From: an uncultured Thiohalocapsa sp.
GTDB lineage: Bacteria; Pseudomonadota; Gammaproteobacteria; Chromatiales; Chromatiaceae
DNA: 64,000 bases
Assembly: GCF_913063425.1 (NCBI RefSeq)
Contig: NZ_CAJXYK010000016.1
Span: 1 to 64,000 of the forward strand
Direction of reading: 5' to 3'
Part shown: positions 1-64,000 of the stretch, in pieces
Layout: every line of letters starts with the position of its first letter
How positions within the stretch are numbered: the stretch's first letter is position 1
Notes under the pieces: model-generated
What the model saw: the letters and a program-made list of their open reading frames with translations, nothing else
What the model was told of the DNA's origin: nothing
The model's database searches: none
Translations under genes and position numbers: made by a program

Positions 1-325
1 CGCCCACCGTGGTGTTGCCCGTGATGCCGGCGTTGCCGCCCACGGTCGCATCGCCGCTGGTGGTCAGGGTGTCGGTGCCGACATCGCCGGTGTTGGTGAT
101 GCCGGCGGTGGTGGTGGCACCGCTCACACCCAGGGTGCCGCCCACCGTGGTGTTGCCCGTGATGCCGGCGTTGCCGCCCACGGTCGCATCGCCGCTGGTG
201 GTCAGGGTGTCGGTGGCGACATCGCCGGTGTTGGTGATGCCGGCGGTGGTCGTTGCGCCGGTGACACCGAGCGTGCCGCCCACTGTCGTGTTGCCACCGA
301 TGGTGGCATTGCCGGGCAGGTTCAG
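1..325 (-). repeat. 138-bp tandem coding repeat (46 aa)
   Basis: Two units, 1-138 and 139-276, differ at only a few bases. A third, shortened and more diverged unit starts at 277. The array continues past the left edge. The near identity at DNA level suggests recent duplication or ongoing recombination within the adhesin gene. Confidence 0.85.
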
Positions 326-709
326 GCTGCCCAGGCTCATCTGGGCGACACCGTCCGTCACGGTCTGACCCGCAATCACCTGTCCCTGCACGGTATTGGT
401 TGCGATGACGTTGCCACCCGCCTGGATACTGCCGGTCGCATTGACGTTGGTGCCAACCTGAAGACCCCCGGTAGCGATGATGTTGCCTGTGGATTGCAGC
501 AGACCGCCCTGGACGACTCCGCTGGTGGCGATGGGATTGGCTCCGGTGTTGATGATGACATTGTCACCGTTGACGACCTCGCCCCCGAGACCGGAGCCGC
601 CGCTGATGGAGCCGCTCACCTGGGCGAGTGCCGGTCCGCTGCCCAAGGCCATGAGGATGGCCGTGGCAATGGCGGAGCGTTTGCATGTCGAGTATGGCCG
701 TTGCGTCAT
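1..709 (-). CDS. Secreted repeat-rich adhesin-like protein, N-terminal part (3' end beyond the window)
   Basis: The frame is open from an ATG at 709 to the left edge (236 codons visible). The start is supported by GGAGAG six bases upstream. The N-terminus has a basic stretch, a hydrophobic core and an ALA/Q cleavage site near residue 30, so Sec export is likely. The next 100 residues are rich in Gly, Asn, Val and Thr, with motifs such as GNIIATGGLQVGTNVNATG. From about residue 145 a 46-residue repeat begins (VGGNAGITGNTTVGGTLGVS...), encoded by nearly identical 138-bp DNA units. Such Gly/Thr/Val ladders are typical of beta-solenoid or trimeric surface fibres and phage-tail-like adhesins. The C-terminal anchor is outside the window, so the secretion class cannot be settled. 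It is a neighbour of the giant protein gene, on the same strand. Confidence 0.75.
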   Translation of the reverse strand, partial: MTQRPYSTCKRSAIATAILMALGSGPALAQVSGSISGGSGLGGEVVNGDNVIINTGANPIATSGVVQGGLLQSTGNIIATGGLQVGTNVNATGSIQAGGNVIATNTVQGQVIAGQTVTDGVAQMSLGSLNLPGNATIGGNTTVGGTLGVTGATTTAGITNTGDVATDTLTTSGDATVGGNAGITGNTTVGGTLGVSGATTTAGITNTGDVGTDTLTTSGDATVGGNAGITGNTTVG

Positions 710-1004
710 TGGAGCTCTCCGTTCATGGTCAAAGGGTCGCCCGGGCCGGCATGCTTGCCGACCCCAGGGCAGAGGAATACGCCCCTGCGAAGCAGGAGCG
801 GTGCTTGCTGGGCGCCGTGCTGGGCGCCGTTGCACTCGGGCTGGCGGACACGGCGGGCACGGCGGGCGCAGTGGGAAGGAAGTGGCGTATTGACAGGATG
901 CCGCGCAGGGCGGGTGGTCAGGGCGCCGGGCGGCGGTGGTCGCATGATCCCGCGCCAATGCCAGGTGCTGCCGGCGGTGCGAGGTGCCAAAGCGCCTGCG
1001 CCGG
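710..1004. other. Spacer upstream of the adhesin gene
   Basis: About 295 bases separate the adhesin start from the stop of the small lipoprotein gene on the same strand. It should hold the adhesin's promoter. I see no convincing sigma-70 pair or terminator hairpin in it, and no reading frame that looks coding. Confidence 0.4.
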
Positions 1005-1358
1005 TCAATTCTCGGTCTCGCCTGTCTTCTGCTGTGCGCCAGCGTCCTTGCGAGCGGGCACCGCGCGCTCCAGCAGATACAGCGGCGACGGGCCGCGATT
1101 ACCCATGGCGATGGCGTGATTCCCGCCAACGACCTCGATGAGCCGCCAGCCCTCGGCGTAGAGCTCCGGCAGCGTCGGCCGGAGGCTCGCGTTGTCGATC
1201 TCGCAGCGCAGCCTGGTGGCCGTGGTGGCCGTCCCGAAGTAGGTGGGATTGCCCTCCATCTGGGCGACCACGCAGGCGAGTATCTGATGATTCTGTTGCG
1301 CGGATAGGCAGCCCGCGATGAGCAATCCAGTAATGGCGATGGCGAATCGGTGATACAT
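1005..1358 (-). CDS. Small predicted lipoprotein (DUF4177-like), unknown function
   Basis: A 117-residue protein with a lipoprotein signal: MYHRF, a hydrophobic stretch and the lipobox IAGC, giving a mature protein beginning at Cys17. The mature part contains a pattern ending in ELYAEGWRLIEVVGG, which recalls the small DUF4177-type fold ('L..GWRLV.V'); this is a weak resemblance, not an identification. An alternative ATG at 1376 would add six residues (MVPKPR). Neither start has a strong ribosome binding site. It lies between the giant protein gene and the adhesin, all on the minus strand, so a periplasmic or envelope role linked to surface proteins is possible but unproven. Confidence 0.6.
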   Translation of the reverse strand: MYHRFAIAITGLLIAGCLSAQQNHQILACVVAQMEGNPTYFGTATTATRLRCEIDNASLRPTLPELYAEGWRLIEVVGGNHAIAMGNRGPSPLYLLERAVPARKDAGAQQKTGETEN

Positions 1359-1675
1359 CCTGGGTTTCGGGACCATTGTGAATAGGTCAGCGTCGTTGCT
1401 CGGAACCCACGCCCGCGCGCTCATACAGGGGCGGAGGTCGCGCTGGGGCGGGCCGGCGGACTGAGCCCGGGTCTTGCCTGGGCATAATGCGCCAGACGGA
1501 AATAGGTGAATAACCCTACTGACTGGCGGCAGACCTGGATGGCGAGATAGGTTGTTCCCCATCATCTGATCAGTCAATCCCTCCCATCGATTGATCGTGT
1601 CACTCGCCCGCGTGCCCGCCCCCACTACGGCGGCTCACCCGACCTGCCCCGCAGTCAGACTCACCGCAGCAGCGG
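1359..1675. other. Spacer downstream of the giant gene
   Basis: A 317-base gap with somewhat lower GC than its neighbours. It contains a short inverted repeat (TCAATC at 1575-1580, GATTGA at 1590-1595) about 80-100 bases after the giant gene's stop. It has no T-tract, so I do not call it an intrinsic terminator. A weak promoter for the lipoprotein could lie here. No gene is supported. Confidence 0.4.
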
Positions 1676-4600
1676 CTACAGGCCGACGGGGGTCCAATTG
1701 ATGGGCTCGATGGGCGCCAGCGGCGTGACGGGGGCCGGCGGGTCGATGAGCCAGTCCGCAGGCGGTGGCGGTGCGGCCGGTGTGAAGCTGCCGGCGGCGC
1801 CGTCGAAGAGCAGCGTCGGCGCCGACGGGGCGGGCGGCGCCGCCGGCGTCGCGATATAGCCCAGGCCGCCGGCGGCGCCCGCACTCAGGCTGGTGGTGCC
1901 GAGCGTACCCGTCGTGCCCGGCGCCGACAGGGTCATGAGCGGCAGCGGAGGCACCGGTACCGACGGTAATGGCGTCATGGGCAGCGGCGGCAGGGGCAGC
2001 AGCGGCCCGCCGGTGGGGCCCGAGGGCGGCACTGGCGGCAGCGTCCCGGGGGTGGGCAGCACCGGCGGCGTCGGCGGAATCGGCGGCAGGCCGGTGCCGG
2101 GTCCGCCGGTGGGCGGCAGCGGGAAGAGGGCGAGGCTGGGCGTGCCGAGGCTGAGCCTGCCAGGGAAGGCCGCGCTGGTCTGATCGTCCAGGGTGGCCGT
2201 GTCCGCCTCGATGACCTCGATGCCCTGATGGCCGATGCCGGCGGCGGGGCCGGCGCCGGTGATCTCGGTGTCCGTGACCCTGATGTCGCCGACGGCGTTG
2301 TTGAAGAGCATCAGCCGGTCCTGGTCGGCGCCGCCGTCCACGTCGATGCGGGCGGTGAGCGCTGCCATGCCGGCGGCATCGCCGAGCTGGATGCTGTCGT
2401 CGCCGGCGCCGGTATCGAGGTGCACGGGGGCGGCGGCGGCGCGCACCTGGACCTGGTCGGCGCCGGCACCACTGGCGATGCTGGCGGCGGCGCTGGTGCC
2501 GCTCACCGTGATGTCGTCGGCGCCGGTGCCGAAGTGCAGCGTCAGCGCCGCTATACCGGCGTAGTCCAGGGTGGCGGTGCCGACGCCGGCGAGGCTTGCG
2601 GTGTCGACGATGAAGCCGATGCCGCGGGTCATGGCGCTGTTGTCCACGGTGAGCTGGTCGTCACCGGCGCCGCCGTCCACGGTGATGCTGCCGCTGACCT
2701 GCTCGGCATCGCGGCCGGCGCCGACGGGCCGGCCGAAGACGAAGGCGTCGTCATCCGCGTCACCGAAGAGGCGCAGGGCACCACTCGCAGCGTGGACCTC
2801 AAGCCTGTCGCTGCCGGCACCGGCGCGCACTTCAGTGTCGCCACCGGCGCGCGTCAGCACCACCTGGTCGGCGCCGCCGCCGGCGTCGATGTCGAGCGTG
2901 CTGTCGGTGCCGACCGCGCTGATGGTGTCGGCCTCCTCGCCGGCGCGGATGTCCACGCTGCTGCCCTGGGCCCTGAGGTTGAGCGCATCGCTGCCGGCGG
3001 CGCCGGTGAGTGTGGCGATGGCGTTGGTCACGACGATGTCGAAGCGGTCGTCATCCGCCTCGCCGTCGAGGTCCAGACGCGCTGCGATGGCATCGCCGGT
3101 GAGGGTGTCTGCGCCATTGCCGAGCCGGGCGTTGAGGACGCCGTTGCGCTGCTCGATGTCCAGGCTGTCCGCGCCGTCGCCGCCGAGCACGTCCGTGGTG
3201 CCGGACTGACCCTCCAGCGCGAAATCGTCGTCACCGTCGCCGCCGTCCAGCGTCGCAGTGGCGCTGGTGAGCGCGAGCGCCACGTGATCGGCGTCGGCGC
3301 CCGCGCTCAGGGTGAGCTGGCCGGCGGCCACAGTCCCCTCGATGTGGTCGGCACCGCTGCCCGTGTCGAGGCTGGTGCTGCCCCCCTGGAGCTCCACGCG
3401 CACCCAGTCGTCGCCGCTGCCGGTGGCCACCGTGCTGGTCTGGCCCAGGGTCTTGAGCCAGAGCCGGTCGGCGCCGGCGGCGGTGTCGATGATGGTGGTC
3501 CCGCCGGTGCGCACCACGTTGATGTCATCGCTGCCGGCACCGCCGGTGATGTGGGTCTCGCCGCCGTGGGTGCCGCCCACCGTCAGCTCGCCGCCGGCGT
3601 CGCCGAGGTTCAGGTCGAGCCGCCCGAGCTGGCTGTAGTAGATGCCGTGGTCGAACCAGGTGTCGGCCTCATCGTCGCCCATACCAAGGCCGCGCAGGGC
3701 ACTGCCGCTCAGCTTGCCGGCCCGCGGGCCGGGGTCCATCTCGCCGGTCTCATCGAGCACCAGCCGGTCGCGGGCATCGAAGCCGCCATCGATCCAGACC
3801 TCGCCCTTGATGGCATCCAGCACGCCGCCGCTGTTGGCGTCGGGCGCAGCATTGCTGCCGATGTGGATCAGGTCGGCGCCGAGGTGGGTGTAGAGGCGTA
3901 TGCGGCTGCCGTCGGCGAGGCTGCGCAGCACGATGGTGTCGGCGTCGTTGTGGCCGTGGACTTCGATCTCCGGGGCGAGGACATCGCCGACGAGCTCGAT
4001 GACGGCGCCACTGCCCGGGTCCGCGTTGGCCGGGCCGAACAGGTAGGCGTAGCCGATGCCGGCCTCGGTGCCCTGGTAGTCGGCATGGATGCGCACGCGG
4101 CTCGCGGCCTGCACGGTAGCGCCGTCCTCCAGGATGAAGTCATCGCCCGCCAGCAGCTGCACCTCGCCGGCGGTGGATTCGATCCGCAGCGGATTGCCCA
4201 GCAGGTCCTGGCCGCGCACGCGCAGGTGGTCGGCGTCGTCGGCGGGGTTTGCCGGGGTCGAGGTGCCGTCGGCGTCGTTGTCCGCGGCATCGTCCATGGC
4301 GATGATCCGGATGTCGTCCACCGCAAGGACGCTGTTTTCGACGGTGACAGGGCTGCTGGCGACGAAGCGCACCTCGCCGCCGGCCTGGATACCGTCGTCC
4401 CCGCCGGTGACGCCGCCGACGGTGACGGCGCCGGCGTTGTAGACATAGGCCGAGCCGTTGACGGCGCGGCCCTCGGCGAAGCCGATGCTGGTCATGAGCG
4501 GCTTGGCGTCGGTGCCGACGTCCTGGGCGGCAAAGAAGTAGACCCGGCCGCCGGTGACATTGCTGCCGCCGTCGTCACGGGCGTTGACAATGCTGCCCAC

Positions 4601-7600
4601 GGGGGCGGCGATGAAGGCCTGGCCGGCGGTGCCGACGCTGTGCACGCCGAGGTCGCCCGTGGTCTCAATGAGGTAGGCGAAGCCTAAGCTCTCTGCGCGC
4701 AGCACGCCGCCGCCGCTGAAGGCGGTGTCGAGGTCAAGGTCGTTGCCGGAGACGCCGATGTTGCCGAAGGCGCCGCCGGTGCCGGCGGTGAGGCTGATGT
4801 CGTTGCCGATGACATCGGCGCGCGGCAGCGGGTCGGTGCCGTCGGGGCTGCCGGGGGGCGTGTAACCCGTGGTGCCGCCACCGGCGGCATCCGCCGCGTC
4901 GAAGATGGACAGGTCCGCGCTCAGGCTCACATCGCCGCCGCTCGACTGCACCCGGCGAACGTTCATGTCGCCGGCGGTCTCGGCCAGCACGATATCGCCG
5001 GTGGCGGTGGCCGTGAGGGTGCCGTTGCGGCCGACGTCGATCTCCAGCGGGTTGTCGGCGCCGCCGATGGGGCCGCTCCGGGCCGTGAGCACGAGGTCCA
5101 GGCCGGTGGCGATGTTGGCGTAGATGTTGCCCAGCGCATCGACGATGCCGCCGGCGGCGGTGAGCTCGGCGCGCCCGTTCTGGGCGAAGACCGTCTCGAT
5201 GCGCATGTCGCCGGTGACTTCCTCGACACGCACGTCGCCGTCGGCGCGGGCGGTGAGGGTGCCGGTGCCGAGCAGATCGATGCGGAAGTCGCCGCTGCCG
5301 TCGGCGTGGCCGATGTTGCCGCGGCCGGACTCGATGATGAGCCCGGTGCCGGTGACGGCGGGGCCGCTCGGCGCGGCGTCCAAGACATCCTGCTGGCCCT
5401 TGATGCGGATGTCATCGACGGCGGTGACGTGGCCGATGCGCATCACTTCCTCGGAGCCGAGGTAAGCCTGGCCGCCGGCATCCGCGTTGATGAGCCCGCT
5501 CGCGTCCACATCGAAGTCTTCGCGCTGCTCGATGACGATGCCCGTCACCGACACGCCCGCGGGGAGGCCCCCCAGCGGGTCAAGCACCACGGGGGCGAGC
5601 TCGATGTCGCGGAAGAGCTCCGTGGTCAGGGTCACCGGCGAGCCGTCGGCGAACGTGTCGGCCAGCGTCAGCGTGGCGCCGTCGATGGCTGCGACGCTGT
5701 AGATGTTGCCGGTGTCGCGGCTGTCGTTGGCGCTGTTGCCCCAGAGCTCCACCGGGCCGCCGAGGCGGAAGCGGTCGCTGTCCCAGGTGCCGCCGTCGAT
5801 GCGGATCAGGTCGTGGCCGGCAATGATGACCCGCGCCGACTGCGGCGTATCGGACAGGAAGGTCACGTCCTCGCGCTCCGCCGCCGCCAGGGCGACGCGC
5901 TGCTCGTCACTGAGCGACGCGGTCAGGTCGATGACGATGCGGTTGCCGGTGCGCCCAATGTGCTCGTCGGCCGTGAGGGTGATGTCGGCACCGGTGGCGT
6001 TTGGGTCCTCGATCTCGGTGGTGGTGTCGGCAATGGGCTCCAGGACGCCGGCGCCCATGGCGTAGAAGATCTGCTCTTCGGTCCAGACCTCGATGCCGGC
6101 GCTGAGCTCGGCCCGTTCGTCCGGGCTCAGCACTACCTCGAAGTCGGGCTCGTAGATCTCGGCGTGGGTGAGCCAGGTGTTGGGGTTGCCGGCGGCGTCG
6201 GTGAGCTGGCCGTACTGGGTGTGCAGGGCCTGATACTCCACCTGCCGGCGCGCCTCCAGCGTGGCGATGGCGTCATCCACATGGGCATCCAGCTCGGCGC
6301 CGGTCTTGCCCTCGGCGGCGCCCTGCTCGCGGTAGAAGTCGCGGTAGGCATCCTCTTCGGCGGCGCTCAAGCCCGGGTTGAAGCCCGGGTCGTACACCGA
6401 CGTGAGATACACCAGCTGCTGGCCCGTGCTGAGCCCATGCCCGGCACCGAGCCGGATGCGGTCGGCGGCGCTGTCCACGTCGGCGATGGGGTCGAAGCTG
6501 TGGCTCTGCTTGCTGCTCAGGTCATAGAGCTGGTGCAGGTGCCCAAGAGCGCCGGCGCTGTCGATGTCGATGGCACGGCCGGCGGCGGCGTCCGTGGGGC
6601 TCGCGGCGAGCTGCACGCCGTCGGCGCCGTCCAGGATCACGTAGTAGCCGGCGCCGTCCTCCAGGGTGGTGGTGCTGCGGACCCTGAGCGCCTGGTCGCC
6701 GGCGCCGCCACGGCTGTAGCGCACGATGTCGCCGGTGCTGAGCCCGAGGGCGGCAGCGTCCAGGTCGATGCGGTCGGTGGTGCCGTCCACATCGGCGGGT
6801 GCGAACAGGGCGAGCCGGTCGAGGCGGTGCAGTCTGGTGTCGGCGGCGGCGCTCAGGTCCACCGGGTCGGTGCCGGCGGCATCGCGGCTCAGCCGGAAGC
6901 GGTCGGGGTCGCCGGCCAGCACCTGGACGTAGTAGGTGACGCCTTCGTCGAGGCCGATGTCCGCGCTGCCGCCATCGCGGCTGTAGGTCACCGCATCGCC
7001 GTCGGCGAAGACCCGCCCGGGGATGCCGATGCTGTCGTCGGCGCTGCCCACCTGGGCGTCCGTGTCGAGCTGGAAGCTCGCAACGCTGATGCCGTGGGCA
7101 GTGCCGGTGGCAGCGGCGGGCAGCAGGTCCAGCGCGTTGCCGGCGAGCGCATCCGCACCGCTGGCGGCAAGGCCGATGCCGCCGGCATCGGCGATGACGA
7201 AGTACTCGCGACCGGCCTCCAGCGGGGCGGTCTCGGCGGTCGCAAGCGGCGCCGCGGGCTGGCGCTGACGGTACTCCCAATAGGTCTGGTATTCCTGCTC
7301 GCGCAGCTGGGTCCAGCTCTCCAGGGTGTCATTGATGCGGTCCGTGGCGCCGGTGCCGGCGGTGAGGCGCATGTCGGTCCAGAGCCCGTTCAGCAGCTCG
7401 TTGTAGCTGCGCTCGTCGCGCACGGCGCTGTCGTTGGCGTCCACCAGGCTGCCGGCGGGCACGTCGAGCCAGACATCGCCGCCGCTGGCGATGGCGGATT
7501 CCAGCCGCAGGTCGCCGACCACCTCGCGCAGGAAGATGTCGCCGGCGGCGGTGACATTGACGCGCTCGTCGATGGACGGCCCGATGGGCACGTTGGCGTT

Positions 7601-10600
7601 GTTGGAGTCCAGCAGCAGCGGGCGCGCGGTGCTGGTGCCGATGCCGCCGGCTCCGGCGTCGAGGGTCACCGAGCCGCCCTCCACCCGGCCCGCGAGCCAG
7701 GCACCGTTGGCGGCGCGGCCGGCCGTGATGGCACCGTCCGGCACGTCCAGCGTGACGTCGCCGCCGGCCGCGGCCTGCACCAAACCGACGCCGAGATCCC
7801 CGGTGGCCTCGCGAATGTCGACGCTGCCATTGTCGGTGCGGGCGTCCAGGCCATGGAAGCCCGTGTTGGCGAGCTCCGTGCGCACATCGATGCCGGTGGC
7901 GGCGTCCAGATCCAGGTGGCGTCCGCCGACGATGGCGGCCTCGGCGCGGGAACGGATCGCACCGGCGGAGTCGATGCGGGTGGTGCCGGAGGTGTTGCGG
8001 ATGGGAGCGTCCAGCAGCACGTCGGCGCCGGCACGGGTGGAGGTGATGGAGACATCGGCCGCGGTGCCACCGAGAAAGCTGACCTTGATGTCCCGGTCCG
8101 CACGCACCGAGTGGGAGGCCATGGTGCCCTCGGTGGTCTTCTGCTGGATCGTCTTGGTGTAGGTCTTCCTGCCGTACCAGGTGGTATCCACCTTGTCCTC
8201 GATGACCTCGATGGGGCCGGTATACGAAGACACTGTCTGCCGATCGAAGGCATACGCGGAGGTGTCGCCCGTATCGCGGAAGTAATACGGGCCCTCGTCG
8301 GTCAGCACCGGCGGCCCCGCCGGCTCCACCCGGTCCCATTCCACATCGTCCGGGTCGGGCACCAGGAAGTCGATGTCGAGCCAGGTGTCGGTGACCTCGG
8401 TTTTGTACCGGGTGGTGTCCTGCTCCTGGTAGACATTGAAGCCCCAGCGCCAGCCGTTCTGCGTGTCGTAGACGGAGCTGGCGCCGACGCTCTGCGGCGG
8501 GCCATTGCCGACGGTGCGCTGCACCGTACCGTCATCCTGGTATCGGTAGATGGTCGCCGGCAGGCCGTCGGCGCCGCCCTGGGCCTTGTCCTTGATGATC
8601 AGCGTGCCCTCGCCGCGGCTGGACGCATCCAGCGCTTGGTCGACGACCAGATCGAACGCCGTGTGATTGGTGATGTCGATCTCACCATAGCCGCCGAGCA
8701 GGCGGATCTCGCCGGGGCTGCTGCTCAGGATGTGCCCGGTGAGGTCGATGTAGCCGCCGGAGACACGGATCTCCCGCACCTCGATCTGATTGGTGGCGGC
8801 GTTGAACCTGACCACCACATCGTCGTTGGAGACGCCTGGCAGGTCGTAGGTGCCGTGGGGCAGCAACGGCAGCCAGAAGGGGATGTCGTCCGGGTCGATG
8901 GTGATGTCGTAGCCATCGTCACCGCTCTCGATGATGCCGTTGATGTTGATGTAATTGGCATCGACGATGATGCGGTCGGCGCTGATGCCGACCACGTCGG
9001 ACGGCGTATTCAACAGATTTGCCACGGCGCCGGGCACATAGCTGGTCATCAGCCCCCCGGTGCCGAGCCGCGACTTTAGGAAGCCGTAGATCTCCCGGCC
9101 CGCGATGTTGCGCTCCGTCTGGCCGCCGAGCACGACGGTCCCGCCCGAGAGCAGCTGGAGGTTGCCGCCCGCGCGTATCTCCGCTTCGGCCCCCAGGTCG
9201 CCCTGGGTGACGATGCTGACATCGCCCAGGATGTTGATGACCGGGCCTTCGATGAGGATGTCCGGATCGGGATACTCGGCGCTGGGGTTAGCCGGGTCGT
9301 AGTAGGGGCTTGAGCTGTCGAAGGCGCGCCGGTCGAAGGTGTTCTCGATGCGCAGGTCGGGCAGGGAGGCGCTGCCCGGGGCGGGCACGGCCGCGAAGTC
9401 CGCGCTCGCCGGCACCACGTCAGGGTCGTCACCGATGCGGTTGTTGAGGTCGGCGTTGGCGTCGTTGCTGGCGGCGACATCCTGGTTGTCCGCCATCAGG
9501 AAGCCGTTGAGCCAGAGCCCCGCGTTGGAATCCGGGATCTCGACGCCCTGGACAATCAGATCGGACGGCGTGTGGTTGATGACCTCGACACTCGCATCGC
9601 GTGGCGAGTCGAACAAGCCTGTGCCGCCGAGCTGGCCGCTGCGCACGTCGATGCGCCCGGTCTTGGCGGTGATGGGGTCCACCGTCACCGCCAGTGCGTC
9701 CGTGGTCACCGGAATCCAGTAGCCCGGATTGTTCACCGGGTCCGGGTATTCGATGAGGCCCTCGGCCTCCAGCAGGGCGCGCAGGCGCTCCACCTCACTT
9801 TCGTAGAAATCCACCAGGTTCTGATTATTGTTGACGCCCTGCACGTCATAGGTGGCGAGCTGCTCCTGGGCGTACAGCAGCTCGTCCACCAGGTCCGCGG
9901 CCTTGGGCACGAAGGCGACGCTGTAGTCGATGCCGTTGCTCTTGGCGCTCAGCGCGTGGGCATCGCCGCTGGCCTGGCTCGGATCCAGGGCAAGGTAGGC
10001 ACCGGACAGCGCCGCATCCCGCGTCTGCGCAAGCCGCAGGCTGTCCGCATCCAGCCGGACGGCGAAATACGCCTGGCCGTCCACCAGCCCGCCGACGGGC
10101 AGACCGCCGCCGCTGTTGTACTGCACCAGGTCGCCGGTCTGGAAGCCGTGCGCGGCGCCGACGTGGACGGCGTCGCCGGAGACGGTGCCCGGGGCTCCCG
10201 GGTCGATGGTGAAGCTGCGGTGGCCAACGCGCTGCGCTTCTGGCGTGGCGGTGTCGCTCGGCAGTGCGTACTGATCGAGGATGATCGCCTGGTGGCGGTT
10301 GAGACCGGTGCGCACGGTGCCGTCCATGGCCACGCTGCCCTTGGCCTCCGCAGAGCCGTTGCCGCCCACCAGCTCCTCCGCCGTCTCGCCGTTGATGGCA
10401 TCACCCAGCGCCGAGACCCAGCTCACGGACTTGGCGCGGGTGACGAGATCGATGGCGCCGAATTCGAAGTCCGCATGCAGCAGGGCATCGCCACCGGTCT
10501 CCAGCAAAGCGCCGCCGGCGATGTCGATCAGGTTGGTGGCGAGGATGCGGGCCGTGGAGTCCACCAGCTCGATGGGGATGGCGCTGCCGGCGAAGGTGTC

Positions 10601-13600
10601 GGTCTCGGCCTTGACGGCGTACTCGTCACGGTTGCGCTCGCCGTCCGAGCCCGCGGCGAGCACCAGGTCGCCGGCGGCGCGCAGGTGTGCGCCGGCATGC
10701 ACGTCCACGCGGTTCTCGGGGGTGATGCGGCTGATGGTCTCGGCGACGCCGACGGTGCCGGCGCCGTAGGTGTTCTGGTTGACCTTGCTGGACAGCTCGG
10801 CCTCGCCCCCGGTAAGCGCCAGGATGCGACCGTCGCTGCGCAGCTCGGCATCGGCGCCGATGTCCACCTCAGCGCGCGCTGTGTGGACCCGGATGAAGGA
10901 CTCGGAGCCGGCCCCGGCCAGGGCGCCACCGGTCTCCAGGTGCACGCGGTCCTCGACGATGGTGTCGTTGCGCGCCCGGAGCAGGATGTCGCCGGCGCTC
11001 TCGCCGCTGCGCTTGAAGGCGTCGAGCTCGGTGCCGGCGCCGATCAGGACCTCGGTGGCCAGGGAAATGTCCGTCTCGCTGCCGGCACCGGCGCCCGCAG
11101 CGGCGCCGCCGGTGGTGCCGTAGATGGTGGCGGAGCCGTCGTTGAAGGCTTCCTTGCGCAGGATGTTGTCCGCGCTGAGGGCGGCATCGCGGGTGCGGAT
11201 GTCCTGTCCGGCGCCGACGGCAGCACGCACGGTGGAGCTCACGCCGCTGCGGTTCTCCGCGCCGGTGCCGCTCAGCACACCGCCCCCCGTGGTGCGGGTG
11301 CGGGTATGGAAGGTGGCGGTGTTGGTGGCCGCGATGGTCAGGGTGCCGTCACCCGCGCCGGTGAGGTCGATGCCGCGGTTGGCGGCGCCGGCGCCGATGC
11401 CGGCGGTGGTGATGCTGTCGTTGCGGGTACTGGCACCGGCACCGGCACCGGCGACGACACCGCCGCTGCCGGCAACGGTGTCCGCGAAGTTGTCCTGGGC
11501 GCCCGCGGCGGTGAGGCTGAGCGAAGCGGCGGTGAGATCGACGCCGTCGCCGAGTCGCGCCGTGGTCAGGGTATTGGAGCGCGCCGCGGACATGGCGACG
11601 CCCATGGCGATGCCGCCACCGGCGGCGCTGTTGGCCTCGGCGGCCTGTCTGCCCTGGTTGTCGGCGCTGACCGCCACGGCACCGCCCACGGTGAGGGATG
11701 CACCATCGCCGATCACCGCGATAACGCTGCTGTCGTTATCGATGGTGGCATTGGTGGAATCGACGCCCACCAGGGCGCCGGCGACGCCTTCGGATTTGAC
11801 CCAGGCGCTGTGACCGCTGGTGGGCAGGTCGATCTGTGCCGACAGGGACAGGCTGCCGGCGCTGAGGGTCACAGCGCCGGCTGTGCTGTCCTCCGGGTCC
11901 CCCAGGGTGGCCGCCACCACGGGGGCGATCTCGATGTCGGTCACCGACACGCCCACGGCCAAGCCGCCGGCGGCGACACCCCAGACGTTGGCCGTGAGCC
12001 TGGGCGTCATGCCGGCGCTCAGGGTGACGGCGCCGGTGGCGGTGACAGCCGAGTCGGCATCGATATAGGCGTAGACCTTCGGGTCCGCGCTCGCGGTGGC
12101 GGGGTTCACGGCGCCGGCACCGATGCCGGCGGCGACGGTCCAGATGTCCACATCCAGGGTTACGTCGCTGTCCGCGGACAGATTAACGGCACCGACGCTG
12201 TTGCCGGTACCCTGGCCCACCTGGGTGTGGGTGCCCAGGTAGGCAAGGGTGGAGCCGCCCACCGCCGCGTGACCCAGCGACACGCCGGCGGCGAGCGCAC
12301 CCGCCGCGACGCCCTTGGCGTAGACCTGGTAGCTGCGGTCCCCGGTGGCGGTAACATCGAGCACCCCTGCCCTGCGGATGGCCGTGCCGTCCATGTCCTG
12401 GGTGGCGCCCTCGACGAAGGCCGCCTGCGTCGCCGTGTCGGTGATCATGACGACCTGCGCACCAAGGCCCAGGGTGCCGCCCGCACTGCCGCCATAGGCC
12501 TCCGCCTTGACATCGGTGGCGTCGAACTGCGCGTCGATGTCGATGCGCGAGGGCGCCGTCAGCACCGACTTGCGACCGACGCTCGCCGCGACGACGCTGC
12601 CGATGCTGACGACGGTCACGGAGCCGCCGACGCTGGCGATGGCGCCGACGGCGCCCTGGCCGGTGGTGGCCTCCAGCAGCAGGTCCTCGATGGCCTGCAC
12701 CAGGATGGAGCCGCTGCCGTCGGCGCCGGCGGTGACGCTCGCCTCCCGGCCGATGGACGCGCTGGTGCCGGTGGTGCTGGTGTCTTTACCGATGCGCAGG
12801 GCGTCCACCCCGGCGCGGCTGTCGCTCGCCGACTGCCGGGCACGTTGCGCGACCACATCGTCCGGGTCGTCGCTCAGGCCGTTGACACCCCCGAAGGTAT
12901 CGTCCAGCACGTCGTTGGCGGGCGCCGCCTCACCGCTCGCATCGTCGTCGGTGATGCCGGTGCCGATGCTCACCACCGAGATGGAACCGGCGATGCCGAC
13001 GCTGCCGGCACCGCCGCCGCCTGCGATCACCAGTGAGTCCACGTCACGCGTCGCCTCCGCCGTGACGTCCACGTCGTCGGCCGCGGTGACGCTGGTGCCG
13101 TCGCCGATGGCGGCGCCGACGGTGTTCTTGATGATGATCACATCCACCGCGGCACCGGCGGCGATGCCGCCCGCGGTTATGCTGCCGGCGATGTCGTCCG
13201 CATAGGTGGTGCCGATGGCGCTGACCAGCACCGCGCCGCCGGCGGTGAGCGTGGAATCCCGCCCGGCGGCGTCGCGGCCGATGAAGGCCTCGGTGAGGGA
13301 GCCGGTGGTGAGGACGGTGACGGCGCCGGCAAGCGCGGCGCCCCCCACCGACGCGGTGCCGGCGAAGAGGTCGAAGTCCTCGACGGCGCGGGCGCTCACC
13401 GAGATGCTGCCGGTGGCATTGACGCTGCTGCCCACCACGTACGCGCGGGTGCTGCCGCCGAAGATGCCCACCGCGACGGCACCGCCGGCCCCCACCACAC
13501 CGACGGCGCCGGCGCCGACGCCGTACTCGGCACGCACACGCGAGTCCGCGGCGATGTCCACGCGGCCCGTCGCGAGCACCTGGCCCCGGTCCAGATAGGC

Positions 13601-16600
13601 GTGGGTGCTGCTGCTGCTGTCCACCGCGGATGCGGCACCGGCGATGCCGGCGTAAAGGCCGCCGCCGACGCCGACGGAGGCGGTCAGCACATCTTCACGG
13701 GACAGCGCCGAGACCTCCAGGCCGTCCCCGGCGTAGACCCGGTCGGTGTCGCCGTCGTCGCTGATGTAGGCCTTGGTCTCGCTGTGCAGCGTGTTGGTGT
13801 CCACCGCCGCACCCGCACCGGCGATGCCGAGGCCGACACCCAGGGCGCCACCGGTGCTGTCGATCTCAGCGGCATGGTGGGCGCGCACCTTGACGGCGCC
13901 GCCGCGGTCACTGCTGCTGTTCACTTGGCTGTCGTGGATGTACGCGAGCGTGCTGTCGTCGATGGTGTTGAACACCAGGTTGAGACCGATGCCCACCTGG
14001 CCGGCGACGCCGCCGGCGACGGCAATGACGTCCAGGTCCTCGGTGGCGGTGGCGATGACCGCGAGGCCGCGCATGGCCTCGGTGGATTCGGTGCCGGCGT
14101 TGTCCGGCGCCCAGCGCTTCACGTCCATGGCGCCGCCGTCACCGCGGGCGATGACCCGGGCATCGCCGGTGATGTAGGCTCGCGTGTCGTTGCGCAGCTC
14201 GTTGACGACGACGCTGCCGCCCGCACCGAAGGTGCCGGAGCCGGAGAAGGTGCCGACGTAGGACTGGACGCGATCGTCCGACTCCGCCAGCAGGAGCAGA
14301 TTGTCGTCGGTGGTGACCCGCGCCGAATGGATGAGCGCGTTGACGTCGTTCTCGACGATGGTCGCCGCGGACGACCCTGCCAGCGCGGCCGTACCGCTGC
14401 CGGCGATGCCGGCGGCGATGGTGAAGACCTCCGGCGCCGAATGGGCCTCGATGCGGATGTCTCCGGCGTTGCCGGTGGCCACCCGGACCTGCGTCGCCAG
14501 GCCCGCGATGGACGCTTCCACCTGATTGGAGATCTCGTTGTAAGCGATGGCGGCACCGGCGGCCAGGGTGCCGGCACCGCTCACCTGCCCGGCGATGGAG
14601 TGGATCTCCGAAGTGTCGTCGGCAGTGACGGCGATATCGCCGGTGCTGGTGACCTGGGCGCCCCCGCTCACCGACGCATCGACGCTCTTGCGGATCCAGT
14701 TCAGCGAGAAGGCGCCGGCGATGGCACCACTGCCGGCACCACTGCCGGCGACGGACAGGTTGTTGATGGTGGCATCGGATTCCGCGGCCACCGTCACGGC
14801 GCCTGCATTGACCGTTGCGGCATCGATGCCGGCGGTGATGCTGTTGCGCGCGCTGGAGGTCGGATCATCCGGATTGCCGCCGACGTAGTTATAGGCAATG
14901 GATGCACCCACCGCAGCGTTGCCGGAGCCGGTGCCGGCGCCGGCCAGCGTATTCATGGTGGCGTGGTCGTACGCCTGCACGCTGACGCTGCCGTCGATCG
15001 CGCGCACGCTCGCCCCTGGCCCGATGTCGGCGGCGACGCTGTTGCGCAGCCAAGTCAGCGAGATGGACCCCGCCCCGGCGGCGGTCTGGGCACCGGAGCC
15101 GGCGGCGGTGAAGGACCAGATCTGGGCATCGAAGTCGATATCGTCCTGGTCCCTGAAGTCGTCGCGATTCTTGATGTCCGTCCAGTCGCTGCGGCTCACC
15201 ACCTGTGCGAGCACCTGCACATCGCCGGTGTCGGCGGTGACGACGGTGCCGGCACCGCGAATGACGGCGTTGACCGAGCTGCGGATATCGTTGGTGGCGG
15301 AGGCGGCGCCGAGGGCCAGGCTCTGGGCACCCGCACCCGCGCCGGCGACGATGACCATCAGCGGCGACGCGGTGGCGCTGAGGTTGACACCGGTGTCGCC
15401 GGTGACCGTGGCGCCGTCGGCGATGCGCGCCTCGACGATGTTGCGGATGAAATTGATGGAGATGGAGCCGGCGACGGCGACGCTTTGGGCGCCGGCGCCG
15501 CCGAGGGTGACGTTGATGAGCCTGGCCCTGGCCCCGGCGAGCACGCTGACCTGGCCCGACAGGGATTCCACGTCGGCATTGTCGATGTAGGCGAAGACTC
15601 TACCCGCGTCTGTCGCCTCGGGGTCCGCCGGCACCTCCCGGGACGGGTCCCCCGGGTCGCCGCCGATGTAGTTGTAGGCGATGGCGGCGCCGATGCCCGC
15701 CGTCTGGGCACCGCCGCCGGCCAGCGCAATGCTGTCGATCTCGGCGTCGTCGTTGGCGGCCACGGTGATCTGCCCGTCCGCGATGACCTCCGCACCACCG
15801 CGGATGGACGCACGCACGTCGTTGCGCAGCCAGTTGAGCGAGATGGCGGCGCCGCCGGCGAAGGTCTTGGCGCCGGCGCCGGCGATGGTGACGTTGACGA
15901 TCTGCGCCTGCTCTGTGTCCGGCAGCTCCACGTCCGCGGTGCCGACACCCATCTGCGAGACATCGCGGATCGCGGAGGGCGGCGCGAAGCCCGCGGTGAC
16001 CTCGATGGCGCCGCCGCTGGAGGTCAGGTCGGCGCCGATGATGTCCGCGTGGACCCTGTTGTCCACCTGGGTGGTGCCCACCGCCGCACCCACGGCGGCG
16101 GTTCTGGCGCCCGCGCCGGCACCCGCCACCACCACCATGGTGCTGCTGTCGGCGGCGGCGATGCCGATGCGACCGGCGGCGTCGAGGTCGGCGCCGTTCC
16201 CGGCCCGGGCTTCGACGGTGTTCTCGATCTCGTTCACCGCAACGGCGCCGCCGACGGCGATCTTGTCGGCGCCGGCACCGCCGATGACCACGCTCACCAG
16301 CACCTGACTCGCGGTGGCGCCGATATCGATGGTCTGATCACCGCCGGTGGCTTCGACCTTGGCGCTGTCGATCGCAGCAGTGGCGCGGTTCTCGATCAGG
16401 TTGACGCCGATGCCGGCGCCCACCGCACCCGCGCGCGAGAAGGCGACGCCGCCGGCCACCACGATGCTGGTGGTGCTGTCCGTGGTGGTCACCGCCACCG
16501 GGCCGCCCACGCGGATGTCGCTGCCCGCCGCGATGCGGGCCTGCGTCTCGTTGGCCGTACTGTTCACGGCCACGGCGCCGGAGACAGCAAGCTTCTCGGC

Positions 16601-19600
16601 GCCGGCGCCGCCCAGGGCCACCGCCACCAGCACCGCCTCCTCGCCGGCGCGGGTGGTGAGGCCGCCGGATGTGCGCAACCGGCTGCCCGTGATGTCGCTG
16701 TCGACATCGTTTTCGATGAAATTGAGCGCCAGCGCAACGCCGAAGCCCGCAGTCCTGCCCGCGGCGAAACCGCCGGCAAAGGTATAGATGGAGGCGGCAT
16801 CGTCGGCGCTGACGGTGACATTGCCGGCGGAGGTGTCCAGCGTGGTGCTGTCCAGGATGGACGCCGTGACGGTGTTCTCCACGACATTGACGGCGAGGGT
16901 GCCTGCCACCGCAACGCCCTTGCCGCCACCGCCGGTGGCCACGCCCGCGGAGCCCGTCACCGAGACGATGAGCCCATCGCCGGTCGCCGCGACACTGAGC
17001 GCCCCGCCATGCTGAAAGCCGGTCACCTGGTCCATGGTGGCCAGTACCTGGTTCGACAGCACGTCCACGGCGATGGCCACACCCACCCCCACCCTGCCGC
17101 CGAAGCCGCCGGAGCCCGCGATCTGGATGATGTCGGTGTCGTCCAGCGCCTGGACCGTCACATTGCCGGCCACGTGGCCCGTGGTGCTGCGCAGGGCCGC
17201 CTCGGTGACGTTGTCCGCGACATTGACGGACACCGAGCCCGCCACGGCGACGCTCGTCTTGCCGGTGGCGGCGGCGATGCCGGCCGCGAGCGACACCAGG
17301 GTGCCGGTGCGCTCTGCGTCGATGGTGAGTGCGTCCGCGGTGATGGAGGACGCGCCGTCGAGGTAGGCCTCGGTGGTGCCGACGGCGGTGTTGATGGCGA
17401 AGGCGCCGGAGACGCCGGCCGCCTTGCCGGTGCTGGAGCCGGCGCCGCTCGCAAAGGCCACGGCGCCCGCCAGTGACAGCACGACGCCGGCGTTCTCGGC
17501 CTCGATGTCGAGTGCCCCGCCCGTGATGGTGACAGTGCCCGTGTCGAGCAGGTAGGCGCGGCTGTCGTCGTTGACGATGTTGACGCCCACGGCACCGGCG
17601 ATGCCGATGCCGGTCTGGTTGCTGCTGTTCGCCTGCCCGGCCTGGGCGACGCCGCCGGCGACCTTGCCCTTGCCCTGCATCTCCGTGAGCACGGCGGACA
17701 TCTTGGTCTGCCAGGCGGCGAGGTCGGCATTGCTCTGCGCCGAGCCGTCGCTGCCGGTGGTGCCGCCGCTGCCCGGCCCCGGATTGCTCGGGGTGGTGCT
17801 GGGCTGCCGGCCGCCGCCCTTCGCACCGGCCACCGCGAAGGTGCCGATGAAGCCCGAGTTGCGCGCCCGGATCAGGCTGTCGCCGCCGACAGCCACCGAG
17901 CCGCGGGTGCCGATGCTGTCCGCGGCGAAGTGGTTGCCCAGCAGCGCCTCGGTGTTGCGGGTGAGCGCATTGACGGCGACCGAGGCACCGATGCCGATGC
18001 CGTCGGACAGCGCCACGCCGCCCACCACCGAGACCAGGTTGGTGCTGTCCGCCGCCGTCACCCGCAGCGACTCGTCGATCTCGTCGGAGATGGCCTCGCT
18101 GCCGACGTCGATGGTCGCGCCGTTGTCGATCTGCGCGCGGGTGCTGTTGGTGACCACCGTGACCTGGAAGCTGCCGTTGAAGCCGACAGACCCGCCGCTG
18201 CCGCCGGACGCGCCCATGGAGACGCCCACCACCTGGGTGTCCGCGTCCACCAGCAGGCTGTCGGCGGTGAGCGCGACGCCGTCCTGGATCTGCGCCGTCA
18301 CGTCGTTGTCGTGATAGAAGACTTGCAGCGCGGCGCCCACGGTCTTCTCACCGGTGCCGTCGGTGGACAGGCCGGGGCCGGGCTTCTGGAGTCCACCCTC
18401 CGCCTTCCAGGCCTTCTTTTCCGGGGATGTGGAGCCCTGCACGCCGGGCGTCTGGAAATTGCCGCCGAGGCTGATGAGGTGGTCGACGGACTCGGCCGCC
18501 ACCACCACGGCCTGGCTGGTGGCCGTCCCGTGGGTGCCCTGGAAGGCAGCATCGCGGTTGATGCGCGCACCGTCGCGAATGACCGCGTCGGCGTCCTGGT
18601 CCAGCACCAACACGGTCGCGGCGCCGGCGACGGCGAGCTTCTGGCCTTTGGCGGTGGCCTGGCTCCAGGCGTCGATGAGATTGTTGTCGAGGCCGAGGTT
18701 GGCGTCGAGGTAGGTGGTGAGCGTGCGGATGTAACCGATGCCGAAGTCCGCAGCGGGGTTGCCGATAGCCTCCCAATCGTCCGTGGTGAAGTCGGTGTCG
18801 GCCAGGTCCAGCACCTGGTCGTTGAGATCGCTGCCGCCGCTCTTGCCCTTGTACTCGTACCAGCTGCCCACGTCGCCGCCGGCGGCGTGGTTATCGCCCA
18901 CCTCCACCTTGTCGCCCACGGAGACCGTCGCCACCCCGTCCGTGGAGGTGTGATCCGGCGCCGTCGGCAGATCCGTGAAGAACGGCGCCACCAGGTTCAC
19001 GCCCCAGAGGCCGACCGGGTCCACCTGATTCAAGGCCTGGGCCGCGACGCGGATCTCGCCGACGGCGTCCACCGTCGCGTCGCCGCCGATGTACGCATCG
19101 GCATCGTTCTTGGTGATGCCCACCACCACCGCCAGCGAGCCGCCGAACCTGGCCACCGCCGGCGTGGTGCTGTTCTGCGCCGTGTCGCTGACCTCGTTGC
19201 TCACCGACGCGCCGGCGGTGTAGTCAGGGCGATTCGACGTGCTTGCGCTGACCGTGATGCCGCCCAGGGCCTCGACATCGGCGGTGTGCATGTCGCCGTC
19301 GGCATTGCCGTCGCCGATGCGGGCGGTGGCCGCGTTGTTGTCCACCACCACGGTGACGGCGGCACCCGCGTCGAAGGTGTTGCTGGCGGGCTCATCGAGC
19401 AGATCGCGGATGAACTGGGGGCCGCGGCTCTGAAGGAAACCGGTCACCTTCGGCGTGATGCGGGAGGTGACGGTGCCGATGGCGGAGGACTTGGCGTCGT
19501 CCAGCAGATCGCCCTTGGACGTGGTGCCCACGCCGGCGGCGGAGACGACACCGGTGGCGATGCCGGGGATGACGAACAGGCGGTTGACATCCAGCGCCTG

Positions 19601-22600
19601 CTTTTCCTGCGTCGCATTGACCAGCAGGTCACCGTCCGCCGTGGCCGTGCCGTCGAGGTAGGCGTTGGTGGCGCCGTTCTCGACGCTCACCGCCAAGGAG
19701 ATGCCGACCTGGCCGTCCGCGCCGCTGGTGGAGCGGGCCAGGGTGCGGTTGCGGTCGATGGTGTCGCCCTGCACGGTCAGATTGCCGCCCGCCGTGATGC
19801 TGGCGGTGTCGGCGACCCGGGCGGTGGTGTCGGAGTTGAGCACGCTCACGGCCACGGCGCCGGCGATGCCGCCGATGCCGGTGGAGTCGGAGACCACATT
19901 CACCGAGTGATCGGCGCTGGCGCGCACCGTCACATTGCCGGCGGCATTGATGGTGCCGGCGATGGTGGTCTCGGAGACGGTGTTGACCACCCCCACTGCG
20001 ACACCGGCGGCGAGGGAGATGGGCGCGACATCCACCGCGCCCTTGGCCGTGCTGTGCGCCACGAAGTCCCGCGCGTGCACCACCACGTCCGCGCCGACAT
20101 CGACGTGGGCGTCGGACTCGGCAACGCCGACGCCGGCGATGACCGAGAAGCTGTCTACCACGCCGACGATGGTGTCCAGGGCGCCGGCCAGGGCATCAGC
20201 AAGGACGAAGTCGCCGAAGTCGCTGGGGGTGAAGAAGTGCTCGGCCCCGGCGGTGGCCTTGATGGTCAGGTCGCGCCCTTCGATGCGGGTGCCGGCGCCG
20301 GAGATGCTGACACCCGCATCCGTGAGGTCGACGTTGGCGAAGCCGATGGCCCTGAAGTCATCGGCGGTGTCCTCGGCCAGGATGCGGATGTCGCCGTCAT
20401 CCGTGGTGGCGCCGGGGTCGAGCCCCAGGGCCGTCAGCACCGCGCCGCCCCGAATGCTGATGTGCCGGGCCTCCAGCGTCAGGTTACCGGCCTGGCCGCC
20501 CGGGTCGCCGGTGTCGATCTCGGCGCCGTCCACGGTGATGCGCTCGGCGCGCAGGGTGAAGTGCCTGCCGGGGCGGGACAGGTCGTCCGTGACGGTGAGT
20601 GTGCCGTCGCGCTCCACCGTCAGGCTGCCCACATCGCCGTAGTCGATGAAGCCGTCGAAGTCTGCGTCGAGGCTCGCACCGATACCGACGACGATGATCT
20701 CGTCCTGGGCCTCGCCGTCCACCTCCACATCGCCGCCGGTGAGGTTGGAGACATCGACGACGAAGGTGTCCGCATCGGCGCCGCCGCGCAGGGTGTCGAG
20801 CCCGCCGCCCGACATCAGCGTGACCGGCCCCAGCGTGAAGGCCGACGCGTCGATGGTCTGCGCGGCGGCCCCGCCGGTGAGGATGGCCTGCTCGATGCGG
20901 CGCAGGCTGTTGTCGCCCTCGCCGGAGACCGCGAGGCCGGTGTCGGTCAGCGTGAAATCCGCCGTCGCGCGGACTTCCGCCAAGGTATCGGTGCCGCCGC
21001 CGCCGTCGATGTCGTCCTCACCCGCGCCGCCGGTGAGCAGGTCGTCCTGGTCGGAGCCGACAAGGGTGTCGTTGCCGCCGCCGCCGTCGAGGGTGACGCC
21101 GCCGCCGGTGAAGCCACTGGCATCCAGCCGGTTGGCGCCGAGACCGCCGGTGAGCGCCGCGGCCTCGATGCCGGTTAGGGTGTCCACCTCGGCGCCGATG
21201 GTGAGCGCCGTGTCAGTGAGGGTCATGTCGGCGTCGCGCTGGGCCGTCAGCGTATCCGCCGCCAGGTGGCCGCCGCCGTCGATGCTGTCGTTGCCGGCGC
21301 CGCCGGTGAGCACGTCGTTGCCATCGCCGCCGCGCAGGGTGTCGTCGCCGCTGCCGCCGCGCAGGGTGTCGTTGCCCGCGCCGCCGTCGAGGATGACAGC
21401 ACCCGCCGTGAAGGCGCTCGCGTCCAGCAGGTTGCCGCCGGCGCCGCCGGTGAGCTCGGCGCGCTGGATGCGGGCCAGGCTGTCGCTGCGTGCACTGCCG
21501 TCGATGACGCCGGCAGTGACGCCGGCGCCCGGGCCGGTGAGGTCGCTGGCACCGATGCCGAGGTCCGGCACGTTCTCGCCGGCGCGGTTGCCGGTGAAGG
21601 TGATATCCCAGCCGCCGGTGACGGCGGTGACGGCCACGTCCTCGTCGGTGAGTCCGTCAAGCAGGGAGAGCGCCAACGCCACCCGGTCGGCGCTCGCGTC
21701 ATGGGCGATGGTGCGCGTGGTCTCGCCACCGAAAGCCAGGGAGAAGCTGCCGCCGGTGACGCTGCCGGTGAGGCGCAGCTGCACCTGCTCGTCGTCACCC
21801 TCGCCGGTGTCGAGGCGGCTGTCGGTGAGCACGAATTTGTGATCACCGGCCTCCACCAGGGTGTTGCTGCCGGCGCCGCCGTCGATGACATCGATGCCGG
21901 CGCCGCCGGTGAGCCGGTCGTCGCCGCTGCCGCCGATGAGGGTGTCGTCGCCGGCGCCGCCGATGAGCGTGGCTCGGCCGCTGAAGCCGGAAGCGTCCAG
22001 CACATTGTCGCCATCGCCGCCGGTGAGCTCGGCGCGCTGGATGGCGGCGAGGCTGTCGGCGGGGTCGGCGCCTCGGGTGAGCGCGGTGTCGTTGAGGGTG
22101 AAGTCCGCATCGGCGGTCTCGAACAGGGTGTTGGTGCCGCCGCCGCCGCTGATGCTGTCGGTGCCCACACCGCCGGAGAGGCGGTCGTCACCGGCACCGC
22201 CGATGAGGGTGTCGTTGCCGGCGCCGCCGGTGAGCGTCGTCTCCCCGCTGAAGCCTGCGGCATCGAGCACGTTGGCGCCGTCGCCGCCGGTAAGCTCCGC
22301 GGCGGTGATGCCGCTGAGGCTGTCGGTGCCCTCCGTGCCGATGGTGAGCGACGTATTGGCGAGGGTCATATCGGCGTCGCGCGCGGCCACCACCACATCG
22401 GCACCGCTGCCGCCCACCAGGCTGTCGCTGCCTGCACCCCCCGTGAGGCGGTCGTCGCCGTCGCGGCCCTGGAGGGTGTTGGCCGCGGCATCGCCGATGA
22501 GCCGGTCGGCGAAGTCCGAGCCGATGATGTGGCGGAAGCCCGAGATGCCCTCGAAGCCCGTGGCCTCGCCGCGCTCCAGGTCCACCACGACCCCGGTGGC

Positions 22601-23329
22601 ACGACCCGCGAAGCTGAGCGTCTGTGCGCCCCTGCCGGCGGTGAGCCGTTCCATCTCGTCGAAGCTGATGCCGGCGACGCTGCCCCGACCGGTGGTCTCG
22701 ATGTCCCAGGTGAGCGCGCCGGCGGCCCCCACCAGGGCGTCGTCGTCGCCGGCGCCGGTGAGCCGGTCCACACCGGTGAACTGGACGGGACCCACCTGGC
22801 CCGCGTTGGCGCCGGTGAGCTGATAGCTGCGATCGGACGCGGGGCCAGTGAGGCTGTCGGTGCCGAGACCCGCGTTGAAGGCGATGGGAAGGGGCGCGGC
22901 GAGGTCGAACAGGCCGTCGCCGAGCAGCAGGCTGTCATCCAGGGCGCTGCCGTTGATGACGATCTCGCTGGTCTCAGCCAGCGGCTTCTCCTCGATGACA
23001 GCCGGCGCATCACCGCTGCGATCCAGCAGCTGCAGGGTCTCGACCCCCTCGTCATCTGTGGTGAGGCGCAGCTCCAGGTCCGCCGCGGTCGCCGCGGTGT
23101 AGGTCAAGGGGTCGGCGGAGAGGAGCAGCCGGGGCTCCAGCGGCTCCATCAGCACGCAGGGGCGGCCCGCCTGCGAGCGTCGCTCGGCGCCCCGCAGCAG
23201 CCGCCTGACCCAGGCACCGACGCCATCGCGCCGCCGCGGCATCATCGCTTGCACTGCGTCGCCAGGGCCTGTTGACGCCGGCGACAACCGGGGTCGGGAT
23301 GCCTTGATCTGCGCGAAGGGAAAGGACAT
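1676..23329 (-). CDS. Giant LEPR-XLL-type repetitive secreted protein (about 7,217 aa)
   Basis: One uninterrupted frame of 7,218 codons. The start chosen is ATG at 23329, with AAGGG about nine bases upstream; an in-frame upstream start at 23437 has no such support. The N-terminus is basic and lacks a classical signal peptide. Residues 64-74 read LEPRLLLSADP, the motif that names the LEPR-XLL domain found at the front of very large repetitive exported proteins. Residues about 280-860 carry GGxGxDxLxGG nonapeptide clusters (RTX/haemolysin-type, predicted Ca2+ binding). About 1080-4280 is an array of 55-65-residue beta-strand repeats. About 4300-6550 is mixed: haemagglutinin-like beta-helix segments and several modules with a HGLSTGQQLVY-type motif. 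About 6580-7030 is again GxGxD-rich. The last 180 residues are rich in Pro, Gly and Leu, and no type I secretion tail is recognisable. It is probably an adhesin or S-layer-like fibre. The divergent operon at 23847-30871 is the likely export partner (inference). Confidence 0.85.
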   Translation of the reverse strand: MSFPFAQIKASRPRLSPASTGPGDAVQAMMPRRRDGVGAWVRRLLRGAERRSQAGRPCVLMEPLEPRLLLSADPLTYTAATAADLELRLTTDDEGVETLQLLDRSGDAPAVIEEKPLAETSEIVINGSALDDSLLLGDGLFDLAAPLPIAFNAGLGTDSLTGPASDRSYQLTGANAGQVGPVQFTGVDRLTGAGDDDALVGAAGALTWDIETTGRGSVAGISFDEMERLTAGRGAQTLSFAGRATGVVVDLERGEATGFEGISGFRHIIGSDFADRLIGDAAANTLQGRDGDDRLTGGAGSDSLVGGSGADVVVAARDADMTLANTSLTIGTEGTDSLSGITAAELTGGDGANVLDAAGFSGETTLTGGAGNDTLIGGAGDDRLSGGVGTDSISGGGGTNTLFETADADFTLNDTALTRGADPADSLAAIQRAELTGGDGDNVLDASGFSGRATLIGGAGDDTLIGGSGDDRLTGGAGIDVIDGGAGSNTLVEAGDHKFVLTDSRLDTGEGDDEQVQLRLTGSVTGGSFSLAFGGETTRTIAHDASADRVALALSLLDGLTDEDVAVTAVTGGWDITFTGNRAGENVPDLGIGASDLTGPGAGVTAGVIDGSARSDSLARIQRAELTGGAGGNLLDASAFTAGAVILDGGAGNDTLRGGSGDDTLRGGDGNDVLTGGAGNDSIDGGGHLAADTLTAQRDADMTLTDTALTIGAEVDTLTGIEAAALTGGLGANRLDASGFTGGGVTLDGGGGNDTLVGSDQDDLLTGGAGEDDIDGGGGTDTLAEVRATADFTLTDTGLAVSGEGDNSLRRIEQAILTGGAAAQTIDASAFTLGPVTLMSGGGLDTLRGGADADTFVVDVSNLTGGDVEVDGEAQDEIIVVGIGASLDADFDGFIDYGDVGSLTVERDGTLTVTDDLSRPGRHFTLRAERITVDGAEIDTGDPGGQAGNLTLEARHISIRGGAVLTALGLDPGATTDDGDIRILAEDTADDFRAIGFANVDLTDAGVSISGAGTRIEGRDLTIKATAGAEHFFTPSDFGDFVLADALAGALDTIVGVVDSFSVIAGVGVAESDAHVDVGADVVVHARDFVAHSTAKGAVDVAPISLAAGVAVGVVNTVSETTIAGTINAAGNVTVRASADHSVNVVSDSTGIGGIAGAVAVSVLNSDTTARVADTASITAGGNLTVQGDTIDRNRTLARSTSGADGQVGISLAVSVENGATNAYLDGTATADGDLLVNATQEKQALDVNRLFVIPGIATGVVSAAGVGTTSKGDLLDDAKSSAIGTVTSRITPKVTGFLQSRGPQFIRDLLDEPASNTFDAGAAVTVVVDNNAATARIGDGNADGDMHTADVEALGGITVSASTSNRPDYTAGASVSNEVSDTAQNSTTPAVARFGGSLAVVVGITKNDADAYIGGDATVDAVGEIRVAAQALNQVDPVGLWGVNLVAPFFTDLPTAPDHTSTDGVATVSVGDKVEVGDNHAAGGDVGSWYEYKGKSGGSDLNDQVLDLADTDFTTDDWEAIGNPAADFGIGYIRTLTTYLDANLGLDNNLIDAWSQATAKGQKLAVAGAATVLVLDQDADAVIRDGARINRDAAFQGTHGTATSQAVVVAAESVDHLISLGGNFQTPGVQGSTSPEKKAWKAEGGLQKPGPGLSTDGTGEKTVGAALQVFYHDNDVTAQIQDGVALTADSLLVDADTQVVGVSMGASGGSGGSVGFNGSFQVTVVTNSTRAQIDNGATIDVGSEAISDEIDESLRVTAADSTNLVSVVGGVALSDGIGIGASVAVNALTRNTEALLGNHFAADSIGTRGSVAVGGDSLIRARNSGFIGTFAVAGAKGGGRQPSTTPSNPGPGSGGTTGSDGSAQSNADLAAWQTKMSAVLTEMQGKGKVAGGVAQAGQANSSNQTGIGIAGAVGVNIVNDDSRAYLLDTGTVTITGGALDIEAENAGVVLSLAGAVAFASGAGSSTGKAAGVSGAFAINTAVGTTEAYLDGASSITADALTIDAERTGTLVSLAAGIAAATGKTSVAVAGSVSVNVADNVTEAALRSTTGHVAGNVTVQALDDTDIIQIAGSGGFGGRVGVGVAIAVDVLSNQVLATMDQVTGFQHGGALSVAATGDGLIVSVTGSAGVATGGGGKGVAVAGTLAVNVVENTVTASILDSTTLDTSAGNVTVSADDAASIYTFAGGFAAGRTAGFGVALALNFIENDVDSDITGSRLRTSGGLTTRAGEEAVLVAVALGGAGAEKLAVSGAVAVNSTANETQARIAAGSDIRVGGPVAVTTTDSTTSIVVAGGVAFSRAGAVGAGIGVNLIENRATAAIDSAKVEATGGDQTIDIGATASQVLVSVVIGGAGADKIAVGGAVAVNEIENTVEARAGNGADLDAAGRIGIAAADSSTMVVVAGAGAGARTAAVGAAVGTTQVDNRVHADIIGADLTSSGGAIEVTAGFAPPSAIRDVSQMGVGTADVELPDTEQAQIVNVTIAGAGAKTFAGGAAISLNWLRNDVRASIRGGAEVIADGQITVAANDDAEIDSIALAGGGAQTAGIGAAIAYNYIGGDPGDPSREVPADPEATDAGRVFAYIDNADVESLSGQVSVLAGARARLINVTLGGAGAQSVAVAGSISINFIRNIVEARIADGATVTGDTGVNLSATASPLMVIVAGAGAGAQSLALGAASATNDIRSSVNAVIRGAGTVVTADTGDVQVLAQVVSRSDWTDIKNRDDFRDQDDIDFDAQIWSFTAAGSGAQTAAGAGSISLTWLRNSVAADIGPGASVRAIDGSVSVQAYDHATMNTLAGAGTGSGNAAVGASIAYNYVGGNPDDPTSSARNSITAGIDAATVNAGAVTVAAESDATINNLSVAGSGAGSGAIAGAFSLNWIRKSVDASVSGGAQVTSTGDIAVTADDTSEIHSIAGQVSGAGTLAAGAAIAYNEISNQVEASIAGLATQVRVATGNAGDIRIEAHSAPEVFTIAAGIAGSGTAALAGSSAATIVENDVNALIHSARVTTDDNLLLLAESDDRVQSYVGTFSGSGTFGAGGSVVVNELRNDTRAYITGDARVIARGDGGAMDVKRWAPDNAGTESTEAMRGLAVIATATEDLDVIAVAGGVAGQVGIGLNLVFNTIDDSTLAYIHDSQVNSSSDRGGAVKVRAHHAAEIDSTGGALGVGLGIAGAGAAVDTNTLHSETKAYISDDGDTDRVYAGDGLEVSALSREDVLTASVGVGGGLYAGIAGAASAVDSSSSTHAYLDRGQVLATGRVDIAADSRVRAEYGVGAGAVGVVGAGGAVAVGIFGGSTRAYVVGSSVNATGSISVSARAVEDFDLFAGTASVGGAALAGAVTVLTTGSLTEAFIGRDAAGRDSTLTAGGAVLVSAIGTTYADDIAGSITAGGIAAGAAVDVIIIKNTVGAAIGDGTSVTAADDVDVTAEATRDVDSLVIAGGGGAGSVGIAGSISVVSIGTGITDDDASGEAAPANDVLDDTFGGVNGLSDDPDDVVAQRARQSASDSRAGVDALRIGKDTSTTGTSASIGREASVTAGADGSGSILVQAIEDLLLEATTGQGAVGAIASVGGSVTVVSIGSVVAASVGRKSVLTAPSRIDIDAQFDATDVKAEAYGGSAGGTLGLGAQVVMITDTATQAAFVEGATQDMDGTAIRRAGVLDVTATGDRSYQVYAKGVAAGALAAGVSLGHAAVGGSTLAYLGTHTQVGQGTGNSVGAVNLSADSDVTLDVDIWTVAAGIGAGAVNPATASADPKVYAYIDADSAVTATGAVTLSAGMTPRLTANVWGVAAGGLAVGVSVTDIEIAPVVAATLGDPEDSTAGAVTLSAGSLSLSAQIDLPTSGHSAWVKSEGVAGALVGVDSTNATIDNDSSVIAVIGDGASLTVGGAVAVSADNQGRQAAEANSAAGGGIAMGVAMSAARSNTLTTARLGDGVDLTAASLSLTAAGAQDNFADTVAGSGGVVAGAGAGASTRNDSITTAGIGAGAANRGIDLTGAGDGTLTIAATNTATFHTRTRTTGGGVLSGTGAENRSGVSSTVRAAVGAGQDIRTRDAALSADNILRKEAFNDGSATIYGTTGGAAAGAGAGSETDISLATEVLIGAGTELDAFKRSGESAGDILLRARNDTIVEDRVHLETGGALAGAGSESFIRVHTARAEVDIGADAELRSDGRILALTGGEAELSSKVNQNTYGAGTVGVAETISRITPENRVDVHAGAHLRAAGDLVLAAGSDGERNRDEYAVKAETDTFAGSAIPIELVDSTARILATNLIDIAGGALLETGGDALLHADFEFGAIDLVTRAKSVSWVSALGDAINGETAEELVGGNGSAEAKGSVAMDGTVRTGLNRHQAIILDQYALPSDTATPEAQRVGHRSFTIDPGAPGTVSGDAVHVGAAHGFQTGDLVQYNSGGGLPVGGLVDGQAYFAVRLDADSLRLAQTRDAALSGAYLALDPSQASGDAHALSAKSNGIDYSVAFVPKAADLVDELLYAQEQLATYDVQGVNNNQNLVDFYESEVERLRALLEAEGLIEYPDPVNNPGYWIPVTTDALAVTVDPITAKTGRIDVRSGQLGGTGLFDSPRDASVEVINHTPSDLIVQGVEIPDSNAGLWLNGFLMADNQDVAASNDANADLNNRIGDDPDVVPASADFAAVPAPGSASLPDLRIENTFDRRAFDSSSPYYDPANPSAEYPDPDILIEGPVINILGDVSIVTQGDLGAEAEIRAGGNLQLLSGGTVVLGGQTERNIAGREIYGFLKSRLGTGGLMTSYVPGAVANLLNTPSDVVGISADRIIVDANYININGIIESGDDGYDITIDPDDIPFWLPLLPHGTYDLPGVSNDDVVVRFNAATNQIEVREIRVSGGYIDLTGHILSSSPGEIRLLGGYGEIDITNHTAFDLVVDQALDASSRGEGTLIIKDKAQGGADGLPATIYRYQDDGTVQRTVGNGPPQSVGASSVYDTQNGWRWGFNVYQEQDTTRYKTEVTDTWLDIDFLVPDPDDVEWDRVEPAGPPVLTDEGPYYFRDTGDTSAYAFDRQTVSSYTGPIEVIEDKVDTTWYGRKTYTKTIQQKTTEGTMASHSVRADRDIKVSFLGGTAADVSITSTRAGADVLLDAPIRNTSGTTRIDSAGAIRSRAEAAIVGGRHLDLDAATGIDVRTELANTGFHGLDARTDNGSVDIREATGDLGVGLVQAAAGGDVTLDVPDGAITAGRAANGAWLAGRVEGGSVTLDAGAGGIGTSTARPLLLDSNNANVPIGPSIDERVNVTAAGDIFLREVVGDLRLESAIASGGDVWLDVPAGSLVDANDSAVRDERSYNELLNGLWTDMRLTAGTGATDRINDTLESWTQLREQEYQTYWEYRQRQPAAPLATAETAPLEAGREYFVIADAGGIGLAASGADALAGNALDLLPAAATGTAHGISVASFQLDTDAQVGSADDSIGIPGRVFADGDAVTYSRDGGSADIGLDEGVTYYVQVLAGDPDRFRLSRDAAGTDPVDLSAAADTRLHRLDRLALFAPADVDGTTDRIDLDAAALGLSTGDIVRYSRGGAGDQALRVRSTTTLEDGAGYYVILDGADGVQLAASPTDAAAGRAIDIDSAGALGHLHQLYDLSSKQSHSFDPIADVDSAADRIRLGAGHGLSTGQQLVYLTSVYDPGFNPGLSAAEEDAYRDFYREQGAAEGKTGAELDAHVDDAIATLEARRQVEYQALHTQYGQLTDAAGNPNTWLTHAEIYEPDFEVVLSPDERAELSAGIEVWTEEQIFYAMGAGVLEPIADTTTEIEDPNATGADITLTADEHIGRTGNRIVIDLTASLSDEQRVALAAAEREDVTFLSDTPQSARVIIAGHDLIRIDGGTWDSDRFRLGGPVELWGNSANDSRDTGNIYSVAAIDGATLTLADTFADGSPVTLTTELFRDIELAPVVLDPLGGLPAGVSVTGIVIEQREDFDVDASGLINADAGGQAYLGSEEVMRIGHVTAVDDIRIKGQQDVLDAAPSGPAVTGTGLIIESGRGNIGHADGSGDFRIDLLGTGTLTARADGDVRVEEVTGDMRIETVFAQNGRAELTAAGGIVDALGNIYANIATGLDLVLTARSGPIGGADNPLEIDVGRNGTLTATATGDIVLAETAGDMNVRRVQSSGGDVSLSADLSIFDAADAAGGGTTGYTPPGSPDGTDPLPRADVIGNDISLTAGTGGAFGNIGVSGNDLDLDTAFSGGGVLRAESLGFAYLIETTGDLGVHSVGTAGQAFIAAPVGSIVNARDDGGSNVTGGRVYFFAAQDVGTDAKPLMTSIGFAEGRAVNGSAYVYNAGAVTVGGVTGGDDGIQAGGEVRFVASSPVTVENSVLAVDDIRIIAMDDAADNDADGTSTPANPADDADHLRVRGQDLLGNPLRIESTAGEVQLLAGDDFILEDGATVQAASRVRIHADYQGTEAGIGYAYLFGPANADPGSGAVIELVGDVLAPEIEVHGHNDADTIVLRSLADGSRIRLYTHLGADLIHIGSNAAPDANSGGVLDAIKGEVWIDGGFDARDRLVLDETGEMDPGPRAGKLSGSALRGLGMGDDEADTWFDHGIYYSQLGRLDLNLGDAGGELTVGGTHGGETHITGGAGSDDINVVRTGGTTIIDTAAGADRLWLKTLGQTSTVATGSGDDWVRVELQGGSTSLDTGSGADHIEGTVAAGQLTLSAGADADHVALALTSATATLDGGDGDDDFALEGQSGTTDVLGGDGADSLDIEQRNGVLNARLGNGADTLTGDAIAARLDLDGEADDDRFDIVVTNAIATLTGAAGSDALNLRAQGSSVDIRAGEEADTISAVGTDSTLDIDAGGGADQVVLTRAGGDTEVRAGAGSDRLEVHAASGALRLFGDADDDAFVFGRPVGAGRDAEQVSGSITVDGGAGDDQLTVDNSAMTRGIGFIVDTASLAGVGTATLDYAGIAALTLHFGTGADDITVSGTSAAASIASGAGADQVQVRAAAAPVHLDTGAGDDSIQLGDAAGMAALTARIDVDGGADQDRLMLFNNAVGDIRVTDTEITGAGPAAGIGHQGIEVIEADTATLDDQTSAAFPGRLSLGTPSLALFPLPPTGGPGTGLPPIPPTPPVLPTPGTLPPVPPSGPTGGPLLPLPPLPMTPLPSVPVPPLPLMTLSAPGTTGTLGTTSLSAGAAGGLGYIATPAAPPAPSAPTLLFDGAAGSFTPAAPPPPADWLIDPPAPVTPLAPIEPINWTPVGL
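2230..3600 (-). repeat. Region encoding C-terminal GxGxD (calcium-type) repeats
   Basis: Codes for residues about 6580-7030 of the giant protein. The pattern is short beta strands separated by turns such as GGAGSDDI, GSGADHI and GGDGDDDF, at intervals of about 18-20 residues. This is longer spacing than the canonical nine-residue RTX period seen near the N-terminus, so the ladder may be a looser beta-roll. Confidence 0.7.
10490..20090 (-). repeat. Region encoding about fifty 55-65-residue beta-strand repeats
   Basis: Residues about 1080-4280 of the giant protein. A typical unit reads: a Val/Ile-rich strand, then an AGGxAxxxxxAVGAAxxxN segment, then an xIxNxVxAxI segment, then GAxVxAxGxVxV. 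Units are degenerate at DNA level (no long perfect repeats seen), which points to an old array under protein-level selection. The copy number is my estimate from length divided by unit size. Confidence 0.7.
20750..22500 (-). repeat. Region encoding N-terminal RTX-type GGxGxDxL repeats
   Basis: Residues about 280-860 of the giant protein. Several blocks of two to four nonapeptides such as GGAGNDTLIGGAGDDRLSGG are separated by 40-60-residue linkers containing a repeated LTGGDGxNVLDASGFSG-type strand. The RTX family binds Ca2+ at these turns and folds after export. Confidence 0.85.
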
Positions 23330-23846
23330 GGTGACTGACCCTTGAAACCTTTCAGGTGGTTGGCGTGAGCGTGCGCCGCAGCAGCCAGGCCCCGCGGCGC
23401 CCGGGGTGGGTCCCGGCATGGACCGTGTGCGCCGCACCGGCGCAGGCCCCTGCCGCCGCGGCGCAACATTCTTGACAACGGCTCAGGGTATTAAATCGTG
23501 CCGGCCTGCGGCTATCCCTGTCATCGGCGTTTCGCCGCCCTTCTTCGCCGCACCGGCATCAGCGCACAACTGTATTTTGGATAAGTGGATGCCGTATACA
23601 GTTTCGCGGGGATGAGTGTCCCTGTATCGGTCATATTTACGAGCCGCTCTGTGCGAAAATACCGGCGGCCGGCTTCGTGTAACGCTTAGGCTGTCACAAT
23701 GATCACCGCCGCAGGATGAGAACGCCCCGCCGACGCCACTCGGCTGCCAGGGTCAAGTCGGGCAGGACCGGGCGGCACAGGGTCCGCCTCGACATCACCA
23801 CGCGCGGCCCTGAGCCCCCGCCGGCGCCGCACCTCCCGCAGTGGCC
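23330..23846. other. Divergent intergenic region between the giant gene and the export operon
   Basis: A 517-base region, long for this compact DNA, between two divergent transcription units. Its centre (about 23470-23700) is notably AT-richer than the flanks. It contains a TTGACA at 23472 without a well-spaced -10 element, and an inverted repeat described separately. It must carry the promoters for both sides. I cannot fix transcription starts by eye. Confidence 0.5.
23568..23603. promoter_or_regulatory. Perfect 8-bp inverted repeat, candidate operator
   Basis: AACTGTAT (23568-23575) and ATACAGTT (23596-23603) are exact reverse complements separated by 20 bases. They sit in an AT-rich patch midway between the divergent giant gene and the HlyD/M50/SecA operon. 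The geometry fits a dimeric regulator contacting the same DNA face. No regulator gene is seen next to it. Confidence 0.4.
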
Positions 23847-25856
23847 ATGAGCACCGACAGCAGCACCACAGCCGGGCAAGCGCCCGCCCTCGACGGCAGC
23901 CGAAGCGCCGGCGCGGACTTCACCGACCCCGCCGCCTGGGAGCGCCTCCAGGACGCGGCGGACCCGCAGGCCTTCGCCGCCGCCTGGCTGGACCTGCAAT
24001 GCCGCCTGCTCGGCGATGTCACCCTGGCCGTGCTGGTGCTGCACGACACCGACACCGGCGAGCTGCGCCCGCAGTGCTGGTGGCAGCCGCCGGCGGCGGA
24101 CGCCACCGCCGGCAGCAGCGCCACCGCACCCGAGGCCGCCCACCCGGCGCTCACCGCCGTCGCCGAGCTGGCGGTGGCGCAGCGCCGCGGTGCGGTGCGC
24201 CGGCGCGGCGGCGACGGACCGGCGGATGCCGGGAACACCACGCGTGGGGACGCCCGTGACGTCTACGCCTGGCCGCTGATGACCGGCGAGCGGGTGGCGG
24301 GCGTCGTCGCCGTCGAAGCCGCGCACCGCGGGGAGCCGCGCATGCAGCAGGTGATGCGCCTGCTGCAATGGGGCGCCGCCTGGTGGCAGCCGCGCCTAAC
24401 CGCGTCGGACAGTGCCGGCGGGCACCAGGCGCACACCGGCGTGCTCGGTGTCCTGGTGAGCGCCATGGAGGCCAACGGGCTCGCCGCCGCGGCCACCGCT
24501 GCCGTCACCGAGCTGGCCCTGGTGCTGGACTGCGACCGCGTCGCCTACGGCAGCCGCCCCGGCCGGCACGTGCGGGTGCGCGCCCTGTCCCACTCCGCCC
24601 AGTTCAACAAGAAGAGCAGCCTGCTGCGCGACATCGGCGCCGCCATGGACGAGGCCATGGACCAGCAGGCCACCGTCCTGCTGCCGGAGCCCGCGGCTGC
24701 CGACGCAGCCGGCGCCGGCCTCGCCACCCACGCCGCCCGCCGCCTCGCCGAGCGCCACGGCGCCCGCGCCCTCTGCGTGCTGCCACTGGCCGACGCCGGG
24801 CACATCGTCGGCGCCCTCAGCCTGGAACGGGATGCGGAGCGCCCCTTCACGGCGGCGGAGCAGGCCCTCGCGGAGCACACCGCCACCCTGCTCGGCCCGG
24901 TGCTGGAGGCCAAGCGCCGGGACGATCGCTGGATCGGCGCCAAGAACCTGGACGCCTTCATCGGGCTGCTCGGCCGGCTCTTCGGGCGCGGGCACCTGGT
25001 GCTCAAGACCAGCGCGCTCGGACTGCTGGCGGTCGCGGTTTTTCTGGCCACGGCCACCGGCGCCTACCGCATCAGCGCGCCGGCGACGCTGGAGGGGCGG
25101 GTGCAGCGGGCACTCACCGCGCCGCTGGACGGCTTCATCGCCGGCACCGCCGTGCGCCCCGGGGACCTGGTGCGGGCAGGCGACCTGCTGGCGCAACTGG
25201 AGGACAAGGACCTCAAGCTGGAGCAGGCCAAGTGGGAGGCGGAGCGGGCCAAGCTCGCGCGGGAATACAGCCAGGCCATCGCCGAGCGCGACCGGGCGCA
25301 GATGCGCATCCTCGGCGCCCGCATCGACCAGGCCGAGGCACGCGCGGCGCTGCTCGCCGAGCAGCTCGCGCGCACCAGGCTCACGGCCCCCTTCGACGGC
25401 GTGGTGGTCTCCGGTGACCTGAGCCAGTCCATCGGCGCGCCGGTTTCCCGCGGCGACCTGCTCTTCGAGCTGGCGCCGCTGGACGACTACCGGGTGGTGC
25501 TGGAGGTGGACGAGCGCGACATCGCCCGGGTGCACCCGCGCCAGCCCGGGCGGGTGGCCCTGGCGGGCCTGCCGGAGGAGCCTCTGCCCATCGAGGTGGT
25601 CAAGCTCACGCCGGTGGCGGAAGCGCAGGCGGGCGACAACCGCTTCCGGGTGGAGGCACGGCTGCAATTGACGGCGCCCGGGGACGCCGGTGTCGGGGCC
25701 GACGCCGCGGTGCTGGACGCCGCCACTCTCACCCTGCTGCGGCCCGGCATGCGCGGCATCGGCAAGCTCGACGCGGGCGAGCGCAAGCTGTTCTGGATCT
25801 GGACCCATCGGCTTGCGCACTGGCTGCGCATGCAGTGGTGGTCCTGGGCCGGCTGA
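23847..25856 (+). CDS. GAF-domain / HlyD-type membrane fusion protein
   Basis: A protein of about 669 residues. The N-terminal 340 residues are cytoplasmic and contain GAF-like sensor sequence (about 210-340, including LCVLPLADAGHIVGALSLE). One transmembrane helix follows at about 382-402 (TSALGLLAVAVFLATATG). The remainder is a HlyD/RND-type periplasmic adaptor: a split biotinyl-lipoyl half (APLDGFIAGTAVRPGDLVRA), a short coiled-coil hairpin (about 450-510), the second lipoyl half (RLTAPFDGVVVSGDLSQSIG) and a beta-barrel. The start is ATG 23847; a GTG six bases earlier is possible, and neither has a clear ribosome binding site. It opens the operon, and its stop lies 26 bases before the M50 gene start. 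The fusion suggests an inner-membrane adaptor whose activity responds to a cytoplasmic small molecule or partner (inference). Confidence 0.8.
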   Translation: MSTDSSTTAGQAPALDGSRSAGADFTDPAAWERLQDAADPQAFAAAWLDLQCRLLGDVTLAVLVLHDTDTGELRPQCWWQPPAADATAGSSATAPEAAHPALTAVAELAVAQRRGAVRRRGGDGPADAGNTTRGDARDVYAWPLMTGERVAGVVAVEAAHRGEPRMQQVMRLLQWGAAWWQPRLTASDSAGGHQAHTGVLGVLVSAMEANGLAAAATAAVTELALVLDCDRVAYGSRPGRHVRVRALSHSAQFNKKSSLLRDIGAAMDEAMDQQATVLLPEPAAADAAGAGLATHAARRLAERHGARALCVLPLADAGHIVGALSLERDAERPFTAAEQALAEHTATLLGPVLEAKRRDDRWIGAKNLDAFIGLLGRLFGRGHLVLKTSALGLLAVAVFLATATGAYRISAPATLEGRVQRALTAPLDGFIAGTAVRPGDLVRAGDLLAQLEDKDLKLEQAKWEAERAKLAREYSQAIAERDRAQMRILGARIDQAEARAALLAEQLARTRLTAPFDGVVVSGDLSQSIGAPVSRGDLLFELAPLDDYRVVLEVDERDIARVHPRQPGRVALAGLPEEPLPIEVVKLTPVAEAQAGDNRFRVEARLQLTAPGDAGVGADAAVLDAATLTLLRPGMRGIGKLDAGERKLFWIWTHRLAHWLRMQWWSWAG

Positions 25857-25882
25857 GCACCCATCGCAGCACCTTTCAGGAC

Positions 25883-28033
25883 ATGAGCGAGACCCTCTAC
25901 AGCCCGGACTGGTACCGCGTGGCGCCGCTCAGGCCGCGCCTGCGCGCCCACGCCCAGATGCACCGGCACGCCTACCGGGATGCGGTCTGGTACGTGCTGG
26001 AGGACACCGCCAGCGGGCGCTGCCACCGCCTCTCCGCCGGCGCCTACGGGCTCGTGGGCATGCTGGACGGCGTGCGCACCGTGCAGCAGATCTGGGACGC
26101 CGCCCAGGCCCGTGACGGCGAGGACGCACCCACCCAGCAAGAGACCATCCGCCTGCTCGGTCAGCTCCATGCAGCGGACCTGCTGGTGGCGGACCTGCCG
26201 CCGGACAGCGCCGAGATCGCCGAGCGCCACGACCGCCAGCAGCGCCGGCAGCTGCGCCAGCGCCTGGCCCAGCCGCTCGCCGTGCGCATACCCCTGTGGG
26301 ACCCGGACGCCTTCCTGACCCGCTGGCTGTGGCTGGTGCGCCCGCTTTTCAGCTGGGTCGGGCTGCTGCTCTGGCTCGCGGTGGTGGTCACGGGTGCGGT
26401 GCTGGCGGCAAGCCATTGGTCCGCCCTCACCGGCAATCTGGTGGACCGGGTGCTGAGCGCGCAGAACCTGCTGCTGCTGTGGCTCGCCTACCCGCTGGTG
26501 AAGGCGGTGCACGAGCTGGGCCACGGCTTCGCCGCCAAGCGCTGGGGCGGCGAGGTGCACGAGATCGGCATCATGTTCCTGGTGCTGATGCCGGTGCCCT
26601 ATGTGGAGGCGTCATCGGCCTCGGCCTTCCCGGACAAGTACCAGCGCATGGTGGTGGGCGCCATCGGCATCATGGTGGAGCTCTGTCTCGCCGCCCTGGC
26701 CCTGTTCCTGTGGCTTGCGATGGAGCCCGGCGTGGCCCGGGCGCTCGCCTTCAACGTCATGCTCATCGGCGGGGTCTCGACGCTCTTCTTCAACGGCAAT
26801 CCGCTGCTGCGCTTCGACGGCTACTATGTGCTGGCTGACTGGCTGGAGATCCCGAACCTCGCCACCCGCGCGCAGCAGTACCTGGGCTGGCTCACCCAGC
26901 ATCACCTGTTCGGCGCCCGCGACCTGGACCCGCCCCACAGCGCACCCGGCGAGCGCGGCTGGCTGGTGTTCTACGGCATCGCCTCCTTCCTGTACCGGCA
27001 GTTCATCCTGTTCGCCATCGTGCTGTTCATCGCCGGCCAGTTCTTTGTGCTCGGCGTGCTGCTGGCCATCTGGGCGGTGACGCAGCAGCTCCTCTGGCCC
27101 CTCGTGAAGGGCCTGCACTTCGTGCTCACCAACCCCAAGCTCGACCGGCGCCGCGCCCGGGCGGTGCTGGTCACCGCCAGCCTCGCGGCGGCGCTGCTGG
27201 CGGTGATCGCCGTGGTGCCGGTGCCGTCCTGGACGCGCACGGAGGGCGTGGTGCAGCTGCCCGAGGAGGCACGGCTGCGGGTGCAGGCGGCAGGCACCGT
27301 CACCCGGGTGCTCGCCGCCGACGGCAGCCGGGTACAGGCGGGGCAGCCGCTCCTGGCGCTGGCGGACCCCTATCTGGACGCGGAAGTGGCGCTGCTTCAG
27401 GCGCGCCTGCGCGAGCTCGACGCCCGCCTCACCGCCGCGCAGGTCACCGACCGCTCCCGCACCCGGGTGCTGCACGAGGAGATCGCCCAGGCCCGCCGCG
27501 ACCTGCAGCGCGCGCAGGAGAAACAGGCCGGCCTGGTGCTGAAGAGCCCGGCGGCGGGGCAGCTGGTGCTGCCGGACGCCGCCGACCTGCCCGGACGCCA
27601 CCTCGCCCGCGGCACCCCGGTGGGCTATGTGACGGCGCCGGGCCGCGCCGAGATTCGCGCCGTGGTGGACGAAGATCGCATCGGCCTGGTGCGCGAGCGC
27701 ACCGACGCCGTGTCCGTGCGGCTGCGGTCCTGGGCAGCGCAGCCCGCAGCGAGCCGCATCCTGCGCCAGGTGCCGGCGGCCACCCAGGACCTGCCGGCGG
27801 CGGCGCTCGGCAGCGGCGGCGGCGGGCCGGTGGCGCTGGACCCCACGGACCCCAACGGCCGCCGGGCGCTCACGCCCGTGTTCGTGCTGGATCTGGCGCT
27901 GCCGCCGGCGCTCGCCGCCGAGGCCCTGCCCGGGCAGCGCGTGGCGGTGCGTCTGGACCACGGCGCCGAGCCCCTGTCGGTGCAGTGGTACCGGGCGCTG
28001 CGCCAGCTGTTCCTGTCGCACTTTCAGGTCTGA
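25883..28033 (+). CDS. PqqD-like / M50 site-2 protease / HlyD fusion membrane protein
   Basis: A 716-residue protein. Residues about 1-105 resemble a PqqD-type winged helix (VLEDTASGRCHRLSAGAYGL then VRTVQQIWDAA), the fold used as a peptide-recognition element. Residues about 150-440 form several membrane helices with the zinc-metalloprotease motif HELGH at 210-214 and the second M50 motif GNPLLRFDGYY at about 305-315, so the protease looks intact. Residues about 450-716 are a HlyD-type adaptor with lipoyl halves (RVQAAGTVTRVLAADGSRVQ; LKSPAAGQLVLP) and a coiled coil between. The start is ATG 25883 with AGGAC just upstream; a more distal in-frame ATG at 25835 would overlap the previous gene. 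It probably combines substrate recognition, intramembrane cleavage and passage toward the periplasm. The substrate is unknown; the giant LEPR-XLL protein is the obvious candidate. Confidence 0.85.
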   Translation: MSETLYSPDWYRVAPLRPRLRAHAQMHRHAYRDAVWYVLEDTASGRCHRLSAGAYGLVGMLDGVRTVQQIWDAAQARDGEDAPTQQETIRLLGQLHAADLLVADLPPDSAEIAERHDRQQRRQLRQRLAQPLAVRIPLWDPDAFLTRWLWLVRPLFSWVGLLLWLAVVVTGAVLAASHWSALTGNLVDRVLSAQNLLLLWLAYPLVKAVHELGHGFAAKRWGGEVHEIGIMFLVLMPVPYVEASSASAFPDKYQRMVVGAIGIMVELCLAALALFLWLAMEPGVARALAFNVMLIGGVSTLFFNGNPLLRFDGYYVLADWLEIPNLATRAQQYLGWLTQHHLFGARDLDPPHSAPGERGWLVFYGIASFLYRQFILFAIVLFIAGQFFVLGVLLAIWAVTQQLLWPLVKGLHFVLTNPKLDRRRARAVLVTASLAAALLAVIAVVPVPSWTRTEGVVQLPEEARLRVQAAGTVTRVLAADGSRVQAGQPLLALADPYLDAEVALLQARLRELDARLTAAQVTDRSRTRVLHEEIAQARRDLQRAQEKQAGLVLKSPAAGQLVLPDAADLPGRHLARGTPVGYVTAPGRAEIRAVVDEDRIGLVRERTDAVSVRLRSWAAQPAASRILRQVPAATQDLPAAALGSGGGGPVALDPTDPNGRRALTPVFVLDLALPPALAAEALPGQRVAVRLDHGAEPLSVQWYRALRQLFLSHFQV

Positions 28034-28037
28034 GGCC

Positions 28038-30047
28038 GTGCTCACCGGTTGGCACACACTGCTCGCGCCACCGCCGGTGCCGCGCCCCGGCCCGGTGCTG
28101 GGCACCTATCCGGAGCGGGCCTTGTCCCGGCTCGGGCCGCTGGAGCGACTCTGGGACCGCAGCCTGGGCACGCTCCGGGGCCTGGCACCCGCGCACACGC
28201 GGCGCTGGCAGGGCATCGTGCGCGCCGTGCACCGCCAGGCACCGGCGCTGGCGGCGCTCGACGGCCCCGCGCTGGCGGCGGCGGTGGCAGACGCACGCGT
28301 GGCGCTGCGCCGGCAGGGGCTCAGCCGCGCACCCTGCATCCGCGCCTTCGCCCTGGTGCGCGAGCAGGCCCACCGCGTGCTGGGCCTCACCCCCTACGAC
28401 GAGCAGCTGCTGGGCGGCTGGGCCATGCTGCGCGGGCGGCTCGCGGAGATGCAGACCGGCGAGGGCAAGACCCTGACGGCGACGCTGCCGGCGGCCACCG
28501 CCGCGCTCGCCGGCATCCCAGTGCACGTGATCACGGTCAACGACTACCTGGTCCGGCGCGATGCCGGGCAGATGGGTCCCCTGTACCGGGCGCTGGGCCT
28601 GAGCGTGGGTGCCGTCACCGCAGACATGGACCACGCCGCCCGCCGCGCCGCCTACGCCTGCGACATCGTCTACTGCACCAACAAGCAGCTGGTGTTCGAC
28701 TATCTGCGCGACCGCCTGGCGCGCGGCGGCGCCGGCGCCCTGCGCCTGCGCCTGGATGGCCTCTTCGGCAGCGCCGCCGTGGGCGGGCGCCTGCTGCTGC
28801 GCGGGCTCTGCTTCGCCATCGTCGACGAGGCCGACAGCGTGCTCATCGACGAGGCGCGCACCCCGCTGGTGATCTCCGGCGGCGCCGGCGCGGATGCCGA
28901 CCCGGACCCGGCGGTGTACCGGCAGGCGCTGGCGGCGGCGGCGGCGCTGCGCGAAGGCACCGACTTTCGCCTGCGCCGCGCCGAGCGGGAGGTGGAGCTG
29001 ACAGACACAGGCCGCGCCGCCCTCGAGGAATCCATGGACGGGCTCGGCCGCGTCTGGCACAACGCCCGCCAGCGCGAGGAACTGGTGCGCCAGGCCCTGT
29101 ACGCGGCGCACCTGCTCAAGCGCGACACGCACTACCTGGTGGCGGACGACAAGGTGCAGATCGTCGACGCCTACACCGGCCGGCTCATGCGGGACCGCAC
29201 CTGGGAGCGCGGCCTGCACCAGCTGGTGGAGACCAAGGAGGGCTGTACGCTCACGCCGCGCAATGCCACCCTCGCCCGCATCAGCTACCAGCGCTTCTTC
29301 CGCCGCTACCTGCACCTGGCGGGCATGACCGGCACCGCCCGCGAGGTGGCCGCAGAGCTCTGGGCCGTGTATCGCCTGGGCGTGGCCCTGGTGCCGACGC
29401 ACAAGCCCCTGCGCCGCCACCTGCTGGGCGAGCGCGTGCACCGCGATGCGGGGGCCAAGTGGCGGGCGGTGGTGGCGCGGGTGCAGCGCATGCACGCCGC
29501 AGGCCGGCCGGTGCTGGTGGGCACGGTGTCGGTGGAGGCGTCCGAGCAGCTGAGCGCCCGACTCACCGCCGCCGCCATCCCGCACCAGGTGCTGAACGCC
29601 CGTCAGGACGCAGACGAGGCCGCGGTCATTGCCGCCGCCGGTGCACCGGGGCAGGTGACGGTGGCCACGAACATGGCCGGGCGCGGCACCGACATCCGGC
29701 TCGCCCCCGGCGTGGCGGCGCACGGTGGACTGCATGTCATTGCCACCGCCCGCCATGAGGCCCGGCGCATCGACCGCCAGCTCTTCGGCCGCTGCGCCCG
29801 CCAGGGAGACCCGGGCAGCGCCGAGGCGCTGACGGCGCTGGACGACCCGCTGCCGGCGCAGAGCCGCTGGTGCAGGCCCGCGGCCCTGCTGCCCTGCGCC
29901 GCCCAGGGCTGCGCGCCGCTGGCGGTGTGGCTGGAGCGCCGCGCCCAGCGCGCGGCGGAGGGCCGCCACGCCCGGGTGCGCCGGCGTCTGTTGCAGCTGG
30001 ACGAGCAGGTGGGCCGGCTGCTCGCCTTCACCGGCCGGGGGGAATGA
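28038..30047 (+). CDS. SecA-like translocation ATPase, C-terminally truncated
   Basis: 669 residues against about 900 for housekeeping SecA. Clear SecA features are Walker A MQTGEGKT (about 138-145), ITVNDYLVRRDA, CTNKQLVFDYLRD, DEAD-box VDEADSVLIDEARTPL (about 262-277), MTGTAREVAAEL (about 430), VTVATNMAGRGTDIRL (about 540-555) and a variant motif VI GRCARQGDPGS (canonical GRSGRQGDPGS). The protein stops just after NBD2 at the start of the helical scaffold. The helical wing, the rest of the scaffold and the Cys-rich SEC-C tail are missing. The start is GTG 28038, four bases after the M50 gene's stop. Its last bases overlap the next ATG (ATGA). It is therefore an accessory SecA paralogue dedicated to this operon, not the general SecA. 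Confidence 0.88.
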   Translation: MLTGWHTLLAPPPVPRPGPVLGTYPERALSRLGPLERLWDRSLGTLRGLAPAHTRRWQGIVRAVHRQAPALAALDGPALAAAVADARVALRRQGLSRAPCIRAFALVREQAHRVLGLTPYDEQLLGGWAMLRGRLAEMQTGEGKTLTATLPAATAALAGIPVHVITVNDYLVRRDAGQMGPLYRALGLSVGAVTADMDHAARRAAYACDIVYCTNKQLVFDYLRDRLARGGAGALRLRLDGLFGSAAVGGRLLLRGLCFAIVDEADSVLIDEARTPLVISGGAGADADPDPAVYRQALAAAAALREGTDFRLRRAEREVELTDTGRAALEESMDGLGRVWHNARQREELVRQALYAAHLLKRDTHYLVADDKVQIVDAYTGRLMRDRTWERGLHQLVETKEGCTLTPRNATLARISYQRFFRRYLHLAGMTGTAREVAAELWAVYRLGVALVPTHKPLRRHLLGERVHRDAGAKWRAVVARVQRMHAAGRPVLVGTVSVEASEQLSARLTAAAIPHQVLNARQDADEAAVIAAAGAPGQVTVATNMAGRGTDIRLAPGVAAHGGLHVIATARHEARRIDRQLFGRCARQGDPGSAEALTALDDPLPAQSRWCRPAALLPCAAQGCAPLAVWLERRAQRAAEGRHARVRRRLLQLDEQVGRLLAFTGRGE

Positions 30048-30871
30048 GCATGAGACAACACAGATATCCGGTCACTGCGGCGGCGGTGCTGTGCAGCCTG
30101 GCGGCGGCGATGCCGGCCCAGGCGTCGGACCTCGCCGGCTTCGACTGCGTCATCGAGCCCGCCAGCGTCACCGAGGTCAGCACCCGCGAGGAGGGCATTC
30201 TGGAATCCCTCACCGTCGGTCGCGGCGATCAGGTGCGCGCAGGCCAGGTCATCGGCTGGCTCAATCGCGACGTGGAGCAGGCCACGGTGGACCTCGCCGA
30301 AGCCCGCGCCACGGTGGATGCGGAGATCGCGGAGCTGGAAGAAAGCCTCGCCTTCGCCGAGCGGGAGCGCGCGCGCATCCAGCAGCTCTCCGAGGCCAAG
30401 GCCATCTCTGCCACCGAGCAGGACAAGGCCACCAGCGAGGCCAAGCGCGCCGCACTGCGCCTACAGCAGGCCCTGGAGCAGCGCCGCATCGCCGAGCTGG
30501 AGCTGGCCCGCGCGCGCCGGCTGCTCGCCAACCGCAACATCCAGAGCCCCGTGGACGGCGTGGTGATGGAGCAGCTGATGGCGCCCGGCGAGTCCGCCGA
30601 GAACCGCCCCATCCTGCGCATCGCCGAGCTGGACCCGCTGCACGTGGAGATCTTCGTGCCCGTGGAGCGCTTCGGCGCCATCGATGTGGGCATGCGGGCT
30701 GCGGTGATGCCCCGCTACCCCGGGGCCGAGCCCCAGCAGGCGGAGGTCACCGTGGTGGACCAGGTCATCGACGCCGCGAGCGACACCTTCGGCGTGCGGC
30801 TGCGGCTGCCGAATCCGGACTTTCGCATCCCGGGCGGGGTGCGCTGCGATATCCGCTTCCTGCCGGACTGA
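30044..30871 (+). CDS. Periplasmic HlyD/RND-type adaptor protein
   Basis: 275 residues with a cleavable signal peptide (YPVTAAAVLCSLAAAMPAQA/S). An N-terminal lipoyl half (ILESLTVGRGDQVRAGQVIG), a coiled-coil hairpin of about 90 residues rich in Glu, Arg and Ala, a second lipoyl half (NIQSPVDGVVMEQLMAPGES) and a beta-barrel follow. It lacks a membrane anchor, unlike the other two HlyD-type proteins of the operon. ATG 30044 overlaps the SecA-like stop by four bases; a second ATG at 30050 lies nearer the GGGGGGA ribosome-binding stretch and may be the real start. It is the last gene of the operon and ends 19 bases before the stop of the convergent radical SAM gene. No TolC-type outer-membrane channel is present nearby. 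Confidence 0.85.
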   Translation: MSMRQHRYPVTAAAVLCSLAAAMPAQASDLAGFDCVIEPASVTEVSTREEGILESLTVGRGDQVRAGQVIGWLNRDVEQATVDLAEARATVDAEIAELEESLAFAERERARIQQLSEAKAISATEQDKATSEAKRAALRLQQALEQRRIAELELARARRLLANRNIQSPVDGVVMEQLMAPGESAENRPILRIAELDPLHVEIFVPVERFGAIDVGMRAAVMPRYPGAEPQQAEVTVVDQVIDAASDTFGVRLRLPNPDFRIPGGVRCDIRFLPD

Positions 30872-30890
30872 GTCGGGCCGTCCCAGACGC

Positions 30891-31856
30891 TCAGGCCCGC
30901 TTGACCGCCGGCGGCTCGCCCCAGCGCCGGGCGGCGGGGTCCTCGGCAAGCGGCGTCAGCGCCGTGGCCTCGTGGCCGTACTTGCGGATGTAGGCGGTGT
31001 TGAGGCCGAGGCACTCGCTCGCCGCACAGCGCTCGCGGTGCACGCACTGGTAGAAGCCATTGCGCATGAATTCGTCCCAGAAGGCCGGGTCGATGAACAG
31101 GTTGGGCTGGTCGTTGTAGACCAGGTGCGCATCGGTGCCGAGCAGGCAGGCGGGGAAGTTCTTGATCTCGATCTCGCGGCCATGGGCACGGCAGCGCTCG
31201 ATGGCCCGGCGCAGATAGGGCAGCACGTCCTGGTGGCGCGGGATCAGGTCCTTGGCATCGTCCTCACGCATGGGCCAGTAGGCCCAGAACTCCATCTGCA
31301 CCAGGCGCTTCAGGTGCGCGAGTCGCTCCACCACGTCCGGCAGCAGCCGGTAGCTGCGCTCGGTGACCACGGTGTTGGTGAGGCTCACCACGTGCGGATA
31401 CTGCTCCAGATTCTCCAAGCCCCGCAGGGTCTTGTCGAAGGAGCCCCGCACCGTGGTGATGCGGTCGTGGCTCGCAGCGTCACTGCCGGCAACGCTGACG
31501 AAGAACTCATCCACGCCCGCATCCACCAGCCGCGCCAGGTAGTCCGCCTTGGCGAGGTGCATGCCGTGGGTCTGGATGCGCACGTGGCGGAAGCCGGACT
31601 GGTGCGCCCGGCGGGCCAGCTCCGGCAGGTCGCGGTGCAGGGTGATCTCGGAGCCGGTGAGGATGAGGCCGTGCCAGCGGCGCTCGGCGCGGTTGCGCGC
31701 GAGCAGGGCCTCGAAGTCCTGCCGGCGGCCGGGGTGCAGCCGGTCCATGGTGCCCTCGATCATGCAGTGCTCGCAGCGCAGGTTGCAGCGGAACTCCATG
31801 GTGATGGAGGCGTAGCGCTTGGGGTCGAAGCGCGCGCGGTGCTCGGCTGGCGTCAT
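30891..31856 (-). CDS. Radical SAM enzyme with C-terminal cysteine cluster
   Basis: 321 residues. The radical SAM 4Fe-4S motif is CNLRCEHC (about residues 24-31, CxxxCxxC), followed by the glycine motif region LILTGSEITLHRDL. The C-terminus has further cysteines (PACLLG, then CVHRERCAASECLGLN), resembling the SPASM/twitch auxiliary-cluster region used by peptide- and natural-product-modifying members. The start is ATG 31856, overlapping the upstream gene's TGA by one base, so the two are translationally coupled. It ends a four-gene minus-strand cluster with two unknown proteins and an O-methyltransferase. The substrate is unknown. The nearby PqqD-like domain in the M50 fusion makes a peptide substrate thinkable, but the two operons are convergent, not shared. 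Confidence 0.85.
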   Translation of the reverse strand: MTPAEHRARFDPKRYASITMEFRCNLRCEHCMIEGTMDRLHPGRRQDFEALLARNRAERRWHGLILTGSEITLHRDLPELARRAHQSGFRHVRIQTHGMHLAKADYLARLVDAGVDEFFVSVAGSDAASHDRITTVRGSFDKTLRGLENLEQYPHVVSLTNTVVTERSYRLLPDVVERLAHLKRLVQMEFWAYWPMREDDAKDLIPRHQDVLPYLRRAIERCRAHGREIEIKNFPACLLGTDAHLVYNDQPNLFIDPAFWDEFMRNGFYQCVHRERCAASECLGLNTAYIRKYGHEATALTPLAEDPAARRWGEPPAVKRA

Positions 31857-32728
31857 CACAGATACCCGAAGAAGCTGACCTTGGGCACCTGCAGCCGCCC
31901 GCCGGTCATGCGGTAGTCGAAGGCGAGGTCGAAGCGCAGGTGATCGAGCCGCGCGCGGTGGTGCTCGGCAAAGGCCGTGAGCGCGGGGGGAAAGCCGAAG
32001 CGCCGCAGAAAGACCACCAGTACATCGATGCCGAGGCGGGTGAAATACACGGCGTCGTTGTCGCGCTTGTTGGCCACCACGGTGGTCTCGCAGCCCATCA
32101 GCTCCGGCAGGAGCACCTGCTCCATCCGCAACAGCGTCGGGTCGAGGTGCACGGACTCCAAGACCTTCTGCTCGATTTCCGACCGTTGGCGTCGGGTACT
32201 GAAGAAATAGTAGAGATTCCGGAAGCTCAGACCCGCCGCGGTCAGCTCGTAGCAGAGCCCCGCCGAGACGCTGCTGCCGGGGGTGCCGATATAGAGGCTC
32301 AGGGCATCGATGCCGCGGCGCCCGCGGACAAGGTCGGCATCGAGGTCCACGGAGCACATGAAATAGGGCAGGTGGCGCGGGTCCGCCAGCTTGGTGGCCG
32401 CAGCCGGCCCCAGCGCGCCGAGGATCTCGGCGACGCCGCGCTGGCGCTGCTGGCGGGCGTAGTCGTAGACGTACAGCTCCCAGCACAGCCGGCCGTCGGC
32501 GAGCTTGACGCCCCAGACGGTGTTGCCGGGGCCGAGCGCCCGCTGCACCGCGCGGCAGAGCGCCCGCAGCGGCTCGACGACGCCGGCGGCGGCGAAGCTC
32601 GCATAGAGCAGGTTGACGCTGCGCAGCTTGCCCGCCGTGGGTGCCGCCGGCGGATAGTCCCAGAGGCAGAAGTCGGTGTAGCGGTCGCCGGGGGCACTCG
32701 GCTCCAGCCAGCTCGGTGTCAAGGTCAT
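31856..32728 (-). CDS. Uncharacterised 290-aa protein of the radical SAM cluster (I)
   Basis: I do not recognise the family. The start ATG 32728 is preceded by GGAGG eleven bases upstream, which lies within the end of the previous gene. The protein looks soluble, with no signal peptide or membrane helix. Its later half has alternating beta strands, for example VWGVKLADGRLCWELYVYDY, DALSLYIGTPGSS and LSFRNLYYFFSTRRQ, and it ends in VPKVSFFGYL. The length equals that of the next gene upstream, and both show repeated aromatic-rich strands (WELYVYDY here, HKLYLELP and LVHLAYKWDP there). They may be distant paralogues or subunits of one enzyme; this is an impression only. The gene is coupled to the radical SAM gene. 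Confidence 0.6.
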   Translation of the reverse strand: MTLTPSWLEPSAPGDRYTDFCLWDYPPAAPTAGKLRSVNLLYASFAAAGVVEPLRALCRAVQRALGPGNTVWGVKLADGRLCWELYVYDYARQQRQRGVAEILGALGPAAATKLADPRHLPYFMCSVDLDADLVRGRRGIDALSLYIGTPGSSVSAGLCYELTAAGLSFRNLYYFFSTRRQRSEIEQKVLESVHLDPTLLRMEQVLLPELMGCETTVVANKRDNDAVYFTRLGIDVLVVFLRRFGFPPALTAFAEHHRARLDHLRFDLAFDYRMTGGRLQVPKVSFFGYL

Positions 32729-32736
32729 GATGTCGA

Positions 32737-33609
32737 TCACCTCCCGCCGGCGGCGGCCGGCGGCGCCAGCCGACCGGCGCCGTAGAACAGGGTGCAGAAG
32801 GGTCGGCCGTCGCGGGCGATGCCGCCGGCGAAATGGCCGAGCGGCGTGTCGGCGAGGGCATCGAGCAGCGCCGCCGCGGCACCAGTCGGCAGATCGAAGC
32901 CGCGTGCGAGACCGAGCAGCGGCGTGCGCAGGGCGCCCACGGGCAGCTCGGCGTCGTACAGGCCGAGGTCGAAGGACCGCCGTTGGTTGCCGCCCTCCGT
33001 CACGGCGAGGAGCATCAGCTCGGCGGCGGACAGGCGTTGCGCGGCGCGGCTCACCAGGGTGCGCGCGGCGTCCCGCAGCAGGTCCGCCGGCGGCGATGCG
33101 CCGGGGAGCAGGCTGTCGATGCGCGCGCACAGGGTCGCGGTGTCGGCGGCAGACCAGTCGCGGTACTGGGCGATGCTGCGCCGCGCCGGGTGCTGCGGGT
33201 CCCACTTGTACGCCAGGTGCACAAGGCGGCCGGCGTCGCCGTTGGCTGCATCCGCCGCGGTGGACCGAGCGGACTGGGGCAGCTCCAGATAGAGCTTGTG
33301 CAGGGTGCGCGGACCCTCGCCCTCGATGGCGACATGCAGGCTGCAGGCGGCGCCAAGGCGGGCCTTCAGGTCCTGGGCGAAGGCGGCCGGCAGCCCGAGC
33401 TCCAGGAGCAGTCGGCCAAGGGCGGCGCTGGCCCGGGGCCTGCGCGGCGGGTGCAGGGTCAGCATGAAGCGGCGGGTGAGCGCCTGCCCCGGCAGAAGCT
33501 TGACGGACGCCTCCCACAACAGCACGGAGGTCAGGGGCCAAAGCCGTTCGGCCAGGGACCAGGCCTCCGCTGAGGGCGCGGTGAGCGGCTGGATGGGCTC
33601 GGCGGCCAT
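32737..33609 (-). CDS. Uncharacterised 290-aa protein of the radical SAM cluster (II)
   Basis: Not recognised. A soluble protein without signal peptide or membrane segments. The start is ATG 33609. It includes FMLTLHPPRRPRASAALGRL, a middle strand pair (HKLYLELP, LVHLAYKWDP), a helical section with repeated Ala and Leu, and a C-terminal GIARDGRPFCTLFYGAGRL strand that parallels the GVKLADGRLCWELYVYDY strand of its neighbour. Its stop lies eight bases before the next start and overlaps that gene's ribosome binding site. It is 30 bases downstream of the O-methyltransferase gene, all minus strand, consistent with a single transcript. Confidence 0.6.
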   Translation of the reverse strand: MAAEPIQPLTAPSAEAWSLAERLWPLTSVLLWEASVKLLPGQALTRRFMLTLHPPRRPRASAALGRLLLELGLPAAFAQDLKARLGAACSLHVAIEGEGPRTLHKLYLELPQSARSTAADAANGDAGRLVHLAYKWDPQHPARRSIAQYRDWSAADTATLCARIDSLLPGASPPADLLRDAARTLVSRAAQRLSAAELMLLAVTEGGNQRRSFDLGLYDAELPVGALRTPLLGLARGFDLPTGAAAALLDALADTPLGHFAGGIARDGRPFCTLFYGAGRLAPPAAAGGR

Positions 33610-33639
33610 GGCGTGCAGCGGCTCCCGCGGCGGTGCCCG

Positions 33640-34701
33640 CTAGCCTTGACGATGCGGCGCTGCGGCGCCGGCGGTGGGCTTGTGCGCGGTGACGAGCATG
33701 AAGGGCAGGTCCAGCTCCACCACCTCGGCCTCGATGCCCATCAGGCCGAGCCCGGTCAGGGTCTGCACGTAGAAGTCCGCCGTGCGATAGAAGCCCGCGA
33801 ACAAGAGCACCGGCAGCTGCCCGAAGGCCGGCGGCGCGGCGAGCTGCTCAAGCCGCCGGCGCTCGAAGATCACCACGCGACCCCCCGGGCGCAGCGCGGC
33901 GACGGCCCGGCTCAGGAGGGTGCGCGCCTGGGCCTCGGGCCAGTCGTGCAGCATGGACTTGAAGCACACCAGGTCGCAGTCCGTCGGCAGCGGAGCGGTC
34001 AGCGCGTCCCCGGCGAGAAACTCGATGCGCGCACGCTCCGGCGCCTGCGCCAGGTGCCGGCGCCCGAGGGCGCACACCGCGGGCAGATCCGCCACCACGG
34101 CCCTGAGCTGCGGATGCCGCGCCAGCGCCTGCCGCGCCAGCTCACCGCTGTTGCCGCCGATGTCCAGCAGCCGAAAGTGCCCGCCAAGGGGCAGCCGGTC
34201 CAGCAGCGGCGCGGCCTCGTAGCGGGTCAGCACGGTCGTCAGGCGCAGCCAGCGCTCCGTGTCCGCCAGATTGTCGGCCGCGGTGTCCAGCGCGCGGTCA
34301 TAACGGAAGAGGGCGAGGGCGCGGGAGCGCGCCAGGAAGGCCGGCGGGTCCGCCACCAGCGCCGTGAGCCCCTGCACCAGGTCCGGCAGCAGCAGGGTGC
34401 TGAAGGCGATCTTGGCCTCCATGAGATCGCGGAAGGCGAGCGCGGCGCGGAATGCATCACTCAGGGCGAGGGCGTCGCCGTGCTGCTCAAGCATGCCCGC
34501 ATGCCGCAGCAGCTCGGTGAGGAGCAGACAGCCGTTGCCGTCGAGCCGAAGCCGCGCCGCCAGCGCCGGCGCGCTCGACGCCTCATCCGCCAGCACGTCG
34601 ATGACGCCGAGCTCCAGCGCCGAGGCGAGGGCGCGGGTGCCGAGCAGGGTCTGAAGGAATTGATCGACCGCGAGGTAGGGATACATGGGCAGCCCCGGCA
34701 T
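33640..34701 (-). CDS. SAM-dependent O-methyltransferase (plant/CrtF-type, family 2)
   Basis: About 353 residues. An N-terminal dimerisation/winged-helix part (ALELGVIDVLADE, then a helix-turn-helix-like LAARLRLDGNGCLLLTELLR) precedes a Rossmann methyltransferase domain with motif I LLDIGGNSGELARQAL (about 185-200), a later acidic motif (FLAGDALTAPLPTDCDLVCF) and KSMLHDWPEAQA. The HDW/H element corresponds to the catalytic region of O-methyltransferases acting on hydroxylated aromatic or carotenoid-like substrates. Three starts are possible: GTG 34725, ATG 34701 (chosen) and ATG 34686. It is probably the first gene of the radical SAM cluster, so the product may be a methylated small molecule or modified peptide. 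Confidence 0.8.
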   Translation of the reverse strand: MPGLPMYPYLAVDQFLQTLLGTRALASALELGVIDVLADEASSAPALAARLRLDGNGCLLLTELLRHAGMLEQHGDALALSDAFRAALAFRDLMEAKIAFSTLLLPDLVQGLTALVADPPAFLARSRALALFRYDRALDTAADNLADTERWLRLTTVLTRYEAAPLLDRLPLGGHFRLLDIGGNSGELARQALARHPQLRAVVADLPAVCALGRRHLAQAPERARIEFLAGDALTAPLPTDCDLVCFKSMLHDWPEAQARTLLSRAVAALRPGGRVVIFERRRLEQLAAPPAFGQLPVLLFAGFYRTADFYVQTLTGLGLMGIEAEVVELDLPFMLVTAHKPTAGAAAPHRQG

Positions 34702-34863
34702 CAGGCAAATCCCATTCAAGCGCACAAGGCTGCCGGCTGTCCACGCCTCCCGGGCGCTGCCCCGCGGGTACGCCGACTTCAGCCGACACCCTGGGAAAGA
34801 CGGACGTCAGTCCGCCGCTGCAAGTGATCGTTTGACCCCAGGGGTGTCGCAGCCGCGCAGACA

Positions 34864-36117
34864 CTAGCTCCGGAAGGCATCGGCATAGATGCCGAGCAGC
34901 AGCTCGAAGGTGCGCTCCCAGCCGTAGCCGGCGCGCACCACATGCTCGCGCGCGGCGGCACCCATGGCCGCGCGCTCGGCAGCCACGGCACGGACGTTGG
35001 CGGCAAAGGCCTCCGCGTCCCCGACGCGCCCGAGGCGGCCGGTGCCCGGTGCCACGCGCTCGCGCAGCGCGCCGGAATCGACGCCCACCACCGGCAGGCC
35101 CGCCGCCTGGGCCTCCACCACGGCGAGGCCGAAGGTCTCGTGCGGGCCCGCGGTGACATAGATGTCGGCGGAGGCGAGCGCCGTCGCCTGGCGGGCGCGG
35201 TCGGACTCGTACCCCGGCAGGTGCAGGCGCGGGACCTGCTCGGCGCGGCGGGCGAGCTGCTCGTGCAGCGGCCCCTCGCCCATGAGCATGAGGTGGCAGC
35301 GGCTGGGCGGGGTATCGGCGGCCGACGCGGGCGCGCGGCAGTCCTCGGCGAGCACCAGGCGGGTGAAGGCATCCGCCAGCAGCATGACGTCCTTCTCGGT
35401 GTCGAGCCGCCCGCAGTAGATGAGCAGCAGGTCCGCGTCGGCGATGCCATGGTCGCGGCGCCATTCCGCGCTGCGCCGCTCCGGGGCATAGCGCTCCAGG
35501 TCCACGCCCAGGGGCACGATGCGCGTGCCCTCGACGCCGTACTCGCGGATGCGCGCCGCCTGCGCGTCGGTGGCGGCGAAGGTCAGGTCGCAACGGCGGA
35601 AGATCTGGCCGAAGGTGGCCTCGGCGCCGCTCTCGATGGCGTCGCTCAGCTTGTGGCCCCAGCCGCCGAGGGTGTCGCTGATCTCCTCGACGCCGTCGGC
35701 CAGGAAGTGCCGCAGCGGTGCGCCGACATAGGCCTCGGCCACGTCGGTGTGGAAGTAGGCGGACACCAGGCAGGGCCGGGCCACGCCATGGCACTCCTCG
35801 CGGTAGCGGAACGCGGCCCAGGGCGAGACGAAGAAGCTGCCGAGCTCCACCACGTCCGGTGCGCTGCGCTCCAGGGCGTGACGGATCTTCGCCGGCTGCC
35901 AGAAGAACCGGTACGGCCGGCAGCCCGGGATGACGGGGCTCTGGATCTCGATCTTGGTGAGCGGGCCCGCGCGACTCACCTGGTCGCGCTGTCCCGGCAC
36001 GATCAGCACATGCTCATGGTCGGTGCTCTCCGCGATGTACCGACGCTTGTGGTCGATGTAGGTGCGGATGCCGCCGCTGGTGTCGGTGTAGGCCAGGGTC
36101 AGGTCGCAGAAGCGCAT
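34864..36117 (-). CDS. GT4-family glycosyltransferase
   Basis: 417 residues with the two-domain GT-B architecture. The N-domain has TSGGIRTYIDHKRRY, the glycine-rich loop accepting the sugar substrate, and VVELGSFFVSPW. The C-domain has LIYCGRLDTEKDVMLLADAF and the GT4 retaining E-x7-E signature PHETFGLAVVEAQAAGLP (about residues 330-347). There is no signal peptide, so it is cytoplasmic or peripheral on the membrane. The start ATG 36117 lies inside the end of the GH63-like gene (19-base overlap), so the two are coupled. This enzyme and the hydrolase may make and break one glycoside, for example a compatible solute such as a glycosylglycerate. The donor and acceptor cannot be read from sequence. 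Confidence 0.85.
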   Translation of the reverse strand: MRFCDLTLAYTDTSGGIRTYIDHKRRYIAESTDHEHVLIVPGQRDQVSRAGPLTKIEIQSPVIPGCRPYRFFWQPAKIRHALERSAPDVVELGSFFVSPWAAFRYREECHGVARPCLVSAYFHTDVAEAYVGAPLRHFLADGVEEISDTLGGWGHKLSDAIESGAEATFGQIFRRCDLTFAATDAQAARIREYGVEGTRIVPLGVDLERYAPERRSAEWRRDHGIADADLLLIYCGRLDTEKDVMLLADAFTRLVLAEDCRAPASAADTPPSRCHLMLMGEGPLHEQLARRAEQVPRLHLPGYESDRARQATALASADIYVTAGPHETFGLAVVEAQAAGLPVVGVDSGALRERVAPGTGRLGRVGDAEAFAANVRAVAAERAAMGAAAREHVVRAGYGWERTFELLLGIYADAFRS

Positions 36118-37793
36118 GGGAGGGTGCCTTCGGTGGCGCCGTCGAGGACGGCCGTGAGGTCCACGGCGCTGCCGCGGGCCGTGGTGAATGCGGCGCTGCG
36201 CCCGCGCTGGGTGACACTGCCGGTGACTGTGCCGGCCGCGTCGGCCTGCAGCCCGAGCCGCACATCGTGCCGCGGCAGCCGCAGGCTGAGCCGCAGGCCC
36301 GCCGCCGCCGGCGGCAGCCGCGGGCACAGGCGCAGGCGCCCGGCGCGGGCCTCGAGCCCCAGCACCACCTCCAGCAGCAGGTTGTTGGCGAGCCCGGTCC
36401 AGCCGACGAAGTCCTTCTGCGGACCCGTGCCCAGCGTGAAGGCCTTCCAGCGGTTGCCGCGCTTGCGGTGGAGATGGCGCGTGTGATGGTGGTCCGGGTC
36501 GTAGAACTCGTAGATGCGCCGCTCCTCGGCGAACACCCGGTACACGCCCAGGCAGAGCCGCCAAGCGAGCTCTGCGGCGGCCTGCTCGCGGCCGTAGCGC
36601 AGCAGGCCCTGGATGACGCCGTAGGCCGTATTCAGCCACACCGGTCCGCGCCACATGTCGCGCTCGAAATGCGGCTCGCCGCGGGCCACGGACGGCAGCG
36701 GCATGCGGGTGCCGAAGCCGTCCGGGGCGAGGATGCGTGCCACCAGGCGCTCGGCGCGGGCGGCATCCGGCACCCCGGCCCAGAGCGGCAGCAGGGCGGC
36801 GATGGTGGCCACCCGCACCGGGCTGCCGGCGCCGTCGCGGTCGTAGTAGAGGCCGTCGCGCTCGTCCCAGAGCAGGGCATCGATGCGCCGGCGCAGCAGC
36901 TGCGCTTCGCCGGCGTAGTGGTCGGCGGCGGCGCCCCGGCCGCTCAGCACGGCGAGCCCCGCCAGGGCCTCCAGCTGCAGCACCACATAGCTGCTGAAGT
37001 CGGCGGCAGCGATATGGGTCGTGCGGCGCAGCGCGCTCTCGTCGGTGTTGCTGAAGCGCGGGGCGTTCTCGACGCCCGACTCGTACGGGTGCGCCCAGGC
37101 ATAGAGGCCGTTGTCGAGCCGGCGGTGGCGGTTCAGCCAGTCGTGGTAGGCGCAGAGGACATCGAAGTGGCGCCCGGCGAGGGCCCGGGCGGCGGGCGCC
37201 GGCAGCCGCTCTGCGAGGCGCGCCAGGGACCAGGCGATGAGCGGCGGCTGGGTGTAGGGGGACTCGTGGAATTCCGTCACCACGTGCTGGAGCCGGTCGC
37301 CGTCGCGCAGCTCCACCACGGCGTTCAGCACCTCGGCGGCCACGGTCGGGTCCCACCAGCCCCAGACCTGCGCGATGAACGCGGAGTCCCAGAGATAGAC
37401 GCCGCGAAAGGCCGGCCCCGGGATGGCATGGCGGGTCGAGGACAGCAGGTCCGCCCGCTGAAGGTTGGCGAAGAGCAGGGCGTAGACCTCCGCGAAGCCG
37501 TCGTTGATGGCCTGGGCGTCCGGATGGCCTGCCGCCTCCAGATGTGGCGGCGGCAGCGTGATGCCCTTGCCGCGCAGCACCGCCGGCGGCAGCTCGATGG
37601 GCAGGGCGCCGGTGCGCCCGGCGGCGATGCGCGACCACACCAGCAGGTGCCAGACGTAGGTCAGCCCGCGGTACCAGCGCCCCACCACCTGCGGGCGGCG
37701 GATGCGCGCGGCGGCGTGGCGCAGCCCCGCCAGCAGGTGTCGCAGCCGTGGCAGGACAGGGCGGGCGTCCGGCGGCGGGTCAGAGGCTGTCAT
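36099..37793 (-). CDS. GH63-like (mannosyl-/glucosylglycerate hydrolase or trehalase-type) glycoside hydrolase
   Basis: 564 residues, an (alpha/alpha)6-barrel-type sequence. Characteristic motifs are FRGVYLWDSAFIAQVWGWWD (about 110-130, the WDS substrate-binding element), ESPYTQPPLIAW, RRTTHIAAADFSSYV, RGPVWLNTAYGVIQGLLRYG (about 375-395, the RGPxW catalytic-region signature of GH63/GH37) and WTGLANNLLLEVVL near the C-terminus. No signal peptide is seen, so it is cytoplasmic. The start is ATG 37793. In families with these motifs the substrates are trehalose-like or glycosylglycerate compounds. Pairing with an overlapping GT4 gene supports osmolyte or storage-glycoside turnover (inference). 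Confidence 0.8.
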   Translation of the reverse strand: MTASDPPPDARPVLPRLRHLLAGLRHAAARIRRPQVVGRWYRGLTYVWHLLVWSRIAAGRTGALPIELPPAVLRGKGITLPPPHLEAAGHPDAQAINDGFAEVYALLFANLQRADLLSSTRHAIPGPAFRGVYLWDSAFIAQVWGWWDPTVAAEVLNAVVELRDGDRLQHVVTEFHESPYTQPPLIAWSLARLAERLPAPAARALAGRHFDVLCAYHDWLNRHRRLDNGLYAWAHPYESGVENAPRFSNTDESALRRTTHIAAADFSSYVVLQLEALAGLAVLSGRGAAADHYAGEAQLLRRRIDALLWDERDGLYYDRDGAGSPVRVATIAALLPLWAGVPDAARAERLVARILAPDGFGTRMPLPSVARGEPHFERDMWRGPVWLNTAYGVIQGLLRYGREQAAAELAWRLCLGVYRVFAEERRIYEFYDPDHHHTRHLHRKRGNRWKAFTLGTGPQKDFVGWTGLANNLLLEVVLGLEARAGRLRLCPRLPPAAAGLRLSLRLPRHDVRLGLQADAAGTVTGSVTQRGRSAAFTTARGSAVDLTAVLDGATEGTLPCASAT

Positions 37794-37967
37794 GGCGCCC
37801 CGCCGCGGTGATGGTGCAGGCCGGGCTCGGCGTTGAGGCCACAGGTCGGGGGTTGGCGCTTGGGTCCGGCGCGAGCCGGCCCAACTCCCAAGGCCATGTC
37901 TGCACCCCTGCCCTTGCCGGATTCCGCCTGCGCGCACCCGCGCTGTCGAAGGGCCCGTGCGCGAGCG

Positions 37968-38609
37968 ATGCGGCGGGCACTGGTGGCACTGGTCTGGGTG
38001 CTCGTGGCGGTGCTGCCCGCGCTCGCGAGTGCCGACACCGGCGGGGGCTTCCCCGGGCTCTCCATCGCAGAGGTGCCGGATTGGCTGCGGACCATTCCGC
38101 GTTGGGCCTTCGTGCTCGCGTTTGTGCTGCTGCCGGCATTGGGTTTCCCGATTACGCTGTTCTATCTCACGGTGAGCGCCGTGTTTCCGAAGCCGATGCT
38201 GGCGCTCGCGGTGGCACTCGCCTGCATGACCGCCAACATGGCGCTGTCTTATGTCAGCGCCCGGCTCCTGTCGCGGCCCATCGACCGGCTCCTGCACCGG
38301 CGCGGCTATCCGCTGCCGCAGCTCACGGCGGGCGCCGAGTGGCGCGCCATTGTGCTGCTGCGGGCCTCCCCCCTGCCCTGGCTCATGCAGAGCTGGCTGC
38401 TCACGCTGGGCGGTGCCCGCTTCCTGCCCTACATGCTCGTCGGGGCACCGGTGCAGGCGCTGGTGGGCGCCGGTCTGGTGCTGGTGGGCGAGTCCCTGTT
38501 CCAGGGCAACGCCCTTTGGCTGCTGGTGGGCGTTACCGCCATCCTGCTCGGCCAAGCGGCCCTCGGTGGCCTGCGGCGGCGCCTGCGCGGGGGCAGCAGC
38601 GCTTACTGA
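37968..38609 (+). CDS. VTT-domain (TVP38/DedA-like) membrane protein
   Basis: About 213 residues from ATG 37968. A hydrophobic N-terminus resembling a signal peptide (MRRALVALVWVLVAVLPALA) is followed by membrane segments, including WAFVLAFVLLPALGFPITLFY. The VTT/SNARE-associated core shows as PKPMLALAVALACMTANMAL, SYVSARLLSRPIDRLL and the re-entrant-like LLRASPLPWLMQSWLLTLGG. These proteins are implicated in lipid scrambling or envelope maintenance. An upstream in-frame ATG at 37896 with AAGG just before it would add 24 mostly Pro/Cys/Arg residues and is a real alternative. It is transcribed divergently from the GH63-like gene. Confidence 0.75.
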   Translation: MRRALVALVWVLVAVLPALASADTGGGFPGLSIAEVPDWLRTIPRWAFVLAFVLLPALGFPITLFYLTVSAVFPKPMLALAVALACMTANMALSYVSARLLSRPIDRLLHRRGYPLPQLTAGAEWRAIVLLRASPLPWLMQSWLLTLGGARFLPYMLVGAPVQALVGAGLVLVGESLFQGNALWLLVGVTAILLGQAALGGLRRRLRGGSSAY

Positions 38610-39097
38610 CGCCGCATGTCGAAGCGCGCAGCGGCGAGCCGAAGCGCCTGCTCGCGCCGACTGGAAGTCGGCGCCCCCAGGGAGGCTGACCTTGCTCGTC
38701 ACCCGCGCGCAACATCGTCGGCGCGTCAGCAGCAGCAAGCCCCATGCCCGGCTCCGCAGCCGCAGCGACGCGCGTGCGGCGGCTGCGACCGGGGCATTTG
38801 CCCCGCCGGTACCCTGCCGGACCCGGGGATATGCCCCACTGGCGGCGCACGGCGCATCGGGCTCGCGGCCGATTCTGCGGCGATGGCAGACCCGTCCATC
38901 ACCGGGCACGGCCTGTGCAGCCACCTGTTGGCGCCATGGACACTGGTGGATGCGCTGAAGATCGACCAAGCCCGGCGCCTTGACCATGGCCCGGCCGCCC
39001 GGCGGTGCCGCGGCGGCGCCGACCGCGGTCGCCGCCACCTGACGCCCCCGGCCCATCCTGAACCGAGCCCGCAGCCGCGCCCCGGGGGAGCCAGCCG
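38610..39097. other. Intergenic region with a REP-like hairpin
   Basis: A 488-base gap between two plus-strand membrane protein genes. It contains one strong hairpin near its left end (listed separately) and otherwise GC-rich sequence without a reading frame of convincing codon use. The ribosome binding site of the exchanger gene (GGGGGAG) is at its right end. Confidence 0.5.
38654..38674. repeat. REP-like palindrome (9-bp stem)
   Basis: GCGCCGACT and AGTCGGCGC are perfect complements around a GGA loop, followed by CCCCAGGGAGG. Read through on the minus strand, the element encodes the ADFQSA-type peptide familiar from dispersed intergenic palindromes in many GC-rich bacteria. It could also act as a transcription terminator for the VTT-domain gene 45 bases upstream, but no T-tract follows. 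Confidence 0.6.
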
Positions 39098-40129
<1,032 letters not shown>

Positions 40130-40527
40130 GGACGGCATCCGGCGGCGGCTGCACGCCGCTGCCTCGCCGCGTGTGCGGCCGCAACGGCGTCCCCCACCGC
40201 GGCAAACCCGGGCAGGCGCCGGGGCTGGTTGGGCCGCTCAATGGCGACCTGGGTTGGGTTGAGCGGGGTGAGTCTGCTCAGCCGGCATGGGTACGGAAAC
40301 AGCTCCACCTCGCCGACGCGCACCGTGCGGACTGCCCGCTGGCGCTGGACGATCTCCCAGCCCCTTTGGGTTCTGCTGCGCGTCGGTGCAGGAGCAGTAG
40401 CGCCCGAGCAGGCGCTCCGCAACGGTCGATGCCGATGACGCGCAGCGGCGCCTTGGGCGTGCTGGGCGACGACCCGGGCGGTGTGATCAGTGCAAGCCGG
40501 TCCATTGACGGGGTCTCCACGGCGGGC
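40130..40527. other. Gap with possible decayed coding sequence
   Basis: 398 bases between the exchanger gene and a convergent hypothetical gene. On the minus strand one frame gives a protein-like stretch around 40240-40370 (VRTVRVGEVELFPYPCRLSR) and another frame a stretch around 40400-40520 (APLRVIGIDRCGAPARALLL). Neither has a credible start and full length, so I read this as remnants of an older gene rather than a gene. Confidence 0.3.
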
Positions 40528-41208
40528 TCAGGTCAGGTTGGCTTCGGCATCTCGATCCTGCCGCAGGTAGATGCGCAGAGTCCCATGGTCGATGCCGAAG
40601 GTGTCGAGCAGGGCCCTGATCTGGTCGCGCAGGCCGTTGGCGGACATGTGCGCTTCCGCGTAAACGCCGGACGGCAGCGCGACGGGCATGCGCACCGCCT
40701 GCGGGTCGCGGGCCATGTAGGGTCGGCCGCGGCTGCTGGTGAACCTGGGCTCGTCGGGGAGCGTCGCGAAGCGCTCCGGATGCTCCGCGGCGAGTTGGAA
40801 GCACACCAGCTCGAACAGCCGCCGCCAGGACTTGATGTCCGACTTGGCGTTGTCGCCGAGCCGGAAGCCGTAGGGGCGCTTGAAGGTGAAGTCCTCGTCG
40901 ATGCCGTGGGGCTCGCGCTGGTCCAGGTCGCGCACCACTCGGTCGCGCGCCTGTGGGGTCTGGGCGCCGCCGTTCTCGGCGTCGTCGAGCTTGACCGCCG
41001 TGAACTCCTGCACCAGCCCGGACAGCTCGCTCGCCAGGGTGTCGAGCTCCGCCATCTTGGCGTTGTAGCGGCGCTTGAACTCGACGCCGGCATCCAACGC
41101 GTCGCCGTCGTTGTGGTCGATGCTGAGCCAGATGTCGTCGGACAGGGCCAGCAGGTCCTCGCGGGTCTGCTCCAGTTGCTCCAGGATGCTGCGGACGCGG
41201 TTTGTCAT
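40528..41208 (-). CDS. Hypothetical protein, helical N-terminus (226 aa)
   Basis: Not recognised. The N-terminal 90 residues are predicted to be long amphipathic helices (RSILEQLEQTREDLLALSDD, AKMAELDTLASELSGLVQEF). The C-terminal part is mixed, with SDIKSWRRLFELVCFQLAAE and RDQIRALLDTFGIDHGTLRI. There is no signal peptide or membrane helix. Its start ATG 41208 overlaps the stop of a short upstream open stretch (ATGA). Codon use is less extreme in GC than in the neighbouring housekeeping genes. It sits in a small accessory patch with a DUF3800 gene, where pil/chp genes would be expected in related genomes. Confidence 0.6.
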   Translation of the reverse strand: MTNRVRSILEQLEQTREDLLALSDDIWLSIDHNDGDALDAGVEFKRRYNAKMAELDTLASELSGLVQEFTAVKLDDAENGGAQTPQARDRVVRDLDQREPHGIDEDFTFKRPYGFRLGDNAKSDIKSWRRLFELVCFQLAAEHPERFATLPDEPRFTSSRGRPYMARDPQAVRMPVALPSGVYAEAHMSANGLRDQIRALLDTFGIDHGTLRIYLRQDRDAEANLT

Positions 41209-41276
41209 GCGTCACCTTGACCTGTGCGGTTTCCGAACATATTCTTGGTAGCGTCGGGGAAGAAATTCGGCTCCAT
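41205..41276 (-). other. Short coding-like stretch overlapping the next start (23 codons)
   Basis: From ATG 41276 the frame reads MEPNFFPDATKNMFGNRTGQ and ends in a TGA that overlaps the next gene's ATG by four bases (ATGA), an arrangement typical of real operon genes. It could be a small peptide gene, or the surviving 3' end of a larger gene whose front was removed when the DUF3800 gene arrived. The frame stays open for some codons upstream of the ATG. Confidence 0.3.
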
Positions 41277-41307
41277 GCCGTGTGGGTCGCGGACCTGCCC
41301 GCGGCCC

Positions 41308-42153
41308 CTATACCCCCGGCCCCTCTTCCTCCCCAAAAGCCGCCAGCGTGAGCGGCTTTTGTTTTGTGTAAAACACGCCACGGCGCCCCTGATCGAGCCG
41401 GTCGAGATCGTGGATCTCGCCCACCTGCGGCCAGATCAGTTCCAGGAAGCGATCCTCGCGTCGCTCGTAGAATCGCTGTAGGGCCCAGAGGTAGTAATCT
41501 GCTGCTTGCAAGCCTGGGCAATGCTGGGGCGTGCTGGACATCACCTCGTTCACCGCGGGATGTTGGAAGCCGAAGCCGCGGGCGAATGCCTCTCCTGCTT
41601 GCTCCAAGGACCGGCGGAAGGCGTCGTTGCGCGGCTTGGTGCCGCGTTTGGCGAAGCAGATCCGCACATCGTCCGCCATGTGGTGGAGCTTGCCGAACAG
41701 CTCGCGAACCAGAAGGTCGTACTGCTCATTCTGTTTGTATCGGTATCGCGGATCGCGGGCGTTCTGCTGCTGCACGTAACTCGCCAAGTCCATCTTGTTA
41801 CGAACCACAGCGTAGAAACGTACTCTGGCCTTCAGTAGGACTCGGTAGACTTCCCGGCGAACCTCCGCGACATCGTCCTTCGCGTGAAAGGCCAGCGCCG
41901 TCTTGCGCGCATCCGGCTGCATCGACGGCACCTTCTTGAACCAAGGGTCGGCAAGCAGTTCCGCGCGCAGCGAGGCCAACTCGTGCCCCAGCGCAATCGG
42001 GTCCTCGATGTCCAGCTTGCCCAGGATGAAGTAGCGCGAGCAGCCGTCGTCGCCGACGATGACGCGGCCCTTCCGGTTGAACAAGGTCGGGTCGCCGGCC
42101 TCGTCGACGAAGTAATGCAGCCGAGCGTTCGGCGTTGCCGGCTCCGCGTCCAT
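41308..42153 (-). CDS. DUF3800 domain protein
   Basis: 281 residues from ATG 42153. The DUF3800 signature is HYFVDEAGDPTLFNRKGR at the N-terminus, followed by a middle acidic/basic nuclease-like region and a C-terminal GLQAADYYLWALQRFYERRE. The FVDEAGD and LQAADYY elements supply the conserved acidic residues of this RNase H-like fold. Members are often found in mobile or defence-associated regions, though function is not established. Two bases separate its start from the stop of the small gene upstream, implying coupling. The last codons (TKQKPLTLAAFG) run through a terminator-like hairpin. Confidence 0.8.
   Translation of the reverse strand: MDAEPATPNARLHYFVDEAGDPTLFNRKGRVIVGDDGCSRYFILGKLDIEDPIALGHELASLRAELLADPWFKKVPSMQPDARKTALAFHAKDDVAEVRREVYRVLLKARVRFYAVVRNKMDLASYVQQQNARDPRYRYKQNEQYDLLVRELFGKLHHMADDVRICFAKRGTKPRNDAFRRSLEQAGEAFARGFGFQHPAVNEVMSSTPQHCPGLQAADYYLWALQRFYERREDRFLELIWPQVGEIHDLDRLDQGRRGVFYTKQKPLTLAAFGEEEGPGV
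41335..41360 (+). terminator. Strong hairpin, terminator-like, inside the DUF3800 3' end
   Basis: AAAAGCCGC (41335-41343) and GCGGCTTTT (41352-41360) form a perfect 9-bp stem with an 8-base loop, followed on the plus strand by GTTTTGTG. It looks like an intrinsic terminator for plus-strand transcription, or a bidirectional one, yet it lies within the last codons of the minus-strand DUF3800 gene. No plus-strand gene ends here. Confidence 0.5.
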
Positions 42154-42155
42154 GG

Positions 42156-42401
42156 CTACGGCGCAAGCACGTTGGAAATCAGGCCGTCGATCTTTGCCGA
42201 GTCGATGCTGCCGTTCGCCTCGTCACGCGTCACGAGCAGCGTGCCGTTCCCGCCGCCGCCGTCCTCCTGCGGCAGGATGTCGTGCGAACCGTACCACTCC
42301 AACTTCTCCTCCCATCGGCGCCGGTAGCTCGGCACGTGCAACATGCCGCAGTGCTCCCAGAAGAACCGCTCGCCGGACTCCATGTCTTTAGTGGACCCCA
42401 T
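42156..42401 (-). CDS. Small hypothetical protein (81 aa)
   Basis: Not recognised. It starts at ATG 42401 (MGSTKDMESGERFFWEHCG) and ends in TAG two bases before the DUF3800 start. The segment MLHVPSYRRRWEEKLEW is charged and aromatic, and the rest is acidic and Gly-rich. The frame stays open upstream of the ATG in a protein-like way (PKRQPIRLAGAG). The preceding DUF2281-like frame runs into it out of register, so this may be the C-terminal half of a frameshifted gene. Confidence 0.5.
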   Translation of the reverse strand: MGSTKDMESGERFFWEHCGMLHVPSYRRRWEEKLEWYGSHDILPQEDGGGGNGTLLVTRDEANGSIDSAKIDGLISNVLAP

Positions 42402-42538
42402 GCCTGCTCCAGCCAGGCGGATTGGCTGGCGTTTCGGTACTTGTGTCGCAACTGGCTGATGAAGTCGAGCACCTCTTGCTGTGCCTCGGGCGGCAGGCTT
42501 CGCACTTCACGGTCGATGCCGTCGATGAGTCGCTGCAT
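42396..42538 (-). pseudogene. DUF2281-like (antitoxin-type) N-terminal fragment
   Basis: From ATG 42538 the frame reads MQRLIDGIDREVRSLPPEAQ then QEVLDFISQLRHKYRN, the compact 'LPPEAQEEVLDF' pattern of DUF2281/VapB-like small proteins. After about 46 residues the frame degenerates into a shadow of the 81-residue gene that overlaps it in another register. Either the small protein ends in a non-homologous tail (102 residues in all, to 42230), or one indel near 42400 split an original longer gene. Confidence 0.4.
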
Positions 42539-42585
42539 CCTGGTTTGCTCCGCGGTCAGTTCTGTGGCGAGCGAGGCGGCTTGAG

Positions 42586-44688
42586 TCAGTTGTTGCCCGC
42601 GGGCAGCTTGAACCCGGCCACGGAATGGCGCAGCTCCACCGCCAGCGCGGCGAGGGCCTCCACGGCCTCGGCGGTGGAGCGGGTGCCGCGGGTGTTCTCC
42701 TGGGTGATGCGCTGGATGGACTTGACGGTCTCGTTGACCTTGGCGGCCTCGCGGGATTCGTGGCCGGCGGAGTCGGCGATGCGCCGGGTGAGCTCGGCGA
42801 TGTAGTTGGAGACGTTCTCGATCTCCTTCAGCGCGCTGCCGGCGTTCTCGGCGACGTTGGCGCCGCTGTCCACGCCGCTCATGCTCGCTTCCATGGAGCG
42901 CACGGCCTCGTTGGTGTCGCGGCGGATGGTGCGCACGATGGCGTCGATCTGCTTGGTGGCGTTGCCGGAGCGCTCGGCGAGGCGCTGCCCCTCGTCCGCC
43001 ACCACCGCGAAGCCGCGGCCCGCCTCGCCGGCCATGGCCGCCTGCATGGCGGCGTTGAGCGCCAGGATGTTGGTCTGGTCGGCGATGTCGTCGATGAGCT
43101 CCACCATCTCGCCGATCTCCTGGGAGCTGTCGCCCAGGCGGCGGATGCGCTTGGAGGTCTCCTGGATGCGCCCGCGGATCTCGTGCATGCCGGTGATGGT
43201 GTCGCGCACCGCCTGCGCGCCGCGGCCGGCCACGTCCACGGAGCGGTTGGCGACGGCGGCGGACTCGGCGGCGTCGCGGGCGATGCTGTCGATGGCGCCG
43301 GTCATGGAGCTGATGGCATCGCTCGCCTGCGCGATCTGCCGTGCCTGGGCGTCGCTGCCCTCGGCGAGCTGCTTGGCGATGCCGCGGGTGCGCTGGGCGG
43401 AGTCGTCCACGCGGGCCGAGGTGTCCTTGATGGTGGTCACCAGCTCGCGCAGCGCCGTGACCACGTAGTTGACGGTGTCGGCGATGGCGCCGGTGACGTC
43501 GGAGGTGACCTTGGCCTCCACGGTGAGGTCGCCGTCGGCGAGGCCGCTCATCTCCTCCAGGAGGCGCTCGATGGCGTGGCGGTTGGTCAGATTCTGTGCC
43601 TGCGAGGCTTTGGCCCGCCGCCGCGAGCGCACCAGCTGCTGGAGCCCGAGCAGGCCCAGGAACACGAGGGCCAAGGCCGCGAACAGGAGCGCGGAATCGG
43701 CACCGGAGTCAAGGCCCGTCAAGCTCGCCCAGCCGCTCTCGCCGCGCAGGCCGAGGATGATCTCGTCCAGTGACTCTTCCAGGCGCTGCGCATCCTCCAC
43801 GCTGGCAGCGGCAGCAGCCAGCGCCGGGCGCACCTGCGGCAGCGATGCCACCAGGCGGTCTGCATCCGCACGCATGGCGCGGTACAGTCGCCAGGCGCTG
43901 TCCAGGGTCTCGGCCAGATCCGCCGCCTGGGGTGCGCCCGGAGCCGGCGGCACGCGGCGCAGGGCATCCAGCGCCACTTCGAACTCGTCCGCCGCGGCGG
44001 TGCCCTGGTCCACGGCGCCCTCGGTGGCATCGCCGCCGCGCTGCACGTCCTGGAGCGCGGTGCGCATGCGCTGTACCCGCGCCACCTGCAGCCCGGCGTC
44101 CAGCACCCGCTGGGCAGGGGCCGCCACGGTCACGAGCAGCTCGGCGATGTCGCGCGCGGCGGTGCGCAGCTCACAGAGCTGCGTGCGGATGGAGCGCGCA
44201 CGGGCGTAGAAGTCGAGCAGCGCTTCGCGCGCGCTCAGAACGCGGTCGGCATGGGTACTGAGCCGCCGCCGGGCGGCATCCGCTGCTGCGGCCAGGCGGC
44301 GACCGTCCCCGCTGCCCGCACTGTCGAGGACACCGGCTTCCAGCGTCAGGGTGGCTTGATGCAGTGCCTGGAGCCGCTCCCGGGCCTCGCGCAGGCGCTC
44401 GAAGGCGGGTGCCTCGCCACGCACGGCGGCGGCGGCGGCGTCTGAGAGGTGGCGGGCCAGCAGCCGCTCCTCCGACACCTGGCGCAGATAGCGCTCGCTC
44501 TGCTCGGCGCGGCGACCGTGGTCCAGCAGGCTCGCGAAGGCCAGGCCCAGCGCCGCCAGCATGGCGACGGCGAGCAGCACGGTCGTGATGCGCTGCGGCC
44601 AGTGGGTCGCCGCGGCGCCACGCTCTTTCAGGGAATCGATGACCGCGGCGGGGGCGCGCCCCGCCCGGTTGCGCGTGCCGGTGCTCAT
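42586..44688 (-). CDS. pilJ: PilJ-type methyl-accepting chemoreceptor of the twitching-motility system
   Basis: 700 residues. One membrane helix near residues 35-55 and another at about 330-350 bracket a long helical periplasmic PilJ-type sensor domain. A HAMP-like linker follows (about 370-410, [20 protein letters not shown]). The signalling domain contains the MCP hairpin [20 protein letters not shown] then [12 protein letters not shown] (about 550-585); the AMQAAMAG variant is typical of PilJ rather than canonical chemoreceptors. It ends with [11 protein letters not shown] and has no CheR/CheB pentapeptide. ATG 44688 overlaps the pilI stop by four bases. In Pseudomonas the locus runs gshB, pilG, pilH, pilI, pilJ, pilK, chpA; here pilG and pilH are missing, and no pilK or chpA follows. 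Confidence 0.88.
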
Positions 44689-45314
44689 GCCCGGTGAGCC
44701 AGGTCCCGGGGCGCGCGCCCGGCCGCGGGTGTGCGCAGCGGTGCCACCGCGGATACGCCGAGCGCGCCGCTGATAAACGCGGGCAGCCGCTCCACCGCGG
44801 CCAGGTCGATGACGGGGACCTCGCCCTGCGCACAGTCGCTGGTCCCGGTGATCAGGTCCGCGAGCGGCAGTCCGTCCGCCGCCTGCATCACCGCGGTCTC
44901 CCGCAGCAGCGTGCGCCTGAGGCCGATGACCGCGTCCACGACAACGCCGAAGGGCTGGCTCGCGCCCGGCACCACCAGTGCGATGCCGCGGCGCTGGATA
45001 CCCTCATAGTCCGCCAGCAGCAGGCCGCGCAGATCGTAGATGGGCAACAGCTCGCCGGCATGACTCGCCACCCCGAGCACCCAGCGCGCCGTGCCCGGCA
45101 CCGTGGTCAGACTGCGCGGCAGGGGCCAGACGCCGAGCAGGCGCTCGACGGGCGTCAGCAGCTGGTGGCTCGCCAGCCGGAACAAGAGCCCGTGCTGACG
45201 GGCCGGCGGCGCGTCCGCGGCCCGCAGCGCCGTGGTCCGGGCGCCGCCGCGCTGCTCCAGGTCGCGCAGGCGTGCGCCGAGTGCCTGCGCCGCTGCACCG
45301 CTGTTGTTTTCCAT
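44685..45314 (-). CDS. pilI: PilI-type CheW-domain coupling protein
   Basis: 209 residues with a CheW-like domain: [54 protein letters not shown] and [18 protein letters not shown]. The N-terminal 45 residues are polar, as in PilI. It would couple PilJ to the ChpA histidine kinase, whose gene is not in this window. The start is ATG 45314; no strong ribosome binding site is visible. It overlaps pilJ by four bases and is divergent from gshB. Confidence 0.82.
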
Positions 45315-45675
45315 CACGGATAAGGCTCGCAGCTTGGAATGCGTATGCCCCCTGTCGATGCGGCGCGCGCAAGTACGCCCGCTGGTAAGGTGCCGACGGC
45401 GACGCGTGCAACACGGGAGCCGGTCTTGCGCTCGGCAACAGTCAGCGACCCAAGGCCCCAACCCGATGCGATCCCCAGGTGACACCGCGACACCGGAAAC
45501 CGGCGCCCAGGGCTGCGACATCGGGGAAAGCCCCAGGCTCGCTGGCCGACCTTAGCAAGGGCCGGCGCAGGCCGCAACGCGCCGGCCCATGCATGCGGCG
45601 GACGACGTGGTCAGCGCCTGTCGGCGGATCACCGTGCCGGCTGAGTCACCCCCGCGCTTGGGGTAAGATTGGCGC
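45315..45675. other. Divergent pilI/gshB intergenic region
   Basis: 361 bases. In related genomes pilG and pilH occupy this position; I find no response-regulator sequence here. A TAAGAT box sits immediately before gshB. Other than that I see nothing definite. Confidence 0.5.
45664..45669 (+). promoter_or_regulatory. Candidate -10 box of gshB
   Basis: TAAGAT ends six bases before the gshB ATG, which has no ribosome binding site. If used, transcription would begin at or beside the start codon, giving a leaderless mRNA. The upstream -35 region (around 45641, CTGAGT) is a poor match. Confidence 0.3.
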
Positions 45676-46629
45676 ATGAAACGAGACATCGGCGTCGTCA
45701 TGGACCCCATCGGCTCCATCAAGATCGCGAAGGACAGCACCTTCGCGATGTTGCTGGCGGCCCAGCGGCGGGGTTGGTCCCTGTGGTACATGGAGCTGGG
45801 CGACCTGTGCCTGCTCGCCGGCAAGGCGCAGGCGCAGATGCGTCCCTTGAGCGTCACCGACGACCCCGCAGGCTGGTTCAGGCTCGGCGACCCCGAGCGG
45901 CGGCCCCTGGGCACGCTGGACACGGTGCTGATGCGCAAGGACCCGCCGTTCGACATGGAGTATGTCTACGGCACCTACCTGCTGGAGCTCGCCGCCGCCG
46001 ACGGCTGCCTGGTGGTGAACGACCCACGCACCCTGCGCGACGCCAACGAGAAGGTGTTCGCCGCGCATTTTCCGGACTGCGCACCGCCGCTCACCGTCAC
46101 CCGCAGCGCCGCAGTGCTGCGGGAGTTCATCGCCGGGCATGGCGACACCGTGCTGAAGCCCCTGGACGCCATGGGCGGGCGCTCCATCTTCCGGGTACGC
46201 AGCGGCGACCCGAACACCGGCGTCATCATCGAGACCCTGACGGACCATGGGCAGCGTTTCTGCATGGCCCAGCGCTTCATCCCCGAAATCGCCCAGGGCG
46301 ACCGGCGCGTGCTGATGGTGGACGGCGCACCGGTGCCGCATGTGCTGGCGCGCATCCCTTCGGGAGACGACGCCCGGGGCAACCTCGCCGCCGGCGCCCG
46401 CGCCGAGCCCGCCCCCATCAACGCCCGCGAGCGCGAGATCGCCGCCCGCGTAGGTCCGGAGCTGCGCGCCCGCGGCGTCCTTTTCGCCGGGCTCGACGTC
46501 ATCGGCAACTGGCTGACCGAAGTGAACATCACCAGCCCCACCTGCATCCGTGAGATCGACCGCGCCTATGGCACGGACATCGCCGGCGACCTGATGACCG
46601 GCATCGAGGCCAAGCTCGGTGCGCGCTGA
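45676..46629 (+). CDS. gshB: Glutathione synthetase
   Basis: 317 residues, the usual GshB length. The family hallmarks are an N-terminal GVVMDPIGSIKIAKDSTFAM, LMRKDPPFDMEYVYGTYLLE, VVNDPRTLRDANEKVFAAHF, the ATP-grasp lysine region VLKPLDAMGGRSIFRV, AQRFIPEIAQGDRRVLMVDG and FAGLDVIGNWLTEVNITSPT with the Mg-binding Glu/Asn. It joins glycine to gamma-glutamylcysteine using ATP in the cytoplasm. The start ATG 45676 is fixed by the conserved MKRDIGVVMDP beginning. The next gene (apbE-like) starts 43 bases downstream, so co-transcription is likely. Confidence 0.95.
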   Translation: MKRDIGVVMDPIGSIKIAKDSTFAMLLAAQRRGWSLWYMELGDLCLLAGKAQAQMRPLSVTDDPAGWFRLGDPERRPLGTLDTVLMRKDPPFDMEYVYGTYLLELAAADGCLVVNDPRTLRDANEKVFAAHFPDCAPPLTVTRSAAVLREFIAGHGDTVLKPLDAMGGRSIFRVRSGDPNTGVIIETLTDHGQRFCMAQRFIPEIAQGDRRVLMVDGAPVPHVLARIPSGDDARGNLAAGARAEPAPINAREREIAARVGPELRARGVLFAGLDVIGNWLTEVNITSPTCIREIDRAYGTDIAGDLMTGIEAKLGAR

Positions 46630-46672
46630 CGGCCCGCGCACCCGGCCCCGCCCCCGCCCGGCAACGCCGCAG

Positions 46673-47758
46673 ATGCGCCGACCGACCCGGGCCGGTCTGC
46701 TGCCGGCCCTGGCGGCCGCGGCCCTGCTGGCGGCCTGCCGCGGCGCCGAGACACCCGTGTACACCACGCAGTTCGTCGCCTTCGACGCGGCGGTGGACCT
46801 GAGCATCGTCGGCAAGCTGAAGGAAGAGGCCCGGGCCGCATCCGCCGAGGTGGAAGAGGACTTTCTGTTCCTGGAGCGCGCCGCAGACGCCTGGGCGCCC
46901 GGCCCCATGACCCGGGTCAACGAGCTGCTGCCCACGGGCGAGCCCTTCGCGGCACCGCCGTCGCTGCTGCCGCTGCTGCGCCGCAGCCAGGCACTGGCGT
47001 ACGAGACGGACAACCTGTTCAACCCCGCCATCGGCCATCTGTTGCGGCTGTGGGGCTTCCACATGCAGGAGCCGGAGTGCCGCCCACCGCCGCCGGAGGC
47101 CGCCATCGAGCGCCTGGTGGCACGCGCGCCCACCATGGCGGACCTGTACCTCGACGGCATCATGCTGCAGAGCGACAACCCAGCGGTGCGGCTCGACTTC
47201 GACGGCATCATCGTCGGCTATGCCATGGACCTCGCCATGGCCAACCTGCGCGACCGCGGCATCCGCCATGCCATGCTGAACCGCAGCGACGACGTACGTA
47301 TCATCGGCGACCGGGCCGGGCGGCCCTGGCGGGTACCGGTGCGCCGCGGCAGCGGTGCCGGCGTGCTCGGGATCATCGACGTGGTGGGGGATGCCGCCGT
47401 GTTCACCAGCAGCGTCCATGCGCGCAACTTCATCTACGAGGGGCAGACCTATCACGATGTGATCGACCCGCGCACCGGCCGGCCCGCCGAGGGCCTGCAG
47501 GCGGTGACCGTCCTCCACGAAGGCCCCGCCGCCGTCGCCGATGCCGCCGCGGACGCCCTCATGGTCGCGGGCCTCGCAGGCTGGCGGGACATCGCCGCAA
47601 GGCTCGACCTGCGGCACGTGCTGCTCATCGATGATGCCGGCACCGTGCACATGACCCCGGCCATGGCGGAGCGCCTGGAGCTGCTCGACGAGCGCACGGA
47701 CGTGGCCCTGACCCGGCCCGTCGCAGCCCCCGCCGACGCGGGCGACCCTGACGCCTGA
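46673..47758 (+). CDS. ApbE-family lipoprotein (FAD:protein FMN transferase-like) with altered motif
   Basis: About 361 residues from ATG 46673, with a lipoprotein signal (LLPALAAAALLAAC). A GTG at 46619 would overlap gshB and is less likely. ApbE features are NPAIGHLLRLWGF, LDFDGIIVGYAMDLAM (the KGYAVD flavin loop, here VGYAMD), HDVIDPRTGRP and the metal-binding VADAAADALMVAGL (ADAL). The normally conserved NxGGN/D segment reads LNRSDDVRIIG, so the glycine pair is lost. True ApbE enzymes attach FMN to Thr in flavoproteins such as RnfG or NqrC. The changes leave open whether this one is active or has another role. It is followed seven bases later by tonB. Confidence 0.78.
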   Translation: MRRPTRAGLLPALAAAALLAACRGAETPVYTTQFVAFDAAVDLSIVGKLKEEARAASAEVEEDFLFLERAADAWAPGPMTRVNELLPTGEPFAAPPSLLPLLRRSQALAYETDNLFNPAIGHLLRLWGFHMQEPECRPPPPEAAIERLVARAPTMADLYLDGIMLQSDNPAVRLDFDGIIVGYAMDLAMANLRDRGIRHAMLNRSDDVRIIGDRAGRPWRVPVRRGSGAGVLGIIDVVGDAAVFTSSVHARNFIYEGQTYHDVIDPRTGRPAEGLQAVTVLHEGPAAVADAAADALMVAGLAGWRDIAARLDLRHVLLIDDAGTVHMTPAMAERLELLDERTDVALTRPVAAPADAGDPDA

Positions 47759-47765
47759 GTCCGCC

Positions 47766-48800
47766 ATGCACAGCCCCGCACCAAGCATGGCGTTTGGTCA
47801 CAGGGGCGGGACGGCCGGCGCGCTGCGCGGTCCCATGCCGCTGGCCCTGGCCGCGGCCATCACTGTGCACCTGCTGTTGCTGCTCGGCATCGGCTTCGAG
47901 CTGCCGGAGCCGGCGCCCCCTCCCGTGCGCACGCTGGAGGTCATGACCGTCGAGCAGCCGGCGCGGATTGCCGGGGAGCCCCTGCCGGGGTCCGTGCGCG
48001 CGCAGGTGGACCGAGCCGGCGAGACCCGCATGCCGCTGCCGGAGCTGGACGCCGGCAGTGCCGAGGACGCGCCGCCGCAGCAGAGCCCGGGGGCGGCAGC
48101 CCCGGCCCTATCCGAGCAGCCGCCCCGAGAGGTCTCCGAGACGCCGCCGGCCGCACAGCCGTCGGCAGCGGACGCGGCACCGCAGACAGGCCCGGAGACC
48201 GCAGGCGCCGAGTCGCCGCCGGCCACCGCACGCACCCGCCGGCTGCTGGATACGAGTCCCGCGGCCATGGCCGGCATCGTGACCGGTCTCGGCGCCGAGG
48301 TGCCGCTGCCCGAGCTGTCATCCCCGGCGCCGGCGCCGGCGAGCGCCCCGGACGCAAGTGCCATCTTCGCCAGCCAGGGCGACGAGATCGCCGCCATCAA
48401 CGCCCGCATCGACGCCCGCAACGCCCGGGCCGCCGGCCGCCAGCGGCGCAAGGCCATCAGCACCAGCACCAGGGAGTACCGCTACGCCTCCTACATGGAA
48501 GCCTGGCGGCGCAAGGTGGAGCGCATCGGTAACCTGAACTATCCGCAGGAGGCGAAAGAGAAGGCGCTGTTCGGCAGCCTGATCCTGCACGTGGCCGTGC
48601 GCGCCGACGGCTCGCTGGAAGGCGTGCGGGTGGTGCGCTCCTCCGGGCACGCGGTACTGGACCAGGCGGCGGTGCGCATCGTCCAGCTGGCGGCGCCCTT
48701 TGCGCCCTTCCCGGCGGACATCAAAGCGGAGACGGACGTGCTCGACATCACCCGCGTCTGGCAATTCCAGCGCAACCACCAGCTGGGCTGGAAGGATTGA
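47766..48800 (+). CDS. tonB: TonB-family energy transducer
   Basis: 344 residues. One N-terminal membrane helix (PLALAAAITVHLLLLLGIGF) is followed by a Pro/Ala/Glu-rich periplasmic spacer of about 160 residues, a polar helical stretch (about 195-235) and a C-terminal TonB domain. That domain contains ASYMEAWRRKVERIGNLNYP, GSLILHVAVRADGSLEGVRV and VVRSSGHAVLDQAAVRIVQL. It lies between gshB/apbE and yqgE as tonB3 does in Pseudomonas, where that paralogue is linked to type IV pilus assembly rather than iron uptake. With pilI-pilJ next door, the same role is plausible here. Several ATGs exist near the start; 47766 is taken because it lies seven bases after the apbE stop. Confidence 0.88.
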   Translation: MHSPAPSMAFGHRGGTAGALRGPMPLALAAAITVHLLLLLGIGFELPEPAPPPVRTLEVMTVEQPARIAGEPLPGSVRAQVDRAGETRMPLPELDAGSAEDAPPQQSPGAAAPALSEQPPREVSETPPAAQPSAADAAPQTGPETAGAESPPATARTRRLLDTSPAAMAGIVTGLGAEVPLPELSSPAPAPASAPDASAIFASQGDEIAAINARIDARNARAAGRQRRKAISTSTREYRYASYMEAWRRKVERIGNLNYPQEAKEKALFGSLILHVAVRADGSLEGVRVVRSSGHAVLDQAAVRIVQLAAPFAPFPADIKAETDVLDITRVWQFQRNHQLGWKD

Positions 48801-48876
48801 CCGCCCGCCGCCGTCGGGTGTCATCCAGCCCACGGGCACGCTTGCCAGCGGGCGGGCGCCCCGGGATACTAGGCGC

Positions 48877-49440
48877 ATGAGCGTCACCACCTCCCTGACC
48901 AACCACTTCCTGATCGCGATGCCGGGCCTGAAGGACCCGAACTTCTCGCGCACGGTCACCTATGTCTGCGAGCACAGCGAGCAGGGGGCCATGGGTATCG
49001 TCATCAACCGACCCATGGACATCAAGCTCGGCGAGGTGCTGGATCAGCTGGACATCGAGCCCGCCGTTCTCGGCGTCGCCGACACCCAGGTGTTCCTGGG
49101 CGGTCCGGTGCAGACCGACCGCGGCTTCGTGATCCACTCCGGGCCCGAGGAGTTCGACTCCACGCTCAGGGTCACGCCCGACATCCACGTGACCACCTCC
49201 AAGGACGTGCTGGAGGCCATCGCCGGGGGCGAGGGGCCGGCGCGGCGGCTGGTGGCCCTGGGCTATGCCGGCTGGGGCGGCGGGCAGCTGGAGGAGGAGC
49301 TGAGCGCCAATGCCTGGCTGAGCGGTCCGGCGGACGCGGACATCATCTTTTCCCGGCCACCGGGCGAGCGCTGGCTCGCCGCCGCCCAGCTGCTCGGCAT
49401 CGACCTGAACCTGCTGAGCGGCGAGGCGGGTCATGCCTGA
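48877..49440 (+). CDS. yqgE: YqgE/AlgH family protein
   Basis: 187 residues. The family signature opens the protein (TNHFLIAMPGLKDPNFSRTV, then YVCEHSEQGAMGIVINRPMD). The middle has VFLGGPVQTDRGFVIHSG and the C-terminal third has RLVALGYAGWGGGQLEEELS. The biochemical function is not established. The start ATG 48877 has only AGG close by. It is followed by ruvX after 85 bases, the standard yqgE-yqgF order. Confidence 0.93.
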   Translation: MSVTTSLTNHFLIAMPGLKDPNFSRTVTYVCEHSEQGAMGIVINRPMDIKLGEVLDQLDIEPAVLGVADTQVFLGGPVQTDRGFVIHSGPEEFDSTLRVTPDIHVTTSKDVLEAIAGGEGPARRLVALGYAGWGGGQLEEELSANAWLSGPADADIIFSRPPGERWLAAAQLLGIDLNLLSGEAGHA

Positions 49441-49501
49441 GGCAGGCTCCCGGGTTGCGGCGCTTGGAGCTGGGCGGCCTGGCGACAGCGGCCGCGTTGC
49501 C

Positions 49502-49516
49502 CCGCGCTGAGCGCGG
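49502..49516 (+). promoter_or_regulatory. Perfect hairpin just before ruvX start
   Basis: CCGCGC-TGA-GCGCGG forms a 6-bp stem with a 3-base loop. It ends nine bases before the TTG start of ruvX and includes the in-frame TGA that bounds that frame. On mRNA it would occupy the position of the ribosome binding site, which is otherwise not recognisable. Confidence 0.4.
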
Positions 49517-49525
49517 CTGGATGTC

Positions 49526-49960
49526 TTGGCCACGCTGCTCGGGTTCGATTTCGGCACCCGCAAGATCGGCGTCGCCGTGGGCCAGACCATCACCGCCACG
49601 GCGAGCCCGCTCACCACGCTGCGCCATCGCGGCGGCAAGCCGGACTGGGCGGCCATCGAGGCGCTGATCCGCGAGTGGCACCCGCAGGCCGCAGTGCTGG
49701 GCCTGCCGCACAACATGGACGACACCGAGGAGGAAACCCTTGCGGAGCCGGTGCGGCGCTTCGCCCGCCAGCTTCAGGGGCGCTTCGAACTGCCGGTGCA
49801 CCTGGTGGACGAGCGGCTCACCACCATTGCCGCCGAGCGGGCCCTCGGCAGCGGCGCGGGTGGGCGCAGACGCGGCGGGGCGCGCGCAACGGATGCACTG
49901 GATGCCTATGCCGCCAAGCTGATCCTGGAGACCTGGCTCACCGAGGCGCGCCACCCATGA
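49526..49960 (+). CDS. ruvX: Holliday junction resolvase-like RuvX (YqgF)
   Basis: 144 residues, the usual YqgF length. It has the RNase H-like motif LLGFDFGTRKIGVAVGQTIT near the N-terminus, AVLGLPHNMDDTEEE in the middle, PVHLVDERLTTIAAERAL (Glu catalytic) and ATDALDAYAAKLILETWL (Asp catalytic). It processes pre-16S rRNA or junctions in known members. The start is TTG 49526; there is no in-frame ATG, an in-frame stop lies 15 bases upstream, and a CTG at 49517 is the only alternative. Its TGA overlaps the pyrR ATG (ATGA). Confidence 0.93.
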   Translation: MATLLGFDFGTRKIGVAVGQTITATASPLTTLRHRGGKPDWAAIEALIREWHPQAAVLGLPHNMDDTEEETLAEPVRRFARQLQGRFELPVHLVDERLTTIAAERALGSGAGGRRRGGARATDALDAYAAKLILETWLTEARHP

Positions 49961-50568
49961 CCGACGCTCCATCACAGCCCCCGACACCGCCAACCGCCGG
50001 GCGCTCGGACGCCGGCCCGGCCACGTCGCTCTACTGCGACGCCGCCGCCGTGGACGCCGCCATCACCCGCATGGCGCAGGAGCTCGGCAACCTGCCAGCG
50101 GCGCACGGCACGGCGCCGGCGCTGATGATCGGCATCCACACCGGCGGCGTCTGGGTGGCCGAGCGGCTGCACGCGCTGCTCGGGCTCACTGAGCCGCTTG
50201 GGCATCTCGACATTTCCTTCTACCGCGACGACTTCACGCGCATCGGCATGCATCCGCGTGTGAAGCCGTCGCACCTGCCGGTGGCGGTGGACGACCGTCA
50301 CATCGTGCTGGTGGACGACGTGCTCCAGTCCGGGCGCACCATCCGCGCGGCGCTGAACGTGCTCTTCGACTACGGCCGCCCCGCATCCGTGGTGCTGGCG
50401 GTGCTCGCCGAGCGCAGCGGTCGCGAGCTGCCCATCGAGCCCAACGTGGTCGGCCTGCACGCGGACCTCGCCCCGGGCGAGCACCTGAAGCTCGCCGGCC
50501 CCGCCCCGCTCACGCTCCACCGCGGCAGCCCCCCCACGGGCCGCAGCGCCGAGGCCGCCGGGCCATGA
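49957..50568 (+). CDS. pyrR: PyrR: uracil phosphoribosyltransferase / pyrimidine operon regulator homologue
   Basis: 203 residues. PRTase features are [20 protein letters not shown] and the PRPP-binding motif [18 protein letters not shown] (about residues 112-129), with [11 protein letters not shown] in the hood region. The N-terminus has a 20-residue Pro/Ser-rich extension. In Pseudomonas-type loci PyrR is encoded before pyrB and participates in pyrimidine control. It overlaps ruvX and pyrB by four bases each, so the set is translated as a unit. Confidence 0.92.
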
Positions 50569-51605
50569 TCCCGCCGAGCCCGAGCCAACAGGCCCAGGCC
50601 GCCGCGCTGCAGCTGGACACGGACGGCAACCTCAAGCACTTCCTCACGCTCGACGGTCTGGACCGCGCCCTGCTGACGGACATCCTCGACCGCGCCGAGG
50701 GCTTCCTCGGCGTCGCCCAGCAGGCCGTCAAAAAGGTGCCGCTGTGCCGTGGCAAGATCGTCGCCAACCTCTTCTTCGAGACCAGCACCCGCACCCGCAC
50801 CACCTTCGAGCTCGCGGCCAAGCGCCTGTCCGCGGACGTGCTGAACCTGAACATCAGCACCTCGGCCACCGCCAAGGGCGAAACCCTGCTGGACACCCTG
50901 CGCAATCTGGAGGCGATGCACGTGGACCTGTTCGTCGTGCGCCATGCCGACAGCGGGGCCGCCCACTTCATCGCCAGCCATGCGGCACCGCCGGTGGCCG
51001 TCATCAACGCCGGCGACGGCTGCGCGTCGCACCCCACCCAGGCGATGCTCGACATGTTCACCATCCGCGCTCACAAGGGGGGGTTCGAGGGGCTCAAGGT
51101 CGCCATCATCGGCGATCTGCTGCATTCCCGGGTGGCCCGCTCGCAGATCACGGCGCTGAACACCCTTGGCGTCGCTGAGGTTCGCGCCATCGGCCCCAGT
51201 ACGCTGATCCCGGCGCGGGCGGAGGAGGCCCTCGGCGTGCGCGTCTTCCACGACCTGCGCGCGGGGCTGCGCGGCGTGGACGTGATCATCCTGCTGCGGC
51301 TTCAGCACGAGCGCATGGACGGGGGCTTCCTGCCGAGCGAGCACGAGTACTTCCACCTCTTCGGGCTGACCGAAAAGCGCCTGGCGCAGGCCGCCCCCGA
51401 TGCCATCGTCATGCACCCGGGGCCCATCAACCGGGGCGTGGAAATGGACTCCGGGGTCGCCGACGGCGAGCGCTCGGTGATCCTGGAACAGGTGAGCAAC
51501 GGACTCGCCGTGCGCATGGCGGTCATGTCCATGTGCATCGGCACCCAGAACCTCTGGCTGCGCGCCGCGGGGCAGCAGCCACCGGCGGAGGTGGGCGATG
51601 GCTGA
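50565..51605 (+). CDS. pyrB: Aspartate carbamoyltransferase catalytic subunit
   Basis: 346 residues, with a 25-residue N-terminal extension beyond E. coli PyrB, as in Pseudomonas enzymes that assemble with PyrC'. Carbamoyl-phosphate binding shows as [19 protein letters not shown]. Further motifs are [17 protein letters not shown], the HPTQ loop ([20 protein letters not shown]), [12 protein letters not shown] and the aspartate-binding [13 protein letters not shown]. It forms carbamoyl aspartate in de novo pyrimidine synthesis. ATG 50565 overlaps pyrR, and the end overlaps pyrC' by eight bases. No pyrI regulatory subunit is present. Confidence 0.95.
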
Positions 51606-52899
51606 CCCGGCGGGCACGCGTCCGCGTCCCATCAGCATCCGCGGCGGCCGGGTCATCGACCCCGCCGCCGGCATCGACGCGGTCATGGACCTGCACCTGG
51701 CTGACGGCGCCATCACCGCCCTCGGGGAGGCGCCGGCGGGCTTCGTGCCGGTGCAGGTGATCGACGCCGCCGGACTCGTGGTCTGCCCGGGCCTGGTGGA
51801 CCTGAGCGCACGGCTGCGCCAGCCCGGGCAGGAGCACAAGGCCACCATCGCGAGCGAGACCCGCGCCGCCGCCGCCGCCGGCATCACCACGCTGTGCTGC
51901 CCGCCCGATACCCTGCCGCCCGTCGACACGCCGGCGGTGGCGCAGCTCATCCGCCAGCTGGCCGAAGAACGCGGCCACGCGCGGGTGCTGCCGGCAGGCG
52001 CCCTCACCCGCGGCCTGGACGGCGAGCAGATCAGCGAGATGGCGGCGCTCAAGCTCGCCGGCTGCCCCGTCATGAGCAATGCGGACCGCCCCGTGCGCAA
52101 CACCCGGGTGCTGCGCCGGGCGCTGGAGTACGCATCCACCTACGGTCTCTGCACCTTCCTGCACCCGGCGGATGCCTACCTGAGCGAGGGCGGCCTGGTG
52201 CACGAGGGGCTGGTGGCCACCCGGCTCGGTCTCCCGGGCATTCCGGAGGCGGCGGAGGTGCTCGGCGTCGCCCGCGACCTGGCGCTGGCCGAGCAGACCG
52301 GCGCCCGGGTGCACTTCCGCGGCCTGTCCACGGCCCGGGCCACGGCCATGCTGGCGGAGGCCCGCGCGCGCGGCTTACCGGCGAGCGCGGATGTCGCCGC
52401 CCATCAGCTCTGGCTCACGGAGGACGCCGTCGCCGGCTTCAATGCCGAGGCCCACCTGATCCCACCGCTGCGCACGGCCGCGGACCGCGATGCCCTGCGC
52501 GCAGCCATCGCCGCCGGTGACATCACCGGCATCTGCTCCGACCACCAGCCGCACGAGCCGGACGCCAAGCTGAACCCCTTCCCGCAGACAGCGCCCGGCA
52601 TGTCCGCGCTGGAAACCCTGCTGCCGCTGGTGCTCGGACTGGTGCACGACGGGCTGTTGGATCTGGGCGACGCGCTGGCCTGCGTCACCTGCAACCCAGC
52701 CGCAGTGCTCGACCGGCCGCTGGGGCGGCTGCAGCAGGGCGCCGTCGCCGATGTCTGCATCTTCGACCCGGAGGCGCGCTGGCTGGTGGGCGAGGACACC
52801 CTGGTGAGCCGCGGCAGGAACACGCCGCTGCGCGGTGTGCAGATGACGGGACGGGTCCGCTGGACGCTGCTGGCGGGGCGAGTGGTGCACGAGGGCTGA
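51598..52899 (+). CDS. pyrC': PyrC' dihydroorotase-like protein, catalytically degenerate
   Basis: 433 residues of the dihydroorotase/amidohydrolase family. The metal-binding signature after VVCPGLVDL, normally HVHLR, reads [10 protein letters not shown], so both histidines are gone. The later His positions are also altered: [10 protein letters not shown] in place of the HCED region, and [12 protein letters not shown]. The aspartate region SDHQPHEPD survives. This is the non-catalytic PyrC' that, in Pseudomonas-type ATCases, is a structural partner of PyrB. An active dihydroorotase must be encoded elsewhere. The eight-base overlap with pyrB supports stoichiometric synthesis of a complex. Confidence 0.9.
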
Positions 52900-53023
52900 G
52901 CGGTTGTCTGGCGCGTCTGCCGCCACGACCTCGATGATTCGGTCGAGACTGCCGACGCCGTCTGGTCGAACTGCCGCAACCTGATTCCGCGCCGCACAGG
53001 CCCGTCCTAAAGAGCTGCCCATC

Positions 53024-53911
53024 ATGAAGAACCCGATCATCGAAGCCCTGGTTGCCATCCTGGCGGCCCTGCTGGTGGCCGCCGGCGTCGCCTGGGCGGG
53101 CAGCCAGGGCGGGCTCGACCTGGGCGGGGTGCCGCTGTTCGCGCTGGCCGCCGTGGTGGCCTTCGTGATCCAGTGGGTGGTGTTCGTGCCGTCCTATCGG
53201 GCGCAGACGGAGCAGTGGTACGACATCACGGGCAGTGCAACCTACCTGACGGTGGTCATCGGCACGCTGCTGCTGGCGGGGCGCTTCGATGCGCGGTCCC
53301 TGCTGCTGACTGTGCTGGTTTGCATCTGGGCCGCACGCCTCGGGACCTTCCTGTTCCGCCGCATTCAGAAGGCCGGCGCGGACACCCGCTTCGACGACAT
53401 CAAGCCATCCTTCATCCGCTTCCTGATGGCCTGGACGCTTCAGGGGTTGTGGGTGTTTCTGACGCTGGGTGCCGCGCTGGCGGCGATGACCGCGGCGTCT
53501 ACGCCGCCATTCGGCCTCATCGGCTGGTTGGGACTGGCCCTGTGGCTCATCGGCTTCGGCATCGAGGCCGTGGCGGATGCGCAAAAGCAGGCGTTCCGCA
53601 ACGAGCCCGCGAACAAAGGCCGCTTCATCCAGTCCGGGCTCTGGGCCTGGTCCCGGCATCCGAATTATTTTGGCGAGATCACGCTTTGGGTGGGGGTTGC
53701 GTTGATTGCGCTGCCGGCGCTGTCCGGCTGGCAGCATGTGACGCTGATCTCGCCGCTGTTCGTCTATTTCCTGCTCACACGGGTCAGCGGCATACCCATG
53801 CTGGAGTCGCGCGCCGATGAGCGCTGGGGGGATGATCCGGACTATCAGGCTTACAAGGCGCGCACACCCGTGTTGTTTCCACGGCCGCCGGGATTTGGCC
53901 CGTCGCGCTGA
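53024..53911 (+). CDS. DUF1295 / steroid 5-alpha-reductase-like membrane protein
   Basis: 295 residues with about six or seven membrane helices, beginning with IIEALVAILAALLVAAGVAW. The C-terminal signature FIQSGLWAWSRHPNYFGEIT (RHPNYFGE) defines the DUF1295 branch of the steroid reductase/isoprenylcysteine methyltransferase superfamily. This region binds NADPH or SAM in relatives, and the substrate here is unknown. The start is ATG 53024. It lies 124 bases after pyrC' on the same strand and is convergent with the coiled-coil gene. Confidence 0.85.
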   Translation: MKNPIIEALVAILAALLVAAGVAWAGSQGGLDLGGVPLFALAAVVAFVIQWVVFVPSYRAQTEQWYDITGSATYLTVVIGTLLLAGRFDARSLLLTVLVCIWAARLGTFLFRRIQKAGADTRFDDIKPSFIRFLMAWTLQGLWVFLTLGAALAAMTAASTPPFGLIGWLGLALWLIGFGIEAVADAQKQAFRNEPANKGRFIQSGLWAWSRHPNYFGEITLWVGVALIALPALSGWQHVTLISPLFVYFLLTRVSGIPMLESRADERWGDDPDYQAYKARTPVLFPRPPGFGPSR

Positions 53912-53942
53912 CGGCGGCACGCGCGCTCCGCCCTGTGCGGTC

Positions 53943-54410
53943 CTAAGGCGGAAACAGCTTCACGGTCGCAATGACGAGACCCGCAGCGGCCATGACGGTA
54001 CTGAAGGTCCAGACCATGAACCTGTCCATCCGCTTCGCCTGATCGTCCATGCGCTTGTCCACCTGCTCGAAGCGCTTGTCCATCTGCTCGAAGCGCTTGT
54101 CCACCTGCTCGAAACGCTTGTCGACCTGCTCGAAGCGTCGGTCCATCTGCTCGAAGCGTTGCTCGAAGCGCTGCTCCAGTTGATCAAAGCGCTGATCGAA
54201 GCGCTGCTGCTGTTGCTCGAAGCGGCTGTCCATCTGCACCGAGAGACCCTCGATCCGCTCCCGCTGGCGCTTGAGGTCCTCTTCGACCCGCACCATGCGC
54301 TCGCGCAGCTCGATCTCGTACACCGCTGGTGGCTTGCCGAGGGACTGCTCGGCGAGCCATGCGGCAAGGTGATCTTTGATGAACTGGATGTCTTCGTCGG
54401 CGAGGGCCAT
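53943..54410 (-). CDS. Coiled-coil protein with C-terminal membrane anchor
   Basis: 155 residues. After an acidic N-terminus (MALADEDIQFIKDHLAAWLA), residues about 45-130 form a long coiled coil built of seven-residue repeats (RFEQVDK). A single C-terminal membrane helix follows (FMVWTFSTVMAAAGLVIATV, then KLFPP). Tail-anchored coiled-coil proteins of this DUF1640-like layout occur widely, with no settled role. The start is ATG 54410. A sigma-70 promoter is visible just upstream, inside the end of hisC, so it is probably transcribed on its own. Confidence 0.7.
   Translation of the reverse strand: MALADEDIQFIKDHLAAWLAEQSLGKPPAVYEIELRERMVRVEEDLKRQRERIEGLSVQMDSRFEQQQQRFDQRFDQLEQRFEQRFEQMDRRFEQVDKRFEQVDKRFEQMDKRFEQVDKRMDDQAKRMDRFMVWTFSTVMAAAGLVIATVKLFPP
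54051..54155 (-). repeat. 21-bp tandem coding repeat (five units)
   Basis: Five consecutive 21-bp units (54051, 54072, 54093, 54114, 54135), each GCGCTTGTCCACCTGCTCGA plus one base with one to three changes. Each encodes one coiled-coil heptad. Degenerate copies continue to about 54215. Such arrays change copy number by slippage without disturbing the frame. Confidence 0.9.
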
Positions 54411-54441
54411 GGTGATGCACGTAGCCGGGTCGTCTCTGTGC

Positions 54442-54469
54442 AGTATAACACTGGGCGGGACGAGCTCAA
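54442..54469 (-). promoter_or_regulatory. Predicted sigma-70 promoter for the coiled-coil gene
   Basis: Reading the minus strand, TTGAGC (54469-54464) and TATACT (54447-54442) are spaced by 16 bases, 31 bases before the ATG at 54410. The -35 box includes the hisC stop codon (TAT TGA GC). This is the best-looking promoter in the window. Confidence 0.6.
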
Positions 54470-55551
54470 TACGTGTACAAAGCCGCCTCCAGGGCGGACA
54501 GCAGCGCGGCATTCTCCTCCGGCGTGCCGACGGTGATACGCAGGCAGTCGGCGAGCAACGGGTGGGCGCCGTCGAGCTTCTTGATGAGCACCCCACGGTC
54601 GAGCAGACCCTGGAAGACGGCGGCGGCCCGGCCGGGGTCGGTGCGCACCAGGATGAAGTTGGCCTCGCTTGGATAGGGCGTGATACCGTCGAGCGCGGCG
54701 AGGGCGTCGAAAAGCTTCCCGCGCTCACTGCGGATGGCCGCGGTCTGCCCGTCCCAGGCGGCGTGGTGGCGGAGCGCGAAGGCGGTGCTCGCCTGCGTCA
54801 GCACGTTGACGTTGTAGGGCAGACGCACCTTGTCGATCTCGGCGAGCCACTCGGCCGGGCCCGCCAGGTAGCCCAGACGCAGCCCGGCGAGGCCCATTTT
54901 GGAGACGGTGCGCATCACCAACAGGTTCGGCCAATCGCCCAGACGGGCGAGGAAGCTCCGGTCCGTGAAGGGGGCATAGGCCTCGTCCACGATCACCAGG
55001 CCCGGGCTGGCCTGGATGATCCGCTCGATGGCGCCGGCGTCGAAGAGGTTGCCGGTGGGGTTGTTCGGATAGGCGATGAAGGTGAGCGCCGGCTGCTCGC
55101 GCTCGATGGCCGCCAGGGTGGCATCCAGGTCCAGCGCGAAGTCGAGCTCCCGCAATGGCACACCGATATACTCCAGGCCCGCAAAGAGCGCGATCATCCG
55201 GTACATGACGAAGCCCGGGTCCAGCGACAGCAGCTTGCGGCCGGGCGCGGCGACGGCCAGCGCCAGCATCTGGATCAGCTCGTCGGAGCCGTTGCCGAGC
55301 AGGAGCGCCATATCCGCACGGATGCCCATGGCCTCGCGCAGGGCCTGTTGCAGGTCGCGGCCCTGGGGGTCCGGGTAGCGATTCAGATCCGCCTGCCGCA
55401 GGGTCGCGAGCCAGTCCTCCCGCAGCGCTTCGGGCCATGGATAGGGGTTCTCCATGGCGTCGAGCTTGATGAGCCCGGTGCTGTCGGGGACGTGGTACGC
55501 GTGAAGCGCCCGGATGTCGTCGCGAATCAGCTCAGCGGCGGATACATTCAT
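54466..55551 (-). CDS. hisC: Histidinol-phosphate aminotransferase
   Basis: 361 residues, a class I/II PLP aminotransferase. It has IKLDAMENPYPWPEAL, LLGNGSDELIQMLALAVA, IAYPNNPTGNLFDAGAIERI, VIVDEAYAPF and the PLP-lysine region RTVSKMGLAGLRLGYLAG (about 215-232). The C-terminal ANFILVRTD and GVLIKKL complete the HisC pattern. It transfers the amino group in the seventh step of histidine synthesis. ATG 55551 has GGAGG seven bases upstream; the GTG directly before it is less likely. It is the last of the his genes here, separated from hisD by a 134-base repeat-bearing spacer. Confidence 0.95.
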   Translation of the reverse strand: MNVSAAELIRDDIRALHAYHVPDSTGLIKLDAMENPYPWPEALREDWLATLRQADLNRYPDPQGRDLQQALREAMGIRADMALLLGNGSDELIQMLALAVAAPGRKLLSLDPGFVMYRMIALFAGLEYIGVPLRELDFALDLDATLAAIEREQPALTFIAYPNNPTGNLFDAGAIERIIQASPGLVIVDEAYAPFTDRSFLARLGDWPNLLVMRTVSKMGLAGLRLGYLAGPAEWLAEIDKVRLPYNVNVLTQASTAFALRHHAAWDGQTAAIRSERGKLFDALAALDGITPYPSEANFILVRTDPGRAAAVFQGLLDRGVLIKKLDGAHPLLADCLRITVGTPEENAALLSALEAALYTY

Positions 55552-55601
55552 CACTACGCCTCCCCGTCTTGGGGGCTGCCTGCGGGCGACGGTCGAGGTT
55601 C

Positions 55602-55690
55602 GAGGGGCGACACCAACGCCGAAAACCCGATACGCGCTCCTCGCCCCTCACGACTTGCGCCTCGTTACTCGTAAGTCGTTACTCGTCACT
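55602..55690. repeat. Intergenic repeat block between hisD and hisC
   Basis: An 11-bp direct repeat TCGTTACTCGT occurs exactly at 55662-55672 and 55676-55686, the second copy running into the hisD stop codon. To its left a perfect 9-bp inverted pair, GAGGGGCGA (55602-55610) and TCGCCCCTC (55641-55649), could form a hairpin. Such tact-cgt-rich spacers look like a dispersed intergenic element rather than a coding remnant. Confidence 0.6.
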
Positions 55691-56984
55691 CACTCCGATA
55701 CTCCGCCGAGCGCGCATGCGCCGTGAGGCCCTCGCCACGGGCCAGCACCGAGGCGGTCTTGGCCAGCTGCGCAGAGCCGGCGGGCGAGGCCATGATGAGG
55801 CTGGAGCGCTTCTGGAAGTCGTAGACACCCAGCGGCGAGCTGAAGCGTGCGGTGCCGGAGGTGGGCAGCACATGGTTGGGCCCGGCGCAATAGTCTCCCA
55901 GGGCTTCCGCGGTGTGGCGGCCCATGAAGATGGCGCCGGCGTTGCGGATCTTCGCGGCGAGTGCCTCAGGGTCTTCGACGGACAGCTCCAGATGCTCCGG
56001 CGCGATGCGGTTGGCCACGGCCGCGGCGTCGTCCATGTCCCGGGCGAGGACCAAGGCGCCGCGCTCCTTCAGCGCGGTGGCGATGATCTCCCAGCGCTCA
56101 AGCGTCGGCAGCAGCCTGTCGATGCTCGCGGCCACCCGGTCAAGATAGGCCGCGTCCCAGGCCACCAGCATGGCCTGGGCGTCCTCGTCGTGCTCGGCCT
56201 GGCTGAACAGGTCCATGGCGATCCAGTCGGGGTCTGTCGCGGCGTCGCAGAGGATCAGGATCTCGGAGGGGCCGGCCACCATGTCGATGCCCACCTGCCC
56301 GAACACGGCGCGCTTGGCGGTGGCCACGTAGATGTTGCCGGGGCCGACGATCTTGTCGCAGGCCGGCACGCTCTCGGTACCGTAGGCGAGAGCGGCCACG
56401 GCCTGGGCGCCGCCGACGGCGAAGGCCTTGTCCACGCCGGCGATGTGCGCGGCGGCGAGCACCAGCTCGTTCAGCTCGCCATCCGGCGTCGGGACGACCA
56501 TCACCAGCTCCGGCACGCCCGCCACCTTGGCCGGGATGGCATTCATGAGCACCGAGGATGGATAGGCGGCCTTGCCCCCCGGGACATAGAGCCCGACCCG
56601 ATCCAGCGGCGTCACCTTCTGTCCCAGCAGGGTGCCGTCCGCCTCCCGATAGCTCCAGTCCTGCAGCTTCTGATGCTCGGCATAGGCGCGGACGCGTGCG
56701 GCGGCGGCGGCGAGTGCATCGCGCTGCGCCACCGGAATCAGCTCCACCGCCTGCGCCAGACGCGCGGCCGGCAGGGCGAGCGCCGCGGCATGCTCCGGCT
56801 GCCAGCGATCGAAGCGGGCGGTGTATTCCATCAGCGCCGCGTCGCCGCGGCTGCGCACGGCGGCGATGATGTCGTCCACCGTGCGCTGCACGTCGCGGTC
56901 GGACACGGACTCCCAGGCCAGCAGGGCGTCCAGGCGCGCGGCGAAGTCGGCGTCGGCAGTGCTGAGGCGGGCGATGTCGGGCAT
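55686..56984 (-). CDS. hisD: Histidinol dehydrogenase
   Basis: 432 residues. Motifs are [58 protein letters not shown], the zinc/active-site block [20 protein letters not shown] (His and Glu) and [20 protein letters not shown]. It oxidises histidinol to histidine in two NAD-dependent steps. The start is ATG 56984 ([13 protein letters not shown]); the frame extends upstream to 57104 but that part is low-complexity Arg/His sequence from the hexanucleotide repeat. It is preceded by hisG 55 bases away. Confidence 0.95.
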
Positions 56985-57007
56985 GGCGATGCTCCGGTGC
57001 GTTGTGC

Positions 57008-57030
57008 GGTGGCGGTGGCGGTGGCGGTGG
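57008..57030. repeat. Hexanucleotide repeat GGTGGC, almost four units
   Basis: Three exact GGTGGC units at 57008-57025 followed by GGTGG, located in the hisG-hisD spacer about 24-46 bases before the hisD ATG. Slippage here would change the distance between the genes or the leader of hisD. Confidence 0.8.
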
Positions 57031-57039
57031 GCTGCCGGC

Positions 57040-57696
57040 CTAAGCAGCCTGGCTTTCGGCGACGGCGCCGCGCAACGCCTCCAGCAGCGCCGTGACACGG
57101 GCATGCTTCATCTTCCAGGAGGCCTTGTTGACCACCAGCCGCGAGCTGATGTCGCAGATGTGCTCCAGCGGCACCAGGCCGTTGGCCTTGAGGGTGTTGC
57201 CGCTTTCCACCAGGTCCACGATCAGGTCCGCAAGGCCCACCAGCGGCGCCAGCTCCATGGACCCGTAGAGCTTGATGATCTCCACCTGCTGGCCCTTGGC
57301 GGCGAAGTGGCGCTCGGCGCAGCGCACGTACTTGGTGGCAATGCGCTGGCGGCGCCGGTCGGTGCGCCCGTCGAGCGGCGCATCCGGCTTGCCCGCGACC
57401 ATCATACGGCAGCGGGCGATGCGCAGATCGAGCGGCTCGTAGAGCCCGTCGCCGCCGTGCTCCAGCAGCACGTCCTTGCCCGCTATCCCTAAGTCCGCAG
57501 CACCGTACTCCACGTAGGTGGGGACGTCGCTGGCGCGGATGATGACGAGCTTCACCTGCGGATCCTGGGTGTCCAGGATGAGCTTGCGGCTCTTCTCCGG
57601 GTCTTCCGCGGCGCGGATGCCCCCCGCCGCCAGCAGCGGCATGGCCTGCTCGAAGATGCGGCCTTTGGACAGGGCGATGGTCAGGGTGTCGGACAT
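57040..57696 (-). CDS. hisG: ATP phosphoribosyltransferase, short form
   Basis: 218 residues from ATG 57696. [40 protein letters not shown] and the PRPP loop region [20 protein letters not shown] define HisG. It has the short-form length, lacking the C-terminal regulatory domain, so it should need HisZ as partner; hisZ is not in this window. It catalyses the committed step of histidine synthesis. It has an unusual arginine-rich insert ([20 protein letters not shown]) at the usual RIATKYP position. Confidence 0.94.
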
Positions 57697-57704
57697 TGGG
57701 AAGT

Positions 57705-57732
57705 ACGGAGCACGGAGCACGGAGTACGGGGC
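57705..57732. repeat. 7-bp tandem repeat ACGGAGC (four units)
   Basis: Units at 57705, 57712, 57719 and 57726 (ACGGAGC, ACGGAGC, ACGGAGT, ACGGGGC), in the spacer immediately upstream of the hisG start codon. It would lie in the leader between murA and hisG, where the hisG ribosome binding site should be. Confidence 0.85.
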
Positions 57733-57766
57733 AAGACCGCCCGCCTCCGAGAATCCGGGACGGTCT

Positions 57767-59430
<1,664 letters not shown>

Positions 59431-59438
<8 letters not shown>

Positions 59439-60174
59439 CGGCGGCCTTGGCTTCCAGCTCCCGAATCAGCCCCTCGATCCCGGAACGGCTGATGGTGGCG
59501 CGGAACTGCCCACGATAGCTGGAGATCATGCTGACGTTGTCGATGACCAGGTCATAGACCTTCCAGCGACCGCTTTCCTTGTGCATACGGTAGTCGATGG
59601 GGATGGGTGGTCCGCCGGTGCCGGTGACCTCGGTGGGCACCACCACGGTGCCGTCCCGGGTGCCGGGCCGGGCGGGCTTGTAGCTCACCTGCTCGCCCGC
59701 GTAACTGGCGAGCGACTTGGCGTAGGTGCTGATCAGAAGGGCGCGGAACGCCGCCACCAGCTGGCTGCGCTGGGCGGCGGTGGCGTTGCGCCAGTCCCGG
59801 CCCACGGCGGAGCGGGTGATCAGCTCGAAGTCGAAATGCGGCGCCAGCTTGTTGCCCACCAGATCGTAGATGGCGGACGGATTGCCGTCGAGCTCCGAGC
59901 GCCGGCTCTTGAGCGTGCGCAGGGTGTCCTCGGCGGTGCGGCGCACCAGGGCTTCTGCATCCGCGTCCGCTGCCGCCAGCGGCGGCAGCGCCGCCAGCAG
60001 GATCAGCATCCAGGTGGCCGCCAGTGCCGCAGCACCCCGAGGCCGCCGCGGCTGAAGCGACCACGCACCGGCGGCGCTGCGCCGGCGCGCGGACTGCGCC
60101 CGCCCCACCAATTGCACGCCCAGCACGGCCAGGCCGCGCCCTGAGCGACCAGCCCCGATGATCCCGATGCTCAT
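59431..60174 (-). CDS. mlaC: MlaC periplasmic phospholipid-binding protein
   Basis: 247 residues from ATG 60174, which overlaps the mlaD stop (ATGA). A hydrophobic signal segment (AALAATWMLILLAALPPLAA/A) ends near residue 68, so the signal region is unusually long and Arg-rich in front. A later non-ATG start is possible. The mature part shows the MlaC pattern: ELDGNPSAIYDLVGNKLAPH, FDFELITRSAVGRDWRNATA, QLVAAFRALLISTYAKSLAS and WKVYDLVIDNVSMISSYRGQ. It shuttles phospholipids between MlaA and MlaFEDB. Confidence 0.9.
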
Positions 60175-60641
60175 TCCGAGCCCCCCTGTGCCTGATTGAA
60201 GAGAAACTGGCCGATCATCCGCTCCAGCACCAGCGCCGACTGCGTGTGCTCGATTTGATCGCCGTCGCCGAGAAAGTCCGGGCTGCCGCCCGGGTCCAGC
60301 GCGACGTACTGCTCGCCCAGCAGGCCCGCCGTGTAAATGTTGGCGAAGGTGTCGGTGGGCAGCTGATCGTATGCGGCGTCGATGCGCAGCGTCACCACCG
60401 CCTGGTAGGCCACTTCGTCGAAGGCGATGGACTCCACGCGGCCGAGCCGCACGCCGGCCATGCTCACCGGCGCGCGCACCTTGAGGCTGCCGATGTTATC
60501 GAAGCGTGCGATGAGCGCGTAGCCCTCACCGTTGCCGGCGGCGCTCAGGTTGCTGACCTGCATGGCGAGGAAAAACAGCGCCACGAACCCCGCCGCCATG
60601 AAGGCGCCCACCAGTATTTCCGTCGTGCGCGTCGTGCCCAT
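60171..60641 (-). CDS. mlaD: MlaD MCE-domain protein
   Basis: 156 residues. An N-terminal membrane helix (TTEILVGAFMAAGFVALFFL) precedes one MCE domain: YALIARFDNIGSLKVRAPVS, MAGVRLGRVESI and the pore-loop region ANIYTAGLLGEQYVALDPGG. It forms the hexameric periplasmic ring of the phospholipid transporter. Gene order mlaF-mlaE-mlaD-mlaC-mlaB is intact, with short gaps or overlaps throughout. Confidence 0.95.
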   Translation of the reverse strand: MGTTRTTEILVGAFMAAGFVALFFLAMQVSNLSAAGNGEGYALIARFDNIGSLKVRAPVSMAGVRLGRVESIAFDEVAYQAVVTLRIDAAYDQLPTDTFANIYTAGLLGEQYVALDPGGSPDFLGDGDQIEHTQSALVLERMIGQFLFNQAQGGSE

Positions 60642-60672
60642 CCGTCAGTCTCCGAACATCGGTATCCCAGCG

Positions 60673-61455
60673 TCAATCCCCGAACATCAGGGCCGTCAGG
60701 ATGAAGTCGAGCCCCAGCACCGCCAGCGCCGAGTGCACCACAGAGCGGGTGGTCGCCCGGCTGACTCCGGCGGAGGTGGGCACGGCATCGTACCCCTGAA
60801 AGAGCGCGATCCAGCTCACCACCACGCCGAACACCAGGCTCTTGATGACGCCGTTGACCAGGTCCTCGCGAAAATCGAGCTTGGCCTTCATCTGGCTCCA
60901 GAAAGCGCCGTCGTCCACGCCGAGCAGCCCGACACCGACGAACCAACCGCCCAGTACGCCCAGCGCGCTGAACATGGCCGCGAGCAGCGGCATACTGATC
61001 CAGCCGCCGAAAAAACGCGGGGTCAGCACCCGGCGCACCGGGTCCACCGCCATCATCTCCAGCGCCGAGAGCTGCTCGGTGGCCTTCATCAGGCCGATCT
61101 CGGCGGTGAGCGCGGAGCCGGCGCGGCCGGCCACCAGCAGTGCTGTCACCACCGGCCCGAGCTCGCGCACCAGCGATGCCGCGACCATGACGCCGAGGCT
61201 CTCCTCGGCGCCGAACTGGTTCAGGACGTAGTAGCCCTGAAGGCCCAGCACCATGCCGACGAAGAGCCCCGACACCGCAATGATCAGCACCGACAGCACG
61301 CCGATGTTGTACAGCTGCGCCAGCAGGAGCCGCGGGCGCGGCAGCAGCGCCGGCACGCCGGCCACGATGCCCGCGAGCAGGAGGTGGGCGCGACCGATCC
61401 CCGCGAGCGCCGCGAGGCCGGAGCGCCCGAGCCGCGCCAGCGCCTCGGTGATCAC
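60673..61455 (-). CDS. mlaE: MlaE permease
   Basis: 260 residues from GTG 61455, which overlaps the mlaF stop by four bases (GTGA). This gives exactly the family length; the in-frame upstream extension is low-complexity shadow. It has about five or six membrane helices, with the conserved [40 protein letters not shown] and [20 protein letters not shown] (the EIG/MKATEQ coupling helix). It is the membrane component of the Mla phospholipid ABC transporter. Confidence 0.95.
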
Positions 61456-62345
61456 CGGCGACGGTCCCCGGCGCCGAGCAGGTCCTCGGCGAGCGGCGCA
61501 GCCGGATAATGAAAGTGCACCGGGCCGTCCGGGTCGCCGTCCAGGAACTGGCGCACCCGGGGGTCGGGGTCCGCCGACACCTGCTCCGGCGTACCGCTGC
61601 ACAGGACCCGGCCCTGGGCGATGACGTAGACCTGATCGGCAATGCCCAGGGTCTCCGGCACATCGTGGGAGACGATGATGCTGCTGAGACCGCCGGCGTC
61701 GTTGAGCTGATGCACAAGGCTCACCAGCACGCCCATGGAGATCGGATCCTGACCGGTGAAGGGCTCGTCGTACATCACCATCATCGGGTCCAGCGCGATG
61801 GCACGGGCCAGCGCCACACGCCTCGCCATACCCCCCGAGAGCTGCGCCGGCAGCAGGTCCGCCGCACCGCGCAGGCCCACCGCTTCGAGCTTCATCAGCA
61901 CCAGGCGCCGCAGCAGCGAGGGCGGCAGGCGGGCGTGCTCACGCAGCGGGAATGCGACGTTCTCGAACACCGTCAGGTCGCCCAGCAGCGCGCCGCTTTG
62001 GAACAGCATGCCCATGCGCGTGCGCAGCGCATAGAGCTCGCCGCGGCCGAGGCGATGCACGTTCTGACCATCCACCTCGATGCTGCCCGCCTGCGGTCGG
62101 AGCTGGCCGCTGATGAGCTTCAGCAGCGTCGTTTTGCCGGTGCCGGAGGGGCCCATGATGGCGGTGACCGCACCCCGGGCGATGTCCAGGTCCACGCCGT
62201 CGAACACCATCTTGTCGCCACGGGCGAAGCACAGCCCGCGAATGCGCACCAGCGGAGCGGCACCGCCCTTGTCAATGGGCGGCCGTGCGTCGGGGTTGCG
62301 GGTGGCGGACGGCGGGGTGGGTGTGGCGGGGACGCCGTTCCCCAT
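61452..62345 (-). CDS. mlaF: MlaF ATP-binding protein
   Basis: 297 residues from ATG 62345, preceded by GGGAG eight bases upstream; a longer start at 62411 is possible. It is an ABC ATPase with Walker [22 protein letters not shown]-loop [20 protein letters not shown], signature [19 protein letters not shown], Walker [14 protein letters not shown] and H-loop [12 protein letters not shown]. The first 40 residues are a Pro-rich tail not seen in E. coli MlaF. It is the first gene of the mlaFEDCB-murA block. Confidence 0.95.
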
Positions 62346-62426
62346 GTGCTGGCTCCCGGGCCAATGGCTGGAACAGCCCGGCATTGTCTGGACGGGCCGC
62401 ATGGGCGTCAAGCGCCGCGCCCGCGC

Positions 62427-62972
62427 TCACGCCGGCGGCGAGGCGATGTCCACATACCCGAGCAGCTGCTGAAGCTGCCGCCATTGCGCGAGCTGGGTGC
62501 TGGTGGGCGCGGACAGGATCACCAGCGTCGCCGATGCTGCGGTGGCCCGCTCCCGCAGCCAGCGGGCCGCGGCGCGCAGGTCCCGCGCCAGCTCCGCCGG
62601 GCAGCGCAACGCCTGGCCGAAGACCACTGTCTGGTCAACCGCGGGCGCGATGAGCGCGCCGGATGACGCCGAGTGCCACTCCACCCAGCCGGCGAGCCGG
62701 TCACCCAGGGCGGCGACGGCGTCGCTGGAGCCCGCAGCCGGCCCCGGCCACTCCAGAAAGAAGCGGAACGCGGCGTTGACGTCGCCATGCCAGCTGCGCA
62801 GCACCGCCACCGGGACCGGCTGCCAGAGGTCGGCAGGCAGGTAAACAGCGGGATGCTCGTTGGCGAAATAGCCGAGTCGCCAGTCATCCGGCAGGTCGTC
62901 CGGATAGTACGCGGCGGCGTCCGCGAGGTCCTGCCAGCCGGCGGCTGCGATGGTGACGGCGGGTGCGGACAC
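62427..62972 (-). CDS. DUF72-like protein
   Basis: About 181 residues from a GTG at 62972; the frame reaches a TTG at 63056 and the true start is uncertain. VTIAAAGWQDLADAAAYYPD and LPDDWRLGYFANEHPAVYLP recall the first barrel strands of DUF72 proteins ('GTxGW...FYPxxL'). The rest is shorter and diverged: VEWHSASSGALIAPAVDQTV and LRAAARWLRERATAASATLV. The function is unknown. It sits between mlaF (same strand, 81 bases apart) and the divergent kdsC, the position often taken by kdsD in related genomes. Confidence 0.65.
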   Translation of the reverse strand: MSAPAVTIAAAGWQDLADAAAYYPDDLPDDWRLGYFANEHPAVYLPADLWQPVPVAVLRSWHGDVNAAFRFFLEWPGPAAGSSDAVAALGDRLAGWVEWHSASSGALIAPAVDQTVVFGQALRCPAELARDLRAAARWLRERATAASATLVILSAPTSTQLAQWRQLQQLLGYVDIASPPA

Positions 62973-63115
62973 GGTAGGGATCGGCGTTGGTCGGACCTGG
63001 TGGCGGGCGGGCTGGCACCGGCGGCTGTGCGGCCCCGGTAACGCGTCGGTGGGCAAGGTGTATGGTACGCTTTTGCGCCGATATCAGGCGAGCTTACCCA
63101 ATCCGGCCGGCACCG

Positions 63116-63670
63116 ATGCAGGACGTACTAGAACGCGCGCAGCTGATCCGGGTCGTCATCTTCGATGTGGACGGCGTCCTCACCGACGGCAGCCTCTACC
63201 TCGGCGACGACGGTCAGGAGTACAAAGCCTTCAACTCCCGCGACGGGCACGGCATGGCCATGCTCCGCGACAGTGGCGTCACGCTGGGCGTCATCACCGG
63301 GCGGCGCTCCGAAGTGGTGCGCATTCGCATGCAGAGCCTCGGCATCGAGCACGTCCACCAGGGCTGCCGCGATAAGCTGCCGACCTTCCTGGCGCTGGCG
63401 GGGGAGCTGGGCGTGACCCACCGTGAAGTCGCCTACATGGGCGACGATCTGATGGACCTGCCCGTGCTGCGCCAGGTGGGGCTCGCGGTGGCAGTGGCAG
63501 ATGCGCACCCAGTGGTGCGCGAGCACGCGCACTGGTGCACGCCGAGCCCCGGCGGGCGCGGCGCCGCCCGGGATCTCTGCGAGCTGATCCTGCGCGCCCA
63601 GGGCAAGCTCGAGCCCCTGGTGGCGGCTTACCTCGCCGCCGGCGCCGATAAGGAGAGCGAGTCCCCATGA
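63116..63670 (+). CDS. kdsC: 3-deoxy-D-manno-octulosonate 8-phosphate phosphatase
   Basis: 184 residues, a C0-type HAD phosphatase. It has motif I VVIFDVDGVLTDGSLYLG (nucleophile Asp and general-acid Asp), the KdsC-typical KAFNSRDGHGMAML, motif II GVITGRRSEVVRIRM and motif IV YMGDDLMDLPVLRQVGLAVA. It releases phosphate from KDO 8-phosphate for LPS inner-core synthesis. The start ATG 63116 is consistent with family starts. Its TGA overlaps the lptC ATG. kdsD, the usual partner upstream, is not here. Confidence 0.94.
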   Translation: MQDVLERAQLIRVVIFDVDGVLTDGSLYLGDDGQEYKAFNSRDGHGMAMLRDSGVTLGVITGRRSEVVRIRMQSLGIEHVHQGCRDKLPTFLALAGELGVTHREVAYMGDDLMDLPVLRQVGLAVAVADAHPVVREHAHWCTPSPGGRGAARDLCELILRAQGKLEPLVAAYLAAGADKESESP

Positions 63671-64000
63671 CGCTTTCCGCGAGGGAGGTGATGATCGCGC
63701 TCCTGCTTGCCGCGGCAGGGCTCGCCGCCTGGTGGTACCGCGGCGCACAGGCGCCGCCGGCGGCGCCGATGGTGCCGCAGCACGGCCGCCCGGACTATGT
63801 GGTGGAGCAGGTGGCGGCCGTGACCATGTCCGAGGACGGCATCCCCGCCCGCCGGCTGCGCGCCCCGCAGCTGCGGCGCTACCCGGGCACGACCGGCAGC
63901 GAGCTGGACGCCCCGGTGCTGCGGCTGCTGAAGCCCGGAGAGCCGGACTGGGTGATCCGCGCCGAGCAGGCCTGGGTCTCCGCCGCCGGGGACGAGGTCC
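63667..64000 (+). CDS. lptC: LptC, LPS export protein, N-terminal part (3' end beyond the window)
   Basis: 111 codons visible from ATG 63667, which overlaps the kdsC stop (ATGA). A single N-terminal membrane helix (VMIALLLAAAGLAAWWYRGA) is followed by an LptC-type beta-jellyroll start: DYVVEQVAAVTMSEDGIPAR, LRAPQLRRYPGTTGSELDAP and VLRLLKPGEPDWVIRAEQAW. LptC links the LptBFG transporter to the periplasmic bridge. lptA and lptB would be expected next. Confidence 0.88.
   Translation, partial: MTLSAREVMIALLLAAAGLAAWWYRGAQAPPAAPMVPQHGRPDYVVEQVAAVTMSEDGIPARRLRAPQLRRYPGTTGSELDAPVLRLLKPGEPDWVIRAEQAWVSAAGDEV

Follow-up and report, generated by a model that had tools for sequence, protein, structure and literature searches.

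A giant gene faces a four-gene operon

We analysed a 64,000-nt stretch of DNA (the window, hereafter), in which a giant LEPR-XLL gene and four further genes diverge from one intergenic region. The features, in coordinates of the window, are as follows.

1676..23329, minus strand: giant LEPR-XLL protein, presumed cargo, 7,217 aa (ORF, translation, LEPR-8K above cut-off)
21260..22525, minus strand: RTX nonapeptide repeats within the giant, approximately residues 269-690 (PF00353, six stretches; limits by eye from the translation)
23111..23140, minus strand: LEPRLLLSAD motif, presumed leader or recognition site, residues 64-73 (NF012209 match; 67 leaders compared)
23330..23846, no strand: divergent intergenic control region (sequence)
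23847..25856, plus strand: adaptor with GAF, a single TM (by eye) and HlyD (Pfam GAF and HlyD_3; all 68 assessable named loci have a homologue beside the M50 gene)
25883..28033, plus strand: PqqD-like/M50/HlyD fusion, 716 aa (Pfam/NCBIfam, profile match, structure model)
25931..26185, plus strand: PqqD-like domain of the fusion, residues 17-101 (profile match to PDB 3g2b)
26510..26524, plus strand: HELGH motif of the M50 protease, residues 210-214 (65 sequences all have H210, E211, H214 and D312)
27218..27973, plus strand: HlyD/MFP part of the fusion, residues 446-697 (Foldseek to MexA, MacA, AcrA)
28038..30047, plus strand: SecA-like ATPase of 669 aa lacking the two-helix finger and the helical wing (Pfam/NCBIfam, alignment, model)
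30044..30871, plus strand: free HlyD/MFP adaptor, Sec-type signal peptide recognised by eye (TIGR01730, 118.4 versus cut-off 94.9)
30891..31853, minus strand: radical SAM protein (start approximate; associated in a minority of loci)
31856..32731, minus strand: conserved protein Y, about 290 aa (start approximate)
32737..33609, minus strand: conserved protein X290
33640..34725, minus strand: O-methyltransferase

The giant gene and its divergent four-gene operon are confirmed as first described in the earlier note, with the genes and coordinates given there being right, but the operon, which had been called overlapping, is so only in part: gaps of 26 bp and 4 bp separate the GAF gene from the M50 gene and the M50 gene from the SecA gene, respectively, and only the SecA and HlyD genes overlap, through an ATGA at 30044. 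The fusion gene starts at ATG 25883, the start common to its homologues, and for the giant the ATG at 23329 (MSFPF..., 7,217 aa) is more likely than the GTG at 23437; 15 of 67 distinct LEPR leaders have a start like this ATG. The source genome contains a second full copy of the operon as well as a second LEPR giant, and the gene order is kept in scores of loci, so the arrangement goes beyond chance.

Rfam and tRNA scans of the 64,000 nt gave no match. No ABC or TolC gene was found in the operon region, nor any TolC gene in the whole window; an ABC gene lies outside the operon region, at 61455-62426. The cluster of radical SAM, X290, Y and O-methyltransferase genes was rejected as an obligate part, with homologues detected at the window and only about 10 other stretches. 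Members of the GGDEF/EAL family recur among the neighbours in 17 stretches.

The giant protein and its leader

The LEPR-XLL domain of the giant scores above the NCBIfam cut-off (NF012209, 30.4 versus 17 bits), and a classical signal peptide is not apparent because the mean hydrophobicity of 19-residue stretches starting within the first 120 residues peaks at merely 0.63 (Kyte-Doolittle scale), in agreement with the initial description of the protein. Pfam searches of three pieces covering the whole protein identified RTX repeats in the first third and, at 0.001, no match of any kind beyond it and no TPS (haemagglutination activity) domain in any piece. The end of the leader motif varies with the M50 tier; the comparison of the 67 leaders, which contains one probable false match (L024), is biased towards the consensus because the motif was placed via the best fit near the match. 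No common C-terminal motif was seen by eye in the operon-adjacent giants, whose C-termini look unrelated, and this visual comparison gave no sign of a conserved C-terminal secretion signal.

The PqqD-like/M50/HlyD fusion

In Pfam, the PqqD domain of the fusion protein is a weak match (17.7 bits, under the cut-off of 23.4) and the M50 domain falls slightly short (26.1 versus 27.2 bits); a profile of the fusion family matches the solved PqqD structure 3g2b over residues 17-101 with an E-value of 2.1e-4. The protein carries both the HExxH and the second, NP...D, motif of M50/site-2 proteases, with H210, E211, H214, N306, P307 and D312 invariant across 65 chosen sequences; in a looser set, HE.GH is complete in 80 of 87 members and the second motif in 79 of 87. 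The structure model has a mean pLDDT of 85.8, and the 50 best rows listed by Foldseek were all adaptors, with no PqqD and no site-2 protease among them. Against the RiPP leader proteases daptide_HExxH (NF041824) and YydH/LiaK (NF058609), the protein scores 158.1 and 24.5 bits, for cut-offs of 300 and 225.

M50 proteases frequently function in regulated intramembrane proteolysis, and the fusion might accordingly be a signalling device of the site-2-protease type, coupled to surface giants, with no exporter involved. The GAF domain and the GGDEF/EAL family neighbours fit such a role, but transport better accounts for a SecA-like ATPase alongside three HlyD parts and for the linkage of TolC genes (see below), and we give this explanation very little credence.

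A SecA-like ATPase without the two-helix finger

The SecA-like ATPase matches PF07517, PF21090 and PF01043, all above cut-off, and so comprises the motor and preprotein cross-linking domains; its TGEGKT and DEAD motifs are invariant among 17 members. As far as alignments can tell, the predicted active-site residues of both the M50 protein and the SecA-like protein are largely conserved. Alignment with 1m6n_A stops at residue 602 of the 802-residue chain, and the model terminates in a single helix (627-665): the protein stops where the helical scaffold would begin and lacks the scaffold, the two-helix finger and the wing. These results bear out the earlier claim of a truncated SecA without the housekeeping C-terminus. 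A SecA-like protein of about 666 aa, within the proposed 650-700 aa, recurs beside the operon in 69 of 72 assessable named loci. The best fit of the model is to SecY-engaged SecA (6itc, TM 0.83, rmsd 2.6), and the sequence lies far below the curated SecA2 cut-offs. Pushing of the kind carried out by SecA-SecY is doubtful because the two-helix finger is missing.

Conceivably, SecYEG is the inner-membrane channel, and the SecA-like protein a specialised SecA2 that feeds LEPR leaders into it, with the adaptors acting only beyond the membrane. The retained motor and preprotein domains and the fit to SecY-engaged SecA are compatible with such a role, and subtypes without this SecA could rely on the housekeeping one; nevertheless, the leader of the giant has no hydrophobic signal peptide, the ATPase lacks finger and wing, and a dedicated multi-TM fusion protein is present in every locus, although this constant presence is not independent evidence because the fusion was the search query. 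We regard this route as unlikely, without dismissing it.

The short SecA was detected in at least 30 of 397 genomes sampled from the phylum and, among the matches listed, only alongside the fusion; SecA matches were listed down to about 564 bits, so that this count is a lower bound. It had been implied that the system needs SecA. This did not hold, and SecA was ruled out as a required part: it is missing from the locus in related subtypes and also at L061 and L105. Absence was looked at in the locus itself for G248 (L220), G016 and G020 (L027-L029), not for G088, G095, G153, G361 or G456. Because LEPR ORFs are larger in genomes with the short SecA and smaller in those without it, the ATPase looks like a putative add-on for the largest cargoes.

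Conservation of the cassette and the place of TolC

The gene order GAF-M50-SecA recurs on alpha-, beta-, gamma- and deltaproteobacterial and Nitrospira contigs. In assessable named loci, the GAF gene is present in 68 of 68, SecA in 69 of 72 and HlyD in 47 of 57, no free HlyD having been found nearby at the other 10. A complete plasmid operon reads giant - DUF3467 - GAF/HlyD - PqqD/M50 - SecA - HlyD - TolC. All 30 listed SecA-bearing genomes have a TolC-type match, and at least 10 of them have one that precedes the LEPR motif on the same strand, ending 108-700 bp ahead of it. Judging by gene position, TolC thus joins the giant and the predicted machine in many relatives. The earlier statement that neither ABC nor TolC is present stands for the operon region, but what was inferred from the missing TolC does not, given that TolC genes sit with the system elsewhere.

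These data bear on the possibility that export of the giants falls to a conventional type I secretion system whose genes lie elsewhere, with the operon only maturing, anchoring or regulating them. Such a scheme would suit the RTX repeats in the first third of the giant, as well as the type I ABC genes found above curated cut-offs in 25 of the 30 listed SecA-bearing genomes (the source genome has PrtD-type genes), and in one locus (L210) 1.6 kb separate an ABC gene from the giant. However, the remaining five genomes (G132, G145, G200, G215 and G473) have no match above the LssB, PrtD or HlyB cut-offs, even if weaker ABC matches remain in them (best 362-576 bits); G473, a single contig, encodes a 13,848-aa LEPR ORF without a type I ABC gene above cut-off. 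No ABC ATPase was found by the operon in 96 fetched stretches in a crude motif scan, and the unrelated appearance of the adjacent giants' C-termini also speaks against this scheme. We judge it improbable, and a plain type I system was rejected, its ABC exporter being unaccounted for in the 96 stretches (by the crude scan) and the 5 of 30 genomes.

Co-occurrence of LEPR giants with the operon

The fusion is present in 85 of the 397 sampled genomes, about one fifth. Sixty-five genomes have both the fusion and a LEPR match, 20 only the fusion, 12 only a LEPR match and 300 neither; when LEPR ORFs shorter than 1,200 aa are disregarded, the respective counts are 55, 30, 0 and 312. Thus, the M50 fusion is present wherever an ORF of this size has a LEPR match (55 of 55 genomes) and, conversely, none of the 35 genomes with a high-scoring fusion is without a LEPR match. 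The 1,200-aa and 500-bit thresholds were chosen once the lists had been seen, rows were hand-copied into scripts for the counts, and ORFs run from stop to stop and are cut at contig ends. All 20 fusion-bearing genomes without a LEPR match belong to the low-scoring tier; one of these (G435, L218) carries ALEPRMMFDGA, missed by the model.

Within families, 9 of 10 informative contrasts agree (stratified CMH p 6e-14), with one family (f72) tending slightly in the opposite direction, and in a set of 29 good genomes of relatives the split is 5/5 versus 1/24. Of 49 named genomes that carry the operon, a LEPR match is present in 43 (weak in two), with ORFs reaching 15,371 aa; the six without a match are all metagenome-assembled by title. 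Of 14 control genomes, one (Deinobacterium) exceeds the NF012209 cut-off. Physical linkage is common: for 39 of 74 LEPR ORFs, the distance to a fusion gene is no more than 10 kb. Both genes share a strand in 35 of these pairs, so that the divergent layout of the window is a minority one (4 of 39 near pairs); 31 of 105 LEPR matches, in ORFs below 1,200 aa, are excluded from this count. The 11 few-contig genomes and 50 named loci were our own choice, and the phylum and named sets have at least one genome in common (L145 and L196 denote a single leader).

That giant and operon are neighbours merely by chance or through a shared island is barely credible: the distribution is patchy, and neither of the two was detected in nine other genomes of the genus at the thresholds used, but the association spans many families, and the 397-genome counts and the within-family test contradict this explanation. 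Comparison across genomes shows that the giants and the predicted machine belong together genetically, and independent occurrence of LEPR proteins and operon, named earlier as an observation that would refute the idea, is not what the counts show.

A proposed export and processing machine

The first interpretation of the operon, as an export and processing system for the giant, is supported, with export and the roles of single parts being inferred. We consider it probable that the products of the operon form a machine dedicated to giant LEPR proteins, with a tripartite HlyD/TolC-like conduit and no ABC transporter, in which export and cleavage remain inferences. In the cytosol, the basic N-terminal leader, ending in xLEPRxLLSAD, would bind to the PqqD-like domain of the M50-HlyD protein, itself a multi-TM protein, and the SecA-like motor would clamp the long unfolded chain and feed it onwards. 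Passage across the periplasm and outer membrane would rely on the HlyD portions of all three adaptors together with a TolC-type channel, presumably encoded elsewhere in the source genome, and the M50 site may remove or release the leader. The inner-membrane pore could be the M50 membrane domain, the adaptor assembly or SecYEG.

More broadly, we lean slightly towards an unnamed Gram-negative secretion system in which the drive would come from a shortened SecA and not from an ABC transporter, the PqqD-like domain would read the LEPR leader, the M50-HlyD protein would receive and cut, and HlyD/TolC would lead to the surface, for cargoes of about 2,000 to 19,000 residues. At least three putative subtypes can be distinguished: GAF with SecA; GAF without SecA at the locus; and neither, with ALEPRxxFDGA-type leaders. 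In the literature searched, we found no description of such an export system and only two passing mentions of LEPR-XLL.

Some of the largest predicted bacterial proteins have no described exit route from the cell. META1_2412 of Methylobacterium extorquens AM1 has 15,831 residues and, if expressed, would be among the largest proteins known (PMC2680597). It was not itself part of our test, in which the LEPR ORFs of cassette-bearing Methylorubrum genomes reached 15,371 aa. If the proposal is correct, a machine, a leader and a test can be named for the export of such giant chains, and a SecA-type motor has been recruited to a HlyD/TolC conduit.

Comparison with known systems

The putative machine shares with two-partner secretion of haemagglutinin-like giants a giant repetitive exoprotein, here without a Pfam TPS match. 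Type I secretion systems resemble it in the HlyD-type adaptors (three HlyD parts here), the TolC-type channel of the relatives and the very large RTX-bearing cargo, but the operon encodes a SecA-like ATPase and an M50 membrane protein and no ABC exporter, and the presumed leader is N-terminal whereas the type I signal is C-terminal. The accessory Sec (SecA2) pathway likewise includes an additional ATPase of the SecA type that presumably serves special surface proteins; the ATPase described here, in contrast, ends before finger and wing, scores far below SecA2 cut-offs and sits with HlyD/TolC. With RiPP leader proteases (daptide_HExxH, YydH/LiaK), the common element is a PqqD-like domain with a presumably leader-directed HExxH intramembrane protease, although here M50 is fused to HlyD, the cargo is thousands of residues long and both scores are below cut-off. 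Finally, in C39-peptidase (PCAT) exporters, a membrane protein cuts the N-terminal leader of the cargo (PMC8277102); our operon differs in its M50 protease and lack of an ABC motor, and what it would share with these exporters is a leader-cutting membrane protein, the cutting being presumed in our case.

Association of LEPR-XLL giants with the M50 fusion

The central claim of the earlier note, a candidate export/processing system for a giant LEPR-XLL protein, passed the co-occurrence test that the note had set: LEPR-XLL giants go together with an operon marked by a PqqD-like/M50/HlyD fusion (M50 fusion). In a phylum set of 397 genomes (presumably Pseudomonadota; completeness ≥90%; the same genomes for every query), 85 carried the fusion, 77 LEPR and 65 both (both/fusion only/LEPR only/neither, 65/20/12/300; p 6e-44, relatedness ignored). 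The 12 LEPR-only genomes had matches of 17.2–20.7 bits in ORFs of 48–1,014 aa; for LEPR ORFs ≥1,200 aa the table became 55/30/0/312, and LEPR was present in 35/35 genomes with a fusion above 500 bits, both thresholds having been chosen after the lists were seen. The unstratified p-values take no account of kinship. With all families stratified, 10 were informative (CMH p 6e-14), nine agreeing in direction and one, f72 (0/2/2/18), pointing slightly the opposite way; for ORFs ≥1,200 aa, all eight informative families agreed (p 1e-16).

Among 38 relatives, the fusion was found in 8 and LEPR in 6. Within the 29 that were ≥90% complete and ≤5% contaminated, LEPR occurred in 5/5 genomes with the fusion versus 1/24 without (Fisher 5e-5), the exception, G029, being a 17.2-bit match in a 178-aa ORF; the three relatives with the fusion but without LEPR were 69–83% complete. 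Nine other genomes of the genus yielded neither an M50 fusion (E ≤1e-30) nor LEPR (E ≤0.05). A named set of 80 loci was retained from a scan of at least 586 relatives, and 49 genomes picked from these were searched for LEPR, which was present in 43, two of them weakly (E 0.01–0.03); the six without it are all metagenome-assembled by record label. The finding is real, and both wider and firmer than a reading of the sequence alone could show.

Gene order, linkage and subtypes

The giant and the operon facing it in the window are:

1676–23329, minus strand: giant LEPR-XLL protein
23847–25856, plus strand: GAF-TM-HlyD gene (operon gene 1)
25883–28033, plus strand: PqqD-like/M50/HlyD gene (operon gene 2)
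28038–30047, plus strand: SecA-like gene (operon gene 3)
30044–30871, plus strand: HlyD gene (operon gene 4)

The operon had been described as four overlapping genes; all four are present in that order, but only the third junction overlaps (ATGA), the first two being gaps of 26 and 4 bp. Next to it, on the minus strand (30891–34725), lies a four-gene cluster encoding an O-methyltransferase, a radical SAM protein and two proteins of ~290 aa, of which at least one has no match in Pfam. This cluster also occurs near the operon in about ten further stretches, mostly alphaproteobacterial, and at locus L061 DUF3467 is joined in one protein with a part resembling X290, one of the ~290-aa proteins.

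For 46 of the 74 LEPR ORFs ≥1,200 aa, a fusion gene was present on the same contig; for 39 it lay within 10 kb, on the same strand in 35/39 cases, so that the divergent layout of the window is the minority form. In 11 few-contig genomes with 15 LEPR ORFs, 11 lay within 5 kb of the fusion and 13 within 16 kb. We counted the cassette at those of the 80 named loci with sufficient flank: the GAF-HlyD gene adjoins the M50 gene in 68/68, the SecA-like gene is present at 69/72 (one counted miss, L083, has its SecA match in a merged ORF), and the free HlyD at 47/57, at times upstream or on the opposite strand. DUF3467 (PF11950, small, of unknown function) lies directly upstream of the GAF-HlyD gene at 26/67 loci (e.g., L096, 7526–7864), and SapC within 9 kb at 13/37. 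The record labels assign the loci to alpha-, beta-, gamma- and deltaproteobacteria, to Nitrospira and, in one case, to Deferribacteres. Clustering also placed a GGDEF/EAL protein family among the neighbours in 17 stretches (including L107, 17744–20866), a recurrence that may reflect mere abundance of such genes.

The Methylosinus plasmid pMSC49a carries the complete operon, in the order giant (8,847 aa, motif LEPRVLLNAD), DUF3467, adaptor, PqqD protein, SecA-like protein (923 bits to the SecA-like profile, annotated as prepilin peptidase), adaptor and TolC. Annotation overlooks parts of the system in the public records L229/NZ_CP123586.1 and L226/NZ_AP022333.1: in one, the giant's annotated start falls 3' of its own LEPR motif; in the other, the SecA-like protein is labelled a prepilin peptidase.

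The genome of the window holds a second four-gene operon of the same order on contig C6 (L007, 7817–15701, minus strand), preceded by a SapC-family gene (PF07277), with 43.2, 52.5, 58.5 and 45.6% identity to the window's genes (tblastn segments). Contig C28 holds a second LEPR giant (L008, 4026 onwards, plus strand; motif LEQRLLLSAD), in an ORF that may reach 12,613 codons; 2.5 kb upstream is the end of a phage-type integrase gene. The SecA DEAD domain has three matches in this genome.

The short SecA was found in at least 30/397 genomes, every one with the fusion. The largest LEPR ORF per genome had a median of 7,279 aa with the short SecA (n=30) versus 2,737 in other fusion-bearing genomes with LEPR (n=35; p 7e-5), and, at ≤150 contigs, 9,714 (n=20) versus 3,048 (n=24; p 4e-5). 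This comparison is uncorrected for kinship and contig ends, and a genome's largest LEPR ORF is not necessarily the cargo of that operon. A low tier of fusions scored 116–348 bits; the 12 such loci fetched show the order HlyD-HlyD-M50, the middle gene being HlyD by our reading, without the short SecA (at L221, the SecA-profile match is only 24 bits). The neighbouring giant's N-terminus, visible in 8/12, bears the motif ALEPR-xx-(F/L)D(G/A)A. All ten low-tier motifs that we read end in D(G/A)A, against 0/30 from high-tier genomes of the phylum set, a count made by eye on motifs that cluster by descent. Outside that set, two Methylorubrum leaders of the high tier have DAS and DGT. GAF-bearing loci without a nearby SecA also exist (G016, G020, G248).

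The giant protein and its leader

In the window (71% GC), the giant's ORF spans 7,253 codons from GTG 23437 to 1676, minus strand. On sequence grounds, ATG 23329 (7,217 aa, beginning MSFPF) is the more likely start, because starts of this kind (M, V or L, then S/A, F/Y, P, F/W) recur in other LEPR leaders (15/67 distinct leaders); in an Alisedimentitalea plasmid giant, one lies just 5' of the annotated start. As the earlier note had proposed, the protein carries an N-terminal LEPR motif (LEPRLLLSAD, residues 64–73; domain 30.4 bits versus a cut-off of 17) and its leader shows no signal-peptide-like stretch. LEPR leaders are basic, with a positive net charge in 62/67 and a median of +7 across the ≤42 residues preceding the motif. 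RTX repeats lie in the first third of the giant, the remainder having no Pfam match at 0.001.

The SecA-like ATPase and the M50 fusion

The SecA-like protein scores 577 bits against a SecA model cut-off of 814, and under the cut-offs of all four SecA2 models matched. Its alignment to B. subtilis SecA (1m6n_A) stops at residue 602 of 802, bearing out the proposed loss of the housekeeping C-terminus; it therefore lacks the two-helix finger, the wing and the greater part of the helical scaffold. Neither TGEGKT nor DEAD varies among 17 diverse members, and across 75 loci (median 666 aa) pattern searches recovered GEGKT in 72, DE[AV]D in 74, GRG[TS]D[IV] in 63 and GR..R[QH][GD] in 66. The predicted model (pLDDT 89.1, pTM 0.90) best fits SecA caught with SecY and substrate (6itc, TM 0.83, rmsd 2.6; 5eul, TM 0.81, rmsd 3.0), and more weakly free SecA (1tf5, 0.68) and C-terminally truncated E. 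coli SecA N68 (5k9t, 0.59). A SecY-engaged-like conformation in a predicted model is no proof of a partner.

In the M50 fusion, H210, E211, H214 and D312 are invariant in 65 chosen sequences; in a wider set, HE.GH is complete in 80/87 and the second motif in 79/87. We read its predicted model (pLDDT 85.8, pTM 0.58) as an N-terminal domain, seven long membrane helices and a C-terminal HlyD part, from which we infer that the PqqD-like domain would be cytosolic if the HlyD part is periplasmic. A structure search paired the HlyD part with MexA, MacA and AcrA; the 50 matches listed were all adaptors, so the PqqD-like and M50 parts gain no support from this search. The basis for calling the first domain PqqD-like is a profile match to 3g2b (2.1e-4), the fusion scoring under the cut-off of Pfam's own PqqD model.

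TolC, ABC genes and comparison with type I secretion

The operon had been thought to lack both ABC transporter and TolC. Both absences hold for the operon region of the window. A crude motif scan detected no ABC ATPase by the operon in 96 fetched stretches and only one at all, ~31 kb off in the window. Elsewhere, TolC adjoins LEPR giants. TolC-family genes exceeded the cut-off in 30/30 SecA-bearing genomes, at least 10 of which have one on the same strand ending 108–700 bp before the LEPR motif; TolC-like ORFs occurred in 8 of the 96 fetched stretches, a set that includes stretches without an operon. In eight genomes (G091, G099, G145, G149, G165, G181, G189, G333), TolC genes upstream of LEPR ORFs have unusually long stop-to-stop frames (874–1,085 codons), perhaps TolC fused to another domain. 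L210, fetched after the scan, has an ABC gene 1.6 kb from its giant, and L225 has peptide importer genes downstream. LssB exceeded the cut-off in 16/30 SecA-bearing genomes, PrtD in 10/30 and HlyB in 4/9 (sought only in the nine without LssB and PrtD), and thus a T1SS ABC gene is present somewhere in 25/30; the other five had none above cut-off, each with weaker ABC matches.

What is established is the association, gene order, active-site conservation and predicted folds. By inference, the PqqD-like domain would bind the leader, the SecA-like motor would drive the chain through an HlyD/TolC conduit, and M50 would make the cut. Absence of the two-helix finger disfavours SecA–SecY-style pushing, leaving clamp-type action or a different partner.

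Full-text searches of the open part of PubMed Central gave no paper that we recognised, by title and abstract, as describing this gene set; they did not extend to preprints or to most subscription papers, so an earlier description cannot be excluded. LEPR-XLL appears in two of the papers searched, in a Vibrio giant of ~8,000 aa (PMC10868602) and as the name of a Baikal transcript (PMC9611531); another describes an S-layer attributed to a T1SS, not the operon's system (PMC13274458). Each domain belongs to a known family and export is unproven; we nevertheless regard this as a candidate system new in kind, because the operon has no ABC part, the feature that defines the nearest kind, the T1SS, and seems to carry a replacement for it.
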